DNA of 64,000 nucleotides, taken from NCBI RefSeq assembly GCF_030285665.1, contig NZ_CP127295.1, forward strand, positions 992,001 to 1,056,000, read 5' to 3'. Numbering within the stretch: position 1 is the first letter of the stretch; every line of letters starts with the position of its first letter. Below the pieces are notes generated by a model. It was not told where the DNA came from, did not search any database, and was given only the letters and a program-made list of their open reading frames with translations. Origin of the DNA: Amycolatopsis mongoliensis (GTDB taxonomy: Bacteria > Actinomycetota > Actinomycetes > Mycobacteriales > Pseudonocardiaceae). Below are positions 1 through 64,000 of this stretch, in pieces. Made by a program: the position numbers and the translations under genes.

Positions 1-593
1 ACGCCGGCCCGCGGCTGCGGACCGAGCTGGGCGGGATCGTCGCCGGGCTGCACAAGACGACCGGCGACGGGTTCGGCTACCCGCAGGACCCGCCGCACCC
101 GACGTGGCCGGCGGCGTTCACGGCGATGGCGGACGCGGTCCTCGCGGACGCCGTCGCGCACGGGGTGCAGCTGCCGCGGCCGGCCGCCGAGATCGCGCAC
201 CTGGTGCGCCGCCACGAGCCGCTGCTGGAGCTGGTCACGACACCGGTGCTGGTGCACTTCGACCTGTGGCGCGGCAACATCCTCCTCGACGGCGACCGCG
301 TGTCCGGCATCATCGACGCCGAGCGGGCGTTCTGGGGCGACCCGGTGGCGGAGTTCGTCTCGCTGACGCTGTTCCGCGAACCGGACCGCGAACTGCTGGA
401 CGGCTACCGCGCGGCGGGCGGCCCGGCGGAGTTCGGCATGCCGGCGTGGGCGCGGCTCGGGCTGTACCGGGTCTACCTCGACCTGATCATGCTGGTCGAG
501 ATGGTTCCGCGGAAGGACACCGACGCGGACCGGGCCCGGTTCCTCCGCGCCCGGCTGACCGAGGACCTCGACGCCCTGCGCCGGGCCGTGTGA
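1..593 (+). CDS. APH-family phosphotransferase, C-terminal part
   Basis: The gene runs off the left edge; the open frame already reads through position 3, so the internal ATG at 126 is not the start. The visible protein carries the kinase-fold motifs of the aminoglycoside/homoserine phosphotransferase family: HFDLWRGNILL (catalytic loop, HxDxxxxN) followed about 15 residues later by GIIDAERAFWGDP (metal-binding Asp with the family's IDxE pattern). Members transfer phosphate from ATP to small hydroxylated or aminated molecules, or are of unknown substrate. The substrate cannot be told from this fragment. It ends in TGA 56 bp before the next gene, in the same direction. Confidence 0.85.
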   Translation, partial: AGPRLRTELGGIVAGLHKTTGDGFGYPQDPPHPTWPAAFTAMADAVLADAVAHGVQLPRPAAEIAHLVRRHEPLLELVTTPVLVHFDLWRGNILLDGDRVSGIIDAERAFWGDPVAEFVSLTLFREPDRELLDGYRAAGGPAEFGMPAWARLGLYRVYLDLIMLVEMVPRKDTDADRARFLRARLTEDLDALRRAV

Positions 594-634
594 CCACGTC
601 GCGAACCTGCCAGCCCGGAACCCCTTGTCCCACC

Positions 635-640
635 TAGGGT
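635..640 (+). promoter_or_regulatory. -10 hexamer TAGGGT, probable leaderless promoter
   Basis: TAGGGT lies 8 nt upstream of the ATG at 649 and no Shine-Dalgarno precedes that ATG, so transcription probably starts at or next to the start codon. The same hexamer sits 6 nt before the VOC gene start at 37015. Confidence 0.5.
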
Positions 641-648
641 TCGCAGAC

Positions 649-1068
649 ATGGGCCGTGAAATCGTCCAGCACGCCTGGCAGGAGTTCGCCAGCCACGACG
701 CCGCCCGGATCGCCGCCGTCTTCACCGAGGACGCCGAATGGCCGGCCCCGCCCGGGAACGCCACCGCCGTCGCCCTCGGCGGGCCGTCGCACCTGGTCGG
801 CCGGGACGCGATCGTGCGGTTCCTCGCCGAGGACTTCCCGCGTTTCTTCGTCAGCGACGTCTCCGTCACCTTCCACGGCATCCACGCCGACGGCGAGCGC
901 GTCGTCGTGGAGGAGACCATGACGGCGACGCTGGCCAACGGCAACCACTACGCCAACGACTACTGCTTCGTCTTCGAGCTCCGGGACGGGCTCCTCCACC
1001 GCGTCCGCGAGTACATGGACACCGCGCGCGGCCACCGGATGGTCTTCGGCGAGCGCGTCACCACGTGA
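649..1068 (+). CDS. SnoaL-like / NTF2-fold polyketide-cyclase family protein
   Basis: A 139-residue protein of the SnoaL-like NTF2 fold: an N-terminal helix (EIVQHAWQEFASHDAARIAAVFTEDAEW), a glycine-rich GGPSHLVGRDAIVRFL segment and a curved sheet ending in LLHRVREYMDTARGH. Members include polyketide cyclases, ketosteroid-isomerase-like enzymes and many proteins of unknown substrate. An in-frame TTG at 625 exists, but the ATG at 649 fits the family length and the -10 hexamer at 635-640. The 3' end overlaps the convergent P450 gene by 11 bp. No specific reaction is assigned. Confidence 0.75.
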   Translation: MGREIVQHAWQEFASHDAARIAAVFTEDAEWPAPPGNATAVALGGPSHLVGRDAIVRFLAEDFPRFFVSDVSVTFHGIHADGERVVVEETMTATLANGNHYANDYCFVFELRDGLLHRVREYMDTARGHRMVFGERVTT

Positions 1069-2245
1069 CCGGCAGGCAGTGCACCCCGTACACCAGCATG
1101 TCGTCCTTGAAGGCCAGCTCCTCCACCGGCACCGCGAGCCGCAGGCCGGGGATGCGCCGGTACAGCGTCCCGTAGACCACCTGCAGCTCCACCCGCGCCA
1201 GCGTCTGCCCGAGGCACTGGTGCACGCCGTAGCCGAACGCGACGTGGTGGCGGGCCTCGCGCGTCACGTCCAGGCGGTCCGGCTCGGCGAACACCGCGCC
1301 GTCGCGGTTGGCCACGTCGCCCGCCGCGATGACGCCCTCGCCCGCGTGGATCACCTCGCCGCCGATCTCGATGTCCTCGACCGCCACCCGGCGGCGTCCG
1401 GTGTGCGTGATGTTCAGGTACCGCAACAACTCTTCGACGGCGCGGCGCAGCAGGTCCGCGTCACCGGAGCGCACCAGCTCGAGCTGCGCGGGGTTCTCCA
1501 GCAACGCGACCGTGCCGAGGGCGATCATGTTGGCCGTCGTCTCGTGGCCGGCCACCAGGAGCAGCTGGCCCATCGACGCGACGTCTTCGGCGGTCATCTT
1601 CCCGGTCGCGAACTGCGTGGTCGCCAGCTTGCTCAGGACGTCGTCCCCCGGCGCGGACGCCTTCCGCTCCACCAGCCCGCCGAGGTACGCCAGCAGCGCT
1701 TCGGTGGCCTTCACCGCCTCCTCGGGAGTGGCCGTCCTCGACACCATCACCTTCGTGATGTCCTGGAACAGCTCCCGGTCCTCGTACGGAACGCCGAGCA
1801 GCTCGCAGATCACGAGCGACGGCACCGGCAGCGCGAACGCCGTCACCAGGTCGACCGGTTTCGGGCCGGCCAGCAGCCCGTCGACGAGGTCGTCCACGAT
1901 GCGCTGGATCGCCGGGCGCAGCGCCTCCATCTTCTTGACGAGGAAGTCGCCGGTCAGCAGGCGCCGCTGGGCCGCGTGCTCGGCGCCGTCCATGGTGATG
2001 AACGACTTTGCGCGCTTGCGCCGGGCCGCCGAAGCCGCGCTCTGGTGCGGGTAGCCGGGGCGGTCGGAGTCGGCGCTGATCCGCGCATCGCGCAGGACCG
2101 CGCGGACGTCGTCGTAACGCGTCACCAGCCACGGCGTGCTGCCGTTCCACAGCCGCACGCGCGAAACCGGCGGCAGCTCGCCGAGCTCGGCGGGCGGGTC
2201 GAAGGGGCACTGCCGGGTCATCGGAAACGCGGGCACGCCGTCCAC
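1058..2245 (-). CDS. Cytochrome P450
   Basis: A soluble bacterial P450 of 395 residues, normal length. The I-helix motif AGHETT is at about 232-237, the K-helix ExxR at about 272-275 (ELLR), and the haem loop FGYGVHQCLG has the axial cysteine at about 344. It would catalyse NAD(P)H- and ferredoxin-dependent monooxygenation; the substrate is unknown and no ferredoxin gene is adjacent. The GTG at 2245 is preferred because GGGAGG stands a few bases upstream; an ATG at 2221 is the alternative. It lies 75 bp downstream of a TetR gene on the same strand, and the gap carries palindromes that could be the TetR operator. Confidence 0.93.
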   Translation of the reverse strand: MDGVPAFPMTRQCPFDPPAELGELPPVSRVRLWNGSTPWLVTRYDDVRAVLRDARISADSDRPGYPHQSAASAARRKRAKSFITMDGAEHAAQRRLLTGDFLVKKMEALRPAIQRIVDDLVDGLLAGPKPVDLVTAFALPVPSLVICELLGVPYEDRELFQDITKVMVSRTATPEEAVKATEALLAYLGGLVERKASAPGDDVLSKLATTQFATGKMTAEDVASMGQLLLVAGHETTANMIALGTVALLENPAQLELVRSGDADLLRRAVEELLRYLNITHTGRRRVAVEDIEIGGEVIHAGEGVIAAGDVANRDGAVFAEPDRLDVTREARHHVAFGYGVHQCLGQTLARVELQVVYGTLYRRIPGLRLAVPVEELAFKDDMLVYGVHCLPVTW

Positions 2246-2273
2246 CGGATACCTCCCGAAGCTGCCGGAAATT

Positions 2274-2293
2274 TACATAGCTATGCTAAGCAT
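2274..2293. promoter_or_regulatory. Overlapping palindromes between tetR and P450
   Basis: CATAGCTATG (2276-2285) is a perfect 10-bp palindrome, and ATGCTAAGCAT (2283-2293) is a second dyad with one central unpaired base. They form an AT-rich island in GC-rich DNA just upstream of the P450 start. On the minus strand, TAGCAT and TATGTA could serve as -10 elements. A site where the neighbouring TetR protein controls the P450 promoter is the simplest reading; there is no direct evidence. Confidence 0.5.
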
Positions 2294-2320
2294 CTTCCCG
2301 GAACTTCACCACACGGCCGA

Positions 2321-2959
2321 TCAGGCGAACACGAGTGAGATCAACTCGTCCACGAACGGCTCGACCAGCTCGGCCCCCGACCGGTTCAGCACGCTGTGGA
2401 ACAGCGCGACCCTCCCGTGCGCGCCGACGAACACCACCGCCGCCGCGCGCCCCGGGGTCACCCGCAGCGCGTGCCCGGCCTCGACGCAGCGCTCGAAGCC
2501 CGCCGCGAGGCGGTCGATCACGTCCAGCAACGGGCCTTCCGCGCGGGCGCCGGGCTCCGGCCGGGACGCACCGTTCGCGAGCATCAGCCGGTAATGGCCG
2601 GGGTTCTCCATGGCGAACGTGCAGTAGGCGTGAATCTGCGCCCGGACCCGGCCGACGACGTCGGTTTCCCCGAGCGTCTCCTCCGCCGCACGCATCGATT
2701 CCGCCAGCCGCGCGTATTCGTGGTCGAGCAGCCCGCGCACCAATTCCGCACGATCGGAAAAATGCTGGTAGATGCTGGCCGGGGCGATGCCGACCGCGCG
2801 CGCCACCCCGCGGATCGTCAGCCCGTCCTCGCCGCCGAGCTCGGCCAGCAACCGGGCGGCGGCCGCCAGGATCTCCCCGCGCAGCCGTTCGCCTTCACCC
2901 CAGCGGTTCCTCGTTCGGCCGTTTCCGGCTTCGACTTTCTCCGCCACCCGGACATTCAT
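2321..2959 (-). CDS. TetR/AcrR family regulator
   Basis: A 212-residue one-component regulator. The N-terminal helix-turn-helix reads GLTIRGVARAVGIAPASIYQHFSDRAELVRGLL at about residues 45-77; the C-terminal half is the variable ligand-binding helical domain (TetR_C_33/WHG-like). The 17-residue basic, polar leader before the HTH helices is longer than usual, but the ATG at 2959 is the only good start. It is co-directional with the P450 gene 75 bp downstream and probably controls it. The ligand is unknown. Confidence 0.88.
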   Translation of the reverse strand: MNVRVAEKVEAGNGRTRNRWGEGERLRGEILAAAARLLAELGGEDGLTIRGVARAVGIAPASIYQHFSDRAELVRGLLDHEYARLAESMRAAEETLGETDVVGRVRAQIHAYCTFAMENPGHYRLMLANGASRPEPGARAEGPLLDVIDRLAAGFERCVEAGHALRVTPGRAAAVVFVGAHGRVALFHSVLNRSGAELVEPFVDELISLVFA

Positions 2960-2982
2960 ACGCCGGGGGCCGGGCCACCCGT

Positions 2983-3010
2983 ATTCCGGGGTCCCGGAGA
3001 ACCCCGGAAT
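2983..3010 (-). terminator. Hairpin downstream of the SDR gene
   Basis: ATTCCGGGGT (2983-2992) and ACCCCGGAAT (3001-3010) form a perfect 10-bp stem with an 8-nt loop. It follows the SDR stop codon at 3036 in that gene's direction and precedes the TetR start. There is no T-tract, as is common in high-GC actinobacteria. Confidence 0.5.
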
Positions 3011-3035
3011 TGTCGGGAATTGACAAATATCCGCC

Positions 3036-3737
3036 TCAGGCGAGCGCCGGGTACAGCCCGGAGAGGTCGCCCGACAGCCCGGCCCGCACGTTCTTGCTGA
3101 GGTCGTCGGCGAGCACCTCGGGGCGGCCCTGCTCGACGCCGTCGAGGGCGAGCCCGGCCACCACCGCCGGGTCGATCTTCGGGCCGTCGACGTGCTTGGC
3201 CATGTCGGTGTCCATGTAGCCGACGTGCAGCGCGGTGACCTGCGTCTTCTGCGGCGCGAGCTCCAGGCGCAGCGCGTTGGTCAGCGACCAGGCCGCCGCC
3301 TTCGCCGCGGAGTACGCCGCGACGTGCGGCGCGGTGAACCAGGAAAGCACCGACAGGACGTTGAGCACCGCGCCGCCGCCGTTGCGCTCGAGGATCGGCG
3401 CGAACTCGCGCGTCACGGCGAGGGTGCCGAAGTAGTGCGTGTCCATCTCCAGCTTGATGTCCTCGAGCGAACCGCCGAGCAGCGACGCCCCGGTGGACGA
3501 ACCGGCGTTGTTGACCAGCAGCGTGACGTCGCCGGCGATCTTCGCGGCTTCCCGGATCGACTCCGGATCGGTCACGTCGAGGCGCAGCGGCACCACGCCC
3601 GGCAGATCGATCGACCCGGGGTTGCGCGCGGCGGCGTAGACCTTGGCCGCGCCGCGCTCCAGCAGTTCGGCGGCGAACCGCCGGCCGAGCCCCCGGTTGG
3701 CTCCGGTGACCAGCGCCACCGCACCCGTGATCTCCAT
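3036..3737 (-). CDS. Short-chain dehydrogenase/reductase
   Basis: A classical SDR of 233 residues: the cofactor glycine motif TGANRGLG at about 10-17, NNAG at about 83-86, and the catalytic Tyr-Lys as YSAAK at about 143-147. It would oxidise or reduce a carbonyl/alcohol with NAD(P). The open frame extends upstream to 4400, but the ATG at 3737 has a strong GAGGAG ribosome site and begins exactly at the Rossmann fold. It is transcribed divergently from an HxlR regulator, with two related inverted repeats between them, so it is very likely that regulator's target. Substrate unknown. Confidence 0.92.
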   Translation of the reverse strand: MEITGAVALVTGANRGLGRRFAAELLERGAAKVYAAARNPGSIDLPGVVPLRLDVTDPESIREAAKIAGDVTLLVNNAGSSTGASLLGGSLEDIKLEMDTHYFGTLAVTREFAPILERNGGGAVLNVLSVLSWFTAPHVAAYSAAKAAAWSLTNALRLELAPQKTQVTALHVGYMDTDMAKHVDGPKIDPAVVAGLALDGVEQGRPEVLADDLSKNVRAGLSGDLSGLYPALA

Positions 3738-3758
3738 GACGAGCTCCTCTCGCACCTG

Positions 3759-3819
3759 GCTTGCTCTTTGCAAGCTAGCTGCGGCCGACTGTACGGCGTA
3801 GACTTGCTCGGAGCAAGTC
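3759..3819. promoter_or_regulatory. Paired inverted repeats, probable HxlR operators
   Basis: GCTTGC-TCTTT-GCAAGC (3759-3775) and GACTTGCTC-G-GAGCAAGTC (3801-3819) share the half-site CTTGCTC/GAGCAAG. One stands near the SDR start and the other about 20 bp before the HxlR start. Two copies of one dyad in a divergent promoter next to a dimeric winged-helix regulator suggest auto-regulation and repression of the SDR. Confidence 0.7.
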
Positions 3820-3839
3820 AGGTAGGAGGGATCACACTC

Positions 3840-4331
3840 ATGAGCCGCCGCACCACCTGGGAGGGCACCCCCTGCCCGATCGCGCGAGCCGCCGACGTCC
3901 TCGCCGAGCCGTGGACGCTGCTGATCCTGCGCAACGCCACCGCGGGCACGACCCGGTTCGAGGACTTCCGCACCCAGCTCGGCATCGCCGACAACGTGCT
4001 GACGACCCGGCTGGCCAAGCTGGTCGACCGGGGCCTGCTGACGAAGCTCCCCTACCGCGACGGCGGCCGGACCCGCCACGAGTACCGCCTGACGAAGGCC
4101 GGTTCGGACGCACTGCCGGTGCTGCACGCGCTCGGGGCCTGGGGTGACGCGTACACGTCGGCCGAGGACGCGGCCGGCCCGATGCAGCTCGTGCACGTCG
4201 GCTGCGGCGAGCTCACCCGCCCGGGCACGTTCTGCGACAGCTGCGGGAAACCACTGGTCAGGGACGATCTGGCGTGGCGCGCGTCGCGGTTGCGCGAGGG
4301 CACGATCCCGCTCGCGGAGCCGGTCGGCTGA
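3840..4331 (+). CDS. HxlR-family winged-helix regulator with C-terminal Cys motif
   Basis: A 163-residue regulator. The HxlR core spans about residues 1-100: CPIARAADVLAEPWTLLILRNA, then RFEDFRTQLGIADNVLTTRLAKLVDRGLL (recognition helix) and the wing RTRHEYRLTKAG. The N-terminal Cys of CPIA is the conserved HxlR cysteine, often redox- or aldehyde-sensing. About 40 residues beyond the usual core contain GCG...FCDSCGKPL, a possible zinc-ribbon-like motif. The start at 3840 has AGGAGG. It is divergent from the SDR gene with shared operators. Confidence 0.9.
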   Translation: MSRRTTWEGTPCPIARAADVLAEPWTLLILRNATAGTTRFEDFRTQLGIADNVLTTRLAKLVDRGLLTKLPYRDGGRTRHEYRLTKAGSDALPVLHALGAWGDAYTSAEDAAGPMQLVHVGCGELTRPGTFCDSCGKPLVRDDLAWRASRLREGTIPLAEPVG

Positions 4332-4506
4332 GCCGGACGGCGCATCTTCGTATGCGCCTCCACGCATGTCAAGACTTCGAAATGGTTGGTAAATCACCAT
4401 TCGCCGTGCAGTACGAAAGTCGGGTCACAAGAGCCGGGCGATTCCGTAAGTTCGACACCCAGCGCGCGCAAACCCGGCAAATTCCCCACGGCAAGGAGTC
4501 GTCCCG

Positions 4507-5070
4507 ATGTCCCGGAAGTACCTGCTGCCCGGCGCCGCCGTCGCGCTGGCGATGATCGCCACCCCGCTCACCGCGGCTCCGGCCTTCGCGGCCCCGGCGC
4601 AGGCCGAAGCGGCCACGATCGTCTACTACGACACCTCGGACGCCCCCACCTTCCGCGACGTGATCAACGCGGGGGCCGCCAACTGGAACGCGGCGGTGTC
4701 GAACGTCAAGCTCCAGGAGAGCTCTTCAGGTGCGTCGCTGCACTACACGGAGGGCAACGACCCGCAGGGCTCGTACGCCCAGACGGACGGCCACGGCAGC
4801 GGCACGATCTTCATCGACTACACCCAGGCGCAGGAGTACAACCAGACGCGCATCGCGGCCCACGAGACGGGTCACGCGCTGGGCCTGCCGGACCACTACG
4901 AGGGCCCGTGCTCGGAGCTGATGTCGGGCGGCGGCCCCGGTCCGTCGTGCACCAACGCGAACCCGAACTCGACGGAGGCTTCGCAGGTGGAATCCCTGTG
5001 GGCCAACGGCTTCCGCGCGGCGGCCGCGCAGCAGACCCGCATCTACGAAGTGACGATGCCGGTCAAGTGA
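4507..5070 (+). CDS. snpA: Snapalysin-type secreted zinc protease (M7)
   Basis: A 187-residue protein with a Sec signal peptide (cleavage near AAPAFA-AP, about residues 25-35) and a short mature domain. The metzincin zinc site [12 protein letters not shown] gives the HExxHxxGxxD ligand set of family M7, and the Met-turn follows as ELMSGG. Two cysteines (PC...SC) flank it, as in snapalysin. It should be a small extracellular neutral protease. AAGGAG precedes the ATG. Streptomyces snapalysin genes are usually paired with a divergent LysR activator; none is adjacent here. Confidence 0.92.
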
Positions 5071-5094
5071 CCCAGGTTTGACGTCGTCGGGGGA

Positions 5095-5122
5095 GGCCGC
5101 ACCGGGTACGCCCGGTGCGGCC
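5095..5122. terminator. Strong hairpin after snapalysin
   Basis: GGCCGCACCGGG (5095-5106) pairs perfectly with CCCGGTGCGGCC (5111-5122) across a TACG tetraloop, 24 bp after the stop codon. This is an intrinsic-type terminator without a long T-run. Confidence 0.75.
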
Positions 5123-5140
5123 TTCGCACGTCCGCCCGGC

Positions 5141-5200
5141 AAAGTCCGTGAATGGCACATCGAGGGACACTAAGTCCCTCAATGTGCCATTCACGGCTTT
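5141..5200. repeat. Long hairpin of the CGTGA...TCACG type between convergent genes
   Basis: The arms 5141-5168 and 5174-5200 pair over about 26 bp (core CCGTGAATGGCACAT / ATGTGCCATTCACGG, then GAGGGAC / GTCCCTC) around the loop ACTAA, with one bulge and one mismatch. It fills the space between the snapalysin terminator and the stop codon of the convergent GntR gene. It shares ends and layout with 12285-12330, 44869-44914 and 58023-58103. A bidirectional terminator or a dispersed palindromic element are both possible. Confidence 0.75.
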
Positions 5201-5871
5201 CAGAGGCGGGACAGCAGGCGGTCGCGGGCCACTTCCAGGTGGTCCGTCATCGCCTTCCGGGCCGCCGCCGCGTTGCCCGCCACCAGCGCGGCCACGATCA
5301 CCCGGTGCTCGGAGATCGTCTGCTCGCCGAACGGCTGGTTGTAGTTCAGCCGGAAGAAGTGCAGGTGGCAGTGGGTCCGCGCGAAGGCCTGCTCGACCGC
5401 CGCGTTGCCCGCCATGTGCAGGATCAGCTCGTGCAGCCGTGCGTCGTGCGCCGTCAACGCCTTGTAGTCGCTGTACGCGTCGTCCGCCGGGGCCGCCGGG
5501 CACGTCGCCAGCTCCGCTTCCAGCGCGGCCACGTTCTCGTCCGACATCGCCGCCGCCGCGAGGGCCGCCGACGGTGGCTCCAGCAGCAGCCGCAGCGCGT
5601 ACATGTCGTCGACTTCCTTGCGGTCCAGCAGTTCCGTCACCCGGTAACCGCGCAACGGGAGCCGGCTGACCAGCTCCTCGGACTCCAGCCGGGCCAGCGC
5701 CTCGCGCACTGGCGTTCCCGACACGCCCAGCTCGCGGGCGATCTCGTCGATGTTGACGCGGGCACCGGGCTCGATGCCGTCGTTCATGATCAGCGCCCGG
5801 ATCTGCTCGTAGACGCCGTCGGCCAGCACCTGCCTGCTCGGCAGCGCTTCGAGGCGTCGACCCTCCACCAT
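5200..5871 (-). CDS. GntR/FadR-type regulator (FCD domain)
   Basis: A 223-residue regulator. The winged HTH spans about residues 12-75 (VYEQIRALIMNDGIEPGARVNIDEIARELGVSGTPVREALARLESEELV). The all-helical FCD ligand domain follows, with likely metal-binding residues in DARLHELILHMAGN and EHRVIVAAL. The ATG at 5871 is chosen over an upstream in-frame start because GGGGAG precedes it. It is the last gene of the sugar-uptake operon, 28 bp after the binding protein. The palindrome at 14413-14426, at the head of the operon, is the natural candidate operator. FCD proteins usually bind the sugar acid or sugar they control. Confidence 0.9.
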   Translation of the reverse strand: MVEGRRLEALPSRQVLADGVYEQIRALIMNDGIEPGARVNIDEIARELGVSGTPVREALARLESEELVSRLPLRGYRVTELLDRKEVDDMYALRLLLEPPSAALAAAAMSDENVAALEAELATCPAAPADDAYSDYKALTAHDARLHELILHMAGNAAVEQAFARTHCHLHFFRLNYNQPFGEQTISEHRVIVAALVAGNAAAARKAMTDHLEVARDRLLSRL

Positions 5872-5899
5872 GACTCCCCTCACGTGTCGTGACTACAGG

Positions 5900-7252
5900 C
5901 TACTGCTTGGCGAGGACGTCCCGGCTCTTCGACGCCATCTCCGCGAAGACGTCGCCGTCGCGCTGGTGGGCGAAGTACGCCTCGAACAGCGGCCGCTCCG
6001 CGTCCTGCAGGGCCGCGCCGTTGCCGTAGACGACCGCCGGCACCAGCGTGCCGTCCCTCAGCATCGACGTGAACACCGAAAGGTCGACGTTCTGGCCCTT
6101 CATGGCCGCAGCCGCCGCGTCCATCGACGCCGGGATCGACGGGAAGAACGTGCCGCTCGCGCCGGCCGCCGACTGGCACTCCGGCGAACCCATGTACGAG
6201 AGCCACTTCCAGGTCAGGTCGGGGTTCTTCGTGCCCGCCCAGACGTTGTTGCCGTTCGAGTTGGACAGCACCGCGCGCTTGCCGGACGGACCCAGCACGG
6301 TCGGTGCGATGCCGACTTTCAAGGGTAGCTTGGCGAACGTCCCCGCCGTCCACGAACCCGCCGTCTCCATCGCGACCTTGCCCGAGCCGAGCAGGTCGGT
6401 GTCGCTGATCGTCGCCTGGCCCCCGGTGGTGAACGTGCCGATCTTCGGCGCGAACCCGCGGTCGGCCAGCGACCGCACCCAGCTCAGGGTCTTGGCGAAC
6501 ACCGGGTCGTCGTAGGTGAACGTCGTCGGCCACGACTGCTTGTCGGCCATCCGCCAGCCGGTGGTCATGGCGAACGAGCTCCACGTCGACTCGCCGATGA
6601 AGTCCCGCGAAGCGAGCTGCCCGGTGCCGTAGGTGGCGACGTGGTCCTTGTCGAACCCCGGCTGATCCCCGCGGACGCCGTTCTTGTCCACGGACAGGTG
6701 AGCCGCCACCTTCTCGAACGTCCCGCCGTCGTCGGGGTTCCAGGTCAGCTTCGCCAGGTCGGCCGGGGAGTAGCCGGCCTTCGTGATCGCGTCGGTGTTG
6801 TAGAACAGCCCGGTCGCGGACCAGTCGAGCGGAAGGCCGTACTGCTTGCCGTCGGTGAACTTCCACGCGTCGACGCCGACGGAGAACCGCTTGAGGTCGT
6901 ACTTGTCGCGGGTGATCAGGTCGTCCAGCGGCAGCAGCTGGTGCTGCGAGGCATACGCCTGGAAGTACTGGACGCTGTTCTGGAACGCGTCCGGCGCGGT
7001 GCCTCCGACGAACCCGGCGGTGAGCTTGGTGAAGTAGTCGTCCACGTTGTACTGCGTGATCTTCACCGTGGTGCCGGGGTTGGCCTTTTCGAACGCCGAC
7101 GCGCACGTCTGGTACGCCGCGGCCTGCTTGTCGTCCCAGGTCCACCAGTTCACGGTGTTCCCGCCGCCGTTCGCCGCCCCGCCGCCGCAGGCGGCCACCA
7201 GCGCTCCGAGCGTCGCCGCCAAACCGGCGGCCGCCACTACGCGAAACTTCAT
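5900..7252 (-). CDS. Sugar ABC transporter solute-binding lipoprotein (family 1)
   Basis: A 450-residue extracellular binding protein of the carbohydrate CUT1 class. A signal peptide with lipobox LVAAC places the lipidated cysteine at residue 22, followed by a Gly-rich linker and the NWWTWDDKQAAAYQTCASAFEKANPG strand-helix start typical of the class. The ATG at 7252 lies 1 bp from the esterase stop codon and has a GGAG site. It delivers oligosaccharide to the permeases at 10495-12263. Unusually, the binding protein comes near the end of the operon rather than at its head. Confidence 0.92.
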   Translation of the reverse strand: MKFRVVAAAGLAATLGALVAACGGGAANGGGNTVNWWTWDDKQAAAYQTCASAFEKANPGTTVKITQYNVDDYFTKLTAGFVGGTAPDAFQNSVQYFQAYASQHQLLPLDDLITRDKYDLKRFSVGVDAWKFTDGKQYGLPLDWSATGLFYNTDAITKAGYSPADLAKLTWNPDDGGTFEKVAAHLSVDKNGVRGDQPGFDKDHVATYGTGQLASRDFIGESTWSSFAMTTGWRMADKQSWPTTFTYDDPVFAKTLSWVRSLADRGFAPKIGTFTTGGQATISDTDLLGSGKVAMETAGSWTAGTFAKLPLKVGIAPTVLGPSGKRAVLSNSNGNNVWAGTKNPDLTWKWLSYMGSPECQSAAGASGTFFPSIPASMDAAAAAMKGQNVDLSVFTSMLRDGTLVPAVVYGNGAALQDAERPLFEAYFAHQRDGDVFAEMASKSRDVLAKQ

Positions 7253-7253
7253 G

Positions 7254-8213
7254 TCAACTCCATTGTGGACGCAGGATGGGCCGGAATCCTTCGAGTACCG
7301 CCTGAACGTCGTCGGGGCCACCGGCTTCGTGACCGTTGTACTCCCAGACGGCGAGCTGTTTCTGTCCCTTGTAGACGTGGTAGGCGCCGAACACCGTGGA
7401 CGGCGGCACGATCCCGTCCATCAGCCCGGCGCTGAACCAGGCCGGTGCCGTCGCGCGCGCGGCGAACCCGACACCGTCGAAGTAGGACAGCACGTCGAAC
7501 ACCCGCGAGACCGCGTCGCGGTGGTCGGCCAGGTACCGGGACAGTTCGACGTACGGCCGTTCACCCCCGACCAGGCCGGCGCGCCGGAAGTCGCAGAGGA
7601 ACGGCGCCTGCGCGTGCAGGGCCGCCACGTCCGGGACGAGCCCGGCCGTGGCGAGCGCGATGCCGCCACCCTGGCTGTTGCCGAGCACGGCCACTCGCGC
7701 CGGGTCGACACCCGGGAGCGTCCGGACGGCGTCGACCGCGCGGACCGCGTCGGTGAAGATCCGCCGGTAGACGTAGGTCTCGCGGCTCTCGATGCCGCGG
7801 GTCAGGTGGCCCGGGTACGCCGGCCCGCTGCCCACCGGGTCGGGCGTCACCCCGCCCTGGCCGCGCACGTCGACCTGCAGGTGCGCGTACCCGGCGGAGG
7901 CCCAGGTCAGCTCCTGCAGCGCGCTGCCCCGGCTGCCGCCGTAGCCGTGGAACTGGACGATCGCCGGCAACGGCGCTTCGACGCCACGGGGAAGCCGCAG
8001 CCACGCCCGGATCGGGTGCCCGCCGAAGCCGGCGAACGTCACGTCGAACACGTCCAGGGTCCGCAGCGCCGTCTCGACCGGAGTCACGCGCACGTTGATG
8101 TCGTGCTCACGCGCTTCGGTGAGCGTCGACGCCCAGAATTCGTCGAAGTCCGGCGGTGCTTCGTAGCCGCTGCGGTACTCCCACAGCGCGTCGAGGCCGA
8201 GGTCGGTCAGCAT
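7254..8213 (-). CDS. CE7 acetyl esterase (acetyl xylan esterase / cephalosporin-C deacetylase family)
   Basis: A 319-residue alpha/beta hydrolase with the CE7 signature RGQG (about 117-120), nucleophile elbow GNSQGG (Ser180), and likely triad partners Asp266 (LMDGIVPP) and His295 (NGHEAGG). CE7 enzymes remove O-acetyl groups from short xylo- and other oligosaccharides and are typically cytoplasmic; no signal peptide is seen here. The ATG overlaps the GH95 stop codon (TGATG), so translation is coupled. Its place beside glycosidases suggests de-acetylation of imported plant oligosaccharides. Confidence 0.9.
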   Translation of the reverse strand: MLTDLGLDALWEYRSGYEAPPDFDEFWASTLTEAREHDINVRVTPVETALRTLDVFDVTFAGFGGHPIRAWLRLPRGVEAPLPAIVQFHGYGGSRGSALQELTWASAGYAHLQVDVRGQGGVTPDPVGSGPAYPGHLTRGIESRETYVYRRIFTDAVRAVDAVRTLPGVDPARVAVLGNSQGGGIALATAGLVPDVAALHAQAPFLCDFRRAGLVGGERPYVELSRYLADHRDAVSRVFDVLSYFDGVGFAARATAPAWFSAGLMDGIVPPSTVFGAYHVYKGQKQLAVWEYNGHEAGGPDDVQAVLEGFRPILRPQWS

Positions 8214-10498
8214 CACAGTCCTTTCAGGACGGTCGATTCGCCGGTCCGCAGCCGCAGCTCGGTCTCGCGGCCGCGGTAGCGCACCCGCACCGGCTCGGCC
8301 GGATCGCCCGACAGCCGCCGCAGGACCGCGTACCGCAGCTCGCCGTCGCGCCACTCGACGTCGGCCGCGAGCCCGCCGCGGCACCGCAATCCCCGCGCTT
8401 CACCGGAAGACCAGTCCGCGGGCAGCGCCGGCAACAGCGTGATGACGTCGTGCTGGCTCTGCAGCACCAGTTCCGCGAGCCCGGCCGGGAAGCCGTAGTT
8501 GCCGTCGATCTGGAACGGCGGGTGCGTGCTGAAGAGGTTGGGCAGCAGCCCGCCCCACTCGGAGCCGTCGACCGGGGCATCGCGGTGACGGTCGCCGGTG
8601 AACGGTTGGACCGCTTCGCCGAGCAGTTTCCGCGCGGTCTCGCCGTCGCCGAGGCGGGCGCGCAGCGCGATCTTCCACGCCCACGACCAGCCCATCGCGC
8701 CCGGTCCGCGCCGCTCCAGGACCCGGCGGGCCGCTTCGGCCAGGTCCGGCGTCGCGACGGCGTCGATCAGCCCGAGCGGGTAGAGCGCGACCAGCTGCGA
8801 CATGTGCCGGTGCGTCGGATCCTCTTCGGGCAGGTCGTCGGCCCACTCCCCCAGCCGGCCGTCGGGCAGCACCGGCAGCGGGCGCAGCCGCGGCAGGGCG
8901 GCCTCGATCTCGGCGCACACCGGGTCGTGGACGCCCAGCGCGTCCGCCGCGGCGAGGCTGCGCTCGAACACCGCGCGGATCAGCGCGACGTCCATGGTCA
9001 CCGAGTGGGTCAGCGACTCCTTCGTCCCGGCTTCCGACAGGAAGAGGTTCTCCGGGGACGTCGACGGGCACGTCTCGAGGTAGCCGTCCCCCTCCACCAG
9101 CCAGTCGAGACAGAACTCCGCGCAGCCGCGCAGCAACGGCCACGCCGTCTTCTCGAGAAAAGCGCGATCGCGGGTGAAGTCGTAGTGCTCCCAGGCGTGC
9201 TGGACCAGCCACGCGCCGCCCATCTGCCAGAGCGCCCACGACGGGTTGCCGTGCCCCATGCCCACCGGCAGCGCCCAGCCCCACGGGTCGGTGTTGTGGT
9301 GGGTCACCCAGCCGCGGGCGCCGTACAGTTCGCGCGCGACGTCGGCGCCGGTGACCGCGAGCTTGCCGAGCAGGTCGAACAGCGGGAGGTGGCACTCGCC
9401 GAGCCCGGTGGTCTCCGCGGCCCAGTAGTTCATCTGGGTGTTGATGTTGACCGTGTAGTTCGACGACCAGGCCGGGCGGAGGTCGTCGTTCCAGATGCCC
9501 TGCAGGTTCGCCGGCGGCGCACCGGGCCGGGACGCGCTCGCCAGCAGGTACCGGCCGTACTGGAAGAGCACGGTCGCGGTCAGCTGTTCGTCCTGGCCGG
9601 ACAGCAGCCCAGCGACGTCGCAGGTGCCGGCCCGCCGATCGCCGATCCGGAGTGAAGACGCGCTGAGAAGGGGCCGCAGGTCGGCTTCGTGCGCTCGCCG
9701 CAGTTCCGCGGCGCCGGCTTCGATCGCCTGCTCGGCCAGCACGGCCGCGCGGCGCCGGTGCTCGTCGCGGGTGTGCCGGCGGTCGCCGATCCAGGCGTCG
9801 TACGCGCTGGTGGAACTGGCCAGGACGATCAAGACGCCGGTAGCCGTCCGAGCGACCCGGACGGCAACCGCGGCGAACGGGTCGTACCCCTCGACGGTCC
9901 CGTACCGCAGTGGCTCTTCCACCTGCGGTTCGTGCCTGGGTGCGCCGTCGATCGGGATCTCGATGCCGAGGTCGAGGCCGTCGCGCGACACCTCGCGCAG
10001 CGATGTCGACAGATCGACATCGACGGTGATCGAGCCGGACAGCGCGACGCACAGGACCTGCGCGGGCCGGCTCACCCACGTCGTCCGCTCGACCTCGTGA
10101 CCGTCGATGGTCAGCTGCTCGGTCGCGACCCCGTTGTCCAGGTTGAGCGTCCGGCCGCGCGAAGTCCCTTCCGGGAGCGTCAACCAGAGGTCCACGTAAG
10201 GCAGGAACTCCTGGCTGTACGGACCTTCGAACGCCATCAGGAGTTCTTCGGCGCGCCGGAAGTCCTTCGCGAACACGGCCTCGCGCACCTCGGCGAGCCG
10301 GTCCGGGCCGGCGTCGATGTCCTGCAACGCGGACGCCGGACCGAGAGGGGTGCCGGACCAGACCGTGGCGTCGTTGACCTGGACCCGTGTGCGGCCGGCG
10401 CCGCCGAAGACCATCGCGCCGAGCCGGCCGTTGCCGACCGGCATCGCCTCGGTCCAGTCCGTCGCCGGGTGCGGCCAGGAGAGCAGGAGATCCGTCAT
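8213..10498 (-). CDS. GH95 alpha-L-fucosidase-type glycoside hydrolase
   Basis: A 761-residue enzyme without a signal peptide. The N-terminal beta-domain begins PATDWTEAMPVGNGRLGAMVFGG, the family hallmark. The (alpha/alpha)6 barrel carries NINTQMNYWAAE (about 351-362), HHNTDPWG (about 400-407) and CPSTSPENLF with the presumed acid Glu483; QIDGNYGFPAG lies near the C-terminus. GH95 enzymes are inverting 1,2-alpha-L-fucosidases, and some act on alpha-L-galactosides. Being cytoplasmic, it should act after import. Its ATG overlaps the permease stop (ATGA). Confidence 0.93.
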   Translation of the reverse strand: MTDLLLSWPHPATDWTEAMPVGNGRLGAMVFGGAGRTRVQVNDATVWSGTPLGPASALQDIDAGPDRLAEVREAVFAKDFRRAEELLMAFEGPYSQEFLPYVDLWLTLPEGTSRGRTLNLDNGVATEQLTIDGHEVERTTWVSRPAQVLCVALSGSITVDVDLSTSLREVSRDGLDLGIEIPIDGAPRHEPQVEEPLRYGTVEGYDPFAAVAVRVARTATGVLIVLASSTSAYDAWIGDRRHTRDEHRRRAAVLAEQAIEAGAAELRRAHEADLRPLLSASSLRIGDRRAGTCDVAGLLSGQDEQLTATVLFQYGRYLLASASRPGAPPANLQGIWNDDLRPAWSSNYTVNINTQMNYWAAETTGLGECHLPLFDLLGKLAVTGADVARELYGARGWVTHHNTDPWGWALPVGMGHGNPSWALWQMGGAWLVQHAWEHYDFTRDRAFLEKTAWPLLRGCAEFCLDWLVEGDGYLETCPSTSPENLFLSEAGTKESLTHSVTMDVALIRAVFERSLAAADALGVHDPVCAEIEAALPRLRPLPVLPDGRLGEWADDLPEEDPTHRHMSQLVALYPLGLIDAVATPDLAEAARRVLERRGPGAMGWSWAWKIALRARLGDGETARKLLGEAVQPFTGDRHRDAPVDGSEWGGLLPNLFSTHPPFQIDGNYGFPAGLAELVLQSQHDVITLLPALPADWSSGEARGLRCRGGLAADVEWRDGELRYAVLRRLSGDPAEPVRVRYRGRETELRLRTGESTVLKGL

Positions 10499-11373
10499 TT
10501 CAACCCCGTGAAGCCGATGGAATTGACCAGCCGGCGGCCGAACACCACGAACAACAGCAGCATCGGCAGCGCGGCGACGAGCGTGGCGGCCATCAGGCCG
10601 GCCCAGTCCAGCGCCGCCTGCGGCGAGGACTGCTTGAACACCGCGAGCGCCAGCGTCAGCGGGCGGACGGTGTCGTCGTTGGTGACCAGCAACGGCCACA
10701 GGTAGTCGTTCCAGGTGGTGATGAACGTCAGCAGCGCCAGCGTCGCGATCGGGGCGGCGCTCATCGGCAGCACGATCCGGAAGCAGACGCGCAGCGGGCC
10801 GGCGCCGTCGATGATCGCGGCCTCCTCGATCTCGGTGCTGAGCCCCTGCATGAACTGCCGCAGGAAGAAGATGTTGAACGCGGAGAAGAACGCCGTCGGC
10901 AGGATCATCCCGCCGAAGCTGTTGAGCAGGCCGAGGTCCTTGATCAGCACGAAGTTCGGCAGCAGCGTCAGCACCTGCGGCACCATCAACGCGGTCAGCA
11001 GCACCGCGAACACGGCGTTGCGGCCCTTCCACCGCAGCCGCGAAAAGGCGAACGCGGCCAGCGCGGAGAAGAACACCGTGCAGACGGTGAGCAGCACCGC
11101 GTAGACGATCGAGTTCCGCAGCGCGGACAGCAGGTCGATCGACGCTGCCGACCCGCCCTGCGCGGCGGCTTCGGCGGGCGACGCCAGGCCGAGCGCGCGT
11201 TCGAACGCTCCCAGCGTGAAGCCGACCGGGCCCGGTGAGGACGGGTCCGTCGCCAGCGCGTAGTTGTTCGACAGCGCGGTCCGCACGATCCAGTAGAACG
11301 GGAAGATCGTGACGGCCAGGACGAGCACGAGGTACGCCCAGGCGACGACCCGGCCCGGGGAGATCCGGCGCAC
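10495..11373 (-). CDS. Sugar ABC transporter permease, MalG type
   Basis: A 292-residue inner-membrane permease with about six transmembrane helices, the first at about residues 10-30. The cytoplasmic EAA loop reads EEAAIIDGAGPLRVCFRIVLPM, the docking site for the ATPase. The GTG at 11373 has AGGAGGG; the much longer upstream frame is a shadow of the alpha-galactosidase region. It follows the MalF-type permease by 8 bp. No ATPase gene is in the operon, so a shared MsiK-like ATPase encoded elsewhere must energise the importer (inference from known actinobacterial CUT1 systems). Confidence 0.93.
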   Translation of the reverse strand: MRRISPGRVVAWAYLVLVLAVTIFPFYWIVRTALSNNYALATDPSSPGPVGFTLGAFERALGLASPAEAAAQGGSAASIDLLSALRNSIVYAVLLTVCTVFFSALAAFAFSRLRWKGRNAVFAVLLTALMVPQVLTLLPNFVLIKDLGLLNSFGGMILPTAFFSAFNIFFLRQFMQGLSTEIEEAAIIDGAGPLRVCFRIVLPMSAAPIATLALLTFITTWNDYLWPLLVTNDDTVRPLTLALAVFKQSSPQAALDWAGLMAATLVAALPMLLLFVVFGRRLVNSIGFTGLK

Positions 11374-11381
11374 GGTCCCTC

Positions 11382-12263
11382 CTAGTTGGTGTCGGACTCG
11401 CCGGCGCGAGCCATCCGGAGCTGGGCGAAGGTGACGGTGCCCAGCAGCACGAACAGGGCCAGCGACATGGTCGCGGCGTAGCCGAAGTCGAACTGGCCGA
11501 ACGCCTTGTCGTAGATGTACATCTGGAGCACCTTCGACGCGTTCGCCGGACCGCCCTTGGTGGTCACCTGGACGATGTCGAAGATCTGGAACGAGCTGAT
11601 CACCGTGAGCACCACGACCATCACCAGGATCGGCCGCAGCAGCGGCACGGTGATCCGGCGGAACATCTGCAGCTCGCTCGCGCCGTCGATCCGGCCGGCT
11701 TCGTACACCGTGGACGGGATCGTCTGCAGCCCGGCGAAGATCAGCACCGCGTTGTAGCCCATGGACTTCCAGATGTTGAGCCCCGCGAGCGTCGGCACCG
11801 CCCAGCCACCCGAGCCGAAGAACAGCACCGGCTCGCCGGTGAGCTTCGTGATGAGGATGTTGACGATGCCGAGCTGCGGGTCGAGCATCCACGACCACAC
11901 CAGCGCGGTGACCACACCGGAGATGAGGAACGGCAGGATCATCAGCCCGCGCACGGTGGCCGACACCGCGAGCCGGTGCAGGATCACCGCCGTCACCAGC
12001 GAAACCAGCACGCCGAGGACCACCGACAACACGACGAAGTAGATCGTGACGAGCAGGGAGTGCCAGAACTCGCCGTCCTGCAGGAGTTCGTGGAAGTTGC
12101 CCAGGCCGATCCAGCGCGGCTCGGTGAGGACGTGGAACTCGGTGAAGCTGAGGTAGAGCCCGCGCAGGGTCGGGTAGGCGAAGAACACCGCGAACCCGGC
12201 GAGCGCGGGGGCGATGAGCAGCCACGCGATCGGCGCGTCGTGCCGATGGGCAGCGGACCCCAC
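11382..12263 (-). CDS. Sugar ABC transporter permease, MalF type
   Basis: A 293-residue permease with about six membrane helices and the EAA loop YEAGRIDGASELQMFRRITVPLL. The GTG at 12263 is chosen because AGGAGG lies just upstream; the in-frame start at 12323 would place the leader inside the 46-nt hairpin at 12285-12330. It is the partner of the MalG-type protein downstream. The hairpin between alpha-galactosidase and this gene means expression of the transporter could be partly uncoupled from the first gene. Confidence 0.93.
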   Translation of the reverse strand: MGSAAHRHDAPIAWLLIAPALAGFAVFFAYPTLRGLYLSFTEFHVLTEPRWIGLGNFHELLQDGEFWHSLLVTIYFVVLSVVLGVLVSLVTAVILHRLAVSATVRGLMILPFLISGVVTALVWSWMLDPQLGIVNILITKLTGEPVLFFGSGGWAVPTLAGLNIWKSMGYNAVLIFAGLQTIPSTVYEAGRIDGASELQMFRRITVPLLRPILVMVVVLTVISSFQIFDIVQVTTKGGPANASKVLQMYIYDKAFGQFDFGYAATMSLALFVLLGTVTFAQLRMARAGESDTN

Positions 12264-12284
12264 GGCTTCCTCCTCGGTGCGGGG

Positions 12285-12330
12285 GTCGTGAGTGAGAAAC
12301 AGCGTTAGAACACTGTTTCTCACTCACGAC
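12285..12330. repeat. 46-nt palindromic element, copy A
   Basis: Arms GTCGTGAGTG (12285-12294) and CACTCACGAC (12321-12330) enclose the middle stem AGAAACAGC/ACTGTTTCT (8 of 9 pairs) and the loop GTTAGAAC (12304-12311), whose ends also pair. It lies 8 nt beyond the alpha-galactosidase stop codon. Copy B at 44869-44914 has the same length, arms and loop but a completely different paired middle stem. Confidence 0.85.
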
Positions 12331-12338
12331 GGGGTGGA

Positions 12339-14339
12339 CTAGACGGTGATCTTGTCGACGTCGTAGACGTAACCGGCCTGGTTGCCGACCTGGACCGTGT
12401 TGGCCCCGGCCTGCAGGTACACCGGGACGGTCACGGTCTGCGGCGTGTTCCAGTCGTCGTCGTTGCTCCCGGCGACCGGCAGCGGGAACGACGTCCCGTT
12501 GACGGTGACGATGCCGGTGCGGCTGGAGTCGCCGTCCACATAGGACAGCTGCATGAGGTAGGTACCGGCCCGGGCGGTCGTGACCGTCGGGAGCACGACG
12601 TAGCCGCTGCCGCCGAGGTAGCCGACCTTCTTGCCGCCCGAGCAGGCGCAGTCGTAGACGGTCGCGCCGCCCTGCGGACTGCCGTTCTCCGCCTCGTACG
12701 CCCGGGGGCCGCCGGCCGCGGGCGTCGTCACGCTGATCTTCTTGCTCGCCGCCGACGGCCTGCCGGTCCACTGGTTCGCGACCACCGTGAAGTCGTACGG
12801 CGTCGACGGCTTGAGGCCGGTGACCGTGGCACTGGTGCCGCCGGTGGACGTCACCTTGCGGCCGTTCGCGAAGACGTCGTAGTTCTGCGCGCCCTTCGAC
12901 GCGTCCCAGGCGAGCGAGACGCTGGTGCCGGTGGCGGCAGTGCCGTGCACGACCGCCGGGGCGGCGAGCGCGGTGCGGTCGCGTGGGGTGACCTTGAACA
13001 GGCGCGAGCCGTGCACCGGCAGGTCGCCCGAGGCGTCGCCGACGTCCTTGTGCGCCCACAGGTCGCGGATCCGGACCGGGCCGGTGATGCCGAGCTGCGC
13101 GAGGTCCGCGGTGACGCGCGCCGGCGTCGCGGCGAGGTTGAACAGCGCGACGGTGTAGCTGCCGTCGGCGTTGCGGTTGTACCAGACCTGCTGGTCGGTC
13201 GTCTGGCTCACCGGCTTGGCCGGGACGCCGGCCTGGTTGAGCGCGATGACCTCGTCGTTCGTCAGGAGCTTGACGCCGTAGTCGTCGAGCTGGGTCAGGT
13301 CGTCGCCGAGGTAGAGCGGCGCGGCTTCGATGGCCCAGAGCGTCATGTAGCTCTGGCGCTCGGCCTGGGTGAGGCCGTCCATCTTGCCGCTGCCGACGTC
13401 GAGCGAGTCGAGGTTGTTCCAGTGGCCGGGGCCGGCGTCGGGGATCCACTGCACGACGTCGTTCCAGCGCTGCTTGACCGAGTTGTTCCAGGTCACGAGC
13501 GTGTCGCAGTAGCACTCGACGTCGGTGTCGACGCGCCAGCCGTTGGTGTTGGCCTTCCAGACGTCCGCCTGCCGGTGGCTCAGCGCCCAGGAGATGACGA
13601 ACTCCATCGGACGGCCGGTCTTGGCGATCGCCCGGTGCCACGCCTCGACGTCGGTGGTGTTGGTGTGGTTCTCGCCGCCCTTGAAGGAGCCGGGGCCGAC
13701 GCCGTCGAGCTTGAGGAAGTCGACGCCCCAGCCGGCCAGCAGCTGCGCCACCGAGTCCACGTAGGACTGGGCGCACGGGTTCGTGAAGTCGATCTTGTAG
13801 GCGGAGTCCCAGCCGTTGGTCTTGCGCAGGTCCGGGTAGACGAGGTCCTTGGTGTGGCAGTTCGTGGTCCCCGCGATGGGGGAATTCCCGTCGTTGTAGG
13901 CCTTAAGGTCGAGACCCACCGCCAGGTAGGAGCCGAGCTTCAGGCCCTTCCGGTGGACGTAGTCGGCGACGTACTTCATGCCGTCCGGGAACGTCGTGGG
14001 GTTCACGACCGGGCGGGCGTACTGGTCGAAGGAGTTCGACCAGCCGGCGTCGATGTTGACGTAGGTGTAGCCGTGCTGCTTGAACTTCGCCGCGAGGACG
14101 TCGGCCTGCTGCAGGACGTGCTGCTCGGTGAGCCAGCTGGCCGGGCCGGTCGGGTTGACCCCGGGGTAGTTCGTCGACTCCAGGCTCCAGCTGCTCCAGC
14201 CCATGTAGGGCTTCTGGGCTACCGGCTGCTGCGCTTGCGCCTGGGGGTCCGCGGCTGCCGCGGGCGCGGTGAGCAGACCCGCGAGCACCGTCAAGCCGCC
14301 GAGGACACCCAGGGCCCGTCTGACACGGGAGGCTGCCAT
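12339..14339 (-). CDS. Secreted GH27 alpha-galactosidase with FN3 and C-terminal CBM
   Basis: A 666-residue secreted enzyme. The signal peptide ends near residue 30 (TAPAAAA). The GH27 barrel starts KPYMGWSSW (about 43-51) and has YVNIDAGW (about 93-100). DFLKLDG supplies the nucleophile Asp212, and WRVDTDVECYC (about 268-278) holds the likely acid/base Asp. A GH27 C-terminal beta domain follows, then fibronectin III (about 461-540) and a CBM6/35-like module (about 547-666) that begins YEAENG. It cleaves terminal alpha-galactose outside the cell. The ATG at 14339 fits AAGGAG. It is the first gene of the sugar operon. Confidence 0.94.
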   Translation of the reverse strand: MAASRVRRALGVLGGLTVLAGLLTAPAAAADPQAQAQQPVAQKPYMGWSSWSLESTNYPGVNPTGPASWLTEQHVLQQADVLAAKFKQHGYTYVNIDAGWSNSFDQYARPVVNPTTFPDGMKYVADYVHRKGLKLGSYLAVGLDLKAYNDGNSPIAGTTNCHTKDLVYPDLRKTNGWDSAYKIDFTNPCAQSYVDSVAQLLAGWGVDFLKLDGVGPGSFKGGENHTNTTDVEAWHRAIAKTGRPMEFVISWALSHRQADVWKANTNGWRVDTDVECYCDTLVTWNNSVKQRWNDVVQWIPDAGPGHWNNLDSLDVGSGKMDGLTQAERQSYMTLWAIEAAPLYLGDDLTQLDDYGVKLLTNDEVIALNQAGVPAKPVSQTTDQQVWYNRNADGSYTVALFNLAATPARVTADLAQLGITGPVRIRDLWAHKDVGDASGDLPVHGSRLFKVTPRDRTALAAPAVVHGTAATGTSVSLAWDASKGAQNYDVFANGRKVTSTGGTSATVTGLKPSTPYDFTVVANQWTGRPSAASKKISVTTPAAGGPRAYEAENGSPQGGATVYDCACSGGKKVGYLGGSGYVVLPTVTTARAGTYLMQLSYVDGDSSRTGIVTVNGTSFPLPVAGSNDDDWNTPQTVTVPVYLQAGANTVQVGNQAGYVYDVDKITV

Positions 14340-14412
14340 GACCACTCCTTCGAGGTCGGTGGGGAACTACGCCAGACATCGGAGGACCACGGCCCGAATC
14401 AGCAGAACCATG

Positions 14413-14426
14413 GATCCTATAGGATC
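14413..14426. promoter_or_regulatory. Perfect 14-bp palindrome upstream of the sugar operon
   Basis: GATCCTATAGGATC reads identically on both strands and sits 74 bp upstream of the alpha-galactosidase start. Its size and AT core fit a dimeric GntR/FCD-type operator. The only GntR gene in view (5200-5871) closes this operon. The same intergenic region also serves the divergent AAA ATPase gene. Confidence 0.6.
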
Positions 14427-14518
14427 GACGACGTCAGATTCTTGCTGCTGGGATCGCGGGATGTCAACGGCTGGAGCGGACAGAGATCAGACGAATCTGA
14501 ACTGTCGGGGGTGGCGGT

Positions 14519-14524
14519 TAGGTT
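14519..14524 (+). promoter_or_regulatory. -10 hexamer TAGGTT, probable leaderless promoter
   Basis: TAGGTT ends 6 nt before the ATG at 14531 and no Shine-Dalgarno is visible. Confidence 0.45.
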
Positions 14525-14530
14525 CGGGAC

Positions 14531-15688
14531 ATGCTGACCACGCTGGCCGTCGAGAACTACCGATCGTTGCGCGACCTGGTGCTGCCGCTGTCCGGGCTGA
14601 CCGTCGTCACGGGGCCGAACGGCAGCGGCAAGTCGAGCCTGTACCGCGCGCTGCGGCTGCTGGCGGACGCGTCCCGCAACGGCGCGGTGGCGGCCTTGGC
14701 TGGCGAGGGCGGCCTGCCGTCGACGCTGTGGGCGGGGCCGGAGAACGGGGTCCGCCCGGGCACGCGGGTCCAGGGCACGGTGCGGACGAAGGCGGTCGGG
14801 CTCCGGCTGGGGTTCGCGGGCGACGAGTTCGGCTACGCGCTCGACCTGGGGCTGCCGGTGCCGGTCAAGGAGACGATGTTCAACCTGGACCCGGAGTTCA
14901 AGCGGGAGGCGGTGTGGTCGGGGCCTGTTCTCAAGCCGGCGGCACTGCTGGCGGACCGGGCGGGGCCGTCGGTGCGCACGCGGGCCGAGTCCGGCGGGTG
15001 GGGCCCGGACACCTACCGGATCCGGCTCCCCGACAGCATGCTGAGCGAGTTCGCGGACCCGCGGGCGTGCCCGGAACTGCTGGTGGTGCGCGAGCGGATC
15101 CGCTCGTGGCGGTTCTACGACCAGTTCCGCACGGACGCGTCGGCGCCGGCCCGCCGGTCCCGGATCGGCACGCGCACGGTCGTCCTGTCCCACGACGGCG
15201 CGGACCTGGCGGCGGCGTTGCGCACGATCATCGAGATCGGCCGCGCCGCGGACCTGGCCGCGGTGGTCGACCAGGCGTTCCCGGGGTCGCGCGTGGAGGT
15301 GCTCGCCCAGGAGGGCGGCGTGCTGTCGGTCCAGTTCCGCCAGCAAGGCCTTCTGCGTCCGCTTTCGGCGGCGGAGCTCTCGGACGGGACCCTTCGGTTC
15401 CTCCTCTGGGTGGCGGCGCTGCTTTCCCCACGCCCGCCGGAGCTGCTCGTACTGAACGAGCCGGAGACGAGCCTGCACCCGGACCTCCTCCCGGCCTTGG
15501 CGAGCTTGATCGCGACGGCGGCGAAGGAGACCCAGCTGGTGGTGGTCTCCCACGCCCAGCCGCTCATCCGGGCGCTGTCGGAGATCGCGGACGTGGGGGC
15601 TTTGGAGCTGGAGAAGGAGAACGGGGAGACGAAGCTGGTGGGCCAAGGCCGGCTGGACCGGCCTTCGTGGCACTGGCCGAAACGCTGA
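14531..15688 (+). CDS. AAA ATPase (SMC/RecF-like, AAA_21 type)
   Basis: A 385-residue ABC-type ATPase of the RecF/SMC-like predicted-ATPase group. It begins LAVENYRSLRDLVLPLSGLTVVTGPNGSGKSS (Walker A about 28-36). A signature-like LSAAELSDGTLRFLLW follows, then the Walker B region ELLVLNEPETSLHP (about 307-320) and the switch histidine in LVVVSHAQPL. There is no long coiled coil and no nuclease domain, so it is not a full OLD nuclease. No partner gene is next to it. Solitary members are of unknown role; some are toxin or defence components, but nothing here supports that. Confidence 0.85.
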   Translation: MLTTLAVENYRSLRDLVLPLSGLTVVTGPNGSGKSSLYRALRLLADASRNGAVAALAGEGGLPSTLWAGPENGVRPGTRVQGTVRTKAVGLRLGFAGDEFGYALDLGLPVPVKETMFNLDPEFKREAVWSGPVLKPAALLADRAGPSVRTRAESGGWGPDTYRIRLPDSMLSEFADPRACPELLVVRERIRSWRFYDQFRTDASAPARRSRIGTRTVVLSHDGADLAAALRTIIEIGRAADLAAVVDQAFPGSRVEVLAQEGGVLSVQFRQQGLLRPLSAAELSDGTLRFLLWVAALLSPRPPELLVLNEPETSLHPDLLPALASLIATAAKETQLVVVSHAQPLIRALSEIADVGALELEKENGETKLVGQGRLDRPSWHWPKR

Positions 15689-15786
15689 CTCACCTGGACG
15701 GCCGGCTCGGGTCCATTGGCCCTGGTGACTCCACCCGCTCAGGCGGAAGGTGGGTGGATCGTCCGCCGCGTCCGAAAGTCCCGACC

Positions 15787-16149
15787 ATGCGTCCGTTCGC
15801 CATCGCCGGCCTGTTCGCCGCCGCCGTGCTCACCGGCGGCTGCACGGCCGCACCCGCCGCGCAGACTCCGCAGCCGGTGCCGACCACCACCACCGTCACC
15901 GCCGAGCCCGTGACCGTCACGGCCACCACGACCGAAACCGTGCCCACGACGGTGACCAGCGTGGTCACCAAGGCGAAGGCCGCGCCCAAGACCACCCGAC
16001 CCAAGGCCGAGGACTGCCGGACCGGCGGCTGCCTGAACGCCGCCCGGGGGATGAGCCAGGAGGACGTCGACCGCGAGCGGGACGCCTGGCTCGCCACCCA
16101 TCCCGGCTGGTGCGCCGTCGGAACCACCGGCGCCGTCGCGCCCTGCTGA
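15787..16149 (+). CDS. Small Thr-rich lipoprotein, unknown function
   Basis: A 120-residue protein with a lipoprotein signal and lipobox LTGGC (Cys19). It is followed by a low-complexity Thr/Val-rich stretch (about 30-65) that would span the wall, and a short C-terminal domain with four cysteines (EDCRTGGCLNAARG...WCAV...PC), probably two disulfides. The family is not recognised. It lies 98 bp after the ATPase and converges with the LacI gene 4 bp away. Confidence 0.7.
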   Translation: MRPFAIAGLFAAAVLTGGCTAAPAAQTPQPVPTTTTVTAEPVTVTATTTETVPTTVTSVVTKAKAAPKTTRPKAEDCRTGGCLNAARGMSQEDVDRERDAWLATHPGWCAVGTTGAVAPC

Positions 16150-16153
16150 AAGC

Positions 16154-17155
16154 TCAGCGGCCCCGGGTGCTTTCCCGGATCTCCAGTGCGAACGGTGTCT
16201 GGATGTCCTGTGGCGGCAACGCCTTGTCCCCCGTGATGCGCCGGTGCACGAGGTCGATCGCCGCCTCGGCCAGCGCCGTCTTGTCCGGGGCGATCGTCGT
16301 CAGCGCCGGCAACGAAAACGCGCTCTCTTCGTTGTTGTCGAACCCCACGATCGCCACGTCCTCCGGCACCCGCAGCCCCAGCTCGGCCACCGCCCGGAGA
16401 GCGCCGATCGCCAGCAGGTCGTTGAAGCAGAACACCGCGTCGGGCGGGGAGTCCAACGCCAGCAACGATCTCATCGCCGCCGCGCCCACCGAGCGGTGCC
16501 ACTTCTCCGCGGGCGCCACGAGCGAGTCCGAATAGGACAACCCCGCCTCGGCGAGCGCCGCCCGGTACCCCGCCAGGCGCTGGGACGACGTCCCGCGAGC
16601 GGGGTTGCGCCCGATCGCCGCGATGCGCGTCCGGCCCAGGGACGCCAGGTGGGACACCGCCGTCTGCGCCGCCAGGACGTTGTCGATCGCCACGTGATCG
16701 ATCGGCACGTCCACCGCGTGCTCGCCCAGCATCACCAGCGGGATCTCGCCCGGCGACGGGAAGTCCGCGGCCTCCAGCGCCTCCGGGTGCACCAGTGCGC
16801 CGTCCACCAGGTGCGGTCCCAGCGACGACAGCGTCTCGCGCTCCCGTGAGCGCGTCCCCTGCGTCTGCTCGATCAGGACGCTCCACCCGCGCTTCTGCGC
16901 CGCAGTGATGACCAGGCCCGCCAGCTCGCCGAAGTACGGGATCGACAGCTCCGGCACCATCAGCGCCAGGAACCCGGTGCGGCCGCGACGCAGGTTGCGC
17001 GCACCCACGTTGGGCCGGTACCCGGTCGCCGCCAGGGCTTCCTCGACGCGCCGGCGGTTCTCCGGCTTGACGAAGGCGTAGCCGTTGACCACGTTCGACA
17101 CCGTCTTCACCGACACTCCGGCGAGCGTGGCGACGTCCTTGAGCGTCACGGTCAC
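16154..17155 (-). CDS. LacI-family sugar-responsive repressor
   Basis: A 333-residue repressor. The HTH is at about residues 3-25 (TLKDVATLAGVSVKTVSNVVNG) with the hinge RNLRRGRTG, then a periplasmic-binding-protein-like effector domain ending in GFDNNEESAFSLPALTTI. The GTG at 17155 has AAGGAG; the frame's earlier start at 17224 would put the operator inside the gene. It is divergent from an Rbs-type importer and GH2 enzyme, which it most probably represses through the dyad at 17207-17233. The effector sugar is unknown. Confidence 0.94.
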   Translation of the reverse strand: MTVTLKDVATLAGVSVKTVSNVVNGYAFVKPENRRRVEEALAATGYRPNVGARNLRRGRTGFLALMVPELSIPYFGELAGLVITAAQKRGWSVLIEQTQGTRSRERETLSSLGPHLVDGALVHPEALEAADFPSPGEIPLVMLGEHAVDVPIDHVAIDNVLAAQTAVSHLASLGRTRIAAIGRNPARGTSSQRLAGYRAALAEAGLSYSDSLVAPAEKWHRSVGAAAMRSLLALDSPPDAVFCFNDLLAIGALRAVAELGLRVPEDVAIVGFDNNEESAFSLPALTTIAPDKTALAEAAIDLVHRRITGDKALPPQDIQTPFALEIRESTRGR

Positions 17156-17206
17156 GGGCGGCTCCTTCTCAGGTGGTGAGCACGAAGCATAGCGACAATT
17201 TGCCGG

Positions 17207-17233
17207 TTTACAACGTTGTTCCAACGATGTAAA
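17207..17233. promoter_or_regulatory. LacI-type operator region
   Basis: TTTACAACGTTG (17207-17218) and CAACGATGTAAA (17222-17233) form a 12-bp inverted repeat with one mismatch and a 3-nt centre. Inside it, ACAACGTTGT (17210-17219) is a perfect 10-bp palindrome with a central CpG, typical of LacI operators. CCAACGATGT (17221-17230) is a near copy. It lies between the divergent repressor and transporter genes. Confidence 0.75.
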
Positions 17234-17310
17234 AAGTACCTCAAGGCTCCCGCGGTGACTCCGATCACCCCGGTGAGCGGGCCACCACCGTCGCTGCCCG
17301 AGGAGTCACC

Positions 17311-18387
17311 GTGCCTCTGTCCACCCGTCCCTTCCTGGTCGCCGCCACCGCGGCCGCCGCCGCGCTCGCCCTCACCTCCTGCACCAGCCGGGAAGAGACC
17401 CCGGCCGCCCCCTCCAGCGGCGGCGGGCCGGCCGCGTCCGCGCAGTCCGTCGCGCCGTCCGCCGACGGCTGCACCCTCGACAAGACCGGTTACCCCAAGG
17501 TCGACCTGAAGACCGCGGTGGTCGGTTTCTCACAGTCCGAAAAGGAAGCCAACCCCTTCCGGATCGCCGAGACGCAGTCCATTCGCGACGAAGCCGCCAA
17601 GCTCGGCATCGCGAGCGACAAGCTGCTCGTCACCAACGCCCAGAGCGACCTGAACAAGCAGATCAGCGACATCAAGTCGATGCTCGACCGGGGCGCCCAG
17701 CTGCTGGTCGTCGCGCCGCTGAACTCCGACGGCCTCCAGCCCGCGCTCGACGCGGCGAAGGCCAAGAAGGTCCCGGTCGTCACCATCGACCGCAAGGTGA
17801 CGTCGCAGCCCTGCACCGACTACCTGACCTTCATCGGCTCGAACTTCGTCGAACAGGGCAAGCGCGCCGCCCAGGAGATGGCGCGGGTCACCGGCGGCAC
17901 CGGCAAGGTCGCGATCCTGCTCGGCTCCTCCGGCAACAACGTGACCACCGACCGGACCCAGGGCTTCAAGGACGAGCTCGCCAAGACGGCCGGCCTCTCC
18001 GTGGTCGCCGAGCAGACCGGCGAGTTCGACCGCTCCAAGGGCCAGGCCGTGATGGAGCAGCTCATCCAGAGCCACCCCGACATCACCGCCGTCTACGCCG
18101 AGAACGACGAGATGGGCGTCGGTGCGGTCAACGCGCTGAAGACCGCCGGCAAGACGCCGGGCAAGGACGTCAAGGTCATCTCCATCGACGGCACCCGCAA
18201 CGCGGTGCAGCTCATCGCCGACGGCAGCTACAACGCCGTGATCGAGTCCAACCCGCGCTTCGGCCCGCTGGCCTTCCAGACGCTGCAGAAGTTCGAGGGC
18301 GGCGAGGCCATCCCGGCGAGCATCGTGATCACCGACGACCAGTACGACGAGACCAACGCCGCGCAGAAGGTCGGGAACGCGTACTGA
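17311..18387 (+). CDS. Rbs/Xyl-type sugar-binding lipoprotein
   Basis: A 358-residue type-I periplasmic-binding-fold lipoprotein. The lipobox ALTSC gives Cys24, then a Ser/Pro/Ala linker to about residue 50. The binding domain has VGFSQSEKEANPFR, the AAPLNSDGL region (seen as VVAPLNSDGLQPAL) and VYAENDEMGVGAVNAL, characteristic of ribose/galactofuranose-class (CUT2) binding proteins. GAGGAG precedes the GTG at 17311. It is first of a five-gene operon and overlaps the ATPase start (TGATG). Confidence 0.93.
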   Translation: MPLSTRPFLVAATAAAAALALTSCTSREETPAAPSSGGGPAASAQSVAPSADGCTLDKTGYPKVDLKTAVVGFSQSEKEANPFRIAETQSIRDEAAKLGIASDKLLVTNAQSDLNKQISDIKSMLDRGAQLLVVAPLNSDGLQPALDAAKAKKVPVVTIDRKVTSQPCTDYLTFIGSNFVEQGKRAAQEMARVTGGTGKVAILLGSSGNNVTTDRTQGFKDELAKTAGLSVVAEQTGEFDRSKGQAVMEQLIQSHPDITAVYAENDEMGVGAVNALKTAGKTPGKDVKVISIDGTRNAVQLIADGSYNAVIESNPRFGPLAFQTLQKFEGGEAIPASIVITDDQYDETNAAQKVGNAY

Positions 18388-19943
18388 TGACGGCAGCCAC
18401 CGAAGAGGACGTCGCCATGACGACCGCACCGGTGCTCGAGGTGGCCGGGGTGACCAAGCGGTTCCCCGGCACCCTCGCGCTCGACGACGTGAGCTTCGCG
18501 CTGCGACCGAGCGAGGTGCACGCGCTGGTCGGCGAGAACGGCGCGGGCAAGTCCACGCTGATCAAGGTGCTCACCGGCGTCTACCAGCCCGACGAGGGCG
18601 AGGTGCGCCACCTCGGCGAGCCGGTGACGTTCAAGCGGCCGATCGACGCGCAGCGGGCCGGGATCTCCACGATCTACCAGGAGGTCAACCTCGTCCCGCT
18701 GATGAGCATCGCCGGCAACGTCTTCCTCGGCCGCGAACCGCGCACGAAGGCCGGTCTCGTCGACTGGCCCAGGATGTACGCCGACGCCCGCGAGCTGCTC
18801 AAGGGCTACGGCATCGACGACGACGTCAAGCGCCCGCTGCACACGCTCGGCGTCGGCGCGCAGCAGATGGTCGCGCTCGCCCGCGCGGTCTCGACCGACG
18901 CCAAGGTCGTCATCATGGACGAACCGACGTCGTCGCTCGAGCCGCGCGAGGTCGAGACGCTCTTCGAGGTGCTGAACCGGCTGCACGCCGAGGGCATCGC
19001 GATCGTCTACGTCAGCCACCGGATGGACGAGCTGTACCGGGTCTGCGAAAGCGTCACCGTGCTGCGCGACGGCCGGGTCGTCCACAGTGGACCGCTGGCC
19101 TCCCTGCCGCGCATCGAGCTCGTGTCCAAGATGCTCGGCCGCGAGATCAAGCAGATCCGCGAAGAGGGCGTCACCGCATTCGGCGAGGAACACGACGTCG
19201 AGCGCGAACCGCTGCTCAAGGCGGAGAACCTGTCCGGCATGCGGAAGCTCCACGACGTCTCGGTGAGCATCCGGCCCGGCGAGGTCGTCGGCCTCGCCGG
19301 GCTGCTCGGCTCCGGCCGCAGCGAAACGGCGCGGGCCATCGTCGGCGCGTTCCCCCTCGACGGCGGAAGCGTGCTGCTCGCGGGCAAACCGCTCAAGAAG
19401 GGCAAGATCGCCGCGGCCATGCGGGCCGGGATCGCGCTGCTGGCCGAGGACCGCAAGACCGACGGGATCATCCCGAACCTGTCGGTCCGCGAGAACATCG
19501 TGCTGGCCGCGCTGCCGACGCTCTCGCCGTTCGGCCTGGTCAGCAAGGCCAAGCAGGACAAGGTCGTCAAGATCTTCATGGACCGCCTGCGGATCAAGGC
19601 GGCCAGCCCAGAGCAGAAGGTGTCCGAGCTGTCGGGCGGCAACCAGCAGAAGGTGCTGCTCGCCCGCTGGCTGGCCACCGGCCCGAAGATCCTGCTGCTC
19701 GACGAGCCGACCCGCGGCATCGACGTCGGCGCCAAGGCCGAGGTCCAGGCGCTGATCGACGAGCTCGCGCAGGAAGGACTCGGCGTGCTGCTCATCTCGT
19801 CCGAGCTGGAAGAGCTGATCGACGGCTCCGACCGCGTGGTCGTGCTGCGCGACGGCTCGGTCGTCGGCGAGCTGACCGGCGACCGCATCACCGAGGAGAA
19901 CGTCCTGACCGCGATCGCAGCCGAGGGTGACAACGATGTCTAG
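18387..19943 (+). CDS. CUT2 sugar ABC transporter ATPase (two NBDs)
   Basis: A 518-residue tandem ATPase of the RbsA/MglA type. NBD1 has Walker A GENGAGKST and Walker B VVIMDEPTSSL. NBD2 has the family's degenerate Walker A (GLLGSGRSE), signature LSGGNQQK and Walker B ILLLDEPTRGID. It energises the two permeases that follow. The ATG at 18387 overlaps the previous stop; an internal ATG at 18417 is an alternative start that would shorten the leader by ten residues. Confidence 0.95.
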   Translation: MTAATEEDVAMTTAPVLEVAGVTKRFPGTLALDDVSFALRPSEVHALVGENGAGKSTLIKVLTGVYQPDEGEVRHLGEPVTFKRPIDAQRAGISTIYQEVNLVPLMSIAGNVFLGREPRTKAGLVDWPRMYADARELLKGYGIDDDVKRPLHTLGVGAQQMVALARAVSTDAKVVIMDEPTSSLEPREVETLFEVLNRLHAEGIAIVYVSHRMDELYRVCESVTVLRDGRVVHSGPLASLPRIELVSKMLGREIKQIREEGVTAFGEEHDVEREPLLKAENLSGMRKLHDVSVSIRPGEVVGLAGLLGSGRSETARAIVGAFPLDGGSVLLAGKPLKKGKIAAAMRAGIALLAEDRKTDGIIPNLSVRENIVLAALPTLSPFGLVSKAKQDKVVKIFMDRLRIKAASPEQKVSELSGGNQQKVLLARWLATGPKILLLDEPTRGIDVGAKAEVQALIDELAQEGLGVLLISSELEELIDGSDRVVVLRDGSVVGELTGDRITEENVLTAIAAEGDNDV

Positions 19944-20898
19944 CGCCACCCTCACGAAGACCCCGGACCGCGCGAAAGTCACGGCGTGGCTGCAGAACTA
20001 CGGCGTCTACCTGGCCGTGGTCGTGCTGCTGCTGTTCAACATCGTGTTCACCGAGAACTTCCTGTCCGCGGCCAACTTCCGCACCCAGCTGGTGCAGGCG
20101 GCGCCGGTCTGCATCGTCGCGCTCGGCATGGCGCTGGTGATCGGCACCGAGGGCATCGACCTGTCGGTCGGCTCGGTGATGTCGATCGCCGCCGCGCTCA
20201 TCCCGCTCTACCTCGGCGCAGGGCCGCTGATGGCGATCGTCGTCGCGGTCATCGCGGGCGTGGTCTCCGGTTTGTTCAGCGGGTACTTGGTGGCGTACCT
20301 GGGGATCCAGCCGATCATCGCGACGCTGGCGCTGCTGGTCGGCGGGCGGGGCCTCGCCCTGGTCATCGCCCACGGCCAGCTCGTCCAGCTGCACAACCAG
20401 GACTTCCTGGAGCTGGGCACCGGCGACTTCCTGGGCGTGCCGATCATGGTCATCGTCGCGGGCGTGCTCGCGGTGCTGGCCGGGCTGGTCGTCCAGCGCA
20501 CGACGTTCGGGCGGCACCTGGTCGCCGTCGGCGGCAACCGGGCCGCGAGCACGCTGGCCGGCCTGCCGGTGAAGCGGGTGCTCATCAGCGTCTACGTCAT
20601 CTCCGGGGCACTGGCCGCGGTGGCCGGCGTGCTGGCGACGTCGCGGCTGGCGGCCAGCGACCCGAGCGACGTCGGCCTGCTCATGGAGCTGTCCGCGATC
20701 ACCGCGGTCGTCGTCGGCGGCACCCCGCTGACCGGTGGCCGGGTCCGCGTGCTCGGCACTGTGTTCGGCGCGCTGCTCATGCAGCTCGTCCAGGCGACCC
20801 TGATCAAGCACAACCTGCCGGACTCCACCGCGCAGATGGTCCAGGCGGCCATCATCGTCGTCGCGGTCTACGTCGCGCGCGAGCGGAGCAGCCGATGA
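19936..20898 (+). CDS. CUT2 sugar ABC transporter permease 1
   Basis: A 320-residue RbsC-like permease with eight or more hydrophobic segments. The family hallmark is ALGMALVIGTEGIDLSVGSVMS after the second helix. The ATG at 19936 is preferred to the GTG at 19927 because GAGGGTGA sits at the right distance. It overlaps the ATPase gene by 8 bp and the next permease by ATGA. Confidence 0.94.
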   Translation: MSSATLTKTPDRAKVTAWLQNYGVYLAVVVLLLFNIVFTENFLSAANFRTQLVQAAPVCIVALGMALVIGTEGIDLSVGSVMSIAAALIPLYLGAGPLMAIVVAVIAGVVSGLFSGYLVAYLGIQPIIATLALLVGGRGLALVIAHGQLVQLHNQDFLELGTGDFLGVPIMVIVAGVLAVLAGLVVQRTTFGRHLVAVGGNRAASTLAGLPVKRVLISVYVISGALAAVAGVLATSRLAASDPSDVGLLMELSAITAVVVGGTPLTGGRVRVLGTVFGALLMQLVQATLIKHNLPDSTAQMVQAAIIVVAVYVARERSSR

Positions 20899-21875
20899 GC
20901 GCCACCACCACCGAACCCGCCGCGCGCAACGCCGCGTTCGCGGGCGTCCTGCAGCGCCAGGGCGCGGCCGTCGTGCTCGTGCTCGGCCTCGCCGCGTCGT
21001 GGTTCGCGTTCCCGCACTTCGGCACCGCGGACAACCTCCGCAGCCTCGTCCTGCAGGGCTCGTTCCTCGCGGTGATCGCGCTGGGCATGACGTTCGTGAT
21101 CATCTCCGGCGGCATCGACCTCTCGGTCGGCTCGAACTACGCGCTCGGCGGCGTCCTCGCCGCGTACGGCGCGCAGTACGGGCTCGTCGTCGCGATCCTG
21201 TTGCCGCTGGCGGTGTGTTCGCTGATCGGGCTCGTCAACGGCGTGCTCATCGCGCGCACCGGGATGGCCCCGTTCATCGTCACGCTCGCTTCCCTGCTGT
21301 TCGCCCGGGGCCTGTTGCTGGCACTGACCTCCGAAGGTGCGACGACGTACAAAGTGGACCCGGGCTCGGCGTTCCTCTGGCTCGGCCAGGGCACGATCTT
21401 CGGCATCGGCGTCCCGGTGTACTTGACGCTGGTGCTCTTCGCGCTCGGCGGACTTCTGTTGCGCCGCACGCGGTTCGGCCAGTCGGTGTTCGCCATCGGC
21501 GGTGCCGAGCAGTCCGCGCTGCTGATGGGTCTTCCGGTGGCCCGCACCAAGATCAGCCTCTACACGCTCAGCGGCGCGCTCGCCGGGTTCGCCGGCGTCC
21601 TCACCGCCGCGTACCTGCAGTCCGGCGTCACGGTGATCGGCGTCGGCACCGAGCTCGACGCGATTTCGGTCGTCGTCATCGGTGGCACGCTGCTCACCGG
21701 CGGCGCCGGGACGATCATCGGCACGCTCGTCGGCGTGCTGCTGCGCACGCTGATCCAGAACGTCATCAACCAGATCGGCACCCTCGACTCCAACTACCAG
21801 ACGGTGGTGAGCGGGGCCTTCCTGCTCGTCGTCGTGGTGATCCAGCGCCTGCTGGCGCGTTCCCGAACCCGCTGA
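20895..21875 (+). CDS. CUT2 sugar ABC transporter permease 2
   Basis: A 326-residue second RbsC-like permease with the same hallmark (ALGMTFVIISGGIDLSVGSNYA) and a distinct sequence, so the channel is probably a heterodimer, as in galactofuranose-type importers (YtfT/YjfF arrangement). The ATG overlaps the preceding stop codon (ATGA). A GH2 enzyme follows after 29 bp, in the same operon. Confidence 0.94.
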   Translation: MSATTTEPAARNAAFAGVLQRQGAAVVLVLGLAASWFAFPHFGTADNLRSLVLQGSFLAVIALGMTFVIISGGIDLSVGSNYALGGVLAAYGAQYGLVVAILLPLAVCSLIGLVNGVLIARTGMAPFIVTLASLLFARGLLLALTSEGATTYKVDPGSAFLWLGQGTIFGIGVPVYLTLVLFALGGLLLRRTRFGQSVFAIGGAEQSALLMGLPVARTKISLYTLSGALAGFAGVLTAAYLQSGVTVIGVGTELDAISVVVIGGTLLTGGAGTIIGTLVGVLLRTLIQNVINQIGTLDSNYQTVVSGAFLLVVVVIQRLLARSRTR

Positions 21876-21904
21876 GCCCCGTCCCCCACCAGGAGGTCTC
21901 AACG

Positions 21905-24400
21905 ATGTTCCGCCCTGCCCGAAAAACCAGAAGATGGCTGACCGCCGCCGCCGCGTTCGCGGTCGCGGTCGCCGGTCTCGGCACCGCCCCCGCCGCGAGC
22001 GCCGCCGACGCACCCCAGTGGCAGCGGCTCACCCCGCCGCTGTCGACGCCCTGGACGAAGGACGTCTCCCCCACCAACGCCCTGCCCGACTACCCCCGGC
22101 CGCAGCTGACCCGCGACCAGTGGCAGAACCTCAACGGTGTCTGGGAGTTCGCGAAGGCGACCCCGGGTGAGGCCGCCCCGGTCGGGAAGACGCTCGGCGA
22201 GCGCATCCTGGTGCCGTACCCGGTCGAGTCCGCGCTGTCCGGGATCATGCGCCACGAAACGAACATGTGGTACCGCCGCACGTTCGAGGTTCCCAAGAAC
22301 TGGCAGATCGGCAGGGGACAGCGGCTGCAGCTGCACTTCCAGGCCGTCGACTACGACGCCACGGTCATCGTCAACGGCAAGACCGTCGGCCGCCACACCG
22401 GCGGCTACGACGCGTGGTCCGTCGACGTCACCGACGCGCTGACCACGAAGAAGACGCAGGAGATCGTCGTCGGCGTCGCCGACCCGAACGACCAGGGCGG
22501 GCAGCCGATCGGCAAGCAGCGCCAGCCCGGCGACGGCATCTTCTACACGCCGACCTCCGGCATCTGGCAGACCGTGTGGATGGAGCCGGTGGCGTCCGCG
22601 CACATCGACCGGCTCGACGTCACCCCGGACGTCGCTTCCGGCTCGGTCACGGTGAACGCCGTGGTCGGCGGGCCGGTGAAGCAGCGCGTCGAGGCCGTCG
22701 CCTACGACCACGGCCGCCCGGTCGGGCGCGTGTCCGGTGACGCCAACAAGCCGTTGAAACTCAAGGTGGACCGGCCGCACCTGTGGTCGCCGGACGACCC
22801 GTTCCTCTACGACCTGCGCGTCAAGCTGTCGGGCGGCGACGAGGTCGGCTCGTACTTCGGCATCCGGTCGATCAGCGTCGGCAAGACCGCCGACGGCAAG
22901 CAGCGGATGCTGCTCAACGGCAAGTTCGTCATGCAGGTCGGCCCGCTGGACCAGGGCTTCTGGCCGGACGGCATCTACACCGCGCCGACCGACGCGGCGC
23001 TGAAGTTCGACCTGCAGCAGGAGAAGGCGCTCGGCTTCAACATGGTGCGCAAGCACATCAAGGTGGAGCCGGACCGCTGGTACTACTACGCCGACAAGCT
23101 GGGCCTGATGGTCTGGCAGGACATGCCGGCGATGAAGGACGACATCGAGCCGTCGCCCGCGTCGCGCGTCAACTACGAGTCCGAGATGCGGCGGATGATC
23201 GACCAGCACCGCAGCTTCCCGTCGATCGTCACGTGGGTGCCGTTCAACGAGGGCTGGGGCGACTACGAGGTCGGCCGGATCGCCGACGAGGTCAAGTCCT
23301 GGGACCCGTCGCGGCTGGTGAACGCCGAATCGGGCGTCAACTGCTGCCGGTCCGAACCGGACAGCGGCAAGGGTGACATCTACGACGACCACACCTACAC
23401 CGGCCCCGGAACGCCGATGCAGACCGGGACCCGCGCCGCGGTCGACGGCGAGTACGGCGGCCTCGGCCTCAAGGTCGACGGCCACCAGTTCGACCCGGCG
23501 GGCAGCTTCGCCTACGAGATGGAGCCCGACAGCGCGACGCTGACCCGGCGCTACGGCGAGCTGCAGCAGCGCCTGCTGCTGGTCGCCCAGCGGTGCGGCG
23601 TCTCGGCCGGCGTCTACACGCAGACCACCGACGTCGAGAAGGAGGTCAACGGCTTCTTCACCTACGACCGGCAGGTGAAGAAGATGGACTTCGCTGCGGT
23701 CCGCGCGGCGAACCTCGCGGTCATCAAGGGCGCCACGGGCGCTCCGGTTTCCGGTCCTTCGGTGCCCGCGGGAACGCCGGGGATCGACGGCATCGCGGCG
23801 TACCCGTTCGACGAGAACACGGGCACGGTGGCCGCGGACGCGGTCGGCGACCACGACGCGACGCTCGTCGGCGGCGCCTCCTGGACCGAGGGCAAGAGCG
23901 GTTCGGCGCTCGCGGTGAACGGGTCAGGCCAGTACGCCGACACGGGTGCCGCGCTGGTGAACACCGAAGGCAGCTACAGCGCGGCGGCATGGGTGAAGTT
24001 CACCGCCGTGGGTGACGGCTTCCAGACGATCGTGAGCCAGGACGGCCCGAGCAACAGCGCGTTCTTCCTGCAGTACTCGGGCCAGGACCACCGGCTCGCG
24101 ATGAGCTTCGTCGGCACGCGGGCCCTGGCGCCCACGGCCCCGGAAGCGAACCGCTGGTACCACGTGGTCGGCGTCCGCGACGCGGCTTCGGGCACGCTGA
24201 AGCTGTACGTCGACGGTCAGCTGGCGGCCACGAAGAGCGTCTGCCTCGGCGACGCGTCGACGGGCCACACGGTGATCGGCCGCGGCAAGTACGGCGGCGG
24301 CCCGGTCGACTACCTCAACGGCGCGGTCGACCAGGTCCACGTCTACGACCGGGCCCTGTCCGACGCGGACGTCAGCGCGTTGTACAGCAGCGGCAAGTAG
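21905..24400 (+). CDS. Secreted GH2 glycosidase with C-terminal LamG domain
   Basis: An 831-residue secreted protein; the signal peptide ends near residue 33 (AAS-AADAP). GH2 sugar-binding, Ig-like and TIM-barrel domains follow. FNEGWG supplies the likely acid/base Glu449 and DGEYGG the nucleophile Glu516. From about residue 620 a laminin-G/concanavalin-like domain (YPFDENTGTVAADAVG to YDRALSDADVSALY) suggests glycan binding. GGAGGT precedes the ATG. Beta-galactosidase is the commonest activity but beta-glucuronidase, mannosidase or arabinosidase types cannot be excluded. It co-transcribes with the CUT2 importer and should feed it. Confidence 0.92.
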   Translation: MFRPARKTRRWLTAAAAFAVAVAGLGTAPAASAADAPQWQRLTPPLSTPWTKDVSPTNALPDYPRPQLTRDQWQNLNGVWEFAKATPGEAAPVGKTLGERILVPYPVESALSGIMRHETNMWYRRTFEVPKNWQIGRGQRLQLHFQAVDYDATVIVNGKTVGRHTGGYDAWSVDVTDALTTKKTQEIVVGVADPNDQGGQPIGKQRQPGDGIFYTPTSGIWQTVWMEPVASAHIDRLDVTPDVASGSVTVNAVVGGPVKQRVEAVAYDHGRPVGRVSGDANKPLKLKVDRPHLWSPDDPFLYDLRVKLSGGDEVGSYFGIRSISVGKTADGKQRMLLNGKFVMQVGPLDQGFWPDGIYTAPTDAALKFDLQQEKALGFNMVRKHIKVEPDRWYYYADKLGLMVWQDMPAMKDDIEPSPASRVNYESEMRRMIDQHRSFPSIVTWVPFNEGWGDYEVGRIADEVKSWDPSRLVNAESGVNCCRSEPDSGKGDIYDDHTYTGPGTPMQTGTRAAVDGEYGGLGLKVDGHQFDPAGSFAYEMEPDSATLTRRYGELQQRLLLVAQRCGVSAGVYTQTTDVEKEVNGFFTYDRQVKKMDFAAVRAANLAVIKGATGAPVSGPSVPAGTPGIDGIAAYPFDENTGTVAADAVGDHDATLVGGASWTEGKSGSALAVNGSGQYADTGAALVNTEGSYSAAAWVKFTAVGDGFQTIVSQDGPSNSAFFLQYSGQDHRLAMSFVGTRALAPTAPEANRWYHVVGVRDAASGTLKLYVDGQLAATKSVCLGDASTGHTVIGRGKYGGGPVDYLNGAVDQVHVYDRALSDADVSALYSSGK

Positions 24401-24431
24401 GCAACCGGAAGCACTCCTGAAGCGTGTGAGG

Positions 24432-24459
24432 CCCGGGGACCGCGATCGCGGTCCCCGGG
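24432..24459. terminator. 28-bp perfect palindrome after the GH2 gene
   Basis: CCCGGGGACCGCGA and its exact complement are joined without a spacer, 31 bp after the GH2 stop codon, followed by GTTTC. It closes the LacI-regulated operon and separates it from the next secreted-protein gene. Confidence 0.75.
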
Positions 24460-24475
24460 TTTCGCATTTCAGGGG

Positions 24476-26857
24476 GTGAGCCTTTTGGGCTCTCGAAGAT
24501 CGTCCCTGCCCGCCAGAACGGGCGTCCTCGCCGTCACCGCGGCGCTGCTGCTCGCCGGGACGGCGCTGCCGGCTTCGGCCACGGAGTACACGTCGATCCA
24601 GTCGACGTCGTGGTCGTTCATCGACTCGGCCCAGCCGGAGAAGAGCTTCGTCGACCCGGCCGGCGACGCGCCGATCGGCGCGAAGGTCGACCACGGCAAG
24701 AAGCACGTTTCGAAGTCCTACTTCACTTTCGACCTCTCCGGGCTGCGCGGCGCCAAGGTGCTTTCCGCGGAGCTGTCCGGCAAGGAGACGGCGGTCGCCG
24801 ACTGCTCGGCGCCCCGGGGCACCGAGCTGTGGGTCACGGCACCGGCGAAGAAGGCACCGACCTGGAACGACCAGCCTCGCGAGCTGACCAAGCTGGCCGG
24901 CCCGGGCAGTCTCGACGTCTGCCCGTCGGACTACCTGGACTGGGACGCCGGACCGGTGCTGCAGCAGGCGATCGACGCCGGCCGGCCGTCGCTGACGCTG
25001 GTGCTGCGCCTGCCGGACAGCCAGCAGTACAACCCGCGGTTCGGCCGCACGTACCGGCCGCTGCTCTACGTGAGCCTGGAGAAGAACCAGCCGCCGACGA
25101 CGCCGACCGCGCTGAAGACCGGCACGCACGCCTGCGCGGAGACACCGCTCGTCCGCCACGGCGGCGCCGCGATGTCGGCCACCGTCAGCGATCCGGACGA
25201 CAACAGCTTCACGGCCGAGTTCGCCTGGTGGCCGGTGGACCACCCCGACCAGCGCGCGACCGGCATCGACTACGTCTACGGCTCCGGCGCGTACTTCGAC
25301 CCCGACGCACAGCTCGCCGACGGCGTCACCTACGCGTGGCAGGTCCGTGCGAAGGACTCGCTGGCCACGAGCGCGTGGAGCGAGACCTGCCGGTTCACCA
25401 CGGACTTCACCCCGCCGGCCACGGCACCGGTGATCACCTCGACCGACTACGTCTACGAGGTGCCCGGCAAGGGCGGCGTCGGCATCCCCGGCGACTTCAC
25501 CCTCGACGCGGGCGGTGACACCGCGATCGTCGGCTTCCAGTGGCAGGCCGGCTACACCGACAGCGGCTACGTCGCGGCCGACCGGCCCGGCGGCAAGGCC
25601 ACCGTCCGGTACACCCCGCGCGACGACGGCCCGATGAGCATGTCCGCGTACGGCCTCGACGCCGCCGGGAACCACGGGCCGTCGGGCGACTACCGGTTCT
25701 TCGTGGCCCGCAACGGTCCCTCGATGACGTGTACCCCGGCCCGGGCCTTCCTGGGCGAGACCCGGCAGTGCACGTTCGCCCCGCACGGCACCGACGGCGC
25801 GACCGCCTACGTCTACCAGATCGACGGCGGGCCGGAGGTCACCCTGCCCGCGGGCCCGGACGGCACGGCCACGATCACCGTCACGCCGACCGACGCCACG
25901 AAGTCCTACCGCGTCAGCGTGCGGGCCCGGATGACCAACGGGAACCTGTCCGGCCCGGGTGGCGGGCAGCTCGACATCGACCGGGGCGCGCCCACGGTCG
26001 ACGTGCCGGCCGACGCCATGGTCGGCAAGCCGGTCGTCCTGACGCTGCACGCCGTCCTGCCGGGGTCGGCGTCGTTCACCTACGACTGGGACTACGGCGA
26101 GCCGGCGACCGTCCCGGTGGGACCGGACGGCACGGCACAGGTCACCGTGGTGCCGGACCGGCCGTACTACCACACGGTCCAGGTGTACACGACGACCGCG
26201 GCCGGGCTCGTGTCGGCGACGAACGAGGAGAGCGTCATGGTCGGCTCGGACGCGCCCTCCATCACGAGCACCGACTTCCCCGAGTGCTGCGAAGGCGGCT
26301 ACGTCACCACGCCGGGCACGTTCACGTTCTCGTCGGCGCTTCCCGGCGTCGTGAGCTACACGTACTCGTACCTCGGGGCGGCGCCGGTCACGGTGCCCGC
26401 GGGGCCGGACGGCACGGCGAGCGTCACCCTGACGCCGCTCAGCACCGACACGCAGTACCTCGACGTGACGAGCAAGTCCGCCGACGGATGGGTGTCACAG
26501 CCGGGCTACTACCGCTTCTACCCGAAGTCGGCCGCCCCGCCGCTCGTCTGTGACGCGACGGGCAACCTGCGGCCCGGCCAGCTGGTCCACTGCACGCTGA
26601 CGCCGGTCCAGCCGGGGTTGGCCTCGTACGGCTACGACATCACGGCCGACGGCGAGACGGGGCCGGACGTGGAGGTCCGGCCGGGCGCGGACGGCACGGG
26701 GGCGTTCGAGTTCACCGCACCGGCGACCGACACGAAGATCTGGCTGTACGTGGACGCGTGGAGCGTCAACGCGGCCGGTCAGCGCACGGACACGTCGTAC
26801 ACGAGCTACTACGTCGATCCGAACGCGGCGGCGAGCCGGAAGACGAACGCCGTCTGA
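24476..26857 (+). CDS. Large secreted DNRLRE/Ig-like repeat protein
   Basis: A 793-residue secreted protein. The signal peptide ends near ALPASA (about 36). The N-terminal 170 residues resemble a DNRLRE-type carbohydrate-binding domain (SYFTFDLSGLRGAKVLSAEL, WNDQPRELTKL, YRPLLYVSLE). A fibronectin-like segment (NQPPTTPTALKTG...YAWQVRAKDS) follows. Then come Ig/PKD-like repeats of about 95 residues marked by PAGPDGTATITVTP, PVGPDGTAQVTVVP, PAGPDGTASVTLTP and PGADGTGAFEF. No catalytic domain is recognised. GTG at 24476 is given, but AGGGGGTGAG is better placed for the TTG at 24485. The downstream hairpin closes the unit. Confidence 0.8.
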   Translation: MSLLGSRRSSLPARTGVLAVTAALLLAGTALPASATEYTSIQSTSWSFIDSAQPEKSFVDPAGDAPIGAKVDHGKKHVSKSYFTFDLSGLRGAKVLSAELSGKETAVADCSAPRGTELWVTAPAKKAPTWNDQPRELTKLAGPGSLDVCPSDYLDWDAGPVLQQAIDAGRPSLTLVLRLPDSQQYNPRFGRTYRPLLYVSLEKNQPPTTPTALKTGTHACAETPLVRHGGAAMSATVSDPDDNSFTAEFAWWPVDHPDQRATGIDYVYGSGAYFDPDAQLADGVTYAWQVRAKDSLATSAWSETCRFTTDFTPPATAPVITSTDYVYEVPGKGGVGIPGDFTLDAGGDTAIVGFQWQAGYTDSGYVAADRPGGKATVRYTPRDDGPMSMSAYGLDAAGNHGPSGDYRFFVARNGPSMTCTPARAFLGETRQCTFAPHGTDGATAYVYQIDGGPEVTLPAGPDGTATITVTPTDATKSYRVSVRARMTNGNLSGPGGGQLDIDRGAPTVDVPADAMVGKPVVLTLHAVLPGSASFTYDWDYGEPATVPVGPDGTAQVTVVPDRPYYHTVQVYTTTAAGLVSATNEESVMVGSDAPSITSTDFPECCEGGYVTTPGTFTFSSALPGVVSYTYSYLGAAPVTVPAGPDGTASVTLTPLSTDTQYLDVTSKSADGWVSQPGYYRFYPKSAAPPLVCDATGNLRPGQLVHCTLTPVQPGLASYGYDITADGETGPDVEVRPGADGTGAFEFTAPATDTKIWLYVDAWSVNAAGQRTDTSYTSYYVDPNAAASRKTNAV

Positions 26858-26861
26858 CGTG

Positions 26862-26894
26862 GGGCCGCACCGGGGAGGCTCCCCGGTGCGGCCC
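26862..26894. terminator. 15-bp stem terminator
   Basis: GGGCCGCACCGGGGA (26862-26876) pairs perfectly with TCCCCGGTGCGGCCC (26880-26894) over the loop GGC, starting 5 bp after the stop codon of the repeat protein. Confidence 0.85.
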
Positions 26895-26899
26895 TTCCG

Positions 26900-26930
26900 T
26901 TGACCTGGAGCGTGCTCCAGCCGCTACCGT
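26900..26930 (+). promoter_or_regulatory. MerR-type promoter with 19-bp spacer
   Basis: The -35 TTGACC (26900-26905) and -10 TACCGT (26925-26930) are 19 bp apart, not 17, and the spacer holds the perfect dyad CTGGAGC-GT-GCTCCAG (26905-26920). This over-long spacer with a central dyad is the diagnostic layout of MerR-family activators. The ATG follows the -10 by 7 nt, so the transcript is probably leaderless. No merR gene is visible nearby. Confidence 0.8.
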
Positions 26931-26937
26931 CGCCGAC

Positions 26938-27342
26938 ATGACCGAAGATCGCTTCGAACGCGGCCACCAGGCACTGATCGACCTCAACGGCGAGGAGACC
27001 GCGCAGCGTGTGCTCGACGGCCTCGCCGACATCTCCCCGAAGCTGGCCGACAGCCTCGTCGCCTGGGGGTTCGGCGAGATCTACACGCGGCCGCAGCTCG
27101 TGCCGCGGGACCGGCAGCTCGTCACGCTCGGCATGCTGACCGCGCTCGGCGGGTGCGAGCCGCAGCTGGAGGTGCACGTCAACGCGTCGCTCAACGCCGG
27201 GCTCACCCCCGAGGAGATCGTGGAGGCGCTGTTGCAGTCGGCCGCCTACTGCGGGTTCCCGCGGGCGTTGAACGCGACCGCCGTGGCGAAGAAGGTCTTC
27301 GGCGAGCGCGGGCTGCTGCCGGTGGCCGAGGCCCGCTCGTGA
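26938..27342 (+). CDS. Carboxymuconolactone decarboxylase / AhpD-like protein
   Basis: A 134-residue CMD-fold helical protein: LADSLVAWGFGEIYTRP, LVTLGMLTALGGCEPQLEVHVNASLNAGLTPEEIVEALLQSAAYCGFPRALNA. Family members are gamma-carboxymuconolactone decarboxylases or peroxidase-like AhpD relatives; the AhpD CxxC is absent (single cysteines only), so a decarboxylase-like or unknown role is likelier. The ATG lies 7 nt after the -10 of a MerR-type promoter, suggesting induction by an electrophile or aldehyde as in NmlR/AdhR regulons (inference). It overlaps the oxidoreductase start by GTGA. Confidence 0.88.
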   Translation: MTEDRFERGHQALIDLNGEETAQRVLDGLADISPKLADSLVAWGFGEIYTRPQLVPRDRQLVTLGMLTALGGCEPQLEVHVNASLNAGLTPEEIVEALLQSAAYCGFPRALNATAVAKKVFGERGLLPVAEARS

Positions 27343-28004
27343 GGGTCGTCCTCTTCGGTGCGACCGGCATGGTCGGGCAGGGCGTGCTGCGCGAGTGCCT
27401 GCTCGACGAGCGCGTCGAGGCGGTGCTGGCGGTCGGCCGCTCCCCCGTCGGCACCGAGCACCCGAAGCTCACCGAGCTGCTGTGCGAAGACCTCTTCACC
27501 CTCGAGCCGATCACCGGCTACGACACGTGCTTCTACTGCCTCGGCGTGTCGTCGGTGGGCGTGGCACCGGAGGAGTACGAGCGGATCACCTACCAGCTGA
27601 CCCTTTCGGTGGCCGGGAAGCTGCCCGAGGGCAGCACGTTCGTCTACGTCTCGGGCGCGGGCACCGACAGCACCGAACGCGGCCGGGTGCGCTGGGCGCG
27701 CGTCAAGGGCGCCACGGAGAACGCACTGGCGAAGCTGCCGCTGCGGACGTTCTCCTTCCGCCCCGGCTACATCCAGCCCCTGCACGGGATCACGTCGAAG
27801 ACCCGGCTGTACCGGACGCTCTACCGCGTCGCGACGCCGCTGTACCCGGTGCTGCGGCGGCTGTTCCCCGGCTTCGTCACGACCAACCAGGAGCTGGGTC
27901 TGGCGATGCTGGAAGTCGCCGGGAACGGTTACGAGAAGCCGGTGCTCGAGAACTCCGACATCGTCACCGCCGCCGCGCGACGAGCCCGGCCAGCAGGTTC
28001 GTGA
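27339..28004 (+). CDS. NAD(P)-binding atypical SDR / epimerase-like protein
   Basis: A 221-residue protein with an N-terminal Rossmann motif VVLFGATGMVGQGVLREC, then FYCLGVSSVG, FVYVSGAGTDSTE and a VKGATENAL segment replacing the classical YxxxK. It belongs to the atypical SDR group seen beside stress genes and likely uses NAD(P). The GTG at 27339 overlaps the CMD stop codon, so both genes share the MerR-type promoter. The last 41 bp overlap the convergent TetR gene, which encodes the opposite strand of the Ala/Arg-rich tail. Confidence 0.82.
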   Translation: MRVVLFGATGMVGQGVLRECLLDERVEAVLAVGRSPVGTEHPKLTELLCEDLFTLEPITGYDTCFYCLGVSSVGVAPEEYERITYQLTLSVAGKLPEGSTFVYVSGAGTDSTERGRVRWARVKGATENALAKLPLRTFSFRPGYIQPLHGITSKTRLYRTLYRVATPLYPVLRRLFPGFVTTNQELGLAMLEVAGNGYEKPVLENSDIVTAAARRARPAGS

Positions 28005-28626
28005 GCCCTTCGGCCAGCCCGTCCGCGAACTCCGGAGTCGCGCCCACCTCGGCCGCCGCCTTCGCCACGACGTCGGTCGGGTTCGCGAGCGGCCACGCGC
28101 CCGACACCAGGACCACGACCCCGAGGGCGAACTGACGGGCGCCGTCGGCCGACAGCTCCGGCACCCGCGTCCGGACCAGCACGCCGAGCCGCTCGGTGCT
28201 GGCCGCCGCGCGCCCCTTGAAGCTGCGGGCGAACTCCAGCGAGATGTTGCGCTCCAGCACCGGCGCCATCGAGCTGATCAGCTCGCACAGCAATCGCCGC
28301 TCGCCGAGCGTCACGGCGATCTTCCCCGCGACACGCTCTTCGCGCGCGAAGCCGGGATCCGCCGGCGCCGGGTCGCCGAGCAATCCTTCGAGGTCGTCGA
28401 GCCACGCCGTCCAGGCGGCGTCGAGGACCTCGAGGAAGATCGCCTCACGGCTGTCGAAGTAGCGGAGCACATTGGACTTCGCGAGCCCGACGCGGCAGGC
28501 GAGCTCCCGCAAGCTGATGTCGGCGACCGGGCGCTCGGCCAGCAGCTCCCGCGCGGCGGCGAGGATCGCGGTGCGGCGCGCCTCGATCTGCTCGGGCCGC
28601 CGGGCTCGCTGGAATCCGGCGCTCAT
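27964..28626 (-). CDS. TetR-family regulator
   Basis: A 220-residue regulator. The HTH spans about residues 17-62 (ARRTAILAAARELLAERPVADISLRELACRVGLAKSNVLRYFDSREAIF), followed by a TetR_C_17-like helical domain. The ATG at 28626 has no ribosome site; TACTGT ends 7 nt upstream (28634-28639 on the + strand), so it is probably leaderless. It converges with and overlaps the oxidoreductase gene. Its target is not evident. Confidence 0.88.
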   Translation of the reverse strand: MSAGFQRARRPEQIEARRTAILAAARELLAERPVADISLRELACRVGLAKSNVLRYFDSREAIFLEVLDAAWTAWLDDLEGLLGDPAPADPGFAREERVAGKIAVTLGERRLLCELISSMAPVLERNISLEFARSFKGRAAASTERLGVLVRTRVPELSADGARQFALGVVVLVSGAWPLANPTDVVAKAAAEVGATPEFADGLAEGLTNLLAGLVARRR

Positions 28627-28644
28627 GGCGCCGACAGTATCCGG

Positions 28645-29061
28645 TCAGCCGGTGGGCGCGGTCTCCCGGCGCGTCTTGACCCGCCGGTAGCTCCAGATCA
28701 GCAGCGCGAACAGGATCACCGACGACAGGATCAGGCTCGACCCGGTGCTCCAGCCGCCGAACGGCAGGGATTTCACCAGGCCCCAGACGATGCCCGCCGC
28801 CAGCAGCGCGAGCCCGGCCAGCACCGAGCCGGCGATCCGCAGCGGCGACGACACGCTGTCCTCGGCCGCCTTCATCGCCCGGTCGCGCACCGGGTCGACG
28901 TACCGCTCGAGCGCCGGGAACTCCGACGCCAGGAGCAGCAGCCCCGCGAGCACGAGCAGCAGTCCGGGGCCGGGCAGGACGAGCAGCAGCACCCCGACCA
29001 CCAGCAGGACGGCCCCCGCTACCGTGATCGAGATCCGCTTCGCCTGTTTGCCGATGCCCAC
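28645..29061 (-). CDS. PGPGW-family membrane protein
   Basis: A 138-residue protein with two pairs of transmembrane helices. The hallmark is VLLLVLPGPGLLLVLAGLLLLASEFPALERYVDPVRDR between helices one and two, and the second pair lies at about residues 80-125, followed by a basic tail. This matches the actinobacterial TIGR02611/PGPGW family, of unknown function. The GTG at 29061 with GGGGAG is chosen; it overlaps the 3' end of the serine hydrolase by 43 bp, implying translational coupling. Confidence 0.85.
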   Translation of the reverse strand: MGIGKQAKRISITVAGAVLLVVGVLLLVLPGPGLLLVLAGLLLLASEFPALERYVDPVRDRAMKAAEDSVSSPLRIAGSVLAGLALLAAGIVWGLVKSLPFGGWSTGSSLILSSVILFALLIWSYRRVKTRRETAPTG

Positions 29062-30458
29062 TGGGCGTCTCCCCTCGTTGTGCCCGATTGTTCCTGGTCG
29101 TGGCTCCGCGTGCCACCCACGAGTGCCCGGACCCTGGCCGCGGCCACGATCAGGCCGGCCGGCGCGACCACGCCGAGCACGACCACGAGCGCCGGCCAGA
29201 CGTAGAGCACCTGGCTGTAGGTACCCCGTCTTCCGGCGAATACCACCCCGAGCAACTGCGGCAGGAACGCGAGCGGGACGAGCGGCAGCAACGGCGGCAC
29301 GACCCGCCACCGCCGGGGCTTCCGCCCGGCCCGCCGGACGCCCACCACGGCGAGTCCCACCGCGAGCAACGCGAGCGCGGCGAGGATCCGGTCCGCGACC
29401 ACCCCGGCCGGCAGCGCGGGCTCCGGCGAACCGCCCTGGAGGAGCGTGACCAGGCCCTGGGCGAGCGACTCGGCGTCGTTGTCCAGCGCGAGGCCGGTGT
29501 CGGCCACGACCGCGACGGCGTAACCGTCCGGCAGCAGGATCTGCGCGGCGGTGTGGGTGAACCACTCGCCGTTGTGGGAGAGCTGCCCCGGCCGGTAGGC
29601 GCCCCAGCCCAGTGCGTAGTCGCGGCCGGGCGCCGGGGTGTGCGCCAGCGCGACCGAGGCCGGCGACAGCACACCGCCGCCGTCCCGCTGCGCTGCCAGC
29701 CACTTCGCCAGGTCCTCGGCGGTGGTGACGACGCCGTGGCTGCCACCGGTGAACCAGTCCGGTTCGGCCGCCGGGACCTCGAACCCGAAGGCCCGGACGT
29801 ACCCGGTGGTCCCGGCCGGCGGCTCGTCCACGGTGGAGCTCGACGCCATCCCGAGCGGCGCGAACAACCGCGTCCGCAGGTACTCCGCGAACGGCTGCCC
29901 GGCCACGACTTCGACGATCCGGGCGGCCACTTCGTAGTTCGGGTTGTGGTAGTGGAACTCCGTGCCGGGCTCGCTCGCCAGCCCGGCGTCCCGCAGCCGC
30001 TCGACGGCCTCGGCGAGCGTGTGCGGCTGCGGCAGCCTGAGGTCGGGGAACGCGGAGTCGGCCATCCCGGACGTCTGGTCCAGCAGCATCCGGACGGTGA
30101 TCCGCGCGCACCGGGGGTCGGCGAGCCGGAACCCGGGCAGAGAGCGCGTCACGGGCTCGTCGAGGGTGATCCGGCCCGCTTCCACGAGCTGCAGCACCGC
30201 GAAGGCCGTCATGGACTTGCTCAGCGACGCGATCGGCAGCCGGGTCGACGCGGTGATCGGCGCGCCCGAGGCGTCGTGGCCGTAGCCGGCGACGCGGACG
30301 ACGTCGCCGCCGTGCGTCACGGCGACCGCGGCGCCCGGCAGGCCCGTGTGGTCGAGGTAGCTGCGGACGTACCCGTCGACGTCGGGCGTCCCGGCGGCGG
30401 CCGCCGGGGTCGCGGTGCCGAGCAGGAGTACGGCGAGCACGAGGAAAAGCCTGGTCAT
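29019..30458 (-). CDS. Class C beta-lactamase-like serine hydrolase, membrane-anchored
   Basis: A 479-residue protein. A signal peptide ends near ATPAAAA (about 22). The penicillin-binding-fold domain has the nucleophile SLSK (SxxK, about residue 80), YHN as the second motif (FHYHNPNYE) and HTA in place of the third KTG-like motif. From about residue 355, three to four transmembrane helices anchor it. Such proteins are D-aminopeptidase, esterase or D,D-peptidase-like; the activity is not predictable. The ATG at 30458 follows TACCTT by 7 nt and lacks a ribosome site. It is divergent from the ArsR operon. Confidence 0.88.
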   Translation of the reverse strand: MTRLFLVLAVLLLGTATPAAAAGTPDVDGYVRSYLDHTGLPGAAVAVTHGGDVVRVAGYGHDASGAPITASTRLPIASLSKSMTAFAVLQLVEAGRITLDEPVTRSLPGFRLADPRCARITVRMLLDQTSGMADSAFPDLRLPQPHTLAEAVERLRDAGLASEPGTEFHYHNPNYEVAARIVEVVAGQPFAEYLRTRLFAPLGMASSSTVDEPPAGTTGYVRAFGFEVPAAEPDWFTGGSHGVVTTAEDLAKWLAAQRDGGGVLSPASVALAHTPAPGRDYALGWGAYRPGQLSHNGEWFTHTAAQILLPDGYAVAVVADTGLALDNDAESLAQGLVTLLQGGSPEPALPAGVVADRILAALALLAVGLAVVGVRRAGRKPRRWRVVPPLLPLVPLAFLPQLLGVVFAGRRGTYSQVLYVWPALVVVLGVVAPAGLIVAAARVRALVGGTRSHDQEQSGTTRGDAQWASANRRSGSRSR

Positions 30459-30554
30459 GCGGGTCAAGGTAGGTTCTCGTCCCGGCCGCCGGCCGCTGCC
30501 GGACGACGTCGATCACCCCCTACTTTCGGCAGGGTATTGACAGCGCACCTATAG

Positions 30555-30590
30555 TCAACACATCGGTTGATAAACAGATTGGTTGATAAA
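30555..30590. promoter_or_regulatory. Candidate ArsR operators
   Basis: TCAAC-ACATCG-GTTGA (30555-30570) is an inverted repeat, and GGTTGATAAA occurs twice (30565-30574 and 30581-30590), 16 bp apart. The repeats lie directly before the ArsR start at 30592 and downstream of a TATAGT hexamer (30550-30555). Auto-regulation by the ArsR protein is the likely use. Confidence 0.6.
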
Positions 30591-30591
30591 G

Positions 30592-30927
30592 ATGCCGGTT
30601 GACGAGGAGGCGCTGGACCGGGCGTTCACCGCCCTCGGCGACCCGGTCCGCCGAGCACTGGTCGCGCGGCTGTCACGCGGCGAAGCGACGGTCAACGAGC
30701 TGGCCGAGCCCTTCGCGATCACGAAGCAGGCCGTCTCCCGGCACATCCAGGTGCTGGAGCAGGCCGGGCTGATCACGCGCAGCCGTGACGGGCAGCGCCG
30801 GCCGTGCCACCTCGTGCCGTCCGCCCTCGAAGCCCTCACCGGCTGGATCGACACCTACCGGCTGGCCACCGAACGCAGCTACCGGCGGCTCGACGCCGTC
30901 CTGGACACCCTGGAGGAAACGCCGTGA
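30592..30927 (+). CDS. ArsR-family winged-helix regulator
   Basis: A 111-residue regulator: FTALGDPVRRALVARLSRGEATVNELAEPFAITKQAVSRHIQVLEQAGLITRSRDGQRRPCHL is the full winged HTH. There is no CxC metal site in the recognition helix, so it is not a metal sensor of the ArsR/SmtB classical type. This subgroup is commonly encoded before SRPBCC (AHSA1) genes, as here. The ATG at 30592 is preferred to the TTG at 30583. GTGA overlap with the next gene shows an operon. Confidence 0.92.
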   Translation: MPVDEEALDRAFTALGDPVRRALVARLSRGEATVNELAEPFAITKQAVSRHIQVLEQAGLITRSRDGQRRPCHLVPSALEALTGWIDTYRLATERSYRRLDAVLDTLEETP

Positions 30928-31382
30928 GCACCACGATCACCGCCCAGCCGGGAACGCCGTTCATCGAGACCACCCGCGAGTTCGCGGCCCCGCCGTCGGC
31001 CGTTCTCCGCGCACACACCGACCCGGAGCTGATCGTGCAGTGGCTGGGCCCGCACGGCATGGAGATGGAGATCGTCGAGTTCGACGCCCGCTCCGGCGGC
31101 GGCTACGCCTACATCCACCGCGACGAGCGCGGCGAATACCGCTTCCGCGGCGTCTACCACACAGTGGACGAGGACCGGATCATCCAGACGTTCGAGTTCC
31201 TCGGCGCACCAGGCGAAGTCACCCTCGACTCGCTGACGCTGACCGACCTCGGCGGCCGCACGCGCATGGTGACCCACTCGGTGTTCCCGTCGGTCGAGGC
31301 GCGCGACGCGGCGCTGGAGAGCGGGATGAGCCGCGGGATCACGGAGTCGTTCGAGCGGCTCGACAAGGTGCTGGCAGACTGA
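30924..31382 (+). CDS. SRPBCC / AHSA1-like protein
   Basis: A 152-residue START-like fold protein: EFAAPPSAVLRAHTDPELIVQWLGPHG, GGGYAYIHRDERGEYRFRGVYHTV, and the long C-terminal helix ESGMSRGITESFERLDKVLAD. This family binds hydrophobic ligands; many actinobacterial copies sit with an ArsR regulator. GGAGG precedes the GTG, which overlaps the ArsR stop codon. Confidence 0.92.
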   Translation: MSTTITAQPGTPFIETTREFAAPPSAVLRAHTDPELIVQWLGPHGMEMEIVEFDARSGGGYAYIHRDERGEYRFRGVYHTVDEDRIIQTFEFLGAPGEVTLDSLTLTDLGGRTRMVTHSVFPSVEARDAALESGMSRGITESFERLDKVLAD

Positions 31383-31383
31383 G

Positions 31384-31989
31384 ATGACCGGGGTCGTCGC
31401 GAGCTTCTGCATGTCACTGGACGGGTTCGTCGCGCGGCCCGACGATTCGGTGGGACCACTGTTCGACTGGTACACCGCGGGCGACGTCGAGGTGCCGATG
31501 GTCGGCTACCCGATCACCTTTCGCGTGGACGCCTCGAGCGCGGACTACTTGCGTTCGTTCTTGGACACGGTCCGCGGCGGCGCGTTCGTCTGCGGGCGGC
31601 GGGTGTTCGACCACACCCACGGCTGGGGCGGCAACCCACCGGGCGGCGGCGCGGCTTTCGTCGTCACGCACCGGCCTCCGCCTTCGGACTGGCCCGATTC
31701 CCGGTTGGCGCCGTTCACTTTCGTCTCTTCCGTCTCCCGCGCGATCGAGCTGGCCAAGGCGGCTGGGGATGGGACCGTGGGTGTCTCCGGGCCGAGTATT
31801 GCCCAGCAGTGCTTGAACCTTGGGCTTCTCGATGAGGTTCGGGTCGATCTTGTTCCCGTTTTTCTCGGTTCGGGAGTGCGGTATTTCTCGGGCGTCGGCG
31901 CGTCGGGGGCTTTGCTGGAGCGGGTTGAGGTTGTCGCCGGGTTGGGTGTTACTCACTTGCGTTATCGGGTTCGGTACCCACACTCTTAA
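31384..31989 (+). CDS. RibD C-terminal / dihydrofolate-reductase-like protein
   Basis: A 201-residue protein of the RibD_C/DHFR superfamily: VASFCMSLDGFVARPDDSVGPLFDWY at the N-terminus, GGAFVCGRRVFDHTHGWGG, and VGVSGPSIAQQCLNLGLLDEVRVDLVPVFLGSGVRYF. It probably uses NADPH; the substrate is unknown and folate resistance should not be inferred. It begins 1 bp after the SRPBCC stop, so the three genes form one operon. Its last 150 bp drop clearly in GC and use rarer codons, just before the mobile-element island. Confidence 0.88.
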   Translation: MTGVVASFCMSLDGFVARPDDSVGPLFDWYTAGDVEVPMVGYPITFRVDASSADYLRSFLDTVRGGAFVCGRRVFDHTHGWGGNPPGGGAAFVVTHRPPPSDWPDSRLAPFTFVSSVSRAIELAKAAGDGTVGVSGPSIAQQCLNLGLLDEVRVDLVPVFLGSGVRYFSGVGASGALLERVEVVAGLGVTHLRYRVRYPHS

Positions 31990-32002
31990 AGATGCGGCTT
32001 CG

Positions 32003-32077
32003 CCGTTGCGTGGGAAATCGGCGCCTTCTATGGTCTTTTCCCGCTCGGTGCGGGAGCGCCGATTCCCCACGCAACGG
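32003..32077. repeat. Large nested hairpin before the IS66 element
   Basis: CCGTTGCGTGGGAAATCGGC and two more bases (32003-32024) pair with 32056-32077 over 22 bp with one mismatch. The loop contains its own hairpin TCCCGC-TCGGT-GCGGGA (32039-32055). It starts 13 bp after the reductase stop codon and ends 36 bp before the IS. It could be a terminator or a small palindromic element. Confidence 0.7.
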
Positions 32078-32104
32078 TGTCCCTGCCGGGCTTCGTCGTG
32101 ATCA

Positions 32105-32112
32105 TCCTTTCG
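32105..32112. repeat. Left target-site duplication TCCTTTCG
   Basis: Eight bases abutting the left end of the IS66 element, repeated exactly at 33603-33610. Eight-base duplications are the rule for IS66. Confidence 0.92.
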
Positions 32113-33602
32113 GTAACTGTTCAGGTCGTTTTCGGGCTGTGAGCGGGCCTGTGGGATGATCTTGTTGTGGGGGAAGGTGTTCGTCCGTCGTATGACGAGC
32201 TGGCCGCGCTGGTCGCAGCGCAGGCGGTAGAGCTCGCGCATGCGCGGGAGGAAATCGCCGCGTTGCGGGCCGAAGTCGCTGCGCTCAAGCGGCGGTTGGG
32301 CACGAACTCGGGTAACTCCTCGATGCCGCCATCGTCGGACCGGTTCGCCAAACCCGCCCCGAAGTCGTTGCGTAGCAGGACCGGCCGCAAGCAGGGCAAG
32401 CAGCCCGGTGCGCCTGGTGCGAACCTGTCGCTGGTCGAGAACCCGGACAGGATCGTCGAGCATGCGCCGTCGGCGTGTTCAGGGTGCGGTGCAGGTCTGC
32501 GCCGCACTGATCGTGCGGGGGTGATGCGGCGGCAGGTGGTGGACCTGCCCGAGGTGCGCCCGTCGGTGACCGAGCACCGCCTGCAACGGCTGCGCTGCCG
32601 CGGCTGCCACCAGGTCACCACCGCGCCCGCGCCGGCCGAGGCGACCGCACCCGCGTGTTACGGGCCGAACGTGACCGCGCTGGCGGTGTATCTGCTGACC
32701 TTCCAGCATATCCCGGTCGCGCGGACCGCGCAGCTGCTGGCGGACCTGATGGGGTTGCCGGTGTCGACCGGCTGGGTCGCCGGTGTCCTCACCCCCGTCG
32801 CCGCCAACCTCGAAGGGTTCGCCGAGCAGGTCGAGCAGGCATTGCGGGCAGCGCCGGTGGCACATTTCGACGAGACCGGTATCCGGGTCGACGGGAAGAA
32901 CTGGTGGCTGCACGTGGCTTGCACCCCACACCTGACCGCCTACATGCCGCACCGGCAGCGTGGTGGCGAGGCGATGGACGAGTTCGGGATCCTCAACTAC
33001 TTCCGGGGTGTCGCGGTCCATGACGGGCTGATGTCGTATCAAGATTTCGGACGCAAACACGCCCGCTGCAACGCCCACCACCTGCGCGAACTGGTCGCGG
33101 CCGGCGAAGCCCACCCCGAGCACACCTGGCCCACGATCGCGATCAAAACCCTCGAAGCACTCAACACCGCTGCCCATGCCGCGCGAGACGACGGCCTGGA
33201 CGCCATCCCCGCCCACATCGTCGATCCGCTGATCTCCCGGTTCGTCCGCACCATCCATCTCGGCCTGCTGCTGCACCCACCGAGCCGGCATCGTAAGCAA
33301 AGCAAGACCCGCAACCTGCTGGTACGCCTGCGCGACTACCAGCACCAAGTGCTGCTGTTCGCCCGCGACCTCACCGTCCCGTTCACCAACAACCAAGCCG
33401 AACGCGACCTACGGATGATCAAGGCCCAGTTGAAGATCTCCGGCGGCTGGCGCACCCAGCACGGCGCCCAGGTGTGGTTGCGCGTGCGCGGCTACATCTC
33501 CACCGCCCGCAAGAACGGCCTGCATATCATCACCGCACTCCGCGACGCCGTCACCGGAAACCCTTGGCTGCCAACAACTATCGAAATGACCTGAACAGTT
33601 AC
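32113..33602 (+). mobile_element. Intact IS66-family insertion sequence, 1490 bp
   Basis: Terminal inverted repeats GTAACTGTTCAGGTC (32113-32127) and GACCTGAACAGTTAC (33588-33602) are perfect over 15 bp and start with the family's GTAA. An 8-bp duplication TCCTTTCG flanks both ends. One transposase gene fills the element; the accessory TnpA/TnpB genes of classical IS66 are absent. Perfect ends and an unmutated duplication point to a recent insertion, between the DHFR-like operon and the HNH gene. Confidence 0.95.
32167..33594 (+). CDS. IS66-family transposase (TnpC-like)
   Basis: A 475-residue transposase. A coiled coil at about residues 5-45 (ELAHAREEIAALRAEVAALKRRLG) precedes NSGNSSMPPSSDRF, typical of TnpC. 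A zinc-binding CSGCG...RCRGCH segment (about 103-145) follows, then the DDE domain with VAHFDETGIRVDGKNWW (first Asp), VHDGLMSYQ (second Asp) and FTNNQAERDLRMIKAQ (Glu). Full length and uninterrupted. The GTG at 32167 is the best start. It ends 8 bp before the right end of the element. Confidence 0.95.
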   Translation: MGEGVRPSYDELAALVAAQAVELAHAREEIAALRAEVAALKRRLGTNSGNSSMPPSSDRFAKPAPKSLRSRTGRKQGKQPGAPGANLSLVENPDRIVEHAPSACSGCGAGLRRTDRAGVMRRQVVDLPEVRPSVTEHRLQRLRCRGCHQVTTAPAPAEATAPACYGPNVTALAVYLLTFQHIPVARTAQLLADLMGLPVSTGWVAGVLTPVAANLEGFAEQVEQALRAAPVAHFDETGIRVDGKNWWLHVACTPHLTAYMPHRQRGGEAMDEFGILNYFRGVAVHDGLMSYQDFGRKHARCNAHHLRELVAAGEAHPEHTWPTIAIKTLEALNTAAHAARDDGLDAIPAHIVDPLISRFVRTIHLGLLLHPPSRHRKQSKTRNLLVRLRDYQHQVLLFARDLTVPFTNNQAERDLRMIKAQLKISGGWRTQHGAQVWLRVRGYISTARKNGLHIITALRDAVTGNPWLPTTIEMT

Positions 33603-33610
33603 TCCTTTCG
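33603..33610. repeat. Right target-site duplication TCCTTTCG
   Basis: Exact copy of 32105-32112, abutting the right end of the IS66 element and only 6 bp from the SOS-like box. Confidence 0.92.
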
Positions 33611-33616
33611 TGTGAT

Positions 33617-33628
33617 GAACATGTGTTC
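33617..33628 (+). promoter_or_regulatory. LexA/SOS-like box
   Basis: GAAC-ATGT-GTTC, followed by CG, matches the actinobacterial LexA site (GAACN4GTTC core of the mycobacterial SOS box). It lies 9 bp upstream of a TAATCT hexamer (33638-33643) whose end is 6 nt from the GTG at 33650, so a bound LexA would block this leaderless promoter. Confidence 0.7.
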
Positions 33629-33649
33629 GGATGCCGGTAATCTTCGTGT

Positions 33650-34879
33650 GTGGACAGCGAAGCGGTGTGGAGAGCGGATGCGGTGGCCCTGGCCGACCGT
33701 ATCTCCGCACTGCTCACTGTCGTGCGCTCTGTCGAGGCTGAGATCGGTTCTCTGCTCGTGGAAATCGAGTCGCGCGGGGTCATGGAACTCTTCGGCTACC
33801 GGTCTGTCGGCCGGTTGTTCGAGCATCTCGCCGACGTTCCCAAGGCCGCCGCCGAGAACGTGGTCAAACGAGCCCGAGCCCTCACGCCGAGCCGCAACCT
33901 CGACGGCACTCCCATCCCCGCCGTCGCTCCCGCCACCGGCGCCGCCGCGTTGGACGGCCGGTTGAGCACCCCGATGATCGACACCATCGTCGGTGCCATG
34001 ACGCAAGTTCCGCCCGAGCACCGCGATAACGCCGAACGAGACTTGCTGTCCTTCGCCGAAGACGCCGGGCACAAGCAGGTCGCCGCACTGGGAGCCCGCA
34101 TCCTGGCCCACCTCGACCCCGACGGCACCGAACCCGACACCGCCGAACCGGCCACGCCCAGTCGCGAGCTGTCGTTGCGCCGCAAAAGAACCGGGATCTG
34201 GGAACTTCAAGGCCGGTTCGACGACGAGACCGGCGCCCGCGCCAGCGCTCTGCTGGATTCCCTGGCCGAGCGCCGCAGAGCCGACGACGGCCCCGGCTTC
34301 CGTTCCCCGCAGGAACGCTATGGCGACGCGTTCTCCGACGCGATCGACTTGGCCCTGAATTCCCCGGACTTGCCGATGCAGGCGGGCGAACGAGCGCACG
34401 TGATGGTCGCGGTCTCGTTGGAAGACTTGAAGTCTGGTGTCGGTCAGGCGACGTTGGGCGATACCGGCCGCATCTCGGCGGCCGAGGCCCGGATCCATGC
34501 CTGCGACTGCCAGATCATCCCCGCGGTGCTGGGTGGCAAGAGCGAGCCCCTCGACCTCGGGCGTCTCCGGCGGTTGGTCTCACCCGGCCTCCGCCGGGCG
34601 TTGTACCTGCGCGACCGCGGCTGCGCGTTCCCCGGCTGCCATCGCCCGCCTCGCCACTGCCAGGGCCACCACATCCGGCACTGGGCAGAGGGTGGCCCCA
34701 CCGAGTTGGGCAACCTGGTCCTGATGTGCGGGCACCACCATCGGTTGCTGCACCGTTCCGGTTGGCAAGTCCGCATAGCTGCTGATGGCTTGCCTGAGTT
34801 CTTGCCGCCGGTGTTCTTGGACAAGCGCCGAAAACCCAGGCGCAACAACCTCCACCAACCACTACCGTTCGCCGCCTGA
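33650..34879 (+). CDS. DUF222 / HNH endonuclease (13E12-type)
   Basis: A 409-residue protein. The DUF222 helical domain fills about residues 1-290. A C-terminal HNH nuclease motif follows, with CAFPGCHRPPRHCQGHHIRHWAEGG and NLVLMCGHHHRLLHR (about 325-367): two CxxC/H-type zinc ligands around the His catalytic pair. This is the actinobacterial 13E12-repeat family, repeated in many genomes and, in mycobacteria, partly LexA-controlled. The GTG start fits the -10 TAATCT and the SOS-like box. The exact role is unknown. Confidence 0.9.
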   Translation: MDSEAVWRADAVALADRISALLTVVRSVEAEIGSLLVEIESRGVMELFGYRSVGRLFEHLADVPKAAAENVVKRARALTPSRNLDGTPIPAVAPATGAAALDGRLSTPMIDTIVGAMTQVPPEHRDNAERDLLSFAEDAGHKQVAALGARILAHLDPDGTEPDTAEPATPSRELSLRRKRTGIWELQGRFDDETGARASALLDSLAERRRADDGPGFRSPQERYGDAFSDAIDLALNSPDLPMQAGERAHVMVAVSLEDLKSGVGQATLGDTGRISAAEARIHACDCQIIPAVLGGKSEPLDLGRLRRLVSPGLRRALYLRDRGCAFPGCHRPPRHCQGHHIRHWAEGGPTELGNLVLMCGHHHRLLHRSGWQVRIAADGLPEFLPPVFLDKRRKPRRNNLHQPLPFAA

Positions 34880-34896
34880 CCAACCGAAGATGGGAA

Positions 34897-34923
34897 AGGC
34901 CCGCAGCCACCGGCTACGGGCCT
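34897..34923. terminator. Hairpin after the HNH gene
   Basis: AGGCCCGCAGCC (34897-34908) pairs with GGCTACGGGCCT (34912-34923) with one mismatch, 17 bp after the stop codon. Confidence 0.65.
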
Positions 34924-35038
34924 ACCCCCCACGTCCCAGCCCACTATCGGCGGTTCGCAGCTCCAGGCCAGCTCATCCGCAACCCGCACAAAGCCCAGGG
35001 GACTGCGCCGAGTTTGGTTGACTCGCGGGCTGGGTGGG

Positions 35039-35903
35039 TCAGGCCGCGGTTGCGTGCCTGTTGATTGTCTCAAATTCGACCGGCGTGAGTTTGCCCAGAC
35101 GAGTCTGCCGGCGCCGGCGGTGGTAGGTACGTTCGATCCAGGTCACGATCGCCAAACGCAGCTCTTCGCGATTCTGCCAGCGTTGCCGGTCCAGGACGTT
35201 CTTCTGCAACAGCACGAAGAAAGACTCCATCGCGGCGTTGGCACCAAACGCCTCGACCCGTCCCATCGATCCACGTAAACCATTGCGGTGTAACGCGTTC
35301 ACGAACTTCCGCGACCGGAATTGGCTGCCCCTGTCCGAGTGCACGATCGTGCCGGCCGGCTCCCGCAGCCGGACCGCGTTACGCAACGCCGACACCGCCG
35401 ATGACACCGTCATCCTCGAGTCGATCGAGTAGCCCACGATCCGGCCGGAGTAGACGTCCTTGATCGCACGGAGAGACAGCTTGCCCTCGGAAGCCTGGGA
35501 TGCTCGGTGATGTCGGTCAGCCACAGCCGGTCTGGGGCGTCGGCGGTGAACCTCTTGTGCACCAGGTCGTCGTGCACCGGTGGCCCGGCCCGTCTGCTCA
35601 GGCCCTTCTTCTTCGCGAACACCGACCAGATCCTCTGCTGAGCACACACCCGCGCGACCCGCTTCACCCCGGCGGTGCTGCCCCGAGCAGGCAGTTCATC
35701 AGCGATGAACCGGTGCCCGAACGCCGGGTCGTCACGAGGGATGTCGAGCGCGACGTTGATCAGATAGGCGTCGTCGAGGTCGCGGCGGCTGAGCGGGGCC
35801 GCCTTCCAGGCGCAGTAGGCCTGCGTGGAGAACCCCAGGACCCGGCAGGTCACCGCGACGGGGAACCCGTCGGCGGTAGGTCTTTGACCAGCGGGTATGT
35901 CAT
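35039..35903 (-). pseudogene. IS3 transposase orfB, frameshifted
   Basis: The integrase-like DDE transposase is spread over three frames. The start reads MTYPLVKDL at 35903. One base appears missing near 35870, after which PVAVTCRVLGFSTQAYCAW continues, through AFGHRFIADEL and RLWLTDITEH. A second base appears missing near 35495, after which EGKLSLRAIKDVYSGRIVGYSID, then VHSDRGSQFRS, MGRVEAFGANAAMESFF and RRRRQTRLGKLTPVEFE complete the protein. Both breaks lie inside conserved motifs, not at the usual orfA/orfB slippage site, so they look like decay. Confidence 0.85.
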
Positions 35904-36193
35904 TGTGGGGAGATTTCCTTGGCGAAGTACGCCGCGGCTCGGCGCAGGATTTCGTTCTCCTGCTCCAGCAGCTTGGTGCGTTTGCGCAGCTCACGCAGCT
36001 CCGCCGACTCCGTGGTCGTCGTGCCGGGCCGGTTGCCGTCGTCGGTGTCGGCGATCTCGAGCCAGCGGTGCAGGCAGGACTCGGAGATCCTGAAGTCTTT
36101 CGCGATCTGGGAGATCGGTGCTTCGCCCTTGCGGGCGACCGCGACCACGTCGCGGCGGAACTCCGGTGGGAACGCTTTGGGCATGGTGGTCAT
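35900..36193 (-). CDS. IS3 orfA (HTH protein)
   Basis: A 97-residue protein that is intact: MTTMPKAFPPEFRRDVVAVARKG, then the HTH PISQIAKDFRISESCLHRWL and a C-terminal leucine-zipper-like coiled coil ELRELRKRTKLLEQENEILRRAAAYFAKE. It binds the IS ends and normally fuses to orfB by -1 frameshifting. Here orfB is broken, so it can at most act as an inhibitor or not at all. Confidence 0.88.
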   Translation of the reverse strand: MTTMPKAFPPEFRRDVVAVARKGEAPISQIAKDFRISESCLHRWLEIADTDDGNRPGTTTTESAELRELRKRTKLLEQENEILRRAAAYFAKEISPQ

Positions 36194-36249
36194 CCTTCCA
36201 GCGAGGAGCACATCCTCACAGGTCAGGAGGCAACCGAACCGGGGGGGCA

Positions 36250-36580
36250 ATCCCCAGCGATTCCAACCCACCCCCGGACCGCCCGCAACCCGCGCAAGCA
36301 GCCAGCCGCTGACCCACACCCGGATCATGCAGAACCTGCAAGCGGGGCATCGACTCCAGACAGCCGACCCGAGGCACTCCACAGCTCGCCCCATCAGCAG
36401 CGCTACAGGCCGCGCAACTCCGCCGCGCAGACCATCCACATCAGCGCGGGGCCCCTGAGACAGCTCGCACCCCGCCAGCGGCAGCGCCCATCCCTCCACC
36501 CCAGGAAACAACCCCGGGCCAGAACCTGCACGAAAGCCCCAGTCCCGCAAACACATCCGCCCCAAGACCAAGGACACCCC
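36250..36580. other. Gene-free, C-rich spacer
   Basis: About 330 bp between the right end of the IS3 remnant and the VOC stop codon. The plus strand is C- and A-rich and G-poor, without convincing reading frames, repeats or promoters that I can recognise. It may be degenerate sequence left by the IS; no function is seen. Confidence 0.5.
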
Positions 36581-37015
36581 TCAGTCGAGACAGAACTCGT
36601 TGCCCTCGACGTCCTGCATCACGATGCACGACTCGTTGAAGCCATCGGCCAGCAGCACTCGCTCCTGCACCGCCCCGAGCGCGATCAACCGCTCGCACTC
36701 CGCCTGGAGTGCGGCCAGGCGCTCGTCGCCCACCAGCCCGGTGCCCACCCGCACGTCGAGGTGGACCCGGTTCTTGACGACCTTGCCTTCCGGAACGCGC
36801 TGGAAGAACAGCCGCGGCCCCACGCCCGTGGGATCCGCGCAGGCGAACGCCGCGCCCTGGCGGTCGGGCGGCAGGGACCTGTCGAACTCGGCCCAAGTGG
36901 CGAACCCCTCCGGTGGTGGGGGGACGACGTACCCCAGCACCTCGCACCAGAACCGGGCGACACGCTCGGGTTCCGCACAGTCGAAGGTGATCTGGACCTG
37001 CTTGACCGACGCCAT
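36581..37015 (-). CDS. VOC/glyoxalase-like protein
   Basis: A 144-residue protein of the vicinal-oxygen-chelate superfamily: QVQITFDCAEPERVARFWCEVLGY, GPRLFFQRVPEGKVVKNRVHLDVRVG and SCIVMQDVEGNEFCLD at the end. The expected His/Glu metal positions are partly kept (HLDV, NEFC). It resembles the glyoxalase_6 type, of unknown substrate. The ATG at 37015 follows TAGGGT by 6 nt and has no standard ribosome site. Confidence 0.88.
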   Translation of the reverse strand: MASVKQVQITFDCAEPERVARFWCEVLGYVVPPPPEGFATWAEFDRSLPPDRQGAAFACADPTGVGPRLFFQRVPEGKVVKNRVHLDVRVGTGLVGDERLAALQAECERLIALGAVQERVLLADGFNESCIVMQDVEGNEFCLD

Positions 37016-37021
37016 CCGCCC

Positions 37022-37027
37022 ACCCTA
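37022..37027 (-). promoter_or_regulatory. -10 hexamer TAGGGT, probable leaderless promoter
   Basis: On the minus strand TAGGGT ends 6 nt before the VOC start codon, the same hexamer as at 635-640. Confidence 0.45.
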
Positions 37028-37071
37028 ATGCCACCCCCGATGCGCCGGCCGAACCGACCGGCGCATCCCGA

Positions 37072-37671
37072 TCACTCCCCCGCGCCCGCCAGCAGCTGGT
37101 CGAACGGGACGAACTCCGGCTCGCCGGTCGCCGGCGGCCGTCCGGCGGCCAGCGAGGCCAGCTCCGCCCCCGCCTTCTCGATGCGCCGCTGCAAGGCTCC
37201 CTCTCCGCTCCCCCAGTCCGACGAGGCCGCATACACCCCGGTCGCGACCGGATCCGCCTTCAGGTACCCGAACAACGGCCGGAGCTGGTAGTCGAGGACC
37301 AGCGAGTGGCGTTCCGTTCCGCCGGTCGCTCCGAGCAGCACCGGCTTGCCCGCCAGCGAGTCCGCGTCCAGCACGTCGAAGAACGACTTGAACAGCCCGC
37401 TGTACCCCGCCGTGAACACCGGGGTCACCACGATCAGCGCGTCCGCGCCGACGACCGTCGAGATCGCCGAACGCAACGCCGGGCTCGGGAACCCCGTCAG
37501 CAGGTTCTTCGTCACGTCCAACGCGATGTCGCGCAGCTCGACGACCGAAACCGACACCGGCTCCGAGGCCGCGGCCGCGGCCGCGGCCACCGTGGCCGCG
37601 GCCAGGCGATCCGCCAGCAGCCGGGTCGACGACGGGACCGACAGCCCCGCCGTCACCACCGCGAGCTTCAT
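37072..37671 (-). CDS. NAD(P)H-dependent FMN reductase (CE1759-like, LLM partner)
   Basis: A 199-residue flavodoxin-fold reductase: KLAVVTAGLSVPSSTRLLADRL at the start, GADALIVVTPVFTAGYSGLFKSFFDVL (FMN site) and KPVLLGATGGTERHSLVLDYQLRPLFGYL. This is the NADPH-dependent FMN reductase type found paired with LLM monooxygenases (CE1759/CE1758 pairs). It would supply reduced FMN to the neighbour. The ATG overlaps the LLM stop codon (ATGA). A GGCCGC microrepeat encodes a run of alanines at about 26-35. Confidence 0.9.
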   Translation of the reverse strand: MKLAVVTAGLSVPSSTRLLADRLAAATVAAAAAAASEPVSVSVVELRDIALDVTKNLLTGFPSPALRSAISTVVGADALIVVTPVFTAGYSGLFKSFFDVLDADSLAGKPVLLGATGGTERHSLVLDYQLRPLFGYLKADPVATGVYAASSDWGSGEGALQRRIEKAGAELASLAAGRPPATGEPEFVPFDQLLAGAGE

Positions 37672-38768
37672 ACCGCCACCTCCGCCGAAGCCGAAGCCGC
37701 CGCAGCCGCCGCCAACGACGCGTGCGTCGGCGCGTCCGGGACGTGGGCCGGGCGCAGCGCGTCCAGCTCCTTGCGCAGCACCGGAACCACTTCCCCGCCG
37801 AGCAGGTCGAGCTGCTCCAGCACCGTCTTCAACGGCAGGCCCGCGTGGTCCATCAGGAACAGCTGGCGCTGGTAGTCACCGAAGTGCTCGCGGAACGTCA
37901 GCGTCTTGTCGATGACCTCCTGCGGGCTGCCCACCGTCAGCGGCGTCTGGTCGGTGAACTCCTCCAGCGACGGGCCGTGCCCGTACACCGGCGCGTTGTC
38001 GAAGTACGGCCGGAACTCGTTCCACGCGTCCTGCGACTTGGGCCGGATGAACGCCTGCCCGCCGAGCCCGACGATCGCCTGGTCGGCCGCCCCGTGCCCG
38101 TAGTGCTCGAACCGCTGGCGGTAGAAGGAGATGAGCTGCTGGAAGTGCTCCTTCGGCCAGAAGATGTGGTTGGCGAAGAAGCCGTCTCCGTAGAACGCCG
38201 CCTGCTCGGCGATCTCCGGGCTGCGGATCGAGCCGTGCCACACGAACGGCGGGACGCCGTCCAGCGGCCGCGGCGTGGACGTGAAGCCCTGCAGCGGCGT
38301 GCGGAACTTGCCGGACCAGTCGACGACGTCCTCGCGCCACAGCCGGCGCAGCAGCGCGTACTTCTCGATCGCCAGCGGGATGCCCTGGCGGATGTCCTCG
38401 CCGAACCACGGGTAGACCGGGCCGGTGTTGCCGCGGCCCATCATGAGGTCGACGCGGCCGTCGGCGAGGTGCTGCAGCATCGCGAAGTCCTCGGCGATCT
38501 TCACTGGGTCGTTCGTGGTGATGAGCGTCGTCGACGTCGAGAGGATGATCTTCGACGTCTGCGCCGCGATGTGCCCCAGCATCGTCGTGGGCGACGACGG
38601 CACGAACGGCGGGTTGTGGTGCTCGCCGGTCGCGAACACGTCGAGCCCGACCTCCTCGGCCTTGAGCGCGATCCGGACCATCGCCTTGATCCGCTCGTGC
38701 TCCGTCGGCGTGGTGCCGTTCGTGGGATCGGTCGTGACGTCGCCCACCGTGAAGATTCCGAACTGCAT
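37668..38768 (-). CDS. LLM-class flavin-dependent monooxygenase (CE1758-like)
   Basis: A 366-residue luciferase-like TIM-barrel oxidoreductase: MQFGIFTVGDVTTDP, VFATGEHHNPPFVPSSPTTMLGHIAAQTSKI, VDLMMGRGNTGPVYPWFG and DGFFANHIFWP. It uses reduced flavin and oxygen, made available by the FMN reductase translated next. The ATG at 38768 follows GGGAG. The C-terminal 20 residues are an Ala-rich tail. Substrate unknown; flavin-dependent oxidation of an organosulfur or aromatic compound is possible. Confidence 0.92.
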   Translation of the reverse strand: MQFGIFTVGDVTTDPTNGTTPTEHERIKAMVRIALKAEEVGLDVFATGEHHNPPFVPSSPTTMLGHIAAQTSKIILSTSTTLITTNDPVKIAEDFAMLQHLADGRVDLMMGRGNTGPVYPWFGEDIRQGIPLAIEKYALLRRLWREDVVDWSGKFRTPLQGFTSTPRPLDGVPPFVWHGSIRSPEIAEQAAFYGDGFFANHIFWPKEHFQQLISFYRQRFEHYGHGAADQAIVGLGGQAFIRPKSQDAWNEFRPYFDNAPVYGHGPSLEEFTDQTPLTVGSPQEVIDKTLTFREHFGDYQRQLFLMDHAGLPLKTVLEQLDLLGGEVVPVLRKELDALRPAHVPDAPTHASLAAAAAASASAEVAV

Positions 38769-38862
38769 GACCTGCTCCCTTCGCGACCCCCATCTTACAT
38801 GCGCATTCAACTACTTCCAAGCAAGAGATATTCCGGCCGTCAATGCCGGACGGGGCACCAAG

Positions 38863-38868
38863 TAAGGT
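38863..38868 (+). promoter_or_regulatory. -10 hexamer TAAGGT, probable leaderless promoter
   Basis: TAAGGT ends 7 nt before the ATG at 38876. Confidence 0.45.
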
Positions 38869-38875
38869 CAGGGAC

Positions 38876-40165
38876 ATGGACGCGGAGCTCGGTCGGCTGG
38901 GTCTGGCAGAACGTTCGGTACGACTTCTCACGGGCCGCGACATCTGGGGCTCGATCACCCCACTGCTCGCGCCTCGCCGGAACCTGGTGGCCGCCTTCGG
39001 CCACGTCGGTCCCGGCGCGGCCGCGCTGCTGCCGCTGGAACCCGGCGACACGCTGATCACGGACGCGAGCCTGGACACCGTGCTGTCCGGTGCGACGAGC
39101 CCGCACGCCCTGCTGCACTGGGTGAAGGCGGGCGTGATCGTGCACTCGCTGCGCGGGCTGAACGCGAAGCTGGTGATCGCCGAGGACGACCCGTCGTTCG
39201 TGGTGGTCGGCTCGGCGGACGTGACCGCCGCCGGCCCGCGGCAGTTGTTCGAGGCGGTGACGGTCTCCCACGAGAAGCACACCGTCGAGGAGGCCCAGGA
39301 GGCCTGGCTCGAGTGGTGCGACCTGGCGGGACCCGCGCTGACGGCGGGTGACCTGGAGCCACTCCTGGAGCAGTACGGCGCCGGCAAGCCGGTCACCGCG
39401 CAGCGCCCCGCCGCCCCCACCCGCGCCGCGGCACCCGCCCGGTCCGTGGTGACGAGCCGCCCGGCGACGCCCGTCCGCCCCGCCGCCCCGGCCCCGCCGC
39501 CGTCCCCGGTCCGGCCCGCGGCACCCGCCCGGGCCGCCGAGGTCACGCCGGCCCCGGCACCCCCGGTCGAGCCGGCGGCACCGGAACCGGTTGCGACCGC
39601 GGCCGCCGTGACCGAGCCGGAACCCGGCGACACGCCGGACACGACGGAGACGCCGACCGACGTTCCCCGGCCCTCCTGGCCGCGCCCGGCCGAGCTGTAC
39701 CTCGTCAGCCTCGTCGAGGGCGGCGAGCCGTCGGCCGAGGCCGAGTACCGGCTCGAAGAACTCACGCGCGAGTACACCCACCCCGGCGAGAACGGCGAAC
39801 AGCCGTTCCGCGTCGAGCTGTTCTGGGCCGACGACGGCCAGGGCCAGGACCCGCCGCGCACGCTCCGCCCGGGCGTGCACGTGATCCGCGTCTACAGCCA
39901 GAAGCAGGGGCGCGCCCTGGTCGGGTCGCGGATCGAGGCCCCCGGCCTCGTGCTGCAGGCGCACACCGACGAGTTCGCCTACCCGCGCCGCACCTACTGC
40001 TACATCCTGACCCGGGAGACGGCCGCGAGGCCGGCGTTCGGCGACCTCCGCAAGGCCCTCGCCGCGATCGGCGAGAAGCCGAACTTCCGGAACAGCTTCC
40101 AGGTCCCGCGGAAGATCGAAGCCCTGCTGGGCCTGTGGCCCGACCTGGGCTACGACCCCCGCTAG
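38876..40165 (+). CDS. PLD-like protein with degenerate HKD motif and Pro/Ala linker
   Basis: A 429-residue cytoplasmic protein. The N-terminal 170 residues resemble a phospholipase D/nuclease-like domain: GVIVHSLRGLNAKLVIAEDDPSFVVVGSADVT is laid out like HxKxxxxD...GSAN, but the histidine is Asn96 (NAK), so catalysis is doubtful. Residues about 175-255 are a Pro/Ala/Thr-rich linker. The C-terminal 170 residues (PAELYLVSLVEGGEPSAEAEYRLEEL...YPRRTYCYILTRETAARPAFGDL) form an unrecognised domain. ATG at 38876 is preferred over 38843 because of TAAGGT. It precedes parE in the same direction. Confidence 0.72.
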   Translation: MDAELGRLGLAERSVRLLTGRDIWGSITPLLAPRRNLVAAFGHVGPGAAALLPLEPGDTLITDASLDTVLSGATSPHALLHWVKAGVIVHSLRGLNAKLVIAEDDPSFVVVGSADVTAAGPRQLFEAVTVSHEKHTVEEAQEAWLEWCDLAGPALTAGDLEPLLEQYGAGKPVTAQRPAAPTRAAAPARSVVTSRPATPVRPAAPAPPPSPVRPAAPARAAEVTPAPAPPVEPAAPEPVATAAAVTEPEPGDTPDTTETPTDVPRPSWPRPAELYLVSLVEGGEPSAEAEYRLEELTREYTHPGENGEQPFRVELFWADDGQGQDPPRTLRPGVHVIRVYSQKQGRALVGSRIEAPGLVLQAHTDEFAYPRRTYCYILTRETAARPAFGDLRKALAAIGEKPNFRNSFQVPRKIEALLGLWPDLGYDPR

Positions 40166-40300
40166 CGGGCGGCGCGCGCCACTCCGGGACAGGGAGCGCG
40201 CGGAAGTTGTCGGGGTGGGCGGATATCCTGCAGTACGGTGCAGGCCGAGTCCGTACCACCACCAGCACTTTCGCGAGCCACGATCCGGGAGAACGACCCT

Positions 40301-42352
40301 GTGACTGCCGAGACCTTGTACGGGGCCGACGACCTCACCCACCTCGAGGGTCTCGAAGCCGTCCGCAAACGCCCCGGGATGTACATCGGCTCCACCGACA
40401 GCCGGGGCATCAACCACCTCTTCTCCGAGGTGGTCGACAACTCGACGGACGAGGGTGTCGCCGGCCACGCGACGAAGATCGTCGTCACGCTGCACGCCGA
40501 CGGCAGCGTCCAGGTGGACGACGACGGCCGCGGCATCCCCACCGGCACCCACGCCAAGTCCGGTTTGTCCGGCGTCGAGCTGGTGCTGACCCGGCTGCAC
40601 GCCGGCGGCAAGTTCGGCGGCTCGGGCTACAAGACCTCCGGCGGCCTGCACGGCGTCGGCGCTTCGGCGGTCAACGCGCTGTCGCACCGCTTCGACGTCA
40701 CGGTGAAGCAGGACGGCAAGGTCCACCAGATGTCGTTCAAGCACGGCATCCCCGGCACCTTCGACGCGCCCGGCCCGAAGGCGAAGTTCACCCGCCGCTC
40801 CGGGCTGAACCTCGTCGGCAAGATGAAGCGCGGCGAGCGCAGCGGCACCTCGATCCGCTACTGGTACGACGCGCGGTACTTCGAGTCCGGCGCGGCGCTG
40901 GACGTCGAGGGCGTGCGGGCGAAGCTGCGCAACACGGCGTTCCTGGTCCCGGGCGTCACGTACGTGCTGCGCACCGCGATCGAAGACACCATCACCGAAG
41001 AGACCTTCCACTTCCCGCACGGCCTCGTCGACATGGTCGACTTCCTGACCCCGTCGGGTGAAAAGCCGGTCTGCGGCACGCTGCTGATCACCGGCGAGGG
41101 CACGTACAAGGAGAACGCGGCGGACGCGGCCGGCGTCATGCAGTCCAATGTGGAGCGGCACGCCGAGGTCGAGGTGGCGCTGCGCTGGGGCACCGGCTAC
41201 GAGCGCACGGTCGAGTGCTTCACCAACACGATCCGCAACGTCCACGGCGGCACGCACCGCCGCGGCTTCGACCGCGCGATGGCGAAGGCGTTGCAGGACG
41301 CGATCTCCAAGACCCGTGGGCTGCTCAAGCCCAAGGAGGACATGCCGACGATCGAGGACGTCCTCGAGGGCATGACCGCCGTCGTGCACGTCCGGCTGCC
41401 AGAGCCGCAGTTCACGTCGCAGACGAAGGACGAGCTGTCCACCGCCGGCATCACCCGCGTCATCCAGGGCATCGTCGACAAGCACGTCAAGGCCTGGACC
41501 GAGGACCGCAAGACAAAGTCCGAGGCCAAGGTCGTGCTGCAGAAGGTGGTCGACGCCTCGCGCGTCCGGCTCACCCAGAAGCAGCAGAAGGACGCGGCCC
41601 GGCGCAAGACCGCGCTCGAGGGCGCGGCGATGCCGCCGAAGCTGGTCGACTGCCGCACCACCGGTGTCTCGCGCAGCGAGTTGTTCCTGGTGGAGGGTGA
41701 CAGCGCGCTCGGGTCGGCGCGCATGGCGCGCGTGTCGGAGTACCAGGCGCTGCTGCCGCTGCGGGGCAAGATCCTGAACGTGCAGAAGGCGTCGCTCGGC
41801 GACACGCTGAAGAACGCCGAAATCGCGTCGATCGTGCAGGTCCTGGGCGCGGGCACCGGGCGCACGTTCGACCTGACGACCATGCGCTACGGCCGCGTCA
41901 TCCTGATGGCGGACGCGGACGTCGACGGCTCGCACATCCGGACCCTGCTGATCACGCTGTTCGCGAAGTACATGCGTCCCGTGATCGAGGACGGCCGGCT
42001 GTACGCCGCGATGCCGCCGTTGCACAAGCTCGTCACGAAGGGCCGCAACCCGGAGACGCACTTCACGTACACGCAGCAGGAGATGGAAACCAAGTACGCC
42101 GAGCTGGAGCGGGCGGGCAAGAGCATCGTCACGCCGGTGCCGCGGTTCAAGGGTCTCGGCGAGATGGACGCCGACGAGCTGTGGGAGACCACGATGAACC
42201 CGGCCACCCGCTCGGTCCGCCGGATCACCATGGACGACGCCGAGGCCGCCGAGGGCGCGCTGGAGCTGCTGATGGGCGAGAAGGTCGAGCCCCGGCGGAA
42301 CTGGCTGGTCGCCTCCTCGGACCGGATCGACCGCGACGCCATCGACGCTTAA
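40301..42352 (+). CDS. parE: Type IIA topoisomerase B subunit (ParE/GyrB paralogue)
   Basis: A 683-residue ATPase subunit. The GHKL domain has LEAVRKRPGMYIGSTD, EVVDNSTDEGVAGHA (ATP/Mg site), DDGRGIP and the ATP lid GGLHGVGASAVNAL. The TOPRIM domain has ELFLVEGDSALGSA and ADADVDGSHIRTLL; the C-terminal PRFKGLGEMDADELWETTMNP ends the family. The GTG at 40301 has GGGAGAA. It pairs with the A subunit 27 bp on. The isolated pair, far from dnaA/recF neighbours, fits the second actinobacterial topoisomerase (topo IV, ParY/ParX) rather than housekeeping gyrase. Confidence 0.93.
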   Translation: MTAETLYGADDLTHLEGLEAVRKRPGMYIGSTDSRGINHLFSEVVDNSTDEGVAGHATKIVVTLHADGSVQVDDDGRGIPTGTHAKSGLSGVELVLTRLHAGGKFGGSGYKTSGGLHGVGASAVNALSHRFDVTVKQDGKVHQMSFKHGIPGTFDAPGPKAKFTRRSGLNLVGKMKRGERSGTSIRYWYDARYFESGAALDVEGVRAKLRNTAFLVPGVTYVLRTAIEDTITEETFHFPHGLVDMVDFLTPSGEKPVCGTLLITGEGTYKENAADAAGVMQSNVERHAEVEVALRWGTGYERTVECFTNTIRNVHGGTHRRGFDRAMAKALQDAISKTRGLLKPKEDMPTIEDVLEGMTAVVHVRLPEPQFTSQTKDELSTAGITRVIQGIVDKHVKAWTEDRKTKSEAKVVLQKVVDASRVRLTQKQQKDAARRKTALEGAAMPPKLVDCRTTGVSRSELFLVEGDSALGSARMARVSEYQALLPLRGKILNVQKASLGDTLKNAEIASIVQVLGAGTGRTFDLTTMRYGRVILMADADVDGSHIRTLLITLFAKYMRPVIEDGRLYAAMPPLHKLVTKGRNPETHFTYTQQEMETKYAELERAGKSIVTPVPRFKGLGEMDADELWETTMNPATRSVRRITMDDAEAAEGALELLMGEKVEPRRNWLVASSDRIDRDAIDA

Positions 42353-42379
42353 ATTTCGTAGCTACCAAGGAGTTCTGCC

Positions 42380-44866
42380 GTGGCACGCCGCAAGGGCACC
42401 ACCACCAAGGTCGATCCCAGCGCGTTCGACTCCGCCGGGGCGAACGTCTTCGACAACTCGCTGAAGACCGAGATCGAAGACTCCTACCTGGAGTACGCGT
42501 ATTCGGTCATCCACTCGCGCGCCCTGCCGGACGCGCGCGACGGGTTGAAGCCGGTGCACCGCCGGATCCTGTACTCGATGAACGAGAACGGCTACCGCCC
42601 GACGCACGCGTACGTGAAGTCGTCCCGTGTGGTCGGCGACGTCATGGGCAAGTACCACCCGCACGGTGACGTCGCGATCTACGACGCGATGGTGCGGCTG
42701 GCGCAGGACTTCTCGCTGAACGTGCCGCTGATCGACGGCCACGGCAACTTCGGCTCGCCCGACGACGGCCCGGCCGCCTCGCGGTACACCGAAGCGCGCA
42801 TGTCGCCCGAGGCGATGCAGCTGGTCGGCGAGCTCGGCGAGGACACCGTCGACTTCCGGCCGAACTACGACGGTTCGCTCGAAGAGCCGTCCGTGCTGCC
42901 CGCGGCGTTCCCGAACCTGCTGGTCAACGGCACGTCCGGGATCGCGGTCGGGATGGCGACCAACATGATCCCGCACAACCTCGGCGAGGTCGTCGCCGCG
43001 GCGCGGTGGCTGATCACGCACCCGTCCGCGACGCTCGACAAGCTGATGGAGTTCGTCCCCGGCCCCGACCTGCCGACCGGCGGCAGCCTGCTGGGCCTGG
43101 ACGAGGTCCGCCGCGCGTACGAGACCGGCCGCGGCGTGGTCCGGATGCGGGCGAACTGCGAAACCGGGCCCCTCGAAGGCAGCCGCGGGCGGCAGGCGAT
43201 CACCGTCACCGAGCTGCCCTACGGCGTCGGCCCGGAGAAGGTGATCGAGAAGATCACCGACGAGGTCAACAAGTCCAAGCGGCTCACCGGCATCGCCGAC
43301 GTCAAGGACCTCACCGACCGCGAGAACGGCACGCGGCTGGTCATCGAGTGCAAGGTCGGCGTCAACCCGCAGGCGCTGCTGGCCGACCTGTACCGGCTGA
43401 CGCCGCTGGAGCAGTCGTTCGGCATCAACAACCTGGTGCTCGTCGACGGCCAGCCGCAGACGCTGGGGCTGAAGGAGCTGCTGGAGGTCTTCCTCCGCCA
43501 CCGCTACGAGGTCGTCACGCGGCGCACGAAGTACCGGCGCCGGAAGCGCGAAGAGCGGCTGCACCTGGTCGACGGCCTGCTGATCGCGCTGCTGAACATC
43601 GACAAGGTGATCAAGCTCATCCGCGAGAGCGAGAACGCGCAGGCCGCGAAGGACGGCTTGATGACGCGCTTCAAGCTGTCGGAGATCCAGGCGACGTACA
43701 TCCTCGACACCCCGCTGCGCCGGCTGACCAAGTACGACCGGCTGGAGCTGGAGTCGGAGCAGGATCGGCTGCGCGAGGAGATCGCGGAGCTGACCAAGAT
43801 CCTCGACGACGAGTCCGTGCTGAAGAAGCTCGTCTCGGCGGAGCTGGCGAAGATCGCGAAGGACTTCCCGACCGAGCGCCGCACGTCGCTGATCGACGGC
43901 GACCTCAAGGAGGTCCTGGCCGCGTCGAAGCCGTCCGGTCCCCTGGAGGTCACGGACGACCCGTGCCAGGTGATCCTCTCGGCGACCGGGCTGGTGGCGC
44001 GCACCGCGGCCGAGTCCGAGGAGTCGACGGAGACGCGCCGCCGCAACGGCCGCGTGAAGCACGACGCCGTCGCGGCGGTGGTCCACACGACCGCGCGCGG
44101 CCAGGTGCTGCTGGTGACGAGCCGTGGCCGGGCGTTCAAGACCGACGTCCTGCCGTTGCCGGTGCTGCCGGAGCAGGCGGGCACCGTCTCCCTGCGCGGC
44201 GGCATGGCGGCCAAGGAGCTCGTGCCGCTGGAGAAGGGCGAGACGGTCGTCGGCATCGCGCCGCTGGGCGAGCAGGCGGCGGGTTCACCGGGCCTGGCGC
44301 TCGGCACCCGGGCCGGGGTGGTGAAGATCTGTTCGCCGGAGTGGCCGGTGCGTTCGGACGAGTTCGAAGTGATCTCGTTGAAGGACGGCGACGAGGTCGT
44401 CGGCGCGACGTGGCTGACGGACGGCTCGGAGACGCTGGCGTTCGTGTCGTCGGAGGCGTCGCTGCTGAAGTACGCGGCCTCGCTGGTCCGCCCGCAGGGC
44501 CTGAAGGGCGGCGGCATGGCAGGTATCAACCTGAGCGGCGACGCGTCGGCGGTGTTCTTCGGCGCGATCCGCACGGACGACGACGAGCACGGCGAACCCC
44601 TGGTGATCACCTCGACGGGGCAGAGCGTGAAGGTGACCCCGTTCAGCGAGTACCCGGCCAAGGGCCGAGCGACGGGCGGCGTCCGGGCCCAGCGGTTCCT
44701 GAAGGGCGAGACAGCTCTCCGAGTGGCGTGGATCGGCCCGCGGCCGGCGGGCGCGGCCCGCAACGGCGACCCGGTGGAGCTCCCGGAGATCGACGTCCGC
44801 CGCGACGGCTCGGGCCACGCACACCCAGGCCCCGACGTGGTGGGCCACCTCATCGAGCGCGACTGA
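42380..44866 (+). CDS. parC: Type IIA topoisomerase A subunit (ParC/GyrA paralogue)
   Basis: An 828-residue DNA-cleaving subunit: [17 protein letters not shown], the active tyrosine in AASRYTEAR (Tyr136), and a C-terminal beta-pinwheel from about residue 500. No clear GyrA box (QRRGG[KR]G) is seen, which favours decatenase over supercoiling gyrase. In the quinolone-binding helix [11 protein letters not shown], Val98 replaces the usual Ser83 while Asp102 is kept. AAGGAG precedes the GTG. The stop codon is 2 nt before palindromic copy B. Confidence 0.92.
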
Positions 44867-44868
44867 CG

Positions 44869-44914
44869 GTCGTGAGTGTTTAGGCGGGTTAGAACCCGCC
44901 TAAACACTCACGAC
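44869..44914. repeat. 46-nt palindromic element, copy B
   Basis: Arms GTCGTGAGTG (44869-44878) and CACTCACGAC (44905-44914), middle stem TTTAGGCGG/CCGCCTAAA (9 of 9 pairs), loop GTTAGAAC (44888-44895). It begins 2 nt after the parC stop codon and ends 4 nt before the dehydrogenase stop codon, so it sits between convergent units. Arms and loop equal copy A (12285-12330). Confidence 0.88.
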
Positions 44915-44918
44915 CGGG

Positions 44919-45631
44919 TTAGGCGAGCAGGGCCTTGGCGATGTGGGTCGTCGAAGAACAGCTCGCCCGTCGGCGACGACATCATCCCCATCTTCTTGAA
45001 CGGCTTGCCTGCACGAACCCCGGCATCCCGCGGTCCAGCACGAAGGTGAGCACCGGCCGGTCACGCACCGGCGAGCCGTCGTCCAGCTTCGCGTACACCA
45101 CCACCGTGTCGGCGAACGGACCGTTCGTGATGAACGTCTTCCGCCCGTTCAGCACGTACTCGTCGCCGTCCCGGCGGACGGTCGTCTGCATGCCGCCGAA
45201 CGCGTCCGATCCCGAGTCCGGCTCGGTGATCGCCCACGCGCCGACCTTCTCGAACGTCGCCAGCCCCGGCAGCCAGCGCTTCTTCTGCTCCAGCGACCCC
45301 TTCGACAGGATCGTCGCCGCCGTCAGGCCCAGCGAAACACCCAGGGAAGCCACGATCCCCAGGCTCACCCCGGCCAGCTCGCTGATCGCGACCAGCGCCA
45401 GCGTCTCCTGCCCGCCCAGCGACGACGATGAAGAACCCGAGAGAGACAAACGCGAGACACCGACTCCCGCGCGAGCGCGTCCAGCCCGAACGCCTTGAAC
45501 AGCTTCCGGATGATGTCATAGGGCGGCAAAGCCCCGCTCTCCAGAGCGTCCAGACAAGGCCGGATCTCCTTGTCGACGAACTCCCGGATCGAGTCGCGGA
45601 CCAGCAGGTCCGTCTCGGACCACTCGATCAC
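44919..45631 (-). pseudogene. Acyl-CoA dehydrogenase remnant
   Basis: The N-terminus VIEWSETDLLVRDSIREFVDKEIRPCLDALESGALPP starts at GTG 45631, overlapping the SDR stop (GTGA). A frameshift near 45440 moves to SLGGQETLALVAISELAGVS...AWAITEPDSGSDAFGG...NGRKTFITNGP. A second near 45015 moves to GKPFKKMGMMSSPTGELFFDD. There the sequence jumps straight to HIAKALLA-stop, the usual end of the family. About 200 middle and C-terminal residues, including the catalytic region, are missing by internal deletion, so it cannot function. Confidence 0.88.
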
Positions 45632-46497
45632 GGCAGCCTCGCCGCGATGTCGTCGATCGCCCACGGGCCCTCGGTCTCGATCACCTTCACGTCGTGCCAG
45701 CCGGCCAGCTCCGAGATCGCGCCGCCCTGCACCGCGAACACCTTGCCGGTCAACGGGCACTTCTCCGTCGCCAGGTAGGCCACCAGGGGCGAGATGTTCG
45801 CCGGCGAGAAGGCGTCGAACTCGCCTTCGGGAACCGGTGCAACGAAGATCGCCCCCATCCCGGGCGTCGCCAGCGTGAGCCGGGTCCGGGCGATCGGGGC
45901 GATCGCGTTGACCCGGACCCCGTACCGCTCCAGCTCGGCCGCCGCCACCAGGGTCATCGCCGCGATGCCCGCCTTCGCCGCGCCGTAGTTGACCTGCCCC
46001 GCGTTCGGCAGCGTCACCCAGGACGCCGACGCCGTGTTGACGACCGACGCCGCCACCGGAGAACCTGCTTTCGAACAGGACTTCCAGTACGCCGCCGCGT
46101 GGTGCAGCACCGCCGCGTGCCCCTTGAGGTGCACCGCGATCACCGCGTCCCACTGCTCCTCGGTGATGCTCGCGACGAACGCGTCGCGCAGGATGCCCGC
46201 GTTGTTCACCACGACGTCCAGCCGTCCGAACTCCGAAACGGCCTGGTCGACCAGCTCCGACGCGCCCTGCCACGACGTCACGCTCGACGTGTTCGCGACC
46301 GCCGAACCACCCAGCGCGCGGATTTCCGAAACCACCGAATCGGCCGGCCCGGAGGACGAGCCACTCCCGTCGTTGTCCCCGCCGAGGTCGTTGACGACCA
46401 CGCGCGCGCCCTCGCGGGCGAACAGCAGCGCTTGTTCCCGCCCGATCCCGCGCCCCGCACCGGTGACCAGCGCGACGCGCCCGTCGAGTGCACCCAT
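45628..46497 (-). CDS. SDR, 3-hydroxyacyl-CoA dehydrogenase / FabG-like
   Basis: A 289-residue classical SDR: VALVTGAGRGIGREQALLF (about 8-26), VVNNAGILRDAF (about 95-106) and NYGAAKAGI with catalytic Tyr/Lys. The NDLGGDNDGSG stretch after beta-2 resembles multifunctional-enzyme-type 2 hydroxyacyl-CoA dehydrogenases. It appears intact but stands between two wrecked genes of the same pathway type: the dehydratase fragment upstream (TGATG overlap) and the acyl-CoA dehydrogenase downstream (GTGA overlap). It may be an orphan without a working pathway. Confidence 0.88.
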   Translation of the reverse strand: MGALDGRVALVTGAGRGIGREQALLFAREGARVVVNDLGGDNDGSGSSSGPADSVVSEIRALGGSAVANTSSVTSWQGASELVDQAVSEFGRLDVVVNNAGILRDAFVASITEEQWDAVIAVHLKGHAAVLHHAAAYWKSCSKAGSPVAASVVNTASASWVTLPNAGQVNYGAAKAGIAAMTLVAAAELERYGVRVNAIAPIARTRLTLATPGMGAIFVAPVPEGEFDAFSPANISPLVAYLATEKCPLTGKVFAVQGGAISELAGWHDVKVIETEGPWAIDDIAARLP

Positions 46498-46618
46498 CAG
46501 CGGTCTCCGATCTCGGCGAGGCCGTCCTTGACGACGACCTGGTCCCCCACGGACGTTTCGAAGGCGTAGCGACCCGGGTCCGCCGCCCAGATCGACGTCG
46601 ACAGGTCCTGGTCAGCGG
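46497..46618 (-). pseudogene. C-terminal fragment of a MaoC-like enoyl-CoA hydratase
   Basis: The frame before the SDR start reads DLSTSIWAADPGRYAFETSVGDQVVVKDGLAEIGDR and stops by TGATG overlap. This resembles the last strands of MaoC/hotdog-fold hydratases. It begins abruptly next to the GH1 stop codon (46626), with no room for the rest of the gene, so the N-terminal part was removed, most simply by the deletion that joined this cluster to the GH1 gene. The assignment rests on a short segment. Confidence 0.5.
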
Positions 46619-46625
46619 CACAAAA

Positions 46626-47939
46626 TCAGCCCAGCGGCGCCAGTGGACCGGGATAGCGAGCCGGGTCGAGGCAGCTGCCGAGGCCGTCGACGACGGAGCA
46701 GAACCCCGGCGGCCGCACCGGCGTGTAGCCGGCCGGGACGCCGTGGCCCGCGATCAGCTGCCGGTACGCCGCGACGGCGTCGGTCGGCCGGCGCGTCAGC
46801 GTGGCGTCCGATCGCGCGTCCACTGTGTACAGTCCAAACCGCGGCTGGTAGCTGCCCCACTCGTAGTTGTCGGTGAGGCTCCAGTAGTTGTAGCCGATGA
46901 CGTTCATGCCGTCGGCTTTCGCGCGCTGCACCCAGTAGATGTGGTCACGCAGGTGGTCGGAACGCGTGTAGCCGTCCGGACGCGCGTTGCCGTTGTCCGT
47001 CGGCATCCCGTTTTCGACGACGTACAGCGGCAGGCCGGGGAACTTCCGCGCGTAGTACCGCAGTGCGTAGTAGATGCCGTCCGGCTGCGGCGTAACCTTC
47101 CAGAACTCACCACTCGCCGCGTGGACCGCGCTGAGGTTGTCGAGACTCGCGCCGTAGTAGTAGTCGAGGCCGGCGAAGTCGAGCTTGTCGCGCACCTGGT
47201 CGAGGAACGACGCGTCGAGAACCCCTTGGACAGCGGGGATGTAGGCCGTGTTGCTGGACACGAGCGCACCCGGATCCAGCTGGTGGATCAGGTCGTACGC
47301 CGCGCGGTGCACCTTCACCAGCCGCGCCTGCGCCCACGGCAGCTTCCACCCGGCCAGGCCACCGTTGGCCGTCTCGTTCTGCAGGTAGACGGTCGGCTCG
47401 TTGATCGTGATCCACAGCGCGCCGAGCCCCTTGTAGCGGTCCACGACGCGGCGGGCGTTGGCGAGCCAGGCGTCGACCGTGCGGTCGCTGTCCCAGCCGC
47501 CCTGGTCGGCGACCCAGCCCGGGTAGACCCAGTGGTCGAGGGTGATCATCGGCCGCATCCCGGCGTCGAGGACGTGCCGCACGACGTCGTCGTAGTACGC
47601 CAGCTCCGCCTGGTCGACCTGGCCGGGCCGCGGCTCGATCCGGGCCCACTCGACGCTGAAGCGGAACACGTTCACCCCGAGCTGCTTCGCGCGGTCGATG
47701 TCCTCGGCGTAGTGGTGCCGGAAGTCGACGGACTCGAGGTAGGGCTCCTTGATCGACGACGTCTTGGCCTGCTCGTAGCGGCGCCAGTTGCTGTCGGGCG
47801 CGGAGCCTTCCGCCTGATAACCCGAGGTCGCGACCCCCCAGAAGAACGGCTGGGTGACGGCGACCGCCGGAGTCACGCCGGCGAGCATGGCGGCCAACAG
47901 GGCCAGGACGACGAAGACAGCTCGGTTCCGGCGCACCAC
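46626..47939 (-). CDS. Secreted GH1 beta-glucosidase-type hydrolase
   Basis: A 437-residue protein with signal peptide (about 1-28, ...GVTPAVA) and a single GH1 barrel: FFWGVATSGYQAEG, acid/base in ITINEP (Glu181), YYYG, nucleophile in YVVENG (Glu309) and NYWSLTDNYEWGSY. The C-terminal about 45 residues (VPAGYTPVRPPGFCSVVDGLGSCLDPARYPG) add a small disulfide-like tail. GTG at 47939 (or 47936) follows AGGAGGG. Extracellular cleavage of beta-glucosides or related sugars is expected; secreted GH1 enzymes are less usual than cytoplasmic ones. Confidence 0.92.
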   Translation of the reverse strand: MVRRNRAVFVVLALLAAMLAGVTPAVAVTQPFFWGVATSGYQAEGSAPDSNWRRYEQAKTSSIKEPYLESVDFRHHYAEDIDRAKQLGVNVFRFSVEWARIEPRPGQVDQAELAYYDDVVRHVLDAGMRPMITLDHWVYPGWVADQGGWDSDRTVDAWLANARRVVDRYKGLGALWITINEPTVYLQNETANGGLAGWKLPWAQARLVKVHRAAYDLIHQLDPGALVSSNTAYIPAVQGVLDASFLDQVRDKLDFAGLDYYYGASLDNLSAVHAASGEFWKVTPQPDGIYYALRYYARKFPGLPLYVVENGMPTDNGNARPDGYTRSDHLRDHIYWVQRAKADGMNVIGYNYWSLTDNYEWGSYQPRFGLYTVDARSDATLTRRPTDAVAAYRQLIAGHGVPAGYTPVRPPGFCSVVDGLGSCLDPARYPGPLAPLG

Positions 47940-48010
47940 GGCACCCTCCTCAGCCAACGTGAAGGTCATTCATGTTAGCCGAGAGGGCGCCGCGGCGCAC
48001 CCCCCTCTGT

Positions 48011-49291
48011 TCAGGCGACCTTGAACGACTGAGCTGCGCTGCCGTCACAGGTCGACTGGACCAGCTGGACGCCGTCCGCGGTGGACGCCCCCGGCACGGT
48101 CAGGCACTTGCCGCTGTGGCGGGCGACGAAGTGGTAGTACCCGCCGCCCTCCGACACCGGCTGCCACTGCTGGTTGTTCCCGCCGCTGTAGGACCACAGC
48201 TGCAGGCCGGCGTTGTCCGTCGTCGCCACGTTGGTGACGTCGATGACCTCGGCCGGGTTGGTGCGGTTGTCGATCCGGTCGTAGCCGCCGCTGGTCGGCG
48301 CGAACCGGTACTGCTGGGCCGTGGTGCCGTTGCAGGTGTACTGCTGGATCACGGTGCCGTTGGTGCTGCCCGCGGACCGCGCGTCGACGCACTTGCCGGA
48401 CGCCTTGTTCGTCACGGCGTACCAGGCCGACGGGTCGATCGTGCCGTCCGGCGGCGGGGTCGTCGTGCCGCCGCCCCCGAGCCACTTGAGGCCGTCGAGC
48501 AGGAAGCGGTTCTGGTCGGCGCTTTCGAACGTCGACGACAGCGCGGTGTTCGTGTCGTAGTTCATCGCGTTGTGGCCGAAGTTCGAGTAGATCATCTTGT
48601 AGTTCTTGTTCGTCCACGCGATCGGGTAGTACCCGCTGTACCAGGTCTGGTTCGGGTCGGTGCCGATCGGGAACGTGGACTGGTCCATCGACGCCAGGAT
48701 GGTGATGTTGCTGTTCTGGCGCAGGTCGTTCTGCCAGGCGTACCACTCGGACGTCGAGGACTTGATGGTCGCCGGCAGGTTGACCGTCGACGGGTGCGTG
48801 CGGTTCTCGATCTTCAGCGTCTCCGGTGTCGGGCCCCACGTGTTCGAGGTGAACCGGCCGGTGCCGAGGAAGTCGTTGTGGAACCAGTTGGCGTACGACG
48901 GCGTCGAGCTGTCGTTGTACGCCGTCACGTGGAAGCCGTAGAACGCGCCGCCGGCCTGCATGTACCGCTGGAAGCCCTGGAACTGCGCCTGCGACTGCGG
49001 CTGGTCGTCGAGGAACATGACGACCTGGTACTGGCTCGGCGTGACGGTCGTCAGCTGGTCCCAGTTGGTCGTCGCGGTGTAGGTGAAGCCGTTGGCCGCC
49101 GCCTGCTGCGGGAACCAGACGTTGGCCTCCTTCTCGAAGCTGATGTGCGCGGCGTCGTAGGTGCCGCTGTAGAACGCGAGCACCTTGAACGGCGTCGCGG
49201 CCTGCACCGCCGGGGCGCCCAGGCTCAAGCCGAGGCAGGCGGCGAAGAAAGCCAATATCCGGATCAGCGGGCGGCGGGATCTTGACGACAT
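48011..49291 (-). CDS. Secreted ThuA-domain protein with RICIN/CBM13 domain
   Basis: A 426-residue secreted protein. The signal peptide ends near VQAA (about 31). A ThuA-like, glutamine-amidotransferase-fold domain spans about 35-280 (FKVLAFYSGTYDAAHISFEKEANVWFPQQAAANGFTYT, GGAFYGFHVTAYN, PIAWTNKNYKMIYSNFGHN). A GGGGTTTPPPDG linker and a beta-trefoil RICIN module (about 300-426) follow, with QxW repeats (AQQYRF, NQQWQP). ThuA proteins are linked to trehalose and other sugar metabolism; the secreted form probably acts on glycans. ATG 49291 follows GGAAGGA. Confidence 0.88.
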   Translation of the reverse strand: MSSRSRRPLIRILAFFAACLGLSLGAPAVQAATPFKVLAFYSGTYDAAHISFEKEANVWFPQQAAANGFTYTATTNWDQLTTVTPSQYQVVMFLDDQPQSQAQFQGFQRYMQAGGAFYGFHVTAYNDSSTPSYANWFHNDFLGTGRFTSNTWGPTPETLKIENRTHPSTVNLPATIKSSTSEWYAWQNDLRQNSNITILASMDQSTFPIGTDPNQTWYSGYYPIAWTNKNYKMIYSNFGHNAMNYDTNTALSSTFESADQNRFLLDGLKWLGGGGTTTPPPDGTIDPSAWYAVTNKASGKCVDARSAGSTNGTVIQQYTCNGTTAQQYRFAPTSGGYDRIDNRTNPAEVIDVTNVATTDNAGLQLWSYSGGNNQQWQPVSEGGGYYHFVARHSGKCLTVPGASTADGVQLVQSTCDGSAAQSFKVA

Positions 49292-49323
49292 GCGTGTTCC
49301 TTCCGGTGGGGGCGGGGAAACGA

Positions 49324-51150
49324 TCACCAGTGGCGCGAGTAGTGCAGGCCATAGCCGAACGGGAACAGCGCGGGCTTGCCGTCGCCGACGTTGATGGGCT
49401 GCTGGTCGGCGCTGCGCATCCACGTCACCGGCAGCTTGCCGGTCGGGTTGTAGTCGCCGAAGAGGACGTCGGCGACGCCCTGCCCCTCACTGCCCGGCAG
49501 CCACGACTCGACCAGCCCGGCCCAGTCCGGCAGTTGCGCCGCGATGTCGAGCGGGCGCCCGGACACCAGCACGACCACCGTCGGCACGCCGGAGTCCTTC
49601 AGCTTCTGCAGCGTCGCGAGGTCGGTGGCGTCCAGCCCCATCCCTTGTGGACGGTCGCCCTTGCCTTCCGCGTACGGCGTCTCCCCTACAACGGCGACGG
49701 CGACGTCATAGCTCTTGTCGATCCCGGTGCCGTCCTTGGCGTAGGTGACCTTCGACGAACTGCTCTTGATGCCCTGCAGGATCGTGGTGCCGGGGATGAC
49801 CGGGCCGCTGGTGCCCTGCCAGCCGACGGTCCAGCCGCCGGACTGGTTCCCGATGTCGTCGGCGCTCTTGCCGGCCACGAAGATCTTTTCGCGCCGGGAC
49901 AGCGGCAGCACGTGGTTCTCGTTCTTCAGCAGCACCTGGGACTCGCGGACGGCCTGGCGCGCCAGGTCGCGGTGCTGCTTGCTGTCGATCGTGTTCAGGA
50001 ACCGCCGGTCGGTCAGTGGGTGCTCGAAGAGGCCGAGCTCGAACTTCTTGGTCAGGATGCGCCGGTTGGCGTCATCGATCCGCGACATCGGCACGCGGCC
50101 TTCTTGCACCAGCGTGCGCAGCGTGTCGATGAACTTCTGCCACTCGAAGGGCACCATCACCATGTCGATGCCCGCGTTGATCGACGCCTCCACCTCTTCG
50201 GGGGTGAAGCCGGTCTTGCCGTCGATCTTGTCGACGCCGTTGTAGTCCGAGACGACGATCCCCTTGAAGCCGAGCTCCTTCTTCAGGACGTCGTTGATCA
50301 GGTACGAGTTCGCGTGCAGCTTCACGCTGTTCCAGCTGCTGTAGGAGATCATCACCGAACCGACCCCGCGCTGGACGGCGGCCTTGAACGGCGGCAGGTG
50401 GATCTGCCGCAGCTCCTGCTCGCTGACCTCGGTGTTGCCTTCGTTGACGCCGCCGGTGGTGCCGCCGTCGCCGACGTAGTGCTTGGCCGTCGCCATGACC
50501 GAGCCCGGCCGGTCCAGCGAGCGGCCCTGCAGGCCGGTGATGATCGACGTCATCTCGGTGGCCAGCTGCGGGACCTCGCCGAAGGACTCGTAGGTGCGGC
50601 CCCAGCGGTCGTTGCGGGCGACGCACAGGCAGGGCGCGAAGTCCCAGTCGATGCCGGTGCCGGAGACCTCTTCGGCGGTGGCGCGGCCGATCTTCTCGAC
50701 CAGCCGCGGGTCGCGCGTCGCGCCGAGGCCGATGTTGTGCGGGTAGACGGTGGCGCCGTACAGACCGTTGTGACCGTGGACGGCGTCGACACCGTAGATG
50801 AGCGGGATGCCCAGCGGCGTGGCGAGAGCGGCCTTCTGGAAGCCGTCGTACATGTCGGCCCAGGTGACGGGCGTGTTGGGGGTCGGCTGCGAGCTGCCGC
50901 CGGAGAGCAGCGAGCCGAGCCGGCCGGTCGTGACGTCGGCCGGGGACTTCACCCCGAGGCGTTCGGCCTGCATCATCTGGCCGAGCTTGTCGTCGAGGGA
51001 CATCCGGGACATCAGGTCGGCGACCCGGACCTTCACCGGGCGCCGGGAATCCTGGTACGCCGGGCCGTTCCCGGCGAGGGCGGGGGTTTCCGACGCCACC
51101 AGCAACCCCAGTGCCAGCGCGCCGATGCCCAGTCTGCGTCCGAGACCCAT
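49324..51150 (-). CDS. Secreted GH3 beta-glucosidase-type hydrolase
   Basis: A 608-residue GH3 enzyme with a signal peptide (to about ALAGNG, 27). The (beta/alpha)8 domain has YGVDAVHGHNGLYGATVYPHNIGLGATRD, KHYVGDGGT and the nucleophile in IVVSDYNG (Asp302). The C-terminal alpha/beta sandwich ends in FPFGYGLHYS. GAGGAGG precedes the ATG at 51150, and the upstream in-frame start at 51183 is rejected. With the ThuA-RICIN and GH1 genes downstream on the same strand it forms a secreted glycan-degrading group (gaps of 32 and 71 bp). Confidence 0.94.
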   Translation of the reverse strand: MGLGRRLGIGALALGLLVASETPALAGNGPAYQDSRRPVKVRVADLMSRMSLDDKLGQMMQAERLGVKSPADVTTGRLGSLLSGGSSQPTPNTPVTWADMYDGFQKAALATPLGIPLIYGVDAVHGHNGLYGATVYPHNIGLGATRDPRLVEKIGRATAEEVSGTGIDWDFAPCLCVARNDRWGRTYESFGEVPQLATEMTSIITGLQGRSLDRPGSVMATAKHYVGDGGTTGGVNEGNTEVSEQELRQIHLPPFKAAVQRGVGSVMISYSSWNSVKLHANSYLINDVLKKELGFKGIVVSDYNGVDKIDGKTGFTPEEVEASINAGIDMVMVPFEWQKFIDTLRTLVQEGRVPMSRIDDANRRILTKKFELGLFEHPLTDRRFLNTIDSKQHRDLARQAVRESQVLLKNENHVLPLSRREKIFVAGKSADDIGNQSGGWTVGWQGTSGPVIPGTTILQGIKSSSSKVTYAKDGTGIDKSYDVAVAVVGETPYAEGKGDRPQGMGLDATDLATLQKLKDSGVPTVVVLVSGRPLDIAAQLPDWAGLVESWLPGSEGQGVADVLFGDYNPTGKLPVTWMRSADQQPINVGDGKPALFPFGYGLHYSRHW

Positions 51151-51291
51151 CCGGGTCCTCCTCGTCGAGAGACCGAAATTCACGCCTTGAATTAAGACAC
51201 AAGCTTTCGGCGTTGGTCCAGACCTCTGACCGAACTCGGTTTCCGCTCACCGGGATTGCGATTGCGGTCATCCGCTGGCCTAATTCGGTTC

Positions 51292-51297
51292 TACGGT
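51292..51297 (+). promoter_or_regulatory. -10 hexamer TACGGT, probable leaderless promoter
   Basis: TACGGT ends 6 nt before the ATG at 51304; no Shine-Dalgarno is present. Confidence 0.45.
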
Positions 51298-51303
51298 CGC
51301 CCC

Positions 51304-51795
51304 ATGACTCGCGAACACGAAGACCTCCTGGGCCTGCTGGCGGAAGTGCGGAAGCGCTTGCTGATCCCGGTCCGCGACATCTCGGACGCCGACGCGGCGA
51401 AACGCACGACGGTCAGCGAGCTGACCCTGGGCGGCCTGATCCGCCACCTCGCGACGGGCGAGCGCATGTGGCTCCAGGTCCTGAAGTCCGCGGACGGCTC
51501 GCTCCCGGACGGCATGCTGGACACGGCACAGTATTCGATGAGCGAGACGCTCTCGCACTGGTTGTCGGCCTACGCCGCGGCCGCTGCCGAGTTCGACGCG
51601 TACGTGGCTTCCCTGCCTTCGCTGGACGTCGAGGTTCAGCTGCCGAAGACGCCGTGGTCACCGCCGGAGCCGCAGTTCTGGTCGGCCCGGCGGATCGTGC
51701 TGCACCTGATCCACGAGACGGCCCAGCACGCGGGCCACGCGGACATCATCCGGGAATCCCTGGACGGCGCGAACTCCACGGCCCAGCTGAACTAG
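51304..51795 (+). CDS. DinB-family (DUF664) protein
   Basis: A 163-residue four-helix-bundle protein: EHEDLLGLLAEVRKRLLIPV, GGLIRHLATGERMWLQVL and IVLHLIHETAQHAGHADIIRESLDG, whose histidines fit the DinB metal triad. Actinobacterial members are often mycothiol-dependent transferases or of unknown role. Start chosen at 51304 because of the -10 TACGGT. It converges with the EbfC-like gene and overlaps its stop by 4 bp. Confidence 0.88.
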   Translation: MTREHEDLLGLLAEVRKRLLIPVRDISDADAAKRTTVSELTLGGLIRHLATGERMWLQVLKSADGSLPDGMLDTAQYSMSETLSHWLSAYAAAAAEFDAYVASLPSLDVEVQLPKTPWSPPEPQFWSARRIVLHLIHETAQHAGHADIIRESLDGANSTAQLN

Positions 51796-52292
51796 CGATC
51801 CGAGCGCAGCGAAGCCGGGTCGAAGGACTCCCAGTACGCGTCCTCGTCCTCGGTACTCGCGGGCGCCGGAGCCGCAGTGGCCTGCGGGGCGGCGCCGAGC
51901 CGCTCCGCCCGCAGCCGCTGGAACTCCTCGACCGTCATCCCCGGGTCGTCGTCCTCGGCCCGGGCCGGTGCGGACATCCCCGTCATCTGCTCGATCATGG
52001 AGGTCATGTCTTCACCGAGCAGCAGGGCGACCTTGTTGTAACCGTCCTGGGTCGCCTCGCGCATGGCCGCCTGGGCGATCTCCACCACCAGCGGCCCCAG
52101 GCCTTCGCCCAGGTTCACCGCCGACGGGGCCAGCCACAGCCGCAGCAGCTTGCCGCGTCCGTCGACCGTCGCCTCCACCTGGCCGTCGATGTCGTGGGCC
52201 GTGCCCGAGGCCGACGCCAGGAGCTCGTCCACGCGCGACATCGCCTCTTCGCGCGCCCGGGCCTGGGAGATCAGCTCACGCGTCGTGGGCAT
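51792..52292 (-). CDS. YbaB/EbfC-like nucleoid-type protein 2
   Basis: A 166-residue protein. Its central part (HDIDGQVEATVDGRGKLLRLWLAPSAVNLGEGLGPLVVEIAQAAMREATQ) has the strand-helix layout of the YbaB/EbfC DNA-binding fold. It is followed by an acidic, disordered tail (ARAEDDDPGMTVEEFQRLRAERL...ASTEDEDAYWESFDP). ATG at 52292 follows GGAAGG; GTG at 52301 is an alternative. Last gene of the four-gene ESX-like operon. In actinobacteria this fold accompanies type VII secretion substrates. Confidence 0.75.
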   Translation of the reverse strand: MPTTRELISQARAREEAMSRVDELLASASGTAHDIDGQVEATVDGRGKLLRLWLAPSAVNLGEGLGPLVVEIAQAAMREATQDGYNKVALLLGEDMTSMIEQMTGMSAPARAEDDDPGMTVEEFQRLRAERLGAAPQATAAPAPASTEDEDAYWESFDPASLRSDR

Positions 52293-52297
52293 CGAGC

Positions 52298-52678
52298 TCA
52301 CCTTCCGTACGAGTAGGTGTCGGCGTCCGGGTCGTCGTCCGGGATCGGTTCGTAGCCCAGGACTTCCAGCTGCGACGCGTCCACCACCGGCGCCAGCGCG
52401 TGGTACATCTTGTCGCCCGCGCGGCGGGTCGCGCGCTGGGCCAGCTCCAGGATCTGGTCGGCGAGGACCGACGACCCGTGGCGCAGCGCCGACCGGTGGA
52501 TCGTCACGCCCGTCAGCAGCCCGCCGGGCGCCACCTGGACCTCGATGGCGCCGTCACCGGACGACGCCTTGCCCACCACCGGACCCGAGCGCTCGAAGCG
52601 CGCGGACGCCTCCGCACCCGCCCGTTCCGCCTGTTCGGCGACGCGCGCCGCCGCGAGGTCCATGTCGAATTCGGCCAC
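52298..52678 (-). CDS. YbaB/EbfC-like protein 1
   Basis: A 126-residue protein: N-terminal helix (MAEFDMDLAAARVAEQAERAGAEASARFERSG), then GAIEVQVAPGGLLTGVTIHRSALRHGSSVLADQILELAQRATRRAG, which matches the EbfC/YbaB strand-strand-helix pattern, and an acidic tail. It is 10 bp downstream of the NlpC/P60 gene and 5 bp before the second EbfC-like gene. EbfC proteins form DNA-binding dimers, and the paired copies may form a heterodimer (inference). Confidence 0.75.
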   Translation of the reverse strand: MAEFDMDLAAARVAEQAERAGAEASARFERSGPVVGKASSGDGAIEVQVAPGGLLTGVTIHRSALRHGSSVLADQILELAQRATRRAGDKMYHALAPVVDASQLEVLGYEPIPDDDPDADTYSYGR

Positions 52679-52688
52679 GTGAGGAAAC

Positions 52689-53819
52689 CTAGCCCGTCGG
52701 GCGGTAGAAGCCGATGAACGACTGTCCCGCGTTCGTGGTGCGGATCTTGCTGATCTGCACCGGGTCGCCGGCCTCGATCATCTGGCCGTCGCCGATCACC
52801 ATCGCCACGTGCCCGGACCAGACGACCAGGTCGCCCGGCAGCAGCTGGTCGATCGAAGGCACCTCGGCCCCGACCGTCTGCTGCGCCGCCGTCCGCGGCA
52901 GCTGCAGGCCCGCGTCCTGGTACGACGTCATGGTCAGGCCGCTGCAGTCCAGCCCCTGGCCGCGCGCCGTCCCGCCCCAGACGTAGGGCACGCCGAGCTG
53001 CGAAAGCGCGTTGCGCACGGCCTTCGCCGCGGTTTCGTTGGGCGCCATGACCTGCTTGCCGCCGGGCAGGTTGATCGCGACGCCGGAGCCGGGCTGCGGC
53101 GGGATCGCGACCGGCAGCCGCGGCTTGTGCACGGTGCCGCCGCCCCCGCCACCGCCGCCTCCCCCACCGCCGCCGCCTCCGGAGTCCCCACCGCCGGAGT
53201 AGCCGCTGTTGCTGTTGAAGGACGAGCCCACCTTCGTCGAGGACGCGCTGCTCGCCGACGTCGTCTGCTCACCGCCGCCGAGCCGCGTGCCGATGTCGGT
53301 GAGCTGGTTGATCGTCTGCTCGCTGAAGGTCGCGGCCTGGCCGGTGAGCTGGCTGATCTTGGTCTGCAGCTTCATCAGGATGTCGCGCGACACCGCGGCG
53401 CGGCTCTCCGGCGGCTGGATCGACTTGACCGCCGCCAGCGCCTTCATCGCCGCCGAGATCTCCTTGATGATCCGGTCGCGGACCTGGTCGTTCTTGATCT
53501 CGCCGACGTGCAGGCTCTCGGCCGCCTCGGCGACGGCCTTCTCGATCTCGGCGCTCTCGTCGAGGAGGTCCTGGACCTCCTTCTCGAGGCTCTGCGACGT
53601 CGCGGTGGCGCGGTCGGTCGTCGAGCCTGAGCTGGCGGAGGCGAGGTTGACGCGCTGGTCGGCCGCCGTGTCGCGGGTCCGCCCCACCGACGTCTGCAGC
53701 GCGACGTGCGCGTCGCGCGCGCCGCTGATCGCGGCCGGGTCGTGGCGCAGCTTCTGCGCGAACTGGTTCGTCGTGTCCAGGCTGTGCCGGACGAGCTGGT
53801 CGGTGTGGTGCTCGGTCAC
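52689..53819 (-). CDS. NlpC/P60 peptidoglycan hydrolase with helical ESX-type N-terminus
   Basis: A 376-residue protein without a Sec signal. Residues 1-180 are helical and coiled-coil-rich (SLEKEVQDLLDESAEIEKAVAEAAESL), like T7SS-associated DUF4226-type domains. A Ser-rich stretch and a run of 15 glycines (214-228) lead to a C-terminal NlpC/P60 domain: VPYVWGG, LDCSGLTMTSY (Cys292), GDLVVWSGHVAMVIGDG (His337). It should cut peptide stems. With no signal peptide and a WXG100-like partner gene overlapping it (ATGA), export by an ESX type VII system is the likely route. Confidence 0.85.
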   Translation of the reverse strand: MTEHHTDQLVRHSLDTTNQFAQKLRHDPAAISGARDAHVALQTSVGRTRDTAADQRVNLASASSGSTTDRATATSQSLEKEVQDLLDESAEIEKAVAEAAESLHVGEIKNDQVRDRIIKEISAAMKALAAVKSIQPPESRAAVSRDILMKLQTKISQLTGQAATFSEQTINQLTDIGTRLGGGEQTTSASSASSTKVGSSFNSNSGYSGGGDSGGGGGGGGGGGGGGGTVHKPRLPVAIPPQPGSGVAINLPGGKQVMAPNETAAKAVRNALSQLGVPYVWGGTARGQGLDCSGLTMTSYQDAGLQLPRTAAQQTVGAEVPSIDQLLPGDLVVWSGHVAMVIGDGQMIEAGDPVQISKIRTTNAGQSFIGFYRPTG

Positions 53820-54166
53820 GCGCGGTCCTGCCCGAGGTCGCCGCCGAGGCGCCGGACGACATCGCCGTGCTCGGCCTCGACGGCCGCGTAGTTGCGGTCG
53901 GTCTGCCGGGCCGCGTCGCCGACCTGCCGCCAGCCGCCGCCGACGCGGTGCATCCGCTCCTGCAGCGCGCGCATCCGGCCGCTGTAGGCGCCGGAGAAGC
54001 CGGACTCGCCGCCCATCTCGGAGAAGCCGTGGCCGCCGAGCGTCACGTGCGGGCCGACGTGCTTGTCGGCCGCGCCCTTGACGTCGTCACCGAGCGGATC
54101 GACCTCGCGGGCGTACCGCGCGTACGCGCCGTCGTCGACGTGAAACCCCTGATGCGAACCGTCCAC
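53816..54166 (-). CDS. WXG100-like / ESX-associated small protein
   Basis: A 116-residue protein: FHVDDGAYARYAREVDPLGDDVKGAAD, GGHGFSEMGGESGFSGAYSGRMRALQERMHRVGGGWRQVGDAARQTDRNYAAVEAEHGD. It has the two-helix hairpin layout of WXG100-type ESX proteins, with a Gly-Gly-Trp (GGGW) near the second helix; the classic WxG turn is not exact. First gene of the operon. No ESX core genes (EccB-E, EccC) are in the window. Confidence 0.7.
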   Translation of the reverse strand: MDGSHQGFHVDDGAYARYAREVDPLGDDVKGAADKHVGPHVTLGGHGFSEMGGESGFSGAYSGRMRALQERMHRVGGGWRQVGDAARQTDRNYAAVEAEHGDVVRRLGGDLGQDRA

Positions 54167-54230
54167 TGGCCCTCCCTGTCACCGGAGGTGCGACGTGCGC
54201 GCGCGACCCCCGGTTCCCCTGCTGCGACAT

Positions 54231-54245
54231 CCGGGCTTCGCCCGG
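54231..54245. terminator. Hairpin between dsbA-like gene and the ESX-like operon
   Basis: CCGGGC-TTC-GCCCGG forms a 6-bp stem in the 170-bp gap between the thioredoxin-fold gene (ends 54338) and the WXG-like start (54166). Both lie on the minus strand, so it could end the former and isolate the latter's promoter. Confidence 0.5.
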
Positions 54246-54337
54246 GCCGGGGGCTCCGCCACCCGGACCCCCGAAAGAGATGCTGCGGGATCCAGCCTAG
54301 TCCACGGTCCGTGCCCGAGTGGGCGAATTGCCCGGAC

Positions 54338-55147
54338 TCAGCCGGTGACCTTCGCGAGCCAGCCCGGGTCCTGCCAGCTGACGATCTTGCCGTTCGCCGT
54401 GACCGTCGGCGTGCCGAAGCCGCTCTGCCCGTTGCCGAAGTCCTGCGCCAGCTTCGGGTCGTTCTCGATCTGCTGGAAAGCGGCGTTGATCTGCTGGTCG
54501 TACGTGCCCGCGTTGACGGTCTGGGAGAACGCCGGGTCGGTGATGCCGACGTCCTGGCCGAGCTTGATCAGCTGGGCCTTGTCGTAGCCGCGCTTGCCCT
54601 CTTCAGGCTGGTTCGCGAACAGCGCGTCGTGGAACTGGAGGAACTTGCCGGCGTCGGCGGCGGCCAGCGCCGCGTTCGCCGAGTCGAGCGAGTAGCCGGG
54701 CGGGTCCGAGCGGTCGTTGAGCAGCGGCACCATGTGGTAGCGCACCTGCAGCTTGCCGTCGTTGATCGCCTGCTCGACGTCGGTCTTGTAGGTCTTCTCG
54801 AACTGGCCGCAGATCGGGCAGAGGAAGTCGGCGTAGACGTCGATCGAGGCCTTCGCGCCCGCCTTGCCGACGGTGACGACGACGCCGTCGCGCTTCTGCG
54901 TCACGTCGCCGGCCAGCGAGCTCGTGGTCTGGCCGGGGTTGATGATCTGGCCCTCGGTCTTGTTCTTGTCCGAGATCGTCCAGATCACGCCGCCGATCAC
55001 GAGCGCGGCCACGACGACCACGGCACCGATCCCGATGATCCACTTCCGCTTGTCCCCGGACGCGCCCCTGGCCTGGGCCACCGCCCTCGCTCCGCCCGCC
55101 TGCGCGGCCTGACGACGCTTCCGAGCGGTCCGCTCAGCTCCACCCAC
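54338..55147 (-). CDS. Membrane-anchored DsbA-like thiol oxidoreductase
   Basis: A 269-residue protein: a basic cytoplasmic N-terminus (1-35), one transmembrane helix (about 36-58), then an extracellular thioredoxin fold of DsbA/thioredoxin_4 type with CPIC (Cys110-Cys113) in ADFLCPICGQFEK, and the cis-Pro loop in GFGTPTVTANG. It would form or transfer disulfides in exported proteins. GTG at 55147, 6 bp after the MauE-like stop, so the two are one operon: a membrane redox partner plus its thiol oxidase. Confidence 0.9.
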   Translation of the reverse strand: MGGAERTARKRRQAAQAGGARAVAQARGASGDKRKWIIGIGAVVVVAALVIGGVIWTISDKNKTEGQIINPGQTTSSLAGDVTQKRDGVVVTVGKAGAKASIDVYADFLCPICGQFEKTYKTDVEQAINDGKLQVRYHMVPLLNDRSDPPGYSLDSANAALAAADAGKFLQFHDALFANQPEEGKRGYDKAQLIKLGQDVGITDPAFSQTVNAGTYDQQINAAFQQIENDPKLAQDFGNGQSGFGTPTVTANGKIVSWQDPGWLAKVTG

Positions 55148-55153
55148 TGTGTA

Positions 55154-55681
55154 TCAGTTCCCTTCCGCGATACCCGAGTAGTCGTGCGCGGGCTCGGTGG
55201 AGTTCCCGCGACCCCGCGCGAGCCAGCCGTCGAGCGACAGCCGGGTCCACGGCCGCGCCAGCAGCCAGACGGCCAGCAGCGCGAAGCCGGAGTCGCGGAG
55301 GATCTCCTGCGGGTACTCGGTCTGCCCCGCCGCCACCTGGCCGCCGCCGCCGAAGCAGCCGCAGTCGATGCTCAGCCCGCGCGCCCACGACTGGACGATC
55401 CCGGCGATGAGCACCAGCAGCAGCACCAGCGCGGCACCGGCCACCCACCGGGTCGCCAGGCCGGCGAGCAGGAACAGCCCGAGCACGAGCTCGACGAGCG
55501 GCAGCGCGATGGCCACCACGTTGGCGAGTGCGTCGGGCAGCACGTCGTAGGCCTTCACCGCGATCAGCGTCTGACCCGGATCCGCCAGCTTGAGCGCACC
55601 CGAAACGAGCCAGACGGCCGCCAGCCCGACCCGGGCGAGCGTGCCGACGGCGTCCAGTACGGGTTGGGACGGTCGCACCAC
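55154..55681 (-). CDS. MauE/DoxX-like redox membrane protein
   Basis: A 175-residue protein with four transmembrane helices and the conserved GLSIDCGCFGGGG motif between helices 3 and 4 (Cys107, Cys109), the mark of the MauE family that supports disulfide formation. It likely re-oxidises the DsbA-like protein encoded next. The start GTG at 55681 follows TAGCCT by 6 nt without a ribosome site. It is divergent from the amino-acid-binding lipoprotein gene. Confidence 0.88.
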   Translation of the reverse strand: MVRPSQPVLDAVGTLARVGLAAVWLVSGALKLADPGQTLIAVKAYDVLPDALANVVAIALPLVELVLGLFLLAGLATRWVAGAALVLLLVLIAGIVQSWARGLSIDCGCFGGGGQVAAGQTEYPQEILRDSGFALLAVWLLARPWTRLSLDGWLARGRGNSTEPAHDYSGIAEGN

Positions 55682-55687
55682 GCACCT

Positions 55688-55693
55688 AGGCTA
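55688..55693 (-). promoter_or_regulatory. -10 hexamer TAGCCT, probable leaderless promoter
   Basis: On the minus strand TAGCCT ends 6 nt before the MauE-like start codon. Confidence 0.45.
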
Positions 55694-55748
55694 ACGGGAG
55701 GACCTGAGAACTACGTGAGGGCACGGCGGCGGTGGAGGGAGCGGCGGT

Positions 55749-56579
55749 ATGCGGTGGCGCACGCTCCTCGGTGCACTGTTGTTGCTGGTCACGGTGTCGG
55801 CGTGCGGCCCGAGCACCGTCTCGCCGACCGACTCGCTGGTGACCCGCGCCAGTGCCACGGATCACCTGACCATCGGCATCCGGTTCGACGCGCCGGGCCT
55901 TTCCGAGCGCACCGTGGACGGCCGGTTCGTCGGGTTCGACGTCGACGTCGCGACTTTCGTCGCCTCGGAACTGGGGGTCGCCGCGAAGGACATCACGTGG
56001 CGCGAGACGACGTCCGCGACACGCGAAACGGACCTCACCTCCGGCGCGGTCGACCTGGTCGTCGCGACCTATTCGATCACCGACAAGCGCAAGCAGCAGG
56101 TGGCGTTCGCCGGGCCGTACTTCACCACCGGGCAGGACCTGCTGGTGCGGCGCACGTCACCGGACATCACCGGCCCGGAGACGCTCAACGGGCGGCGGCT
56201 GTGCTCGGTCACCGGCTCGACGCCCGCGCAGCAGGTGAAGGACAGGTTCGCGCAGGCCGTGCAGCTGGTCGAGTACCCGCGCTACCCGGACTGCGTGACC
56301 GCGCTGCTCGCCGGCCAGGTCGACGCGATGACCACCGACGGGGTGATCCTCGCGGGCTACGTCACGCGTGACCCCGAGTTGCTGAAGGTCGTCGGGAAGC
56401 CGTTCTCGAAGGAAAGCTACGGCGTCGGCCTGCGCAAGGGCGACACCCAGGGCGTGAACGCGGTCGACGACGCGATCCGCAAGATGATCTCCTCCGGCGA
56501 ATGGCTGCGCTCGCTCAACGCGAACATCGGGCCGTCCGGTTACCAGCTGCCCGCCCCGCCCGAGGTCACCGAGAAGTGA
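55749..56579 (+). CDS. Polar-amino-acid binding lipoprotein (GluB-like), orphan
   Basis: A 276-residue solute-binding protein. The lipobox VSAC gives Cys19, followed by the type-II periplasmic binding fold: HLTIGIRFDAPGLSERTVDGRFVGFDVDVATFVASELG, VVATYSITDKRKQQVAFAGPYFTTGQDLLV, and VGLRKGDTQGVNAVDDAI. This is the glutamate/polar amino-acid class. No permease or ATPase is adjacent; the next gene, an RNA helicase, overlaps its stop codon by GTGA, an unexpected pairing. The binding protein probably works with a transporter elsewhere or as a sensor. Confidence 0.9.
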   Translation: MRWRTLLGALLLLVTVSACGPSTVSPTDSLVTRASATDHLTIGIRFDAPGLSERTVDGRFVGFDVDVATFVASELGVAAKDITWRETTSATRETDLTSGAVDLVVATYSITDKRKQQVAFAGPYFTTGQDLLVRRTSPDITGPETLNGRRLCSVTGSTPAQQVKDRFAQAVQLVEYPRYPDCVTALLAGQVDAMTTDGVILAGYVTRDPELLKVVGKPFSKESYGVGLRKGDTQGVNAVDDAIRKMISSGEWLRSLNANIGPSGYQLPAPPEVTEK

Positions 56580-59059
56580 AGCTGCCCGACCTGCCGGTCC
56601 GTTCCGTCCTGCCCGAGGTGGTCGCCGCCTTGGACGCCCACGGCACCGCGGTCCTCGTCGCGCCGCCCGGGACGGGGAAGACGACGCTGGTGCCGCTGGC
56701 GCTGGCCACTTCGGGTGGCCGCGTGGTGGTCGCCGAGCCGCGGCGGCTGGCGGCGCGGGCCGCGGCGGGCCGGATGGCGGCGATCCTGGGCGAGCCGGTC
56801 GGCGAGACGGTGGGCTACGCCGTGCGCGGCGACCGGAAGGTTTCGGCGCGGACGCGGATCGAGGTCGTGACGTCCGGGCTGCTGGTGCGGCGCGTGCAGG
56901 GCGACCCGGAGCTGCCCGGCGTGTCGACCGTGCTGCTGGACGAGTGCCACGAGCGCCACCTGGACGCGGACCTGCTGCTGGCGTTGCTGCTCGACGTCCG
57001 CGCGGGGCTGCGCGACGACCTGCGGCTGCTGGCGACGTCGGCGACGGTGGCCGCGGGCCGGCTCGCCACGCTCCTCGGTGACGCCCCGGTGATCACGGCC
57101 ACCGCGCCGGCCTATCCCGTGACTTTCTCGTACGTCCCGCCCGCGCGGAACGAACGCATCGAAGCCTGCGTCGCCCGGGCGGTGCGGACGGCACTGTCCT
57201 CAGGGGACGGTGACGTGCTCGCTTTCCTCCCGGGCGCGGGCGAGATCGCGCGGACGTCGGGGTTGCTGCGGTTGCCCGAGGTGGACGTCCTGCCGCTGCA
57301 CGGGCGGCTCTCGGCGGCCCACCAGGACGACGCGCTGCGGCCGCGCGACCGGCGGCGGGTCGTGCTGGCGACGGCCGTGGCGGAGTCGAGCCTGACCGTG
57401 CCGGGCGTGCGCGCGGTGGTGGATTCGGGGCTGGCGCGGGTGCCGCGGGTGGACCACCGGCGGGGCCTGCCCGGCCTGGCGACGGTCCGGGTGTCGGCCG
57501 CGGTGGCGACGCAGCGTTCGGGCCGCGCGGGCCGCGAAGGGCCGGGGCGGGCGTACCGCTGCTGGGCGGAGAACGAACAGTCCTTGCTTCCGGCGTATCC
57601 GGAGCCGGAGATCCGCACGGCCGAACTGGCGCGGCTGGCGTTGGAGCTGGCCTGCTGGTCGACGCCGGACGGCAGCGGGCTGGCCTGGTGGGACCCGCCG
57701 GGCGAGGGCGCCCTGGCGGCGGGGCGCGCGCTGCTGGCCGCGCTGGGTGCGACCTCGGACGGCGTGGTGACCGCGCGGGGTCGCCGGATGGCCGAGCTGG
57801 GACTGCACCCCCGGCTGGCGCGGGCGTTGCTCGACGGCGCCGAGGCGGTAGGCGCGCGGAACGCGGCCGAGGTGGTGGCGCTGCTGGACGCGGGCGCGAC
57901 GCTGACGGACGTGGAGGCGGAGCTGCGCCGCCTACGCTCGGCCGGCGACGAAGGCTCGCGCCGCTGGAAACGAGACGCCCGGCGCCTGGAGGGGCTGGTC
58001 GCGAACAGCACCGGCGCAAAAGCCGTGAAGGCCTCCTTACCGGCCGTAAAAGCCGTGAAGGACTCCTTACCGGCCATAAGAGCCGGGAAGGAGGCCTTCA
58101 CGGACCATCGGGCCACGCCACCCCGGCCTGATGCCGCGCTGGTCGTCGCGCTCGCGCATCCGGAGCGGCTCGCCCGGCGACGTCCCGGGGGCGCGCCCGT
58201 CTACCTCATGGCCGGCGGCACCGCGGCCGAACTCCCACCCGGCAGCGGCCTCGACTCCGAGTGGCTGGCCATCGCCGAAGCGACGCGCGACCCCGGCCGC
58301 GTGCACGGCACCATCCGCCTCGCCGCGGCCGCCGACGAAACCCTCGCCACGCGCGTCGGCCCCGTGTCCGAAGTGGACGAAGTCACCTGGGACGGCGACG
58401 TCGTCGCGCGGCGCGTCCGCAAGCTCGGCGCCATCATCCTCTCCGAACGGCCCCTGCGTGACGCGAGCGTGCACGATGCGCTCGTCACCGGCCTGAAGAC
58501 CGAAGGACTCGGCCTCCTGAAATGGAGCCAGGACGCGACCCGCCTGCGCGAGCGGATGGCTTTCCTGCACCGCGTCCTCGGCGAACCGTGGCCCGCGGTC
58601 GACGACGCCACCCTGCTGTCCGATGTGGACAGATGGGTCGACCTCTCCGGAGCCCGGCGCAAGTCGGACCTGGCGACCATCAACGCCGGCACCGCCCTCA
58701 AGGCCCTCCTGCCGTGGCCGGAAGCGGCCAAGCTGGACGAGCTGGCCCCGGATCGCCTCGAAGTCCCGAGTGGCTCGCACCCGCGCGTCGACTACCACGG
58801 CGACCAGCCGGTGCTCGCCGTCAAGCTGCAGGAAACCTTCGGCTGGACCGAAACCCCCACGCTGGCCGGCGTCCCGGTGGTCCTGCACCTGCTCTCCCCC
58901 GCCGGCCGCCCGGCGGCGATCACCGCCGACCTCGGGTCGTTCTGGACCACCGGCTACCCGTCGGTGCGCGCCGACCTGCGCGGCCGCTACCCGAAGCACC
59001 CGTGGCCCGAAGACCCGGCCACCGCCGTCCCGACCCGGCACACCCGCCGCCGGACCTGA
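56576..59059 (+). CDS. hrpB: ATP-dependent DExH helicase HrpB
   Basis: An 827-residue DExH-box helicase. Walker A APPGTGKTT (about 29-37), motif II DECH (122-125), SAT (about 148), VAESSLTVPGVRAVVDSG and QRSGRAGREGPGRAYR. Then come HA2-like and the HrpB-specific C-terminal region (LATINAGTALKALLPW, VDYHGDQPVLAVKLQETFGW). The GTG at 56576 overlaps the previous stop. Residues about 482-509 come from a 16-bp inverted repeat with two 30-nt repeats (58023-58103), an in-frame insertion in the linker between helicase and HrpB_C. RNA helicase of unclear physiological role. Confidence 0.93.
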   Translation: MKLPDLPVRSVLPEVVAALDAHGTAVLVAPPGTGKTTLVPLALATSGGRVVVAEPRRLAARAAAGRMAAILGEPVGETVGYAVRGDRKVSARTRIEVVTSGLLVRRVQGDPELPGVSTVLLDECHERHLDADLLLALLLDVRAGLRDDLRLLATSATVAAGRLATLLGDAPVITATAPAYPVTFSYVPPARNERIEACVARAVRTALSSGDGDVLAFLPGAGEIARTSGLLRLPEVDVLPLHGRLSAAHQDDALRPRDRRRVVLATAVAESSLTVPGVRAVVDSGLARVPRVDHRRGLPGLATVRVSAAVATQRSGRAGREGPGRAYRCWAENEQSLLPAYPEPEIRTAELARLALELACWSTPDGSGLAWWDPPGEGALAAGRALLAALGATSDGVVTARGRRMAELGLHPRLARALLDGAEAVGARNAAEVVALLDAGATLTDVEAELRRLRSAGDEGSRRWKRDARRLEGLVANSTGAKAVKASLPAVKAVKDSLPAIRAGKEAFTDHRATPPRPDAALVVALAHPERLARRRPGGAPVYLMAGGTAAELPPGSGLDSEWLAIAEATRDPGRVHGTIRLAAAADETLATRVGPVSEVDEVTWDGDVVARRVRKLGAIILSERPLRDASVHDALVTGLKTEGLGLLKWSQDATRLRERMAFLHRVLGEPWPAVDDATLLSDVDRWVDLSGARRKSDLATINAGTALKALLPWPEAAKLDELAPDRLEVPSGSHPRVDYHGDQPVLAVKLQETFGWTETPTLAGVPVVLHLLSPAGRPAAITADLGSFWTTGYPSVRADLRGRYPKHPWPEDPATAVPTRHTRRRT
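58023..58103. repeat. In-frame palindromic element within hrpB
   Basis: CCGTGAAGGCCTCCTT (58023-58038) and AAGGAGGCCTTCACGG (58088-58103) are exact inverted repeats of 16 bp. Two near-identical 30-bp units lie at 58021-58050 and 58051-58080 (AGCCGTGAAGG, ACTCCTTACCGGCC variants). Translated, they give KAVKASLPAV and KAVKDSLPAI, then RAGKEAFTDH. It keeps the frame open and belongs to the CGTGA...TCACG hairpin type seen at 5141 and the 46-nt elements. Confidence 0.85.
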
Positions 59060-59155
59060 CGAAAGTCGGGGGTCGGCCGTGACCGTCGGCCGATGCCGCC
59101 GGCCCGGCGGAAAGCCCACACTTCCGGTGTACAGGCGCAACACCGGGAGGGATTC

Positions 59156-60070
59156 ATGATCACGCTTCGAGGATTGACGAAGCGCTACGGGGAGAAGACC
59201 GTCGTCGACGCGCTGACCTGCGACGTCGCGCCGGGTCACGTGACCGGCTTCCTCGGCCCCAACGGCGCCGGGAAGTCGACGACCATGCGGATGACCGTCG
59301 GGCTCGACCACCCGCAGGAAGGGGAGGTGCTCGTCGGCGGCCGGCGCTACGCCGAGCTGCGACACCCGCTGCGCGAGGTCGGCGCGCTGCTCGACGCGAA
59401 GGCGCTGCACCCCGGCCGCAGCGCCGGGAAGCACCTCACGGCCATGGCGCGCAGCAACGGGATCGCGACGAGCCGCGTCGAAGAGGTGCTGGCCACCGTC
59501 GGGCTTTCGGACGTCGCCGGCAAGCGGGCCGGCCAGTTTTCGCTCGGCATGGGCCAGCGGCTCGGCATCGCCGGCGCGCTGCTCGGCGACCCGGGCATCC
59601 TGATGTTCGACGAGCCGGTCAACGGCCTCGACCCGGACGGCGTCCGCTGGGTCCGGCAGCTGATGCGCTCGCTGGCCGCCGAGGGGCGGACGGTGTTCGT
59701 CTCCAGCCACCTGATGAGCGAGATGCAGCTGACCGCCGACCACCTGATCGTGATCGGCAAGGGCAAGCTGCTGGCCGACGCGCCGATCGCGGAGTTCATC
59801 GCGGGCAACTCCCGCACGACGGTCTCGGTGCGCGTCCCGGCCGACGGCGAGCGCGCCGAGCTGGACCGGCGGCTGCGCGCCGAGGGCGGATCGACGCACC
59901 CCGGCGAACCGGGCGAGCTGGTGGTGGACGACCTCGACGTCACCCGCGTCGGCGACCTGGTGCACGAACTGAGGATCCGCGTGCACGGGCTCGCCGAGCG
60001 GACGGCGTCGCTCGAGCAGGCGTACATGGAACTGACCGCTTCTTCGGTGGAGTACGGGGTGTCGGCATGA
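59156..60070 (+). CDS. ABC transporter ATPase (exporter, drug/ABC-2 type)
   Basis: A 304-residue ATPase: Walker A GPNGAGKST (about 36-44), Q-loop region, signature FSLGMGQRL, Walker B ILMFDEPVNGLDP and switch SSHLMSEM. The C-terminal 80 residues follow the DrrA-like regulatory layout. GGGAGGG precedes the ATG at 59156; the frame's earlier ATG at 59093 lacks a good site. It overlaps the permease by ATGA. Exporter substrate unknown. Confidence 0.93.
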   Translation: MITLRGLTKRYGEKTVVDALTCDVAPGHVTGFLGPNGAGKSTTMRMTVGLDHPQEGEVLVGGRRYAELRHPLREVGALLDAKALHPGRSAGKHLTAMARSNGIATSRVEEVLATVGLSDVAGKRAGQFSLGMGQRLGIAGALLGDPGILMFDEPVNGLDPDGVRWVRQLMRSLAAEGRTVFVSSHLMSEMQLTADHLIVIGKGKLLADAPIAEFIAGNSRTTVSVRVPADGERAELDRRLRAEGGSTHPGEPGELVVDDLDVTRVGDLVHELRIRVHGLAERTASLEQAYMELTASSVEYGVSA

Positions 60071-60852
60071 CTACGGTCGAGGTTCGCGGCGGCGGGCTGC
60101 CGGGCGCGGTGGCCGCGGAGTGGACGAAGTTCTGGTCGGTCCGGGCGACGTGGTGGTGCCTGACCGGCGCGGCGGCGTTGATGCTGGGCTACAGCACCCT
60201 GTCGGCGATCGCCCAGCGCTACGACGGAGACCAGCCGATGGGCGGCCACACCATCGCCATCGGCGGCGGGTTCTACCTGACGCAGTTCGCGGTGATCGCG
60301 GTGGCGACCCTGTTCGTGACGAGCGAGTACGCGGGCGGCGGCATCCGGTCGACGCTGCTGTGGGTCCCGGCGCGCTCCCGCGTGGCGCTGGCGAAGGCGG
60401 CGGTGCTGCTGCCGGTGCTGTTCGTGGCGGGCGTGGTGCTGTCGGGCGCGGGAACGGGTCTGGCGAGCGCGGTGAAGGACGGCCACGGCCTGCCCACCAG
60501 CTTCTCGGCGACCTTCACGGCGGCCGTGGGGACAGGCGGGTACTTCGCCCTGCTGGGGATCCTGTGCACGGGTATCGCATGGGCGTTGCGCAGCGCGGCG
60601 GGGACGCTGGTGGCGGTGATCGTGCTGCTGCTGCCGGTACCGCTGATCGTGGGCTCGCTGGGGCTGCCGGAGCTGGTGCCGTACTTCCCGGGGATCGCCG
60701 GGCTGAACGCGATGGTCGAGTCGGGGCAAACCAACCCGGTGACCCAGTCGGTGGCGCCGTACGCGCCTTGGGTCGGGTTGCTGATCTGCGCGGCTTGGGC
60801 CGGGGCGGCGCTGCTGGCGGGTGGAGCGGTGCTGCACCGCCGGGACGCCTGA
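60067..60852 (+). CDS. ABC-2-type exporter permease
   Basis: A 261-residue membrane protein with six transmembrane helices. The N-terminus GGLPGAVAAEWTKFWSVRATWW is the typical actinobacterial ABC-2 permease opening, and FVTSEYAGGGIRSTLLWVPARSRV a conserved loop after helix 2. It works with the overlapping ATPase gene. No antibiotic gene is adjacent, so a role in drug or lipid export is only a guess. Confidence 0.92.
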   Translation: MTTVEVRGGGLPGAVAAEWTKFWSVRATWWCLTGAAALMLGYSTLSAIAQRYDGDQPMGGHTIAIGGGFYLTQFAVIAVATLFVTSEYAGGGIRSTLLWVPARSRVALAKAAVLLPVLFVAGVVLSGAGTGLASAVKDGHGLPTSFSATFTAAVGTGGYFALLGILCTGIAWALRSAAGTLVAVIVLLLPVPLIVGSLGLPELVPYFPGIAGLNAMVESGQTNPVTQSVAPYAPWVGLLICAAWAGAALLAGGAVLHRRDA

Positions 60853-60941
60853 CCGGCCCGACGGCCCGCCCTCCCTGGGGACTGCCCCCGCTTCCAGCGT
60901 ATCCGGCCCGCCCGACGGAAAGCCCCCGAAGACGGCCGTCG

Positions 60942-60987
60942 GAGCCCGGTTGCCCACATCCCACCATGGCTGTGGACAACCGGGCTC
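60942..60987. terminator. Bidirectional terminator hairpin
   Basis: GAGCCCGGTTG (60942-60952) and CAACCGGGCTC (60977-60987) pair perfectly, with an inner CCACA/TGTGG stem. It lies between the convergent permease and TetR genes and includes the TetR stop codon. Confidence 0.7.
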
Positions 60988-61534
60988 AAGCCACCCCGAT
61001 GCCCGCCAGCACCTCCCGGGCGCTCGACCGCAGAGCCGCCGGCCCGGGCGGCGCCAGCGATCCCGTGCCGGCCAGTGCGTCGAAGATCGTCCCCTCCATC
61101 CAGTTCACCACCACTGTCGCGTGGCGCTCCGGTTCCGGAGAGCCGCGGGCCGCCAGCACCTCCGCGGCCCGGCGGCGGATCGACAACCCGCCTTCGTCGT
61201 AAACCCTCCGCAGCTCGGGGCGCCGGGTGGCCTCCAGCGCGAACTCGTACCGGGCCAGCATCCGCGTGCGGCCGGTGGTGATCGCCTCGTGGACGTAGCC
61301 GGCCATGGACTCCGCCAGCCCGCCCGGCGGCGGCTCCGCGTCCACGCTGTCCAGTTCGATGATCCGCGCGATCGCCAGCTCCAGCAGCGCCGCCCGGGTC
61401 CGCGCGTAGTACGACGTCGAGCCCACCGGCAGGCCCGCCTCGCGGTCGACCGCCCGGTGGGTCAGCCCGCGCATCCCCTCCGCCGCGATCACCTCGATCG
61501 CCGCGTCGCCGATCACGTTCACCCGGTCTGCCAC
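60986..61534 (-). CDS. TetR-family regulator of the FAD monooxygenase
   Basis: A 182-residue regulator: IGDAAIEVIAAEGMRGLTHRAVDREAGLPVGSTSYYARTRAALLELA is the HTH, followed by a TetR_C helical domain. The GTG at 61534 follows TAGAGT by 8 nt and is likely leaderless; its -10 lies inside the left operator, so auto-repression is expected. It is divergent from the FAD-dependent monooxygenase at 61586. Confidence 0.92.
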   Translation of the reverse strand: MADRVNVIGDAAIEVIAAEGMRGLTHRAVDREAGLPVGSTSYYARTRAALLELAIARIIELDSVDAEPPPGGLAESMAGYVHEAITTGRTRMLARYEFALEATRRPELRRVYDEGGLSIRRRAAEVLAARGSPEPERHATVVVNWMEGTIFDALAGTGSLAPPGPAALRSSAREVLAGIGVA

Positions 61535-61542
61535 ACCGCAGC

Positions 61543-61578
61543 ACTCTACAGGTGTAGAGTCCTCTACACCTGTAGAGG
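61543..61578. promoter_or_regulatory. Two tandem 18-bp TetR operators
   Basis: ACTCTACAGGTGTAGAGT (61543-61560) and CCTCTACACCTGTAGAGG (61561-61578) abut without a gap, and each is a palindrome around GG or CC. They fill the divergent promoter. The right one overlaps the GAGGAGG ribosome site of the monooxygenase, and the left one contains the regulator's -10 TAGAGT. Confidence 0.88.
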
Positions 61579-61585
61579 AGGCGAC

Positions 61586-62734
61586 ATGCACGCGATAGTG
61601 GTCGGAGGCGGCATCGGCGGCCTGGGGGCGGCGGCCGGGCTCCACGCCGTCGGCTGGACGGTCACCGTGCTCGAACAAGCCGAGGAGTTCGGCGACGTCG
61701 GCGCCGGGATCTCGCTCTGGCCGAACGCCCTGCGCTGCCTGGACGAGCTCGGCGTCGACCTGGGGGAACACCTCGCCGCCCAGCACGAAGGCGGCTTCCG
61801 GGACCGGCGCGGCCGGCGGGTCACGCGCTACGACACCGCCGCCTTCGAACGCATCCACGGCCGGCCGCTCGGCGCCATCCACCGGCGGGACCTCATCGCC
61901 GCCCTCCGGAACGCCGTCCCGGCCGAGAGCCTGAAGACCGGCGCCGAAGTCACCGAAGTCCGCGAAGACGGGCGAGTCCGCTTCACCGGCGGAGAGCTCC
62001 GGGCCGACCTCGTCGTCGCCGCCGACGGCATCCGCAGCCCGATCCGCCACGCGCTCTTCCCGCACCACCCCGAGCCGGTCTTCAGTGGCAGCACGGCGTT
62101 CCGCGGCGTCACGAAGTTCCCCGGCGCCCGGCTCAGCACCAGCTTCGACCGCGGCACCGAGATCGGCGTCCTCCCGCTGACCGGCGACGACGTCTACTGG
62201 TGGGTCTCCTACGTCACGGAGCCCGGCCGCCGGCCGGAAGACCCCAAGGAATACCTGCAGCGGCACTTCGCGGACTGGCACGACCCGATCCCGGCGCTGA
62301 TCGACGCCACCCCGCCGGAAGCCGTGCTCTACCACGACCTCGACCACCTCGGCACCCCGCTCGACACGTACGTCCGCGGCCGGATCGCGCTGCTCGGCGA
62401 CGCCGCCCACGCGATGCCGCCCTTCCTCGGCCAGGGCGGCTGCCAGGCCCTCGAAGACGCCATGGTGCTCGCCCACGCGGTGTCCACAGAGGACACGACG
62501 GTGGCCGCGCTGGCACGCTACGACCGGGAAAGGCGGCCACGCAGCCAGAAAGTGGCCCGCGAGTCCGTCCGGATGGGCAAGCTCGGCCCGCAGCTGAGCA
62601 GCCCGGCCGCGATCAGGATCCGCACCGCCCTGCTGAAGGCCCTGCCGGCGCAGGTGACCGTCCGGGTCGGCAAGGAGATCACGGGGTGGCGGCCTCCGCG
62701 TCTCCCCCGACCAGCCCCGCCTCGTACGCCGTGA
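61586..62734 (+). CDS. FAD-dependent monooxygenase (PHBH-like)
   Basis: A 382-residue flavoprotein monooxygenase: dinucleotide-binding IVVGGGIGGLGAAAGL (about 4-19), the DG motif VVAADGIRSPIRHAL (about 148-162) and GDAAHAMPPFLGQGGCQALEDA (about 271-292). It would hydroxylate an aromatic or polyketide-like substrate with NAD(P)H and oxygen. GAGGAGG precedes the ATG at 61586. Divergent and probably repressed by the TetR neighbour. The 3' end overlaps the response-regulator gene by 56 bp. Confidence 0.93.
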   Translation: MHAIVVGGGIGGLGAAAGLHAVGWTVTVLEQAEEFGDVGAGISLWPNALRCLDELGVDLGEHLAAQHEGGFRDRRGRRVTRYDTAAFERIHGRPLGAIHRRDLIAALRNAVPAESLKTGAEVTEVREDGRVRFTGGELRADLVVAADGIRSPIRHALFPHHPEPVFSGSTAFRGVTKFPGARLSTSFDRGTEIGVLPLTGDDVYWWVSYVTEPGRRPEDPKEYLQRHFADWHDPIPALIDATPPEAVLYHDLDHLGTPLDTYVRGRIALLGDAAHAMPPFLGQGGCQALEDAMVLAHAVSTEDTTVAALARYDRERRPRSQKVARESVRMGKLGPQLSSPAAIRIRTALLKALPAQVTVRVGKEITGWRPPRLPRPAPPRTP

Positions 62735-63353
62735 TCGCCGCCTGCACCCGGTTCTTCGCCCCGAGCCGGGTCAGGATCGTGCTCACGTGCGCCTTCACCG
62801 TGCCCTCGACGACGAACATCTTCGCCGCAATGTCCGCATTGGACAGTCCGGAGCCCACCAGCGCCAGCACTTCCCGCTCGCGCGGCGTCAGGACGGCGAT
62901 CTTCTCCCGCGCCGCGGCGGCCCGGGAAAGCCGGCTGCCCGACAGCCGCGCGATCACCCGCTGCGCCACCTTCGGCGAGAGGAACGCGGCCCCGTCGGCG
63001 ACGGCGTGGATGCCGGCCATCAGCTCGCGCGGGTCACCGGACTTGAGCAGGAACCCGCCCGCGCCGAGCCCCAGCGCGCGCTCGATGTACTCGTCCTCGC
63101 CGAACGTGGTCAGCATGATGACGCCGGTCGACGGCAGCAGCCGCCGGATCTCCGCCGCCGCGCCCAGCCCGTCCAGCCCGGGCATCCGGATGTCCAGCAG
63201 CACGACGTCCGGGTGCGTGGCGAGCGCCTGCGACACCGCCGAACGCCCGTCCCCGGCCTCGGCGACGACCTCGATCCCGGGGTCCGCGCCGAGGATCGCC
63301 GCCACCCCCGCCCGCATCAGCGCCTCGTCGTCGGCCAGCACGACCCTGATCAC
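62679..63353 (-). CDS. NarL/LuxR-type response regulator
   Basis: A 224-residue regulator. Receiver domain with phospho-acceptor Asp54 (VLLDIRMPG), acidic DDE (8-10) and Lys in LLKSGDPREL. The C-terminal LuxR HTH reads LTPREREVLALVGSGLSNADIAAKMFVVEGTVKAHVSTILTRLGAKNRVQA. The GTG at 63353 overlaps the sensor stop (GTGA), so they are a two-component pair. Confidence 0.93.
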   Translation of the reverse strand: MIRVVLADDEALMRAGVAAILGADPGIEVVAEAGDGRSAVSQALATHPDVVLLDIRMPGLDGLGAAAEIRRLLPSTGVIMLTTFGEDEYIERALGLGAGGFLLKSGDPRELMAGIHAVADGAAFLSPKVAQRVIARLSGSRLSRAAAAREKIAVLTPREREVLALVGSGLSNADIAAKMFVVEGTVKAHVSTILTRLGAKNRVQAAITAYEAGLVGGDAEAATP

Positions 63354-64000
63354 GATCCCCCCTCGGCGAACCAGTCCTTGGAAACCAGCTTCCCCTCGGC
63401 GAAGCAGAGCCGATAGGCGGCGTAGTCGTCGTTCAGGAACGAGCGTCCGGCGCCGTAGTACTCGCACACGGCACCGGGTACCGCCGGCGGCTCGCCCCGC
63501 GTGGGGCGCGCGGCGCGCTGGCGTTCCGGCAGCGCCAGCTCGGTCCGGAACTGCCCGAGCCGCATCCGCTCGTAGACCGGAGCGGGCAGCTCCGAGGAGT
63601 TCCACTGGTAGAGGAACACGATCCCGCCGATCGCGAGGACCAGCCCGAACAGCGCCAGCGGGACGGCGACCGCCAGGACCAGGCTGCGCCGGACGTCACG
63701 GCGGGCCAGCTCCAGCGCCCGGGCGGACGTCGACTGCCCGACGGCGTCGTCGGCCGCCTCCCGCAGCTCCGGCGTCTCCTCGACCGGCGCGGCGTCGTGC
63801 GGCAGCGTCGCGGTGACGGCGAACCCGCCGTCGCGGGGCCCGGCCTGCAGCGTCCCGCCGACGAGCCGGACGCGCTCGCGCAGCCCGATCAGGCCCCGAT
63901 GTCCCGACGCGGTCCCCGGCAGCGGCCCGGCGGGCCGCGGCGCGTTCACGACGCTCACCGAGGTCTGCGAGCCGGTACTGGTCACGCGCACGGTCACGGC
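63350..64000 (-). CDS. Sensor histidine kinase, C-terminal part with extra membrane segment
   Basis: The gene enters from the right edge. Visible is the end of a HATPase_c domain of the NarX/DesK type (GHRGLIGLRERVRLVGGTLQAGPRDGGFAVTATLP). The protein does not end there: a charged linker (about 45 residues) leads to a transmembrane helix RSLVLAVAVPLALFGLVLAIGGIVFLYQW, then about 80 residues including CEYYGAGRSFLNDDYAAYRLCFAEGKL, with two cysteines. The C-terminus would lie outside the cell, an unusual topology for a kinase. Confidence 0.85.
   Translation of the reverse strand, partial: AVTVRVTSTGSQTSVSVVNAPRPAGPLPGTASGHRGLIGLRERVRLVGGTLQAGPRDGGFAVTATLPHDAAPVEETPELREAADDAVGQSTSARALELARRDVRRSLVLAVAVPLALFGLVLAIGGIVFLYQWNSSELPAPVYERMRLGQFRTELALPERQRAARPTRGEPPAVPGAVCEYYGAGRSFLNDDYAAYRLCFAEGKLVSKDWFAEGGS

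Follow-up and report, generated by a model that had tools for sequence, protein, structure and literature searches.

The window analysed here, a 64-kb (64,000-nt) stretch of the genome of the soil bacterium Amycolatopsis mongoliensis, contains two 46-nt hairpins that share their arms and centre but differ in the middle of the stem, which raises the question of what kind of element keeps its ends fixed while its paired interior changes. An earlier note on this DNA had described the two copies, and direct reading of the letters bore out their positions, arms and loop, together with a core pairing of 8/9 in the copy at 12285 and 9/9 in the copy at 44869. The copies, their parts and the adjoining genes are the following, in window coordinates:

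12285 to 12330, no strand assigned: palindrome F1 copy 1, GTCGTGAGTG / AGAAACAGC / GTTAGAAC / ACTGTTTCT / CACTCACGAC, core class AGAAACAG
12285 to 12294, plus strand: left arm of copy 1
12295 to 12303, plus strand: variable left core of copy 1
12304 to 12311, plus strand: conserved centre GTTAGAAC of copy 1
12312 to 12320, plus strand: variable right core of copy 1, 8/9 paired
12321 to 12330, plus strand: right arm of copy 1
12339 to 14345, minus strand: alpha-galactosidase (Melibiase_2) gene by Pfam, ending 8 nt from copy 1
11382 to 12263, minus strand: ABC transporter permease (BPD_transp_1) gene, downstream of copy 1
44869 to 44914, no strand assigned: palindrome F1 copy 2, GTCGTGAGTG / TTTAGGCGG / GTTAGAAC / CCGCCTAAA / CACTCACGAC
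44869 to 44878, plus strand: left arm of copy 2
44879 to 44887, plus strand: variable left core of copy 2
44888 to 44895, plus strand: conserved centre GTTAGAAC of copy 2
44896 to 44904, plus strand: variable right core of copy 2, 9/9 paired
44905 to 44914, plus strand: right arm of copy 2
42380 to 44866, plus strand: topoisomerase IV/gyrase subunit A gene by Pfam, ending 2 nt from copy 2 and used as orthology anchor

Each copy has a stop codon within 8 nt, as had been claimed: the minus-strand TAG at 12339-12341 lies 8 nt past the end of copy 1, and copy 2 starts 2 nt after the TGA at 44864-44866. Pairing in copy 2 reaches two more pairs each way (44867-44916). Folding each copy on each strand gave energies of -34, -37, -47.3 and -46.7 kcal/mol, and in each of these four folds none of 200 shuffles was as good; the hairpin pattern itself was absent from all 100 shuffled versions of the window. 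No Rfam family matched the window at its gathering score or higher. Opposite copy 2, and facing it, the acyl-CoA dehydrogenase gene (44919-46621, minus strand) appears to be in pieces (ORFs 45365-46621 and 44982-45449), and DNA resembling window 44947-46500 is present in many related genomes despite this fragmentation.

The earlier note would have been refuted had only these two copies existed, or had cores never varied elsewhere. Neither is the case, as the A. mongoliensis genome (10.8 Mb, one contig) holds 134 copies in which exact 10-nt arms enclose 10-45 nt, with varying cores and against none for a backwards-read control pattern. The pattern TCGTGAGTG-N26-CACTCACGA, with exact 9-nt arms, has 156 copies. 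With as many as three mismatches tolerated across the 18 arm bases the count was 165 (control 1), only nine more, so decayed copies are almost absent. In two other genomes, that of a close relative (G282) and G118, we counted 111 and 182 exact copies, and 114 (control 0) and 189 (control 3) with up to three arm mismatches. Complete reading of 464 kb of A. mongoliensis gave 20 copies, of which 19 have both decamers exact and one has a single mismatch; single arms are rare, since 39 of the 40 occurrences of the arm decamer there sit in paired elements. Of 298 genomes sampled from the order, 19 matched with exact 10-nt arms, and the few of these outside the genus mostly have one copy; of 200 sampled from the family, 59 matched with exact 9-nt arms, spread over 17 of 46 genera. 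Among 396 genomes drawn from the phylum, A. mongoliensis was the only match. Copy number is patchy even within genera (388 in G802 against 1 in G791, and 76 in G764 against 0 in G715), ranging from 0 to 443 across the family, which indicates that the host does not need the element. F1 is a 46-bp palindrome family of Amycolatopsis and some other Pseudonocardiaceae, and we found no description of it in the open-licence literature.

Alignment of the 73 A. mongoliensis copies of 46 nt separated a near-fixed frame from a changing interior. Positions 2-10 and the G-C pair 20/27 are invariant. One or two copies deviate in the remainder of the centre GTTAGAAC and at the A-T pair 14/33, and positions 11-13 and 15-19 are variable, each showing between two and four kinds of Watson-Crick pair. 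Such near-fixed arms and centre suggest sequence-wise recognition by a putative binder. Pairing extends to all 22 positions in 47 of the 73 copies. Core pairs are Watson-Crick in 87.7% of cases among 99 unique sequences from three genomes (57.4% when shuffled) and in 86.4% among 22 representatives (48.9% when shuffled). As the 99 sequences were gathered by exact arms, arm invariance is there by construction in that set, and the independent test of it is the arm search with up to three mismatches. It had been proposed that the middle of the element conserves structure rather than sequence. Pairing far above shuffles upholds this in part, but at least one core pair is broken in 38 of 98 A. mongoliensis copies, in 61 of 72 from G282 (the 72 being taken from 100 of the 105 copies counted there within one mismatch of a 26-base pattern) and in 13 of 30 from G118, and copies of two unlike halves occur among the matches listed for G271 and G069. 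Core pairing is strong, not absolute.

Two possible signs of a role at the RNA level showed no bias. Core mismatches in the unique sequences comprise 19 G-T, 23 A-C and 68 others among 891 core cells; they are not biased to G-T and so do not show selection on RNA pairing alone. Loop strand, taken as a sign of RNA polarity, showed no orientation bias either, as the loop reads AG at 10 tandem sites, CT at 10 and otherwise at 1. Outside the arm, a motif resembling AGCCGCGGCAGACC accompanies some copies: 42 of 196 A. mongoliensis flank ends match it at 11 or more of 14 positions, compared with 2 of 196 in an inward-reading control, and in 34 of these 42 it stands exactly one base outside the arm. 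The corresponding figures are 18 of 144 flank ends in G282 (control 0) and 11 of 60 in G118 (control 1). With a looser pattern it was found on one side of 32 A. mongoliensis copies and on both sides of one (33/98). Examples lie at genome positions 822875, 1299623 and 4552640, and in some orthologous pairs the motif is present in one genome only.

We compared copies at the same chromosomal site across genomes. In total, 103 copies from G282 and G118 were tested for an orthologous place in the A. mongoliensis stretches at hand (part of that genome), and 37 were mapped by both flanks. Twenty-nine of these are G282 sites, 26 with the element in both genomes and three with something else in A. mongoliensis, namely an F2 palindrome (313246), an F4 palindrome (874718) and a 1.8-kb stretch (258524). 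Flank identity over the sites with F1 in both genomes averages 91.9%, while 259 of 468 core positions and 2 of 520 arm positions differ; the arm figure is partly by construction because the search demanded 18 of 20 arm bases. The core class changed at 18 of the 26 sites: an A. mongoliensis core of TTTAGGGCG type corresponds to a G282 core of AGAAACAG type at 14 sites and one of GTAATTCGG type does so at 4, with the AGAAACAG type retained at the other 8. Between A. mongoliensis and G118, five of seven shared sites changed class, four of them from TTTAGGGCG to GTAAGGCGG; one further mapped G118 row (flanks 73% and 79%), without an A. mongoliensis element, resembles a chance coding match. In the G282 comparison, 105 core pairs have both bases replaced and are Watson-Crick in each genome, 25 have one base replaced, and a further 12, altered at both bases, lack pairing in one genome or in both. 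At seven sites both flanks align without gaps over at least 30 of 40 identical bases, and there four cores were exchanged (5, 10, 14 and 15 of 18 bases) and three were nearly unchanged (0, 0 and 1 bases). Site 626754 has three different cores in the three genomes. Sites are thus retained between species while the core is replaced.

These class changes, 18 of 26 and 5 of 7, and the cores that prevail in each genome are the pattern of concerted evolution, in which copies within a genome are more alike than same-site copies across genomes. The prevailing cores are TTTAGGGCG (21/98) and GTTAGGGCG (14/98) in A. mongoliensis, AGAAACAGG (23/72) and AGAAACAGT (21/72) in G282, and GTAAGGCGG (13/30) in G118. 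The suggestion that the hairpins form a family of palindromic elements exchanging covarying cores therefore holds up on the family count, the same-site comparison and the core pairing alike.

The site of window copy 2, behind the topoisomerase IV A gene (window 44866), was followed through 42 of 80 named loci (one of them occurring twice) and, separately, through the 30 of 60 genomes of the genus that yielded loci. Seven of the 30 have F1 there, with the core TTTAGGCGG in A. mongoliensis, G118 and G839, TTTGGGCGA in G872, TTCAGGCGG in G859, GTAAGGCGC in G843 and TGAAACAGG in G826. Several other genomes have different hairpins between the same genes, and inspection of the stretch found no hairpin in some, for example G282 and G853. 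Qaidamihabitans and Kibdelosporangium persicum carry the element behind this gene, and its outermost pair there is C and G. Repeats like GTAACTCGCGTGATTGAAGCC replace the single hairpin at this place in some species of the A. orientalis group (loci L044, L049 and L052).

The cores at the topoisomerase site bear on whether the differences could have accumulated by ordinary vertical inheritance, through compensatory point mutations in a stem that is selected as RNA, as in Bacillus cereus terminators. There too stems stay paired while bases change (PMC5381666), F1 cores do covary, and TTTAGGCGG, TTTGGGCGA and TTCAGGCGG are one or two compensated pairs apart. We nevertheless consider this explanation improbable, as A. 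mongoliensis and G282 cores differ by 55% and their flanks by 8%, and many sites switched to an identical new core. In addition, the terminators are described as changing by single compensated pairs with G-U as the commonest intermediate (PMC5381666), whereas in F1 whole cores change and the mismatches contain no G-T excess. The core swap is hard to explain by ordinary mutation and points to copying between copies.

What such an element might do is suggested by where it lies. Gene context was assigned with an in-house gene caller for 74 copies in the A. mongoliensis stretches and was usable for 72; copies 859281 and 864786 were excluded as lying inside a doubtful 15.8-kb ORF call, on the opposite strand of which an ORF gave no Pfam match. 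Position relative to stop codons, which the earlier note had marked for checking, proved strict: 70 of the 72 copies face a stop codon, 64 at 25 nt or less and 48 at 8 nt or less. The stop is inside the element in 30 copies and in 21 is the TGA of an arm. Forty-eight copies lie between convergent genes, 22 between tandem and 2 between divergent ones. Of the 382 junctions in the 464 kb, 64 are convergent (Fisher p 7e-17 against 48/72), a comparison biased by the fact that the stretches outside the 464 kb were picked for holding a copy; of the 20 copies inside the 464 kb, 11 lie at convergent junctions, 7 at tandem ones and 2 in the doubtful ORF. One divergent case results from an insertion, as an ORF sits between identical copies at 1483632 and 1484752; G282 and G118 have one copy there, and the A. 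mongoliensis locus adjoins a transposase-like ORF. This locus (L116, 1482323-1484797) comprises a transposase-like ORF pair and the ORF between the twin copies. From the resemblance of their first residues, we take the enclosed ORF to be AbiEi-like and its neighbour to be an IS3-type transposase. The idea that the twin copies form a transposase cassette was rejected, since the neighbour reads as IS3-type, not as a RAYT.

A stable hairpin behind a stop codon is what an intrinsic terminator requires, and F1 provides it. The ends of F1, however, carry 1.20 T per 8 nt (118 ends) compared with 1.06 in the background and 1.89 at other gene-end hairpins, and in the absence of a T-run F1 is not a classical intrinsic terminator. 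Another parallel is found in the bidirectional terminators or Bi-TEPs of Streptomyces, at which transcript ends overlap on both strands (PMC8269248), the role that we propose for F1. Bi-TEPs differ in having been defined by RNA data, with no fixed-sequence arms described in the available text (PMC8269248). Other hairpins can occupy an F1 site, as with the F2 and F4 palindromes of A. mongoliensis where G282 has F1, and with the different hairpins behind the topoisomerase gene in related genomes. A transcript-end element working in both directions is suggested by the gene-end location, the indifference to strand and this substitution of one hairpin for another.

Near-invariant arms at a fixed spacing, a conserved centre and the lack of strand preference could also be read as the binding site, in DNA, of a protein that organises the chromosome or otherwise recognises specific sequence, with transcript ends merely tolerating such sites. 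We regard this as very improbable, because a pure DNA site would need neither strict placement after stops nor a self-pairing core, and because single arms are so scarce (39 of 40 decamers in pairs in the 464 kb). The same count separates F1 from DNA uptake sequences, likewise fixed short words that form gene-end hairpins as inverted pairs (see also PMC2267715); the F1 arm word hardly ever occurs singly, and its pairs flank 26 nt of interior sequence.

Another explanation is that F1 is a non-autonomous mobile element of the REP/REPIN kind, its differing cores due to separate insertions or to one element replacing another by transposition aimed at existing hairpins, with gene ends being where insertion is harmless. 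REPs are high-copy short intergenic palindromes, and REPINs consist of two conserved inverted ends with a less conserved middle (PMC3116915; PMC3733652). F1 is similar in being a short palindrome at high copy outside genes (156 copies; 70/72 behind stops), in having more than 100 copies, in its patchy bursts within genera, and in standing at G282 sites where A. mongoliensis has F2 or F4; the AGCCGCGGCAGACC motif at its fixed offset could be the remnant of a longer element. On the other hand, F1 is a single 46-bp unit whose core is replaced at fixed sites between species, and exact sites and indel-free flanks are retained while the core changes, with almost no decayed copies. The Y1 transposase domain (Y1_Tnp, PF01797) had no match in A. 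mongoliensis, G282 or G118, nor in G712, G716 and G802 despite their 330-443 copies, and was matched in 5 of 36 genomes. A GTAG tag stands within 8 nt of the end in only 2 of 98 A. mongoliensis copies. F1 thus resembles REP/REPIN in style and fails two defining tests, the Y1 transposase and the tag, and membership of the RAYT/REP system was rejected on these grounds. CGTC-tagged palindromic repeats are likewise small palindromes, apparently without a dedicated transposase (PMC3733652), but CGTC stands beside only 3 of 98 copies (within 8 nt of the end), and the available text places these repeats in other phyla with no mention of 'actinobacteri' (PMC3733652). Direct repeats of 2-9 nt at the edges of 98 copies were not above control beyond chance, and an insertion element that duplicates its target was rejected for this reason. 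On balance, we find the mobile-element reading, including its account of the gene-end location, unlikely, although for the core exchange insertion by a REP-like system is the chief alternative.

On the interpretation that we favour, and hold to be probably correct, the 3'-end palindrome is a putative transcript-end element for both directions, and its cores are overwritten in place with sequence copied from other copies. The lack of a T-run, the patchy copy number and the absence of a hairpin behind the topoisomerase gene in genomes such as G282 and G853 count against it. The symmetric hairpin would act as a two-way terminator or 3'-end boundary; its arms and centre would be recognised by sequence, and the core would be needed mainly as a stem. 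The core may be copied from another copy, as a whole element or by halves, for which the mixed-half copies can be cited. Arm-to-arm correction inside the palindrome by template switching might then keep the arms matched, and each genome would acquire its own prevailing cores. Template-switch repair has been described for RNA hairpins, where one event alters several bases and the stem stays paired (PMC8794818). It acts within one hairpin (PMC8794818), and so leaves the common new core of many F1 copies unexplained.

The sharing of sequence between donor and recipient would be limited to the edges, and 9-10 bases per edge are very short for RecA-type conversion. Gene conversion was reportedly put forward for REPs by Higgins et al. 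in 1988. Copying by reverse transcription is not supported in general, as the reverse transcriptase domain RVT_1 (PF00078) is present in 16 of 28 genomes, G282 included, and absent from A. mongoliensis, G118, G251, G764 and G818. We tentatively raise the possibility, itself doubtful, that a dedicated system recognises the 9-nt arms, perhaps with the centre, and rewrites the 26-nt interior in place from other copies, with no need for long homology, a Y1 transposase or, in A. mongoliensis, RVT_1, leaving each genome with a core 'dialect' peculiar to it at over 100 gene ends.

F1 provides a clear natural example of concerted evolution acting on very short, dispersed pieces of DNA: the element keeps its place, its arms and its neighbours and has its interior exchanged. 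Should this exchange prove to be copying from one copy to another, it would proceed with a shared edge of only 9-10 nt, well below what homologous recombination is presumed to need. It also offers a testable family-wide model for how transcript ends could be marked without T-runs in high-GC actinomycetes.

Several other palindrome families were noticed in the A. mongoliensis genome. F2, beginning CCGTGAATGGCACATYGAGGGAC, lies at window 5146-5196 (genome 997146) and at genome 313246 and 457645, with convergent genes at all three places. F3, built on CCCAATGTGGCGTTCGGTGCG, was seen at 240897, 246112, 349561, 353961, 411959 and 421480, several copies being 83-87 nt long with repeated units. F4, beginning CCGTGAAGGMCTCCTTACCGGC, is found at window 58053-58103 (genome 1050053), where it is inside a called gene, and at 847528 and 874718. 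F5, built on GTGAATGACTCATTCATGTC, occurs at 308493, 342954, 365923 and 460375, and the arms of its 53-nt forms are at most two mismatches from the F1 arm.
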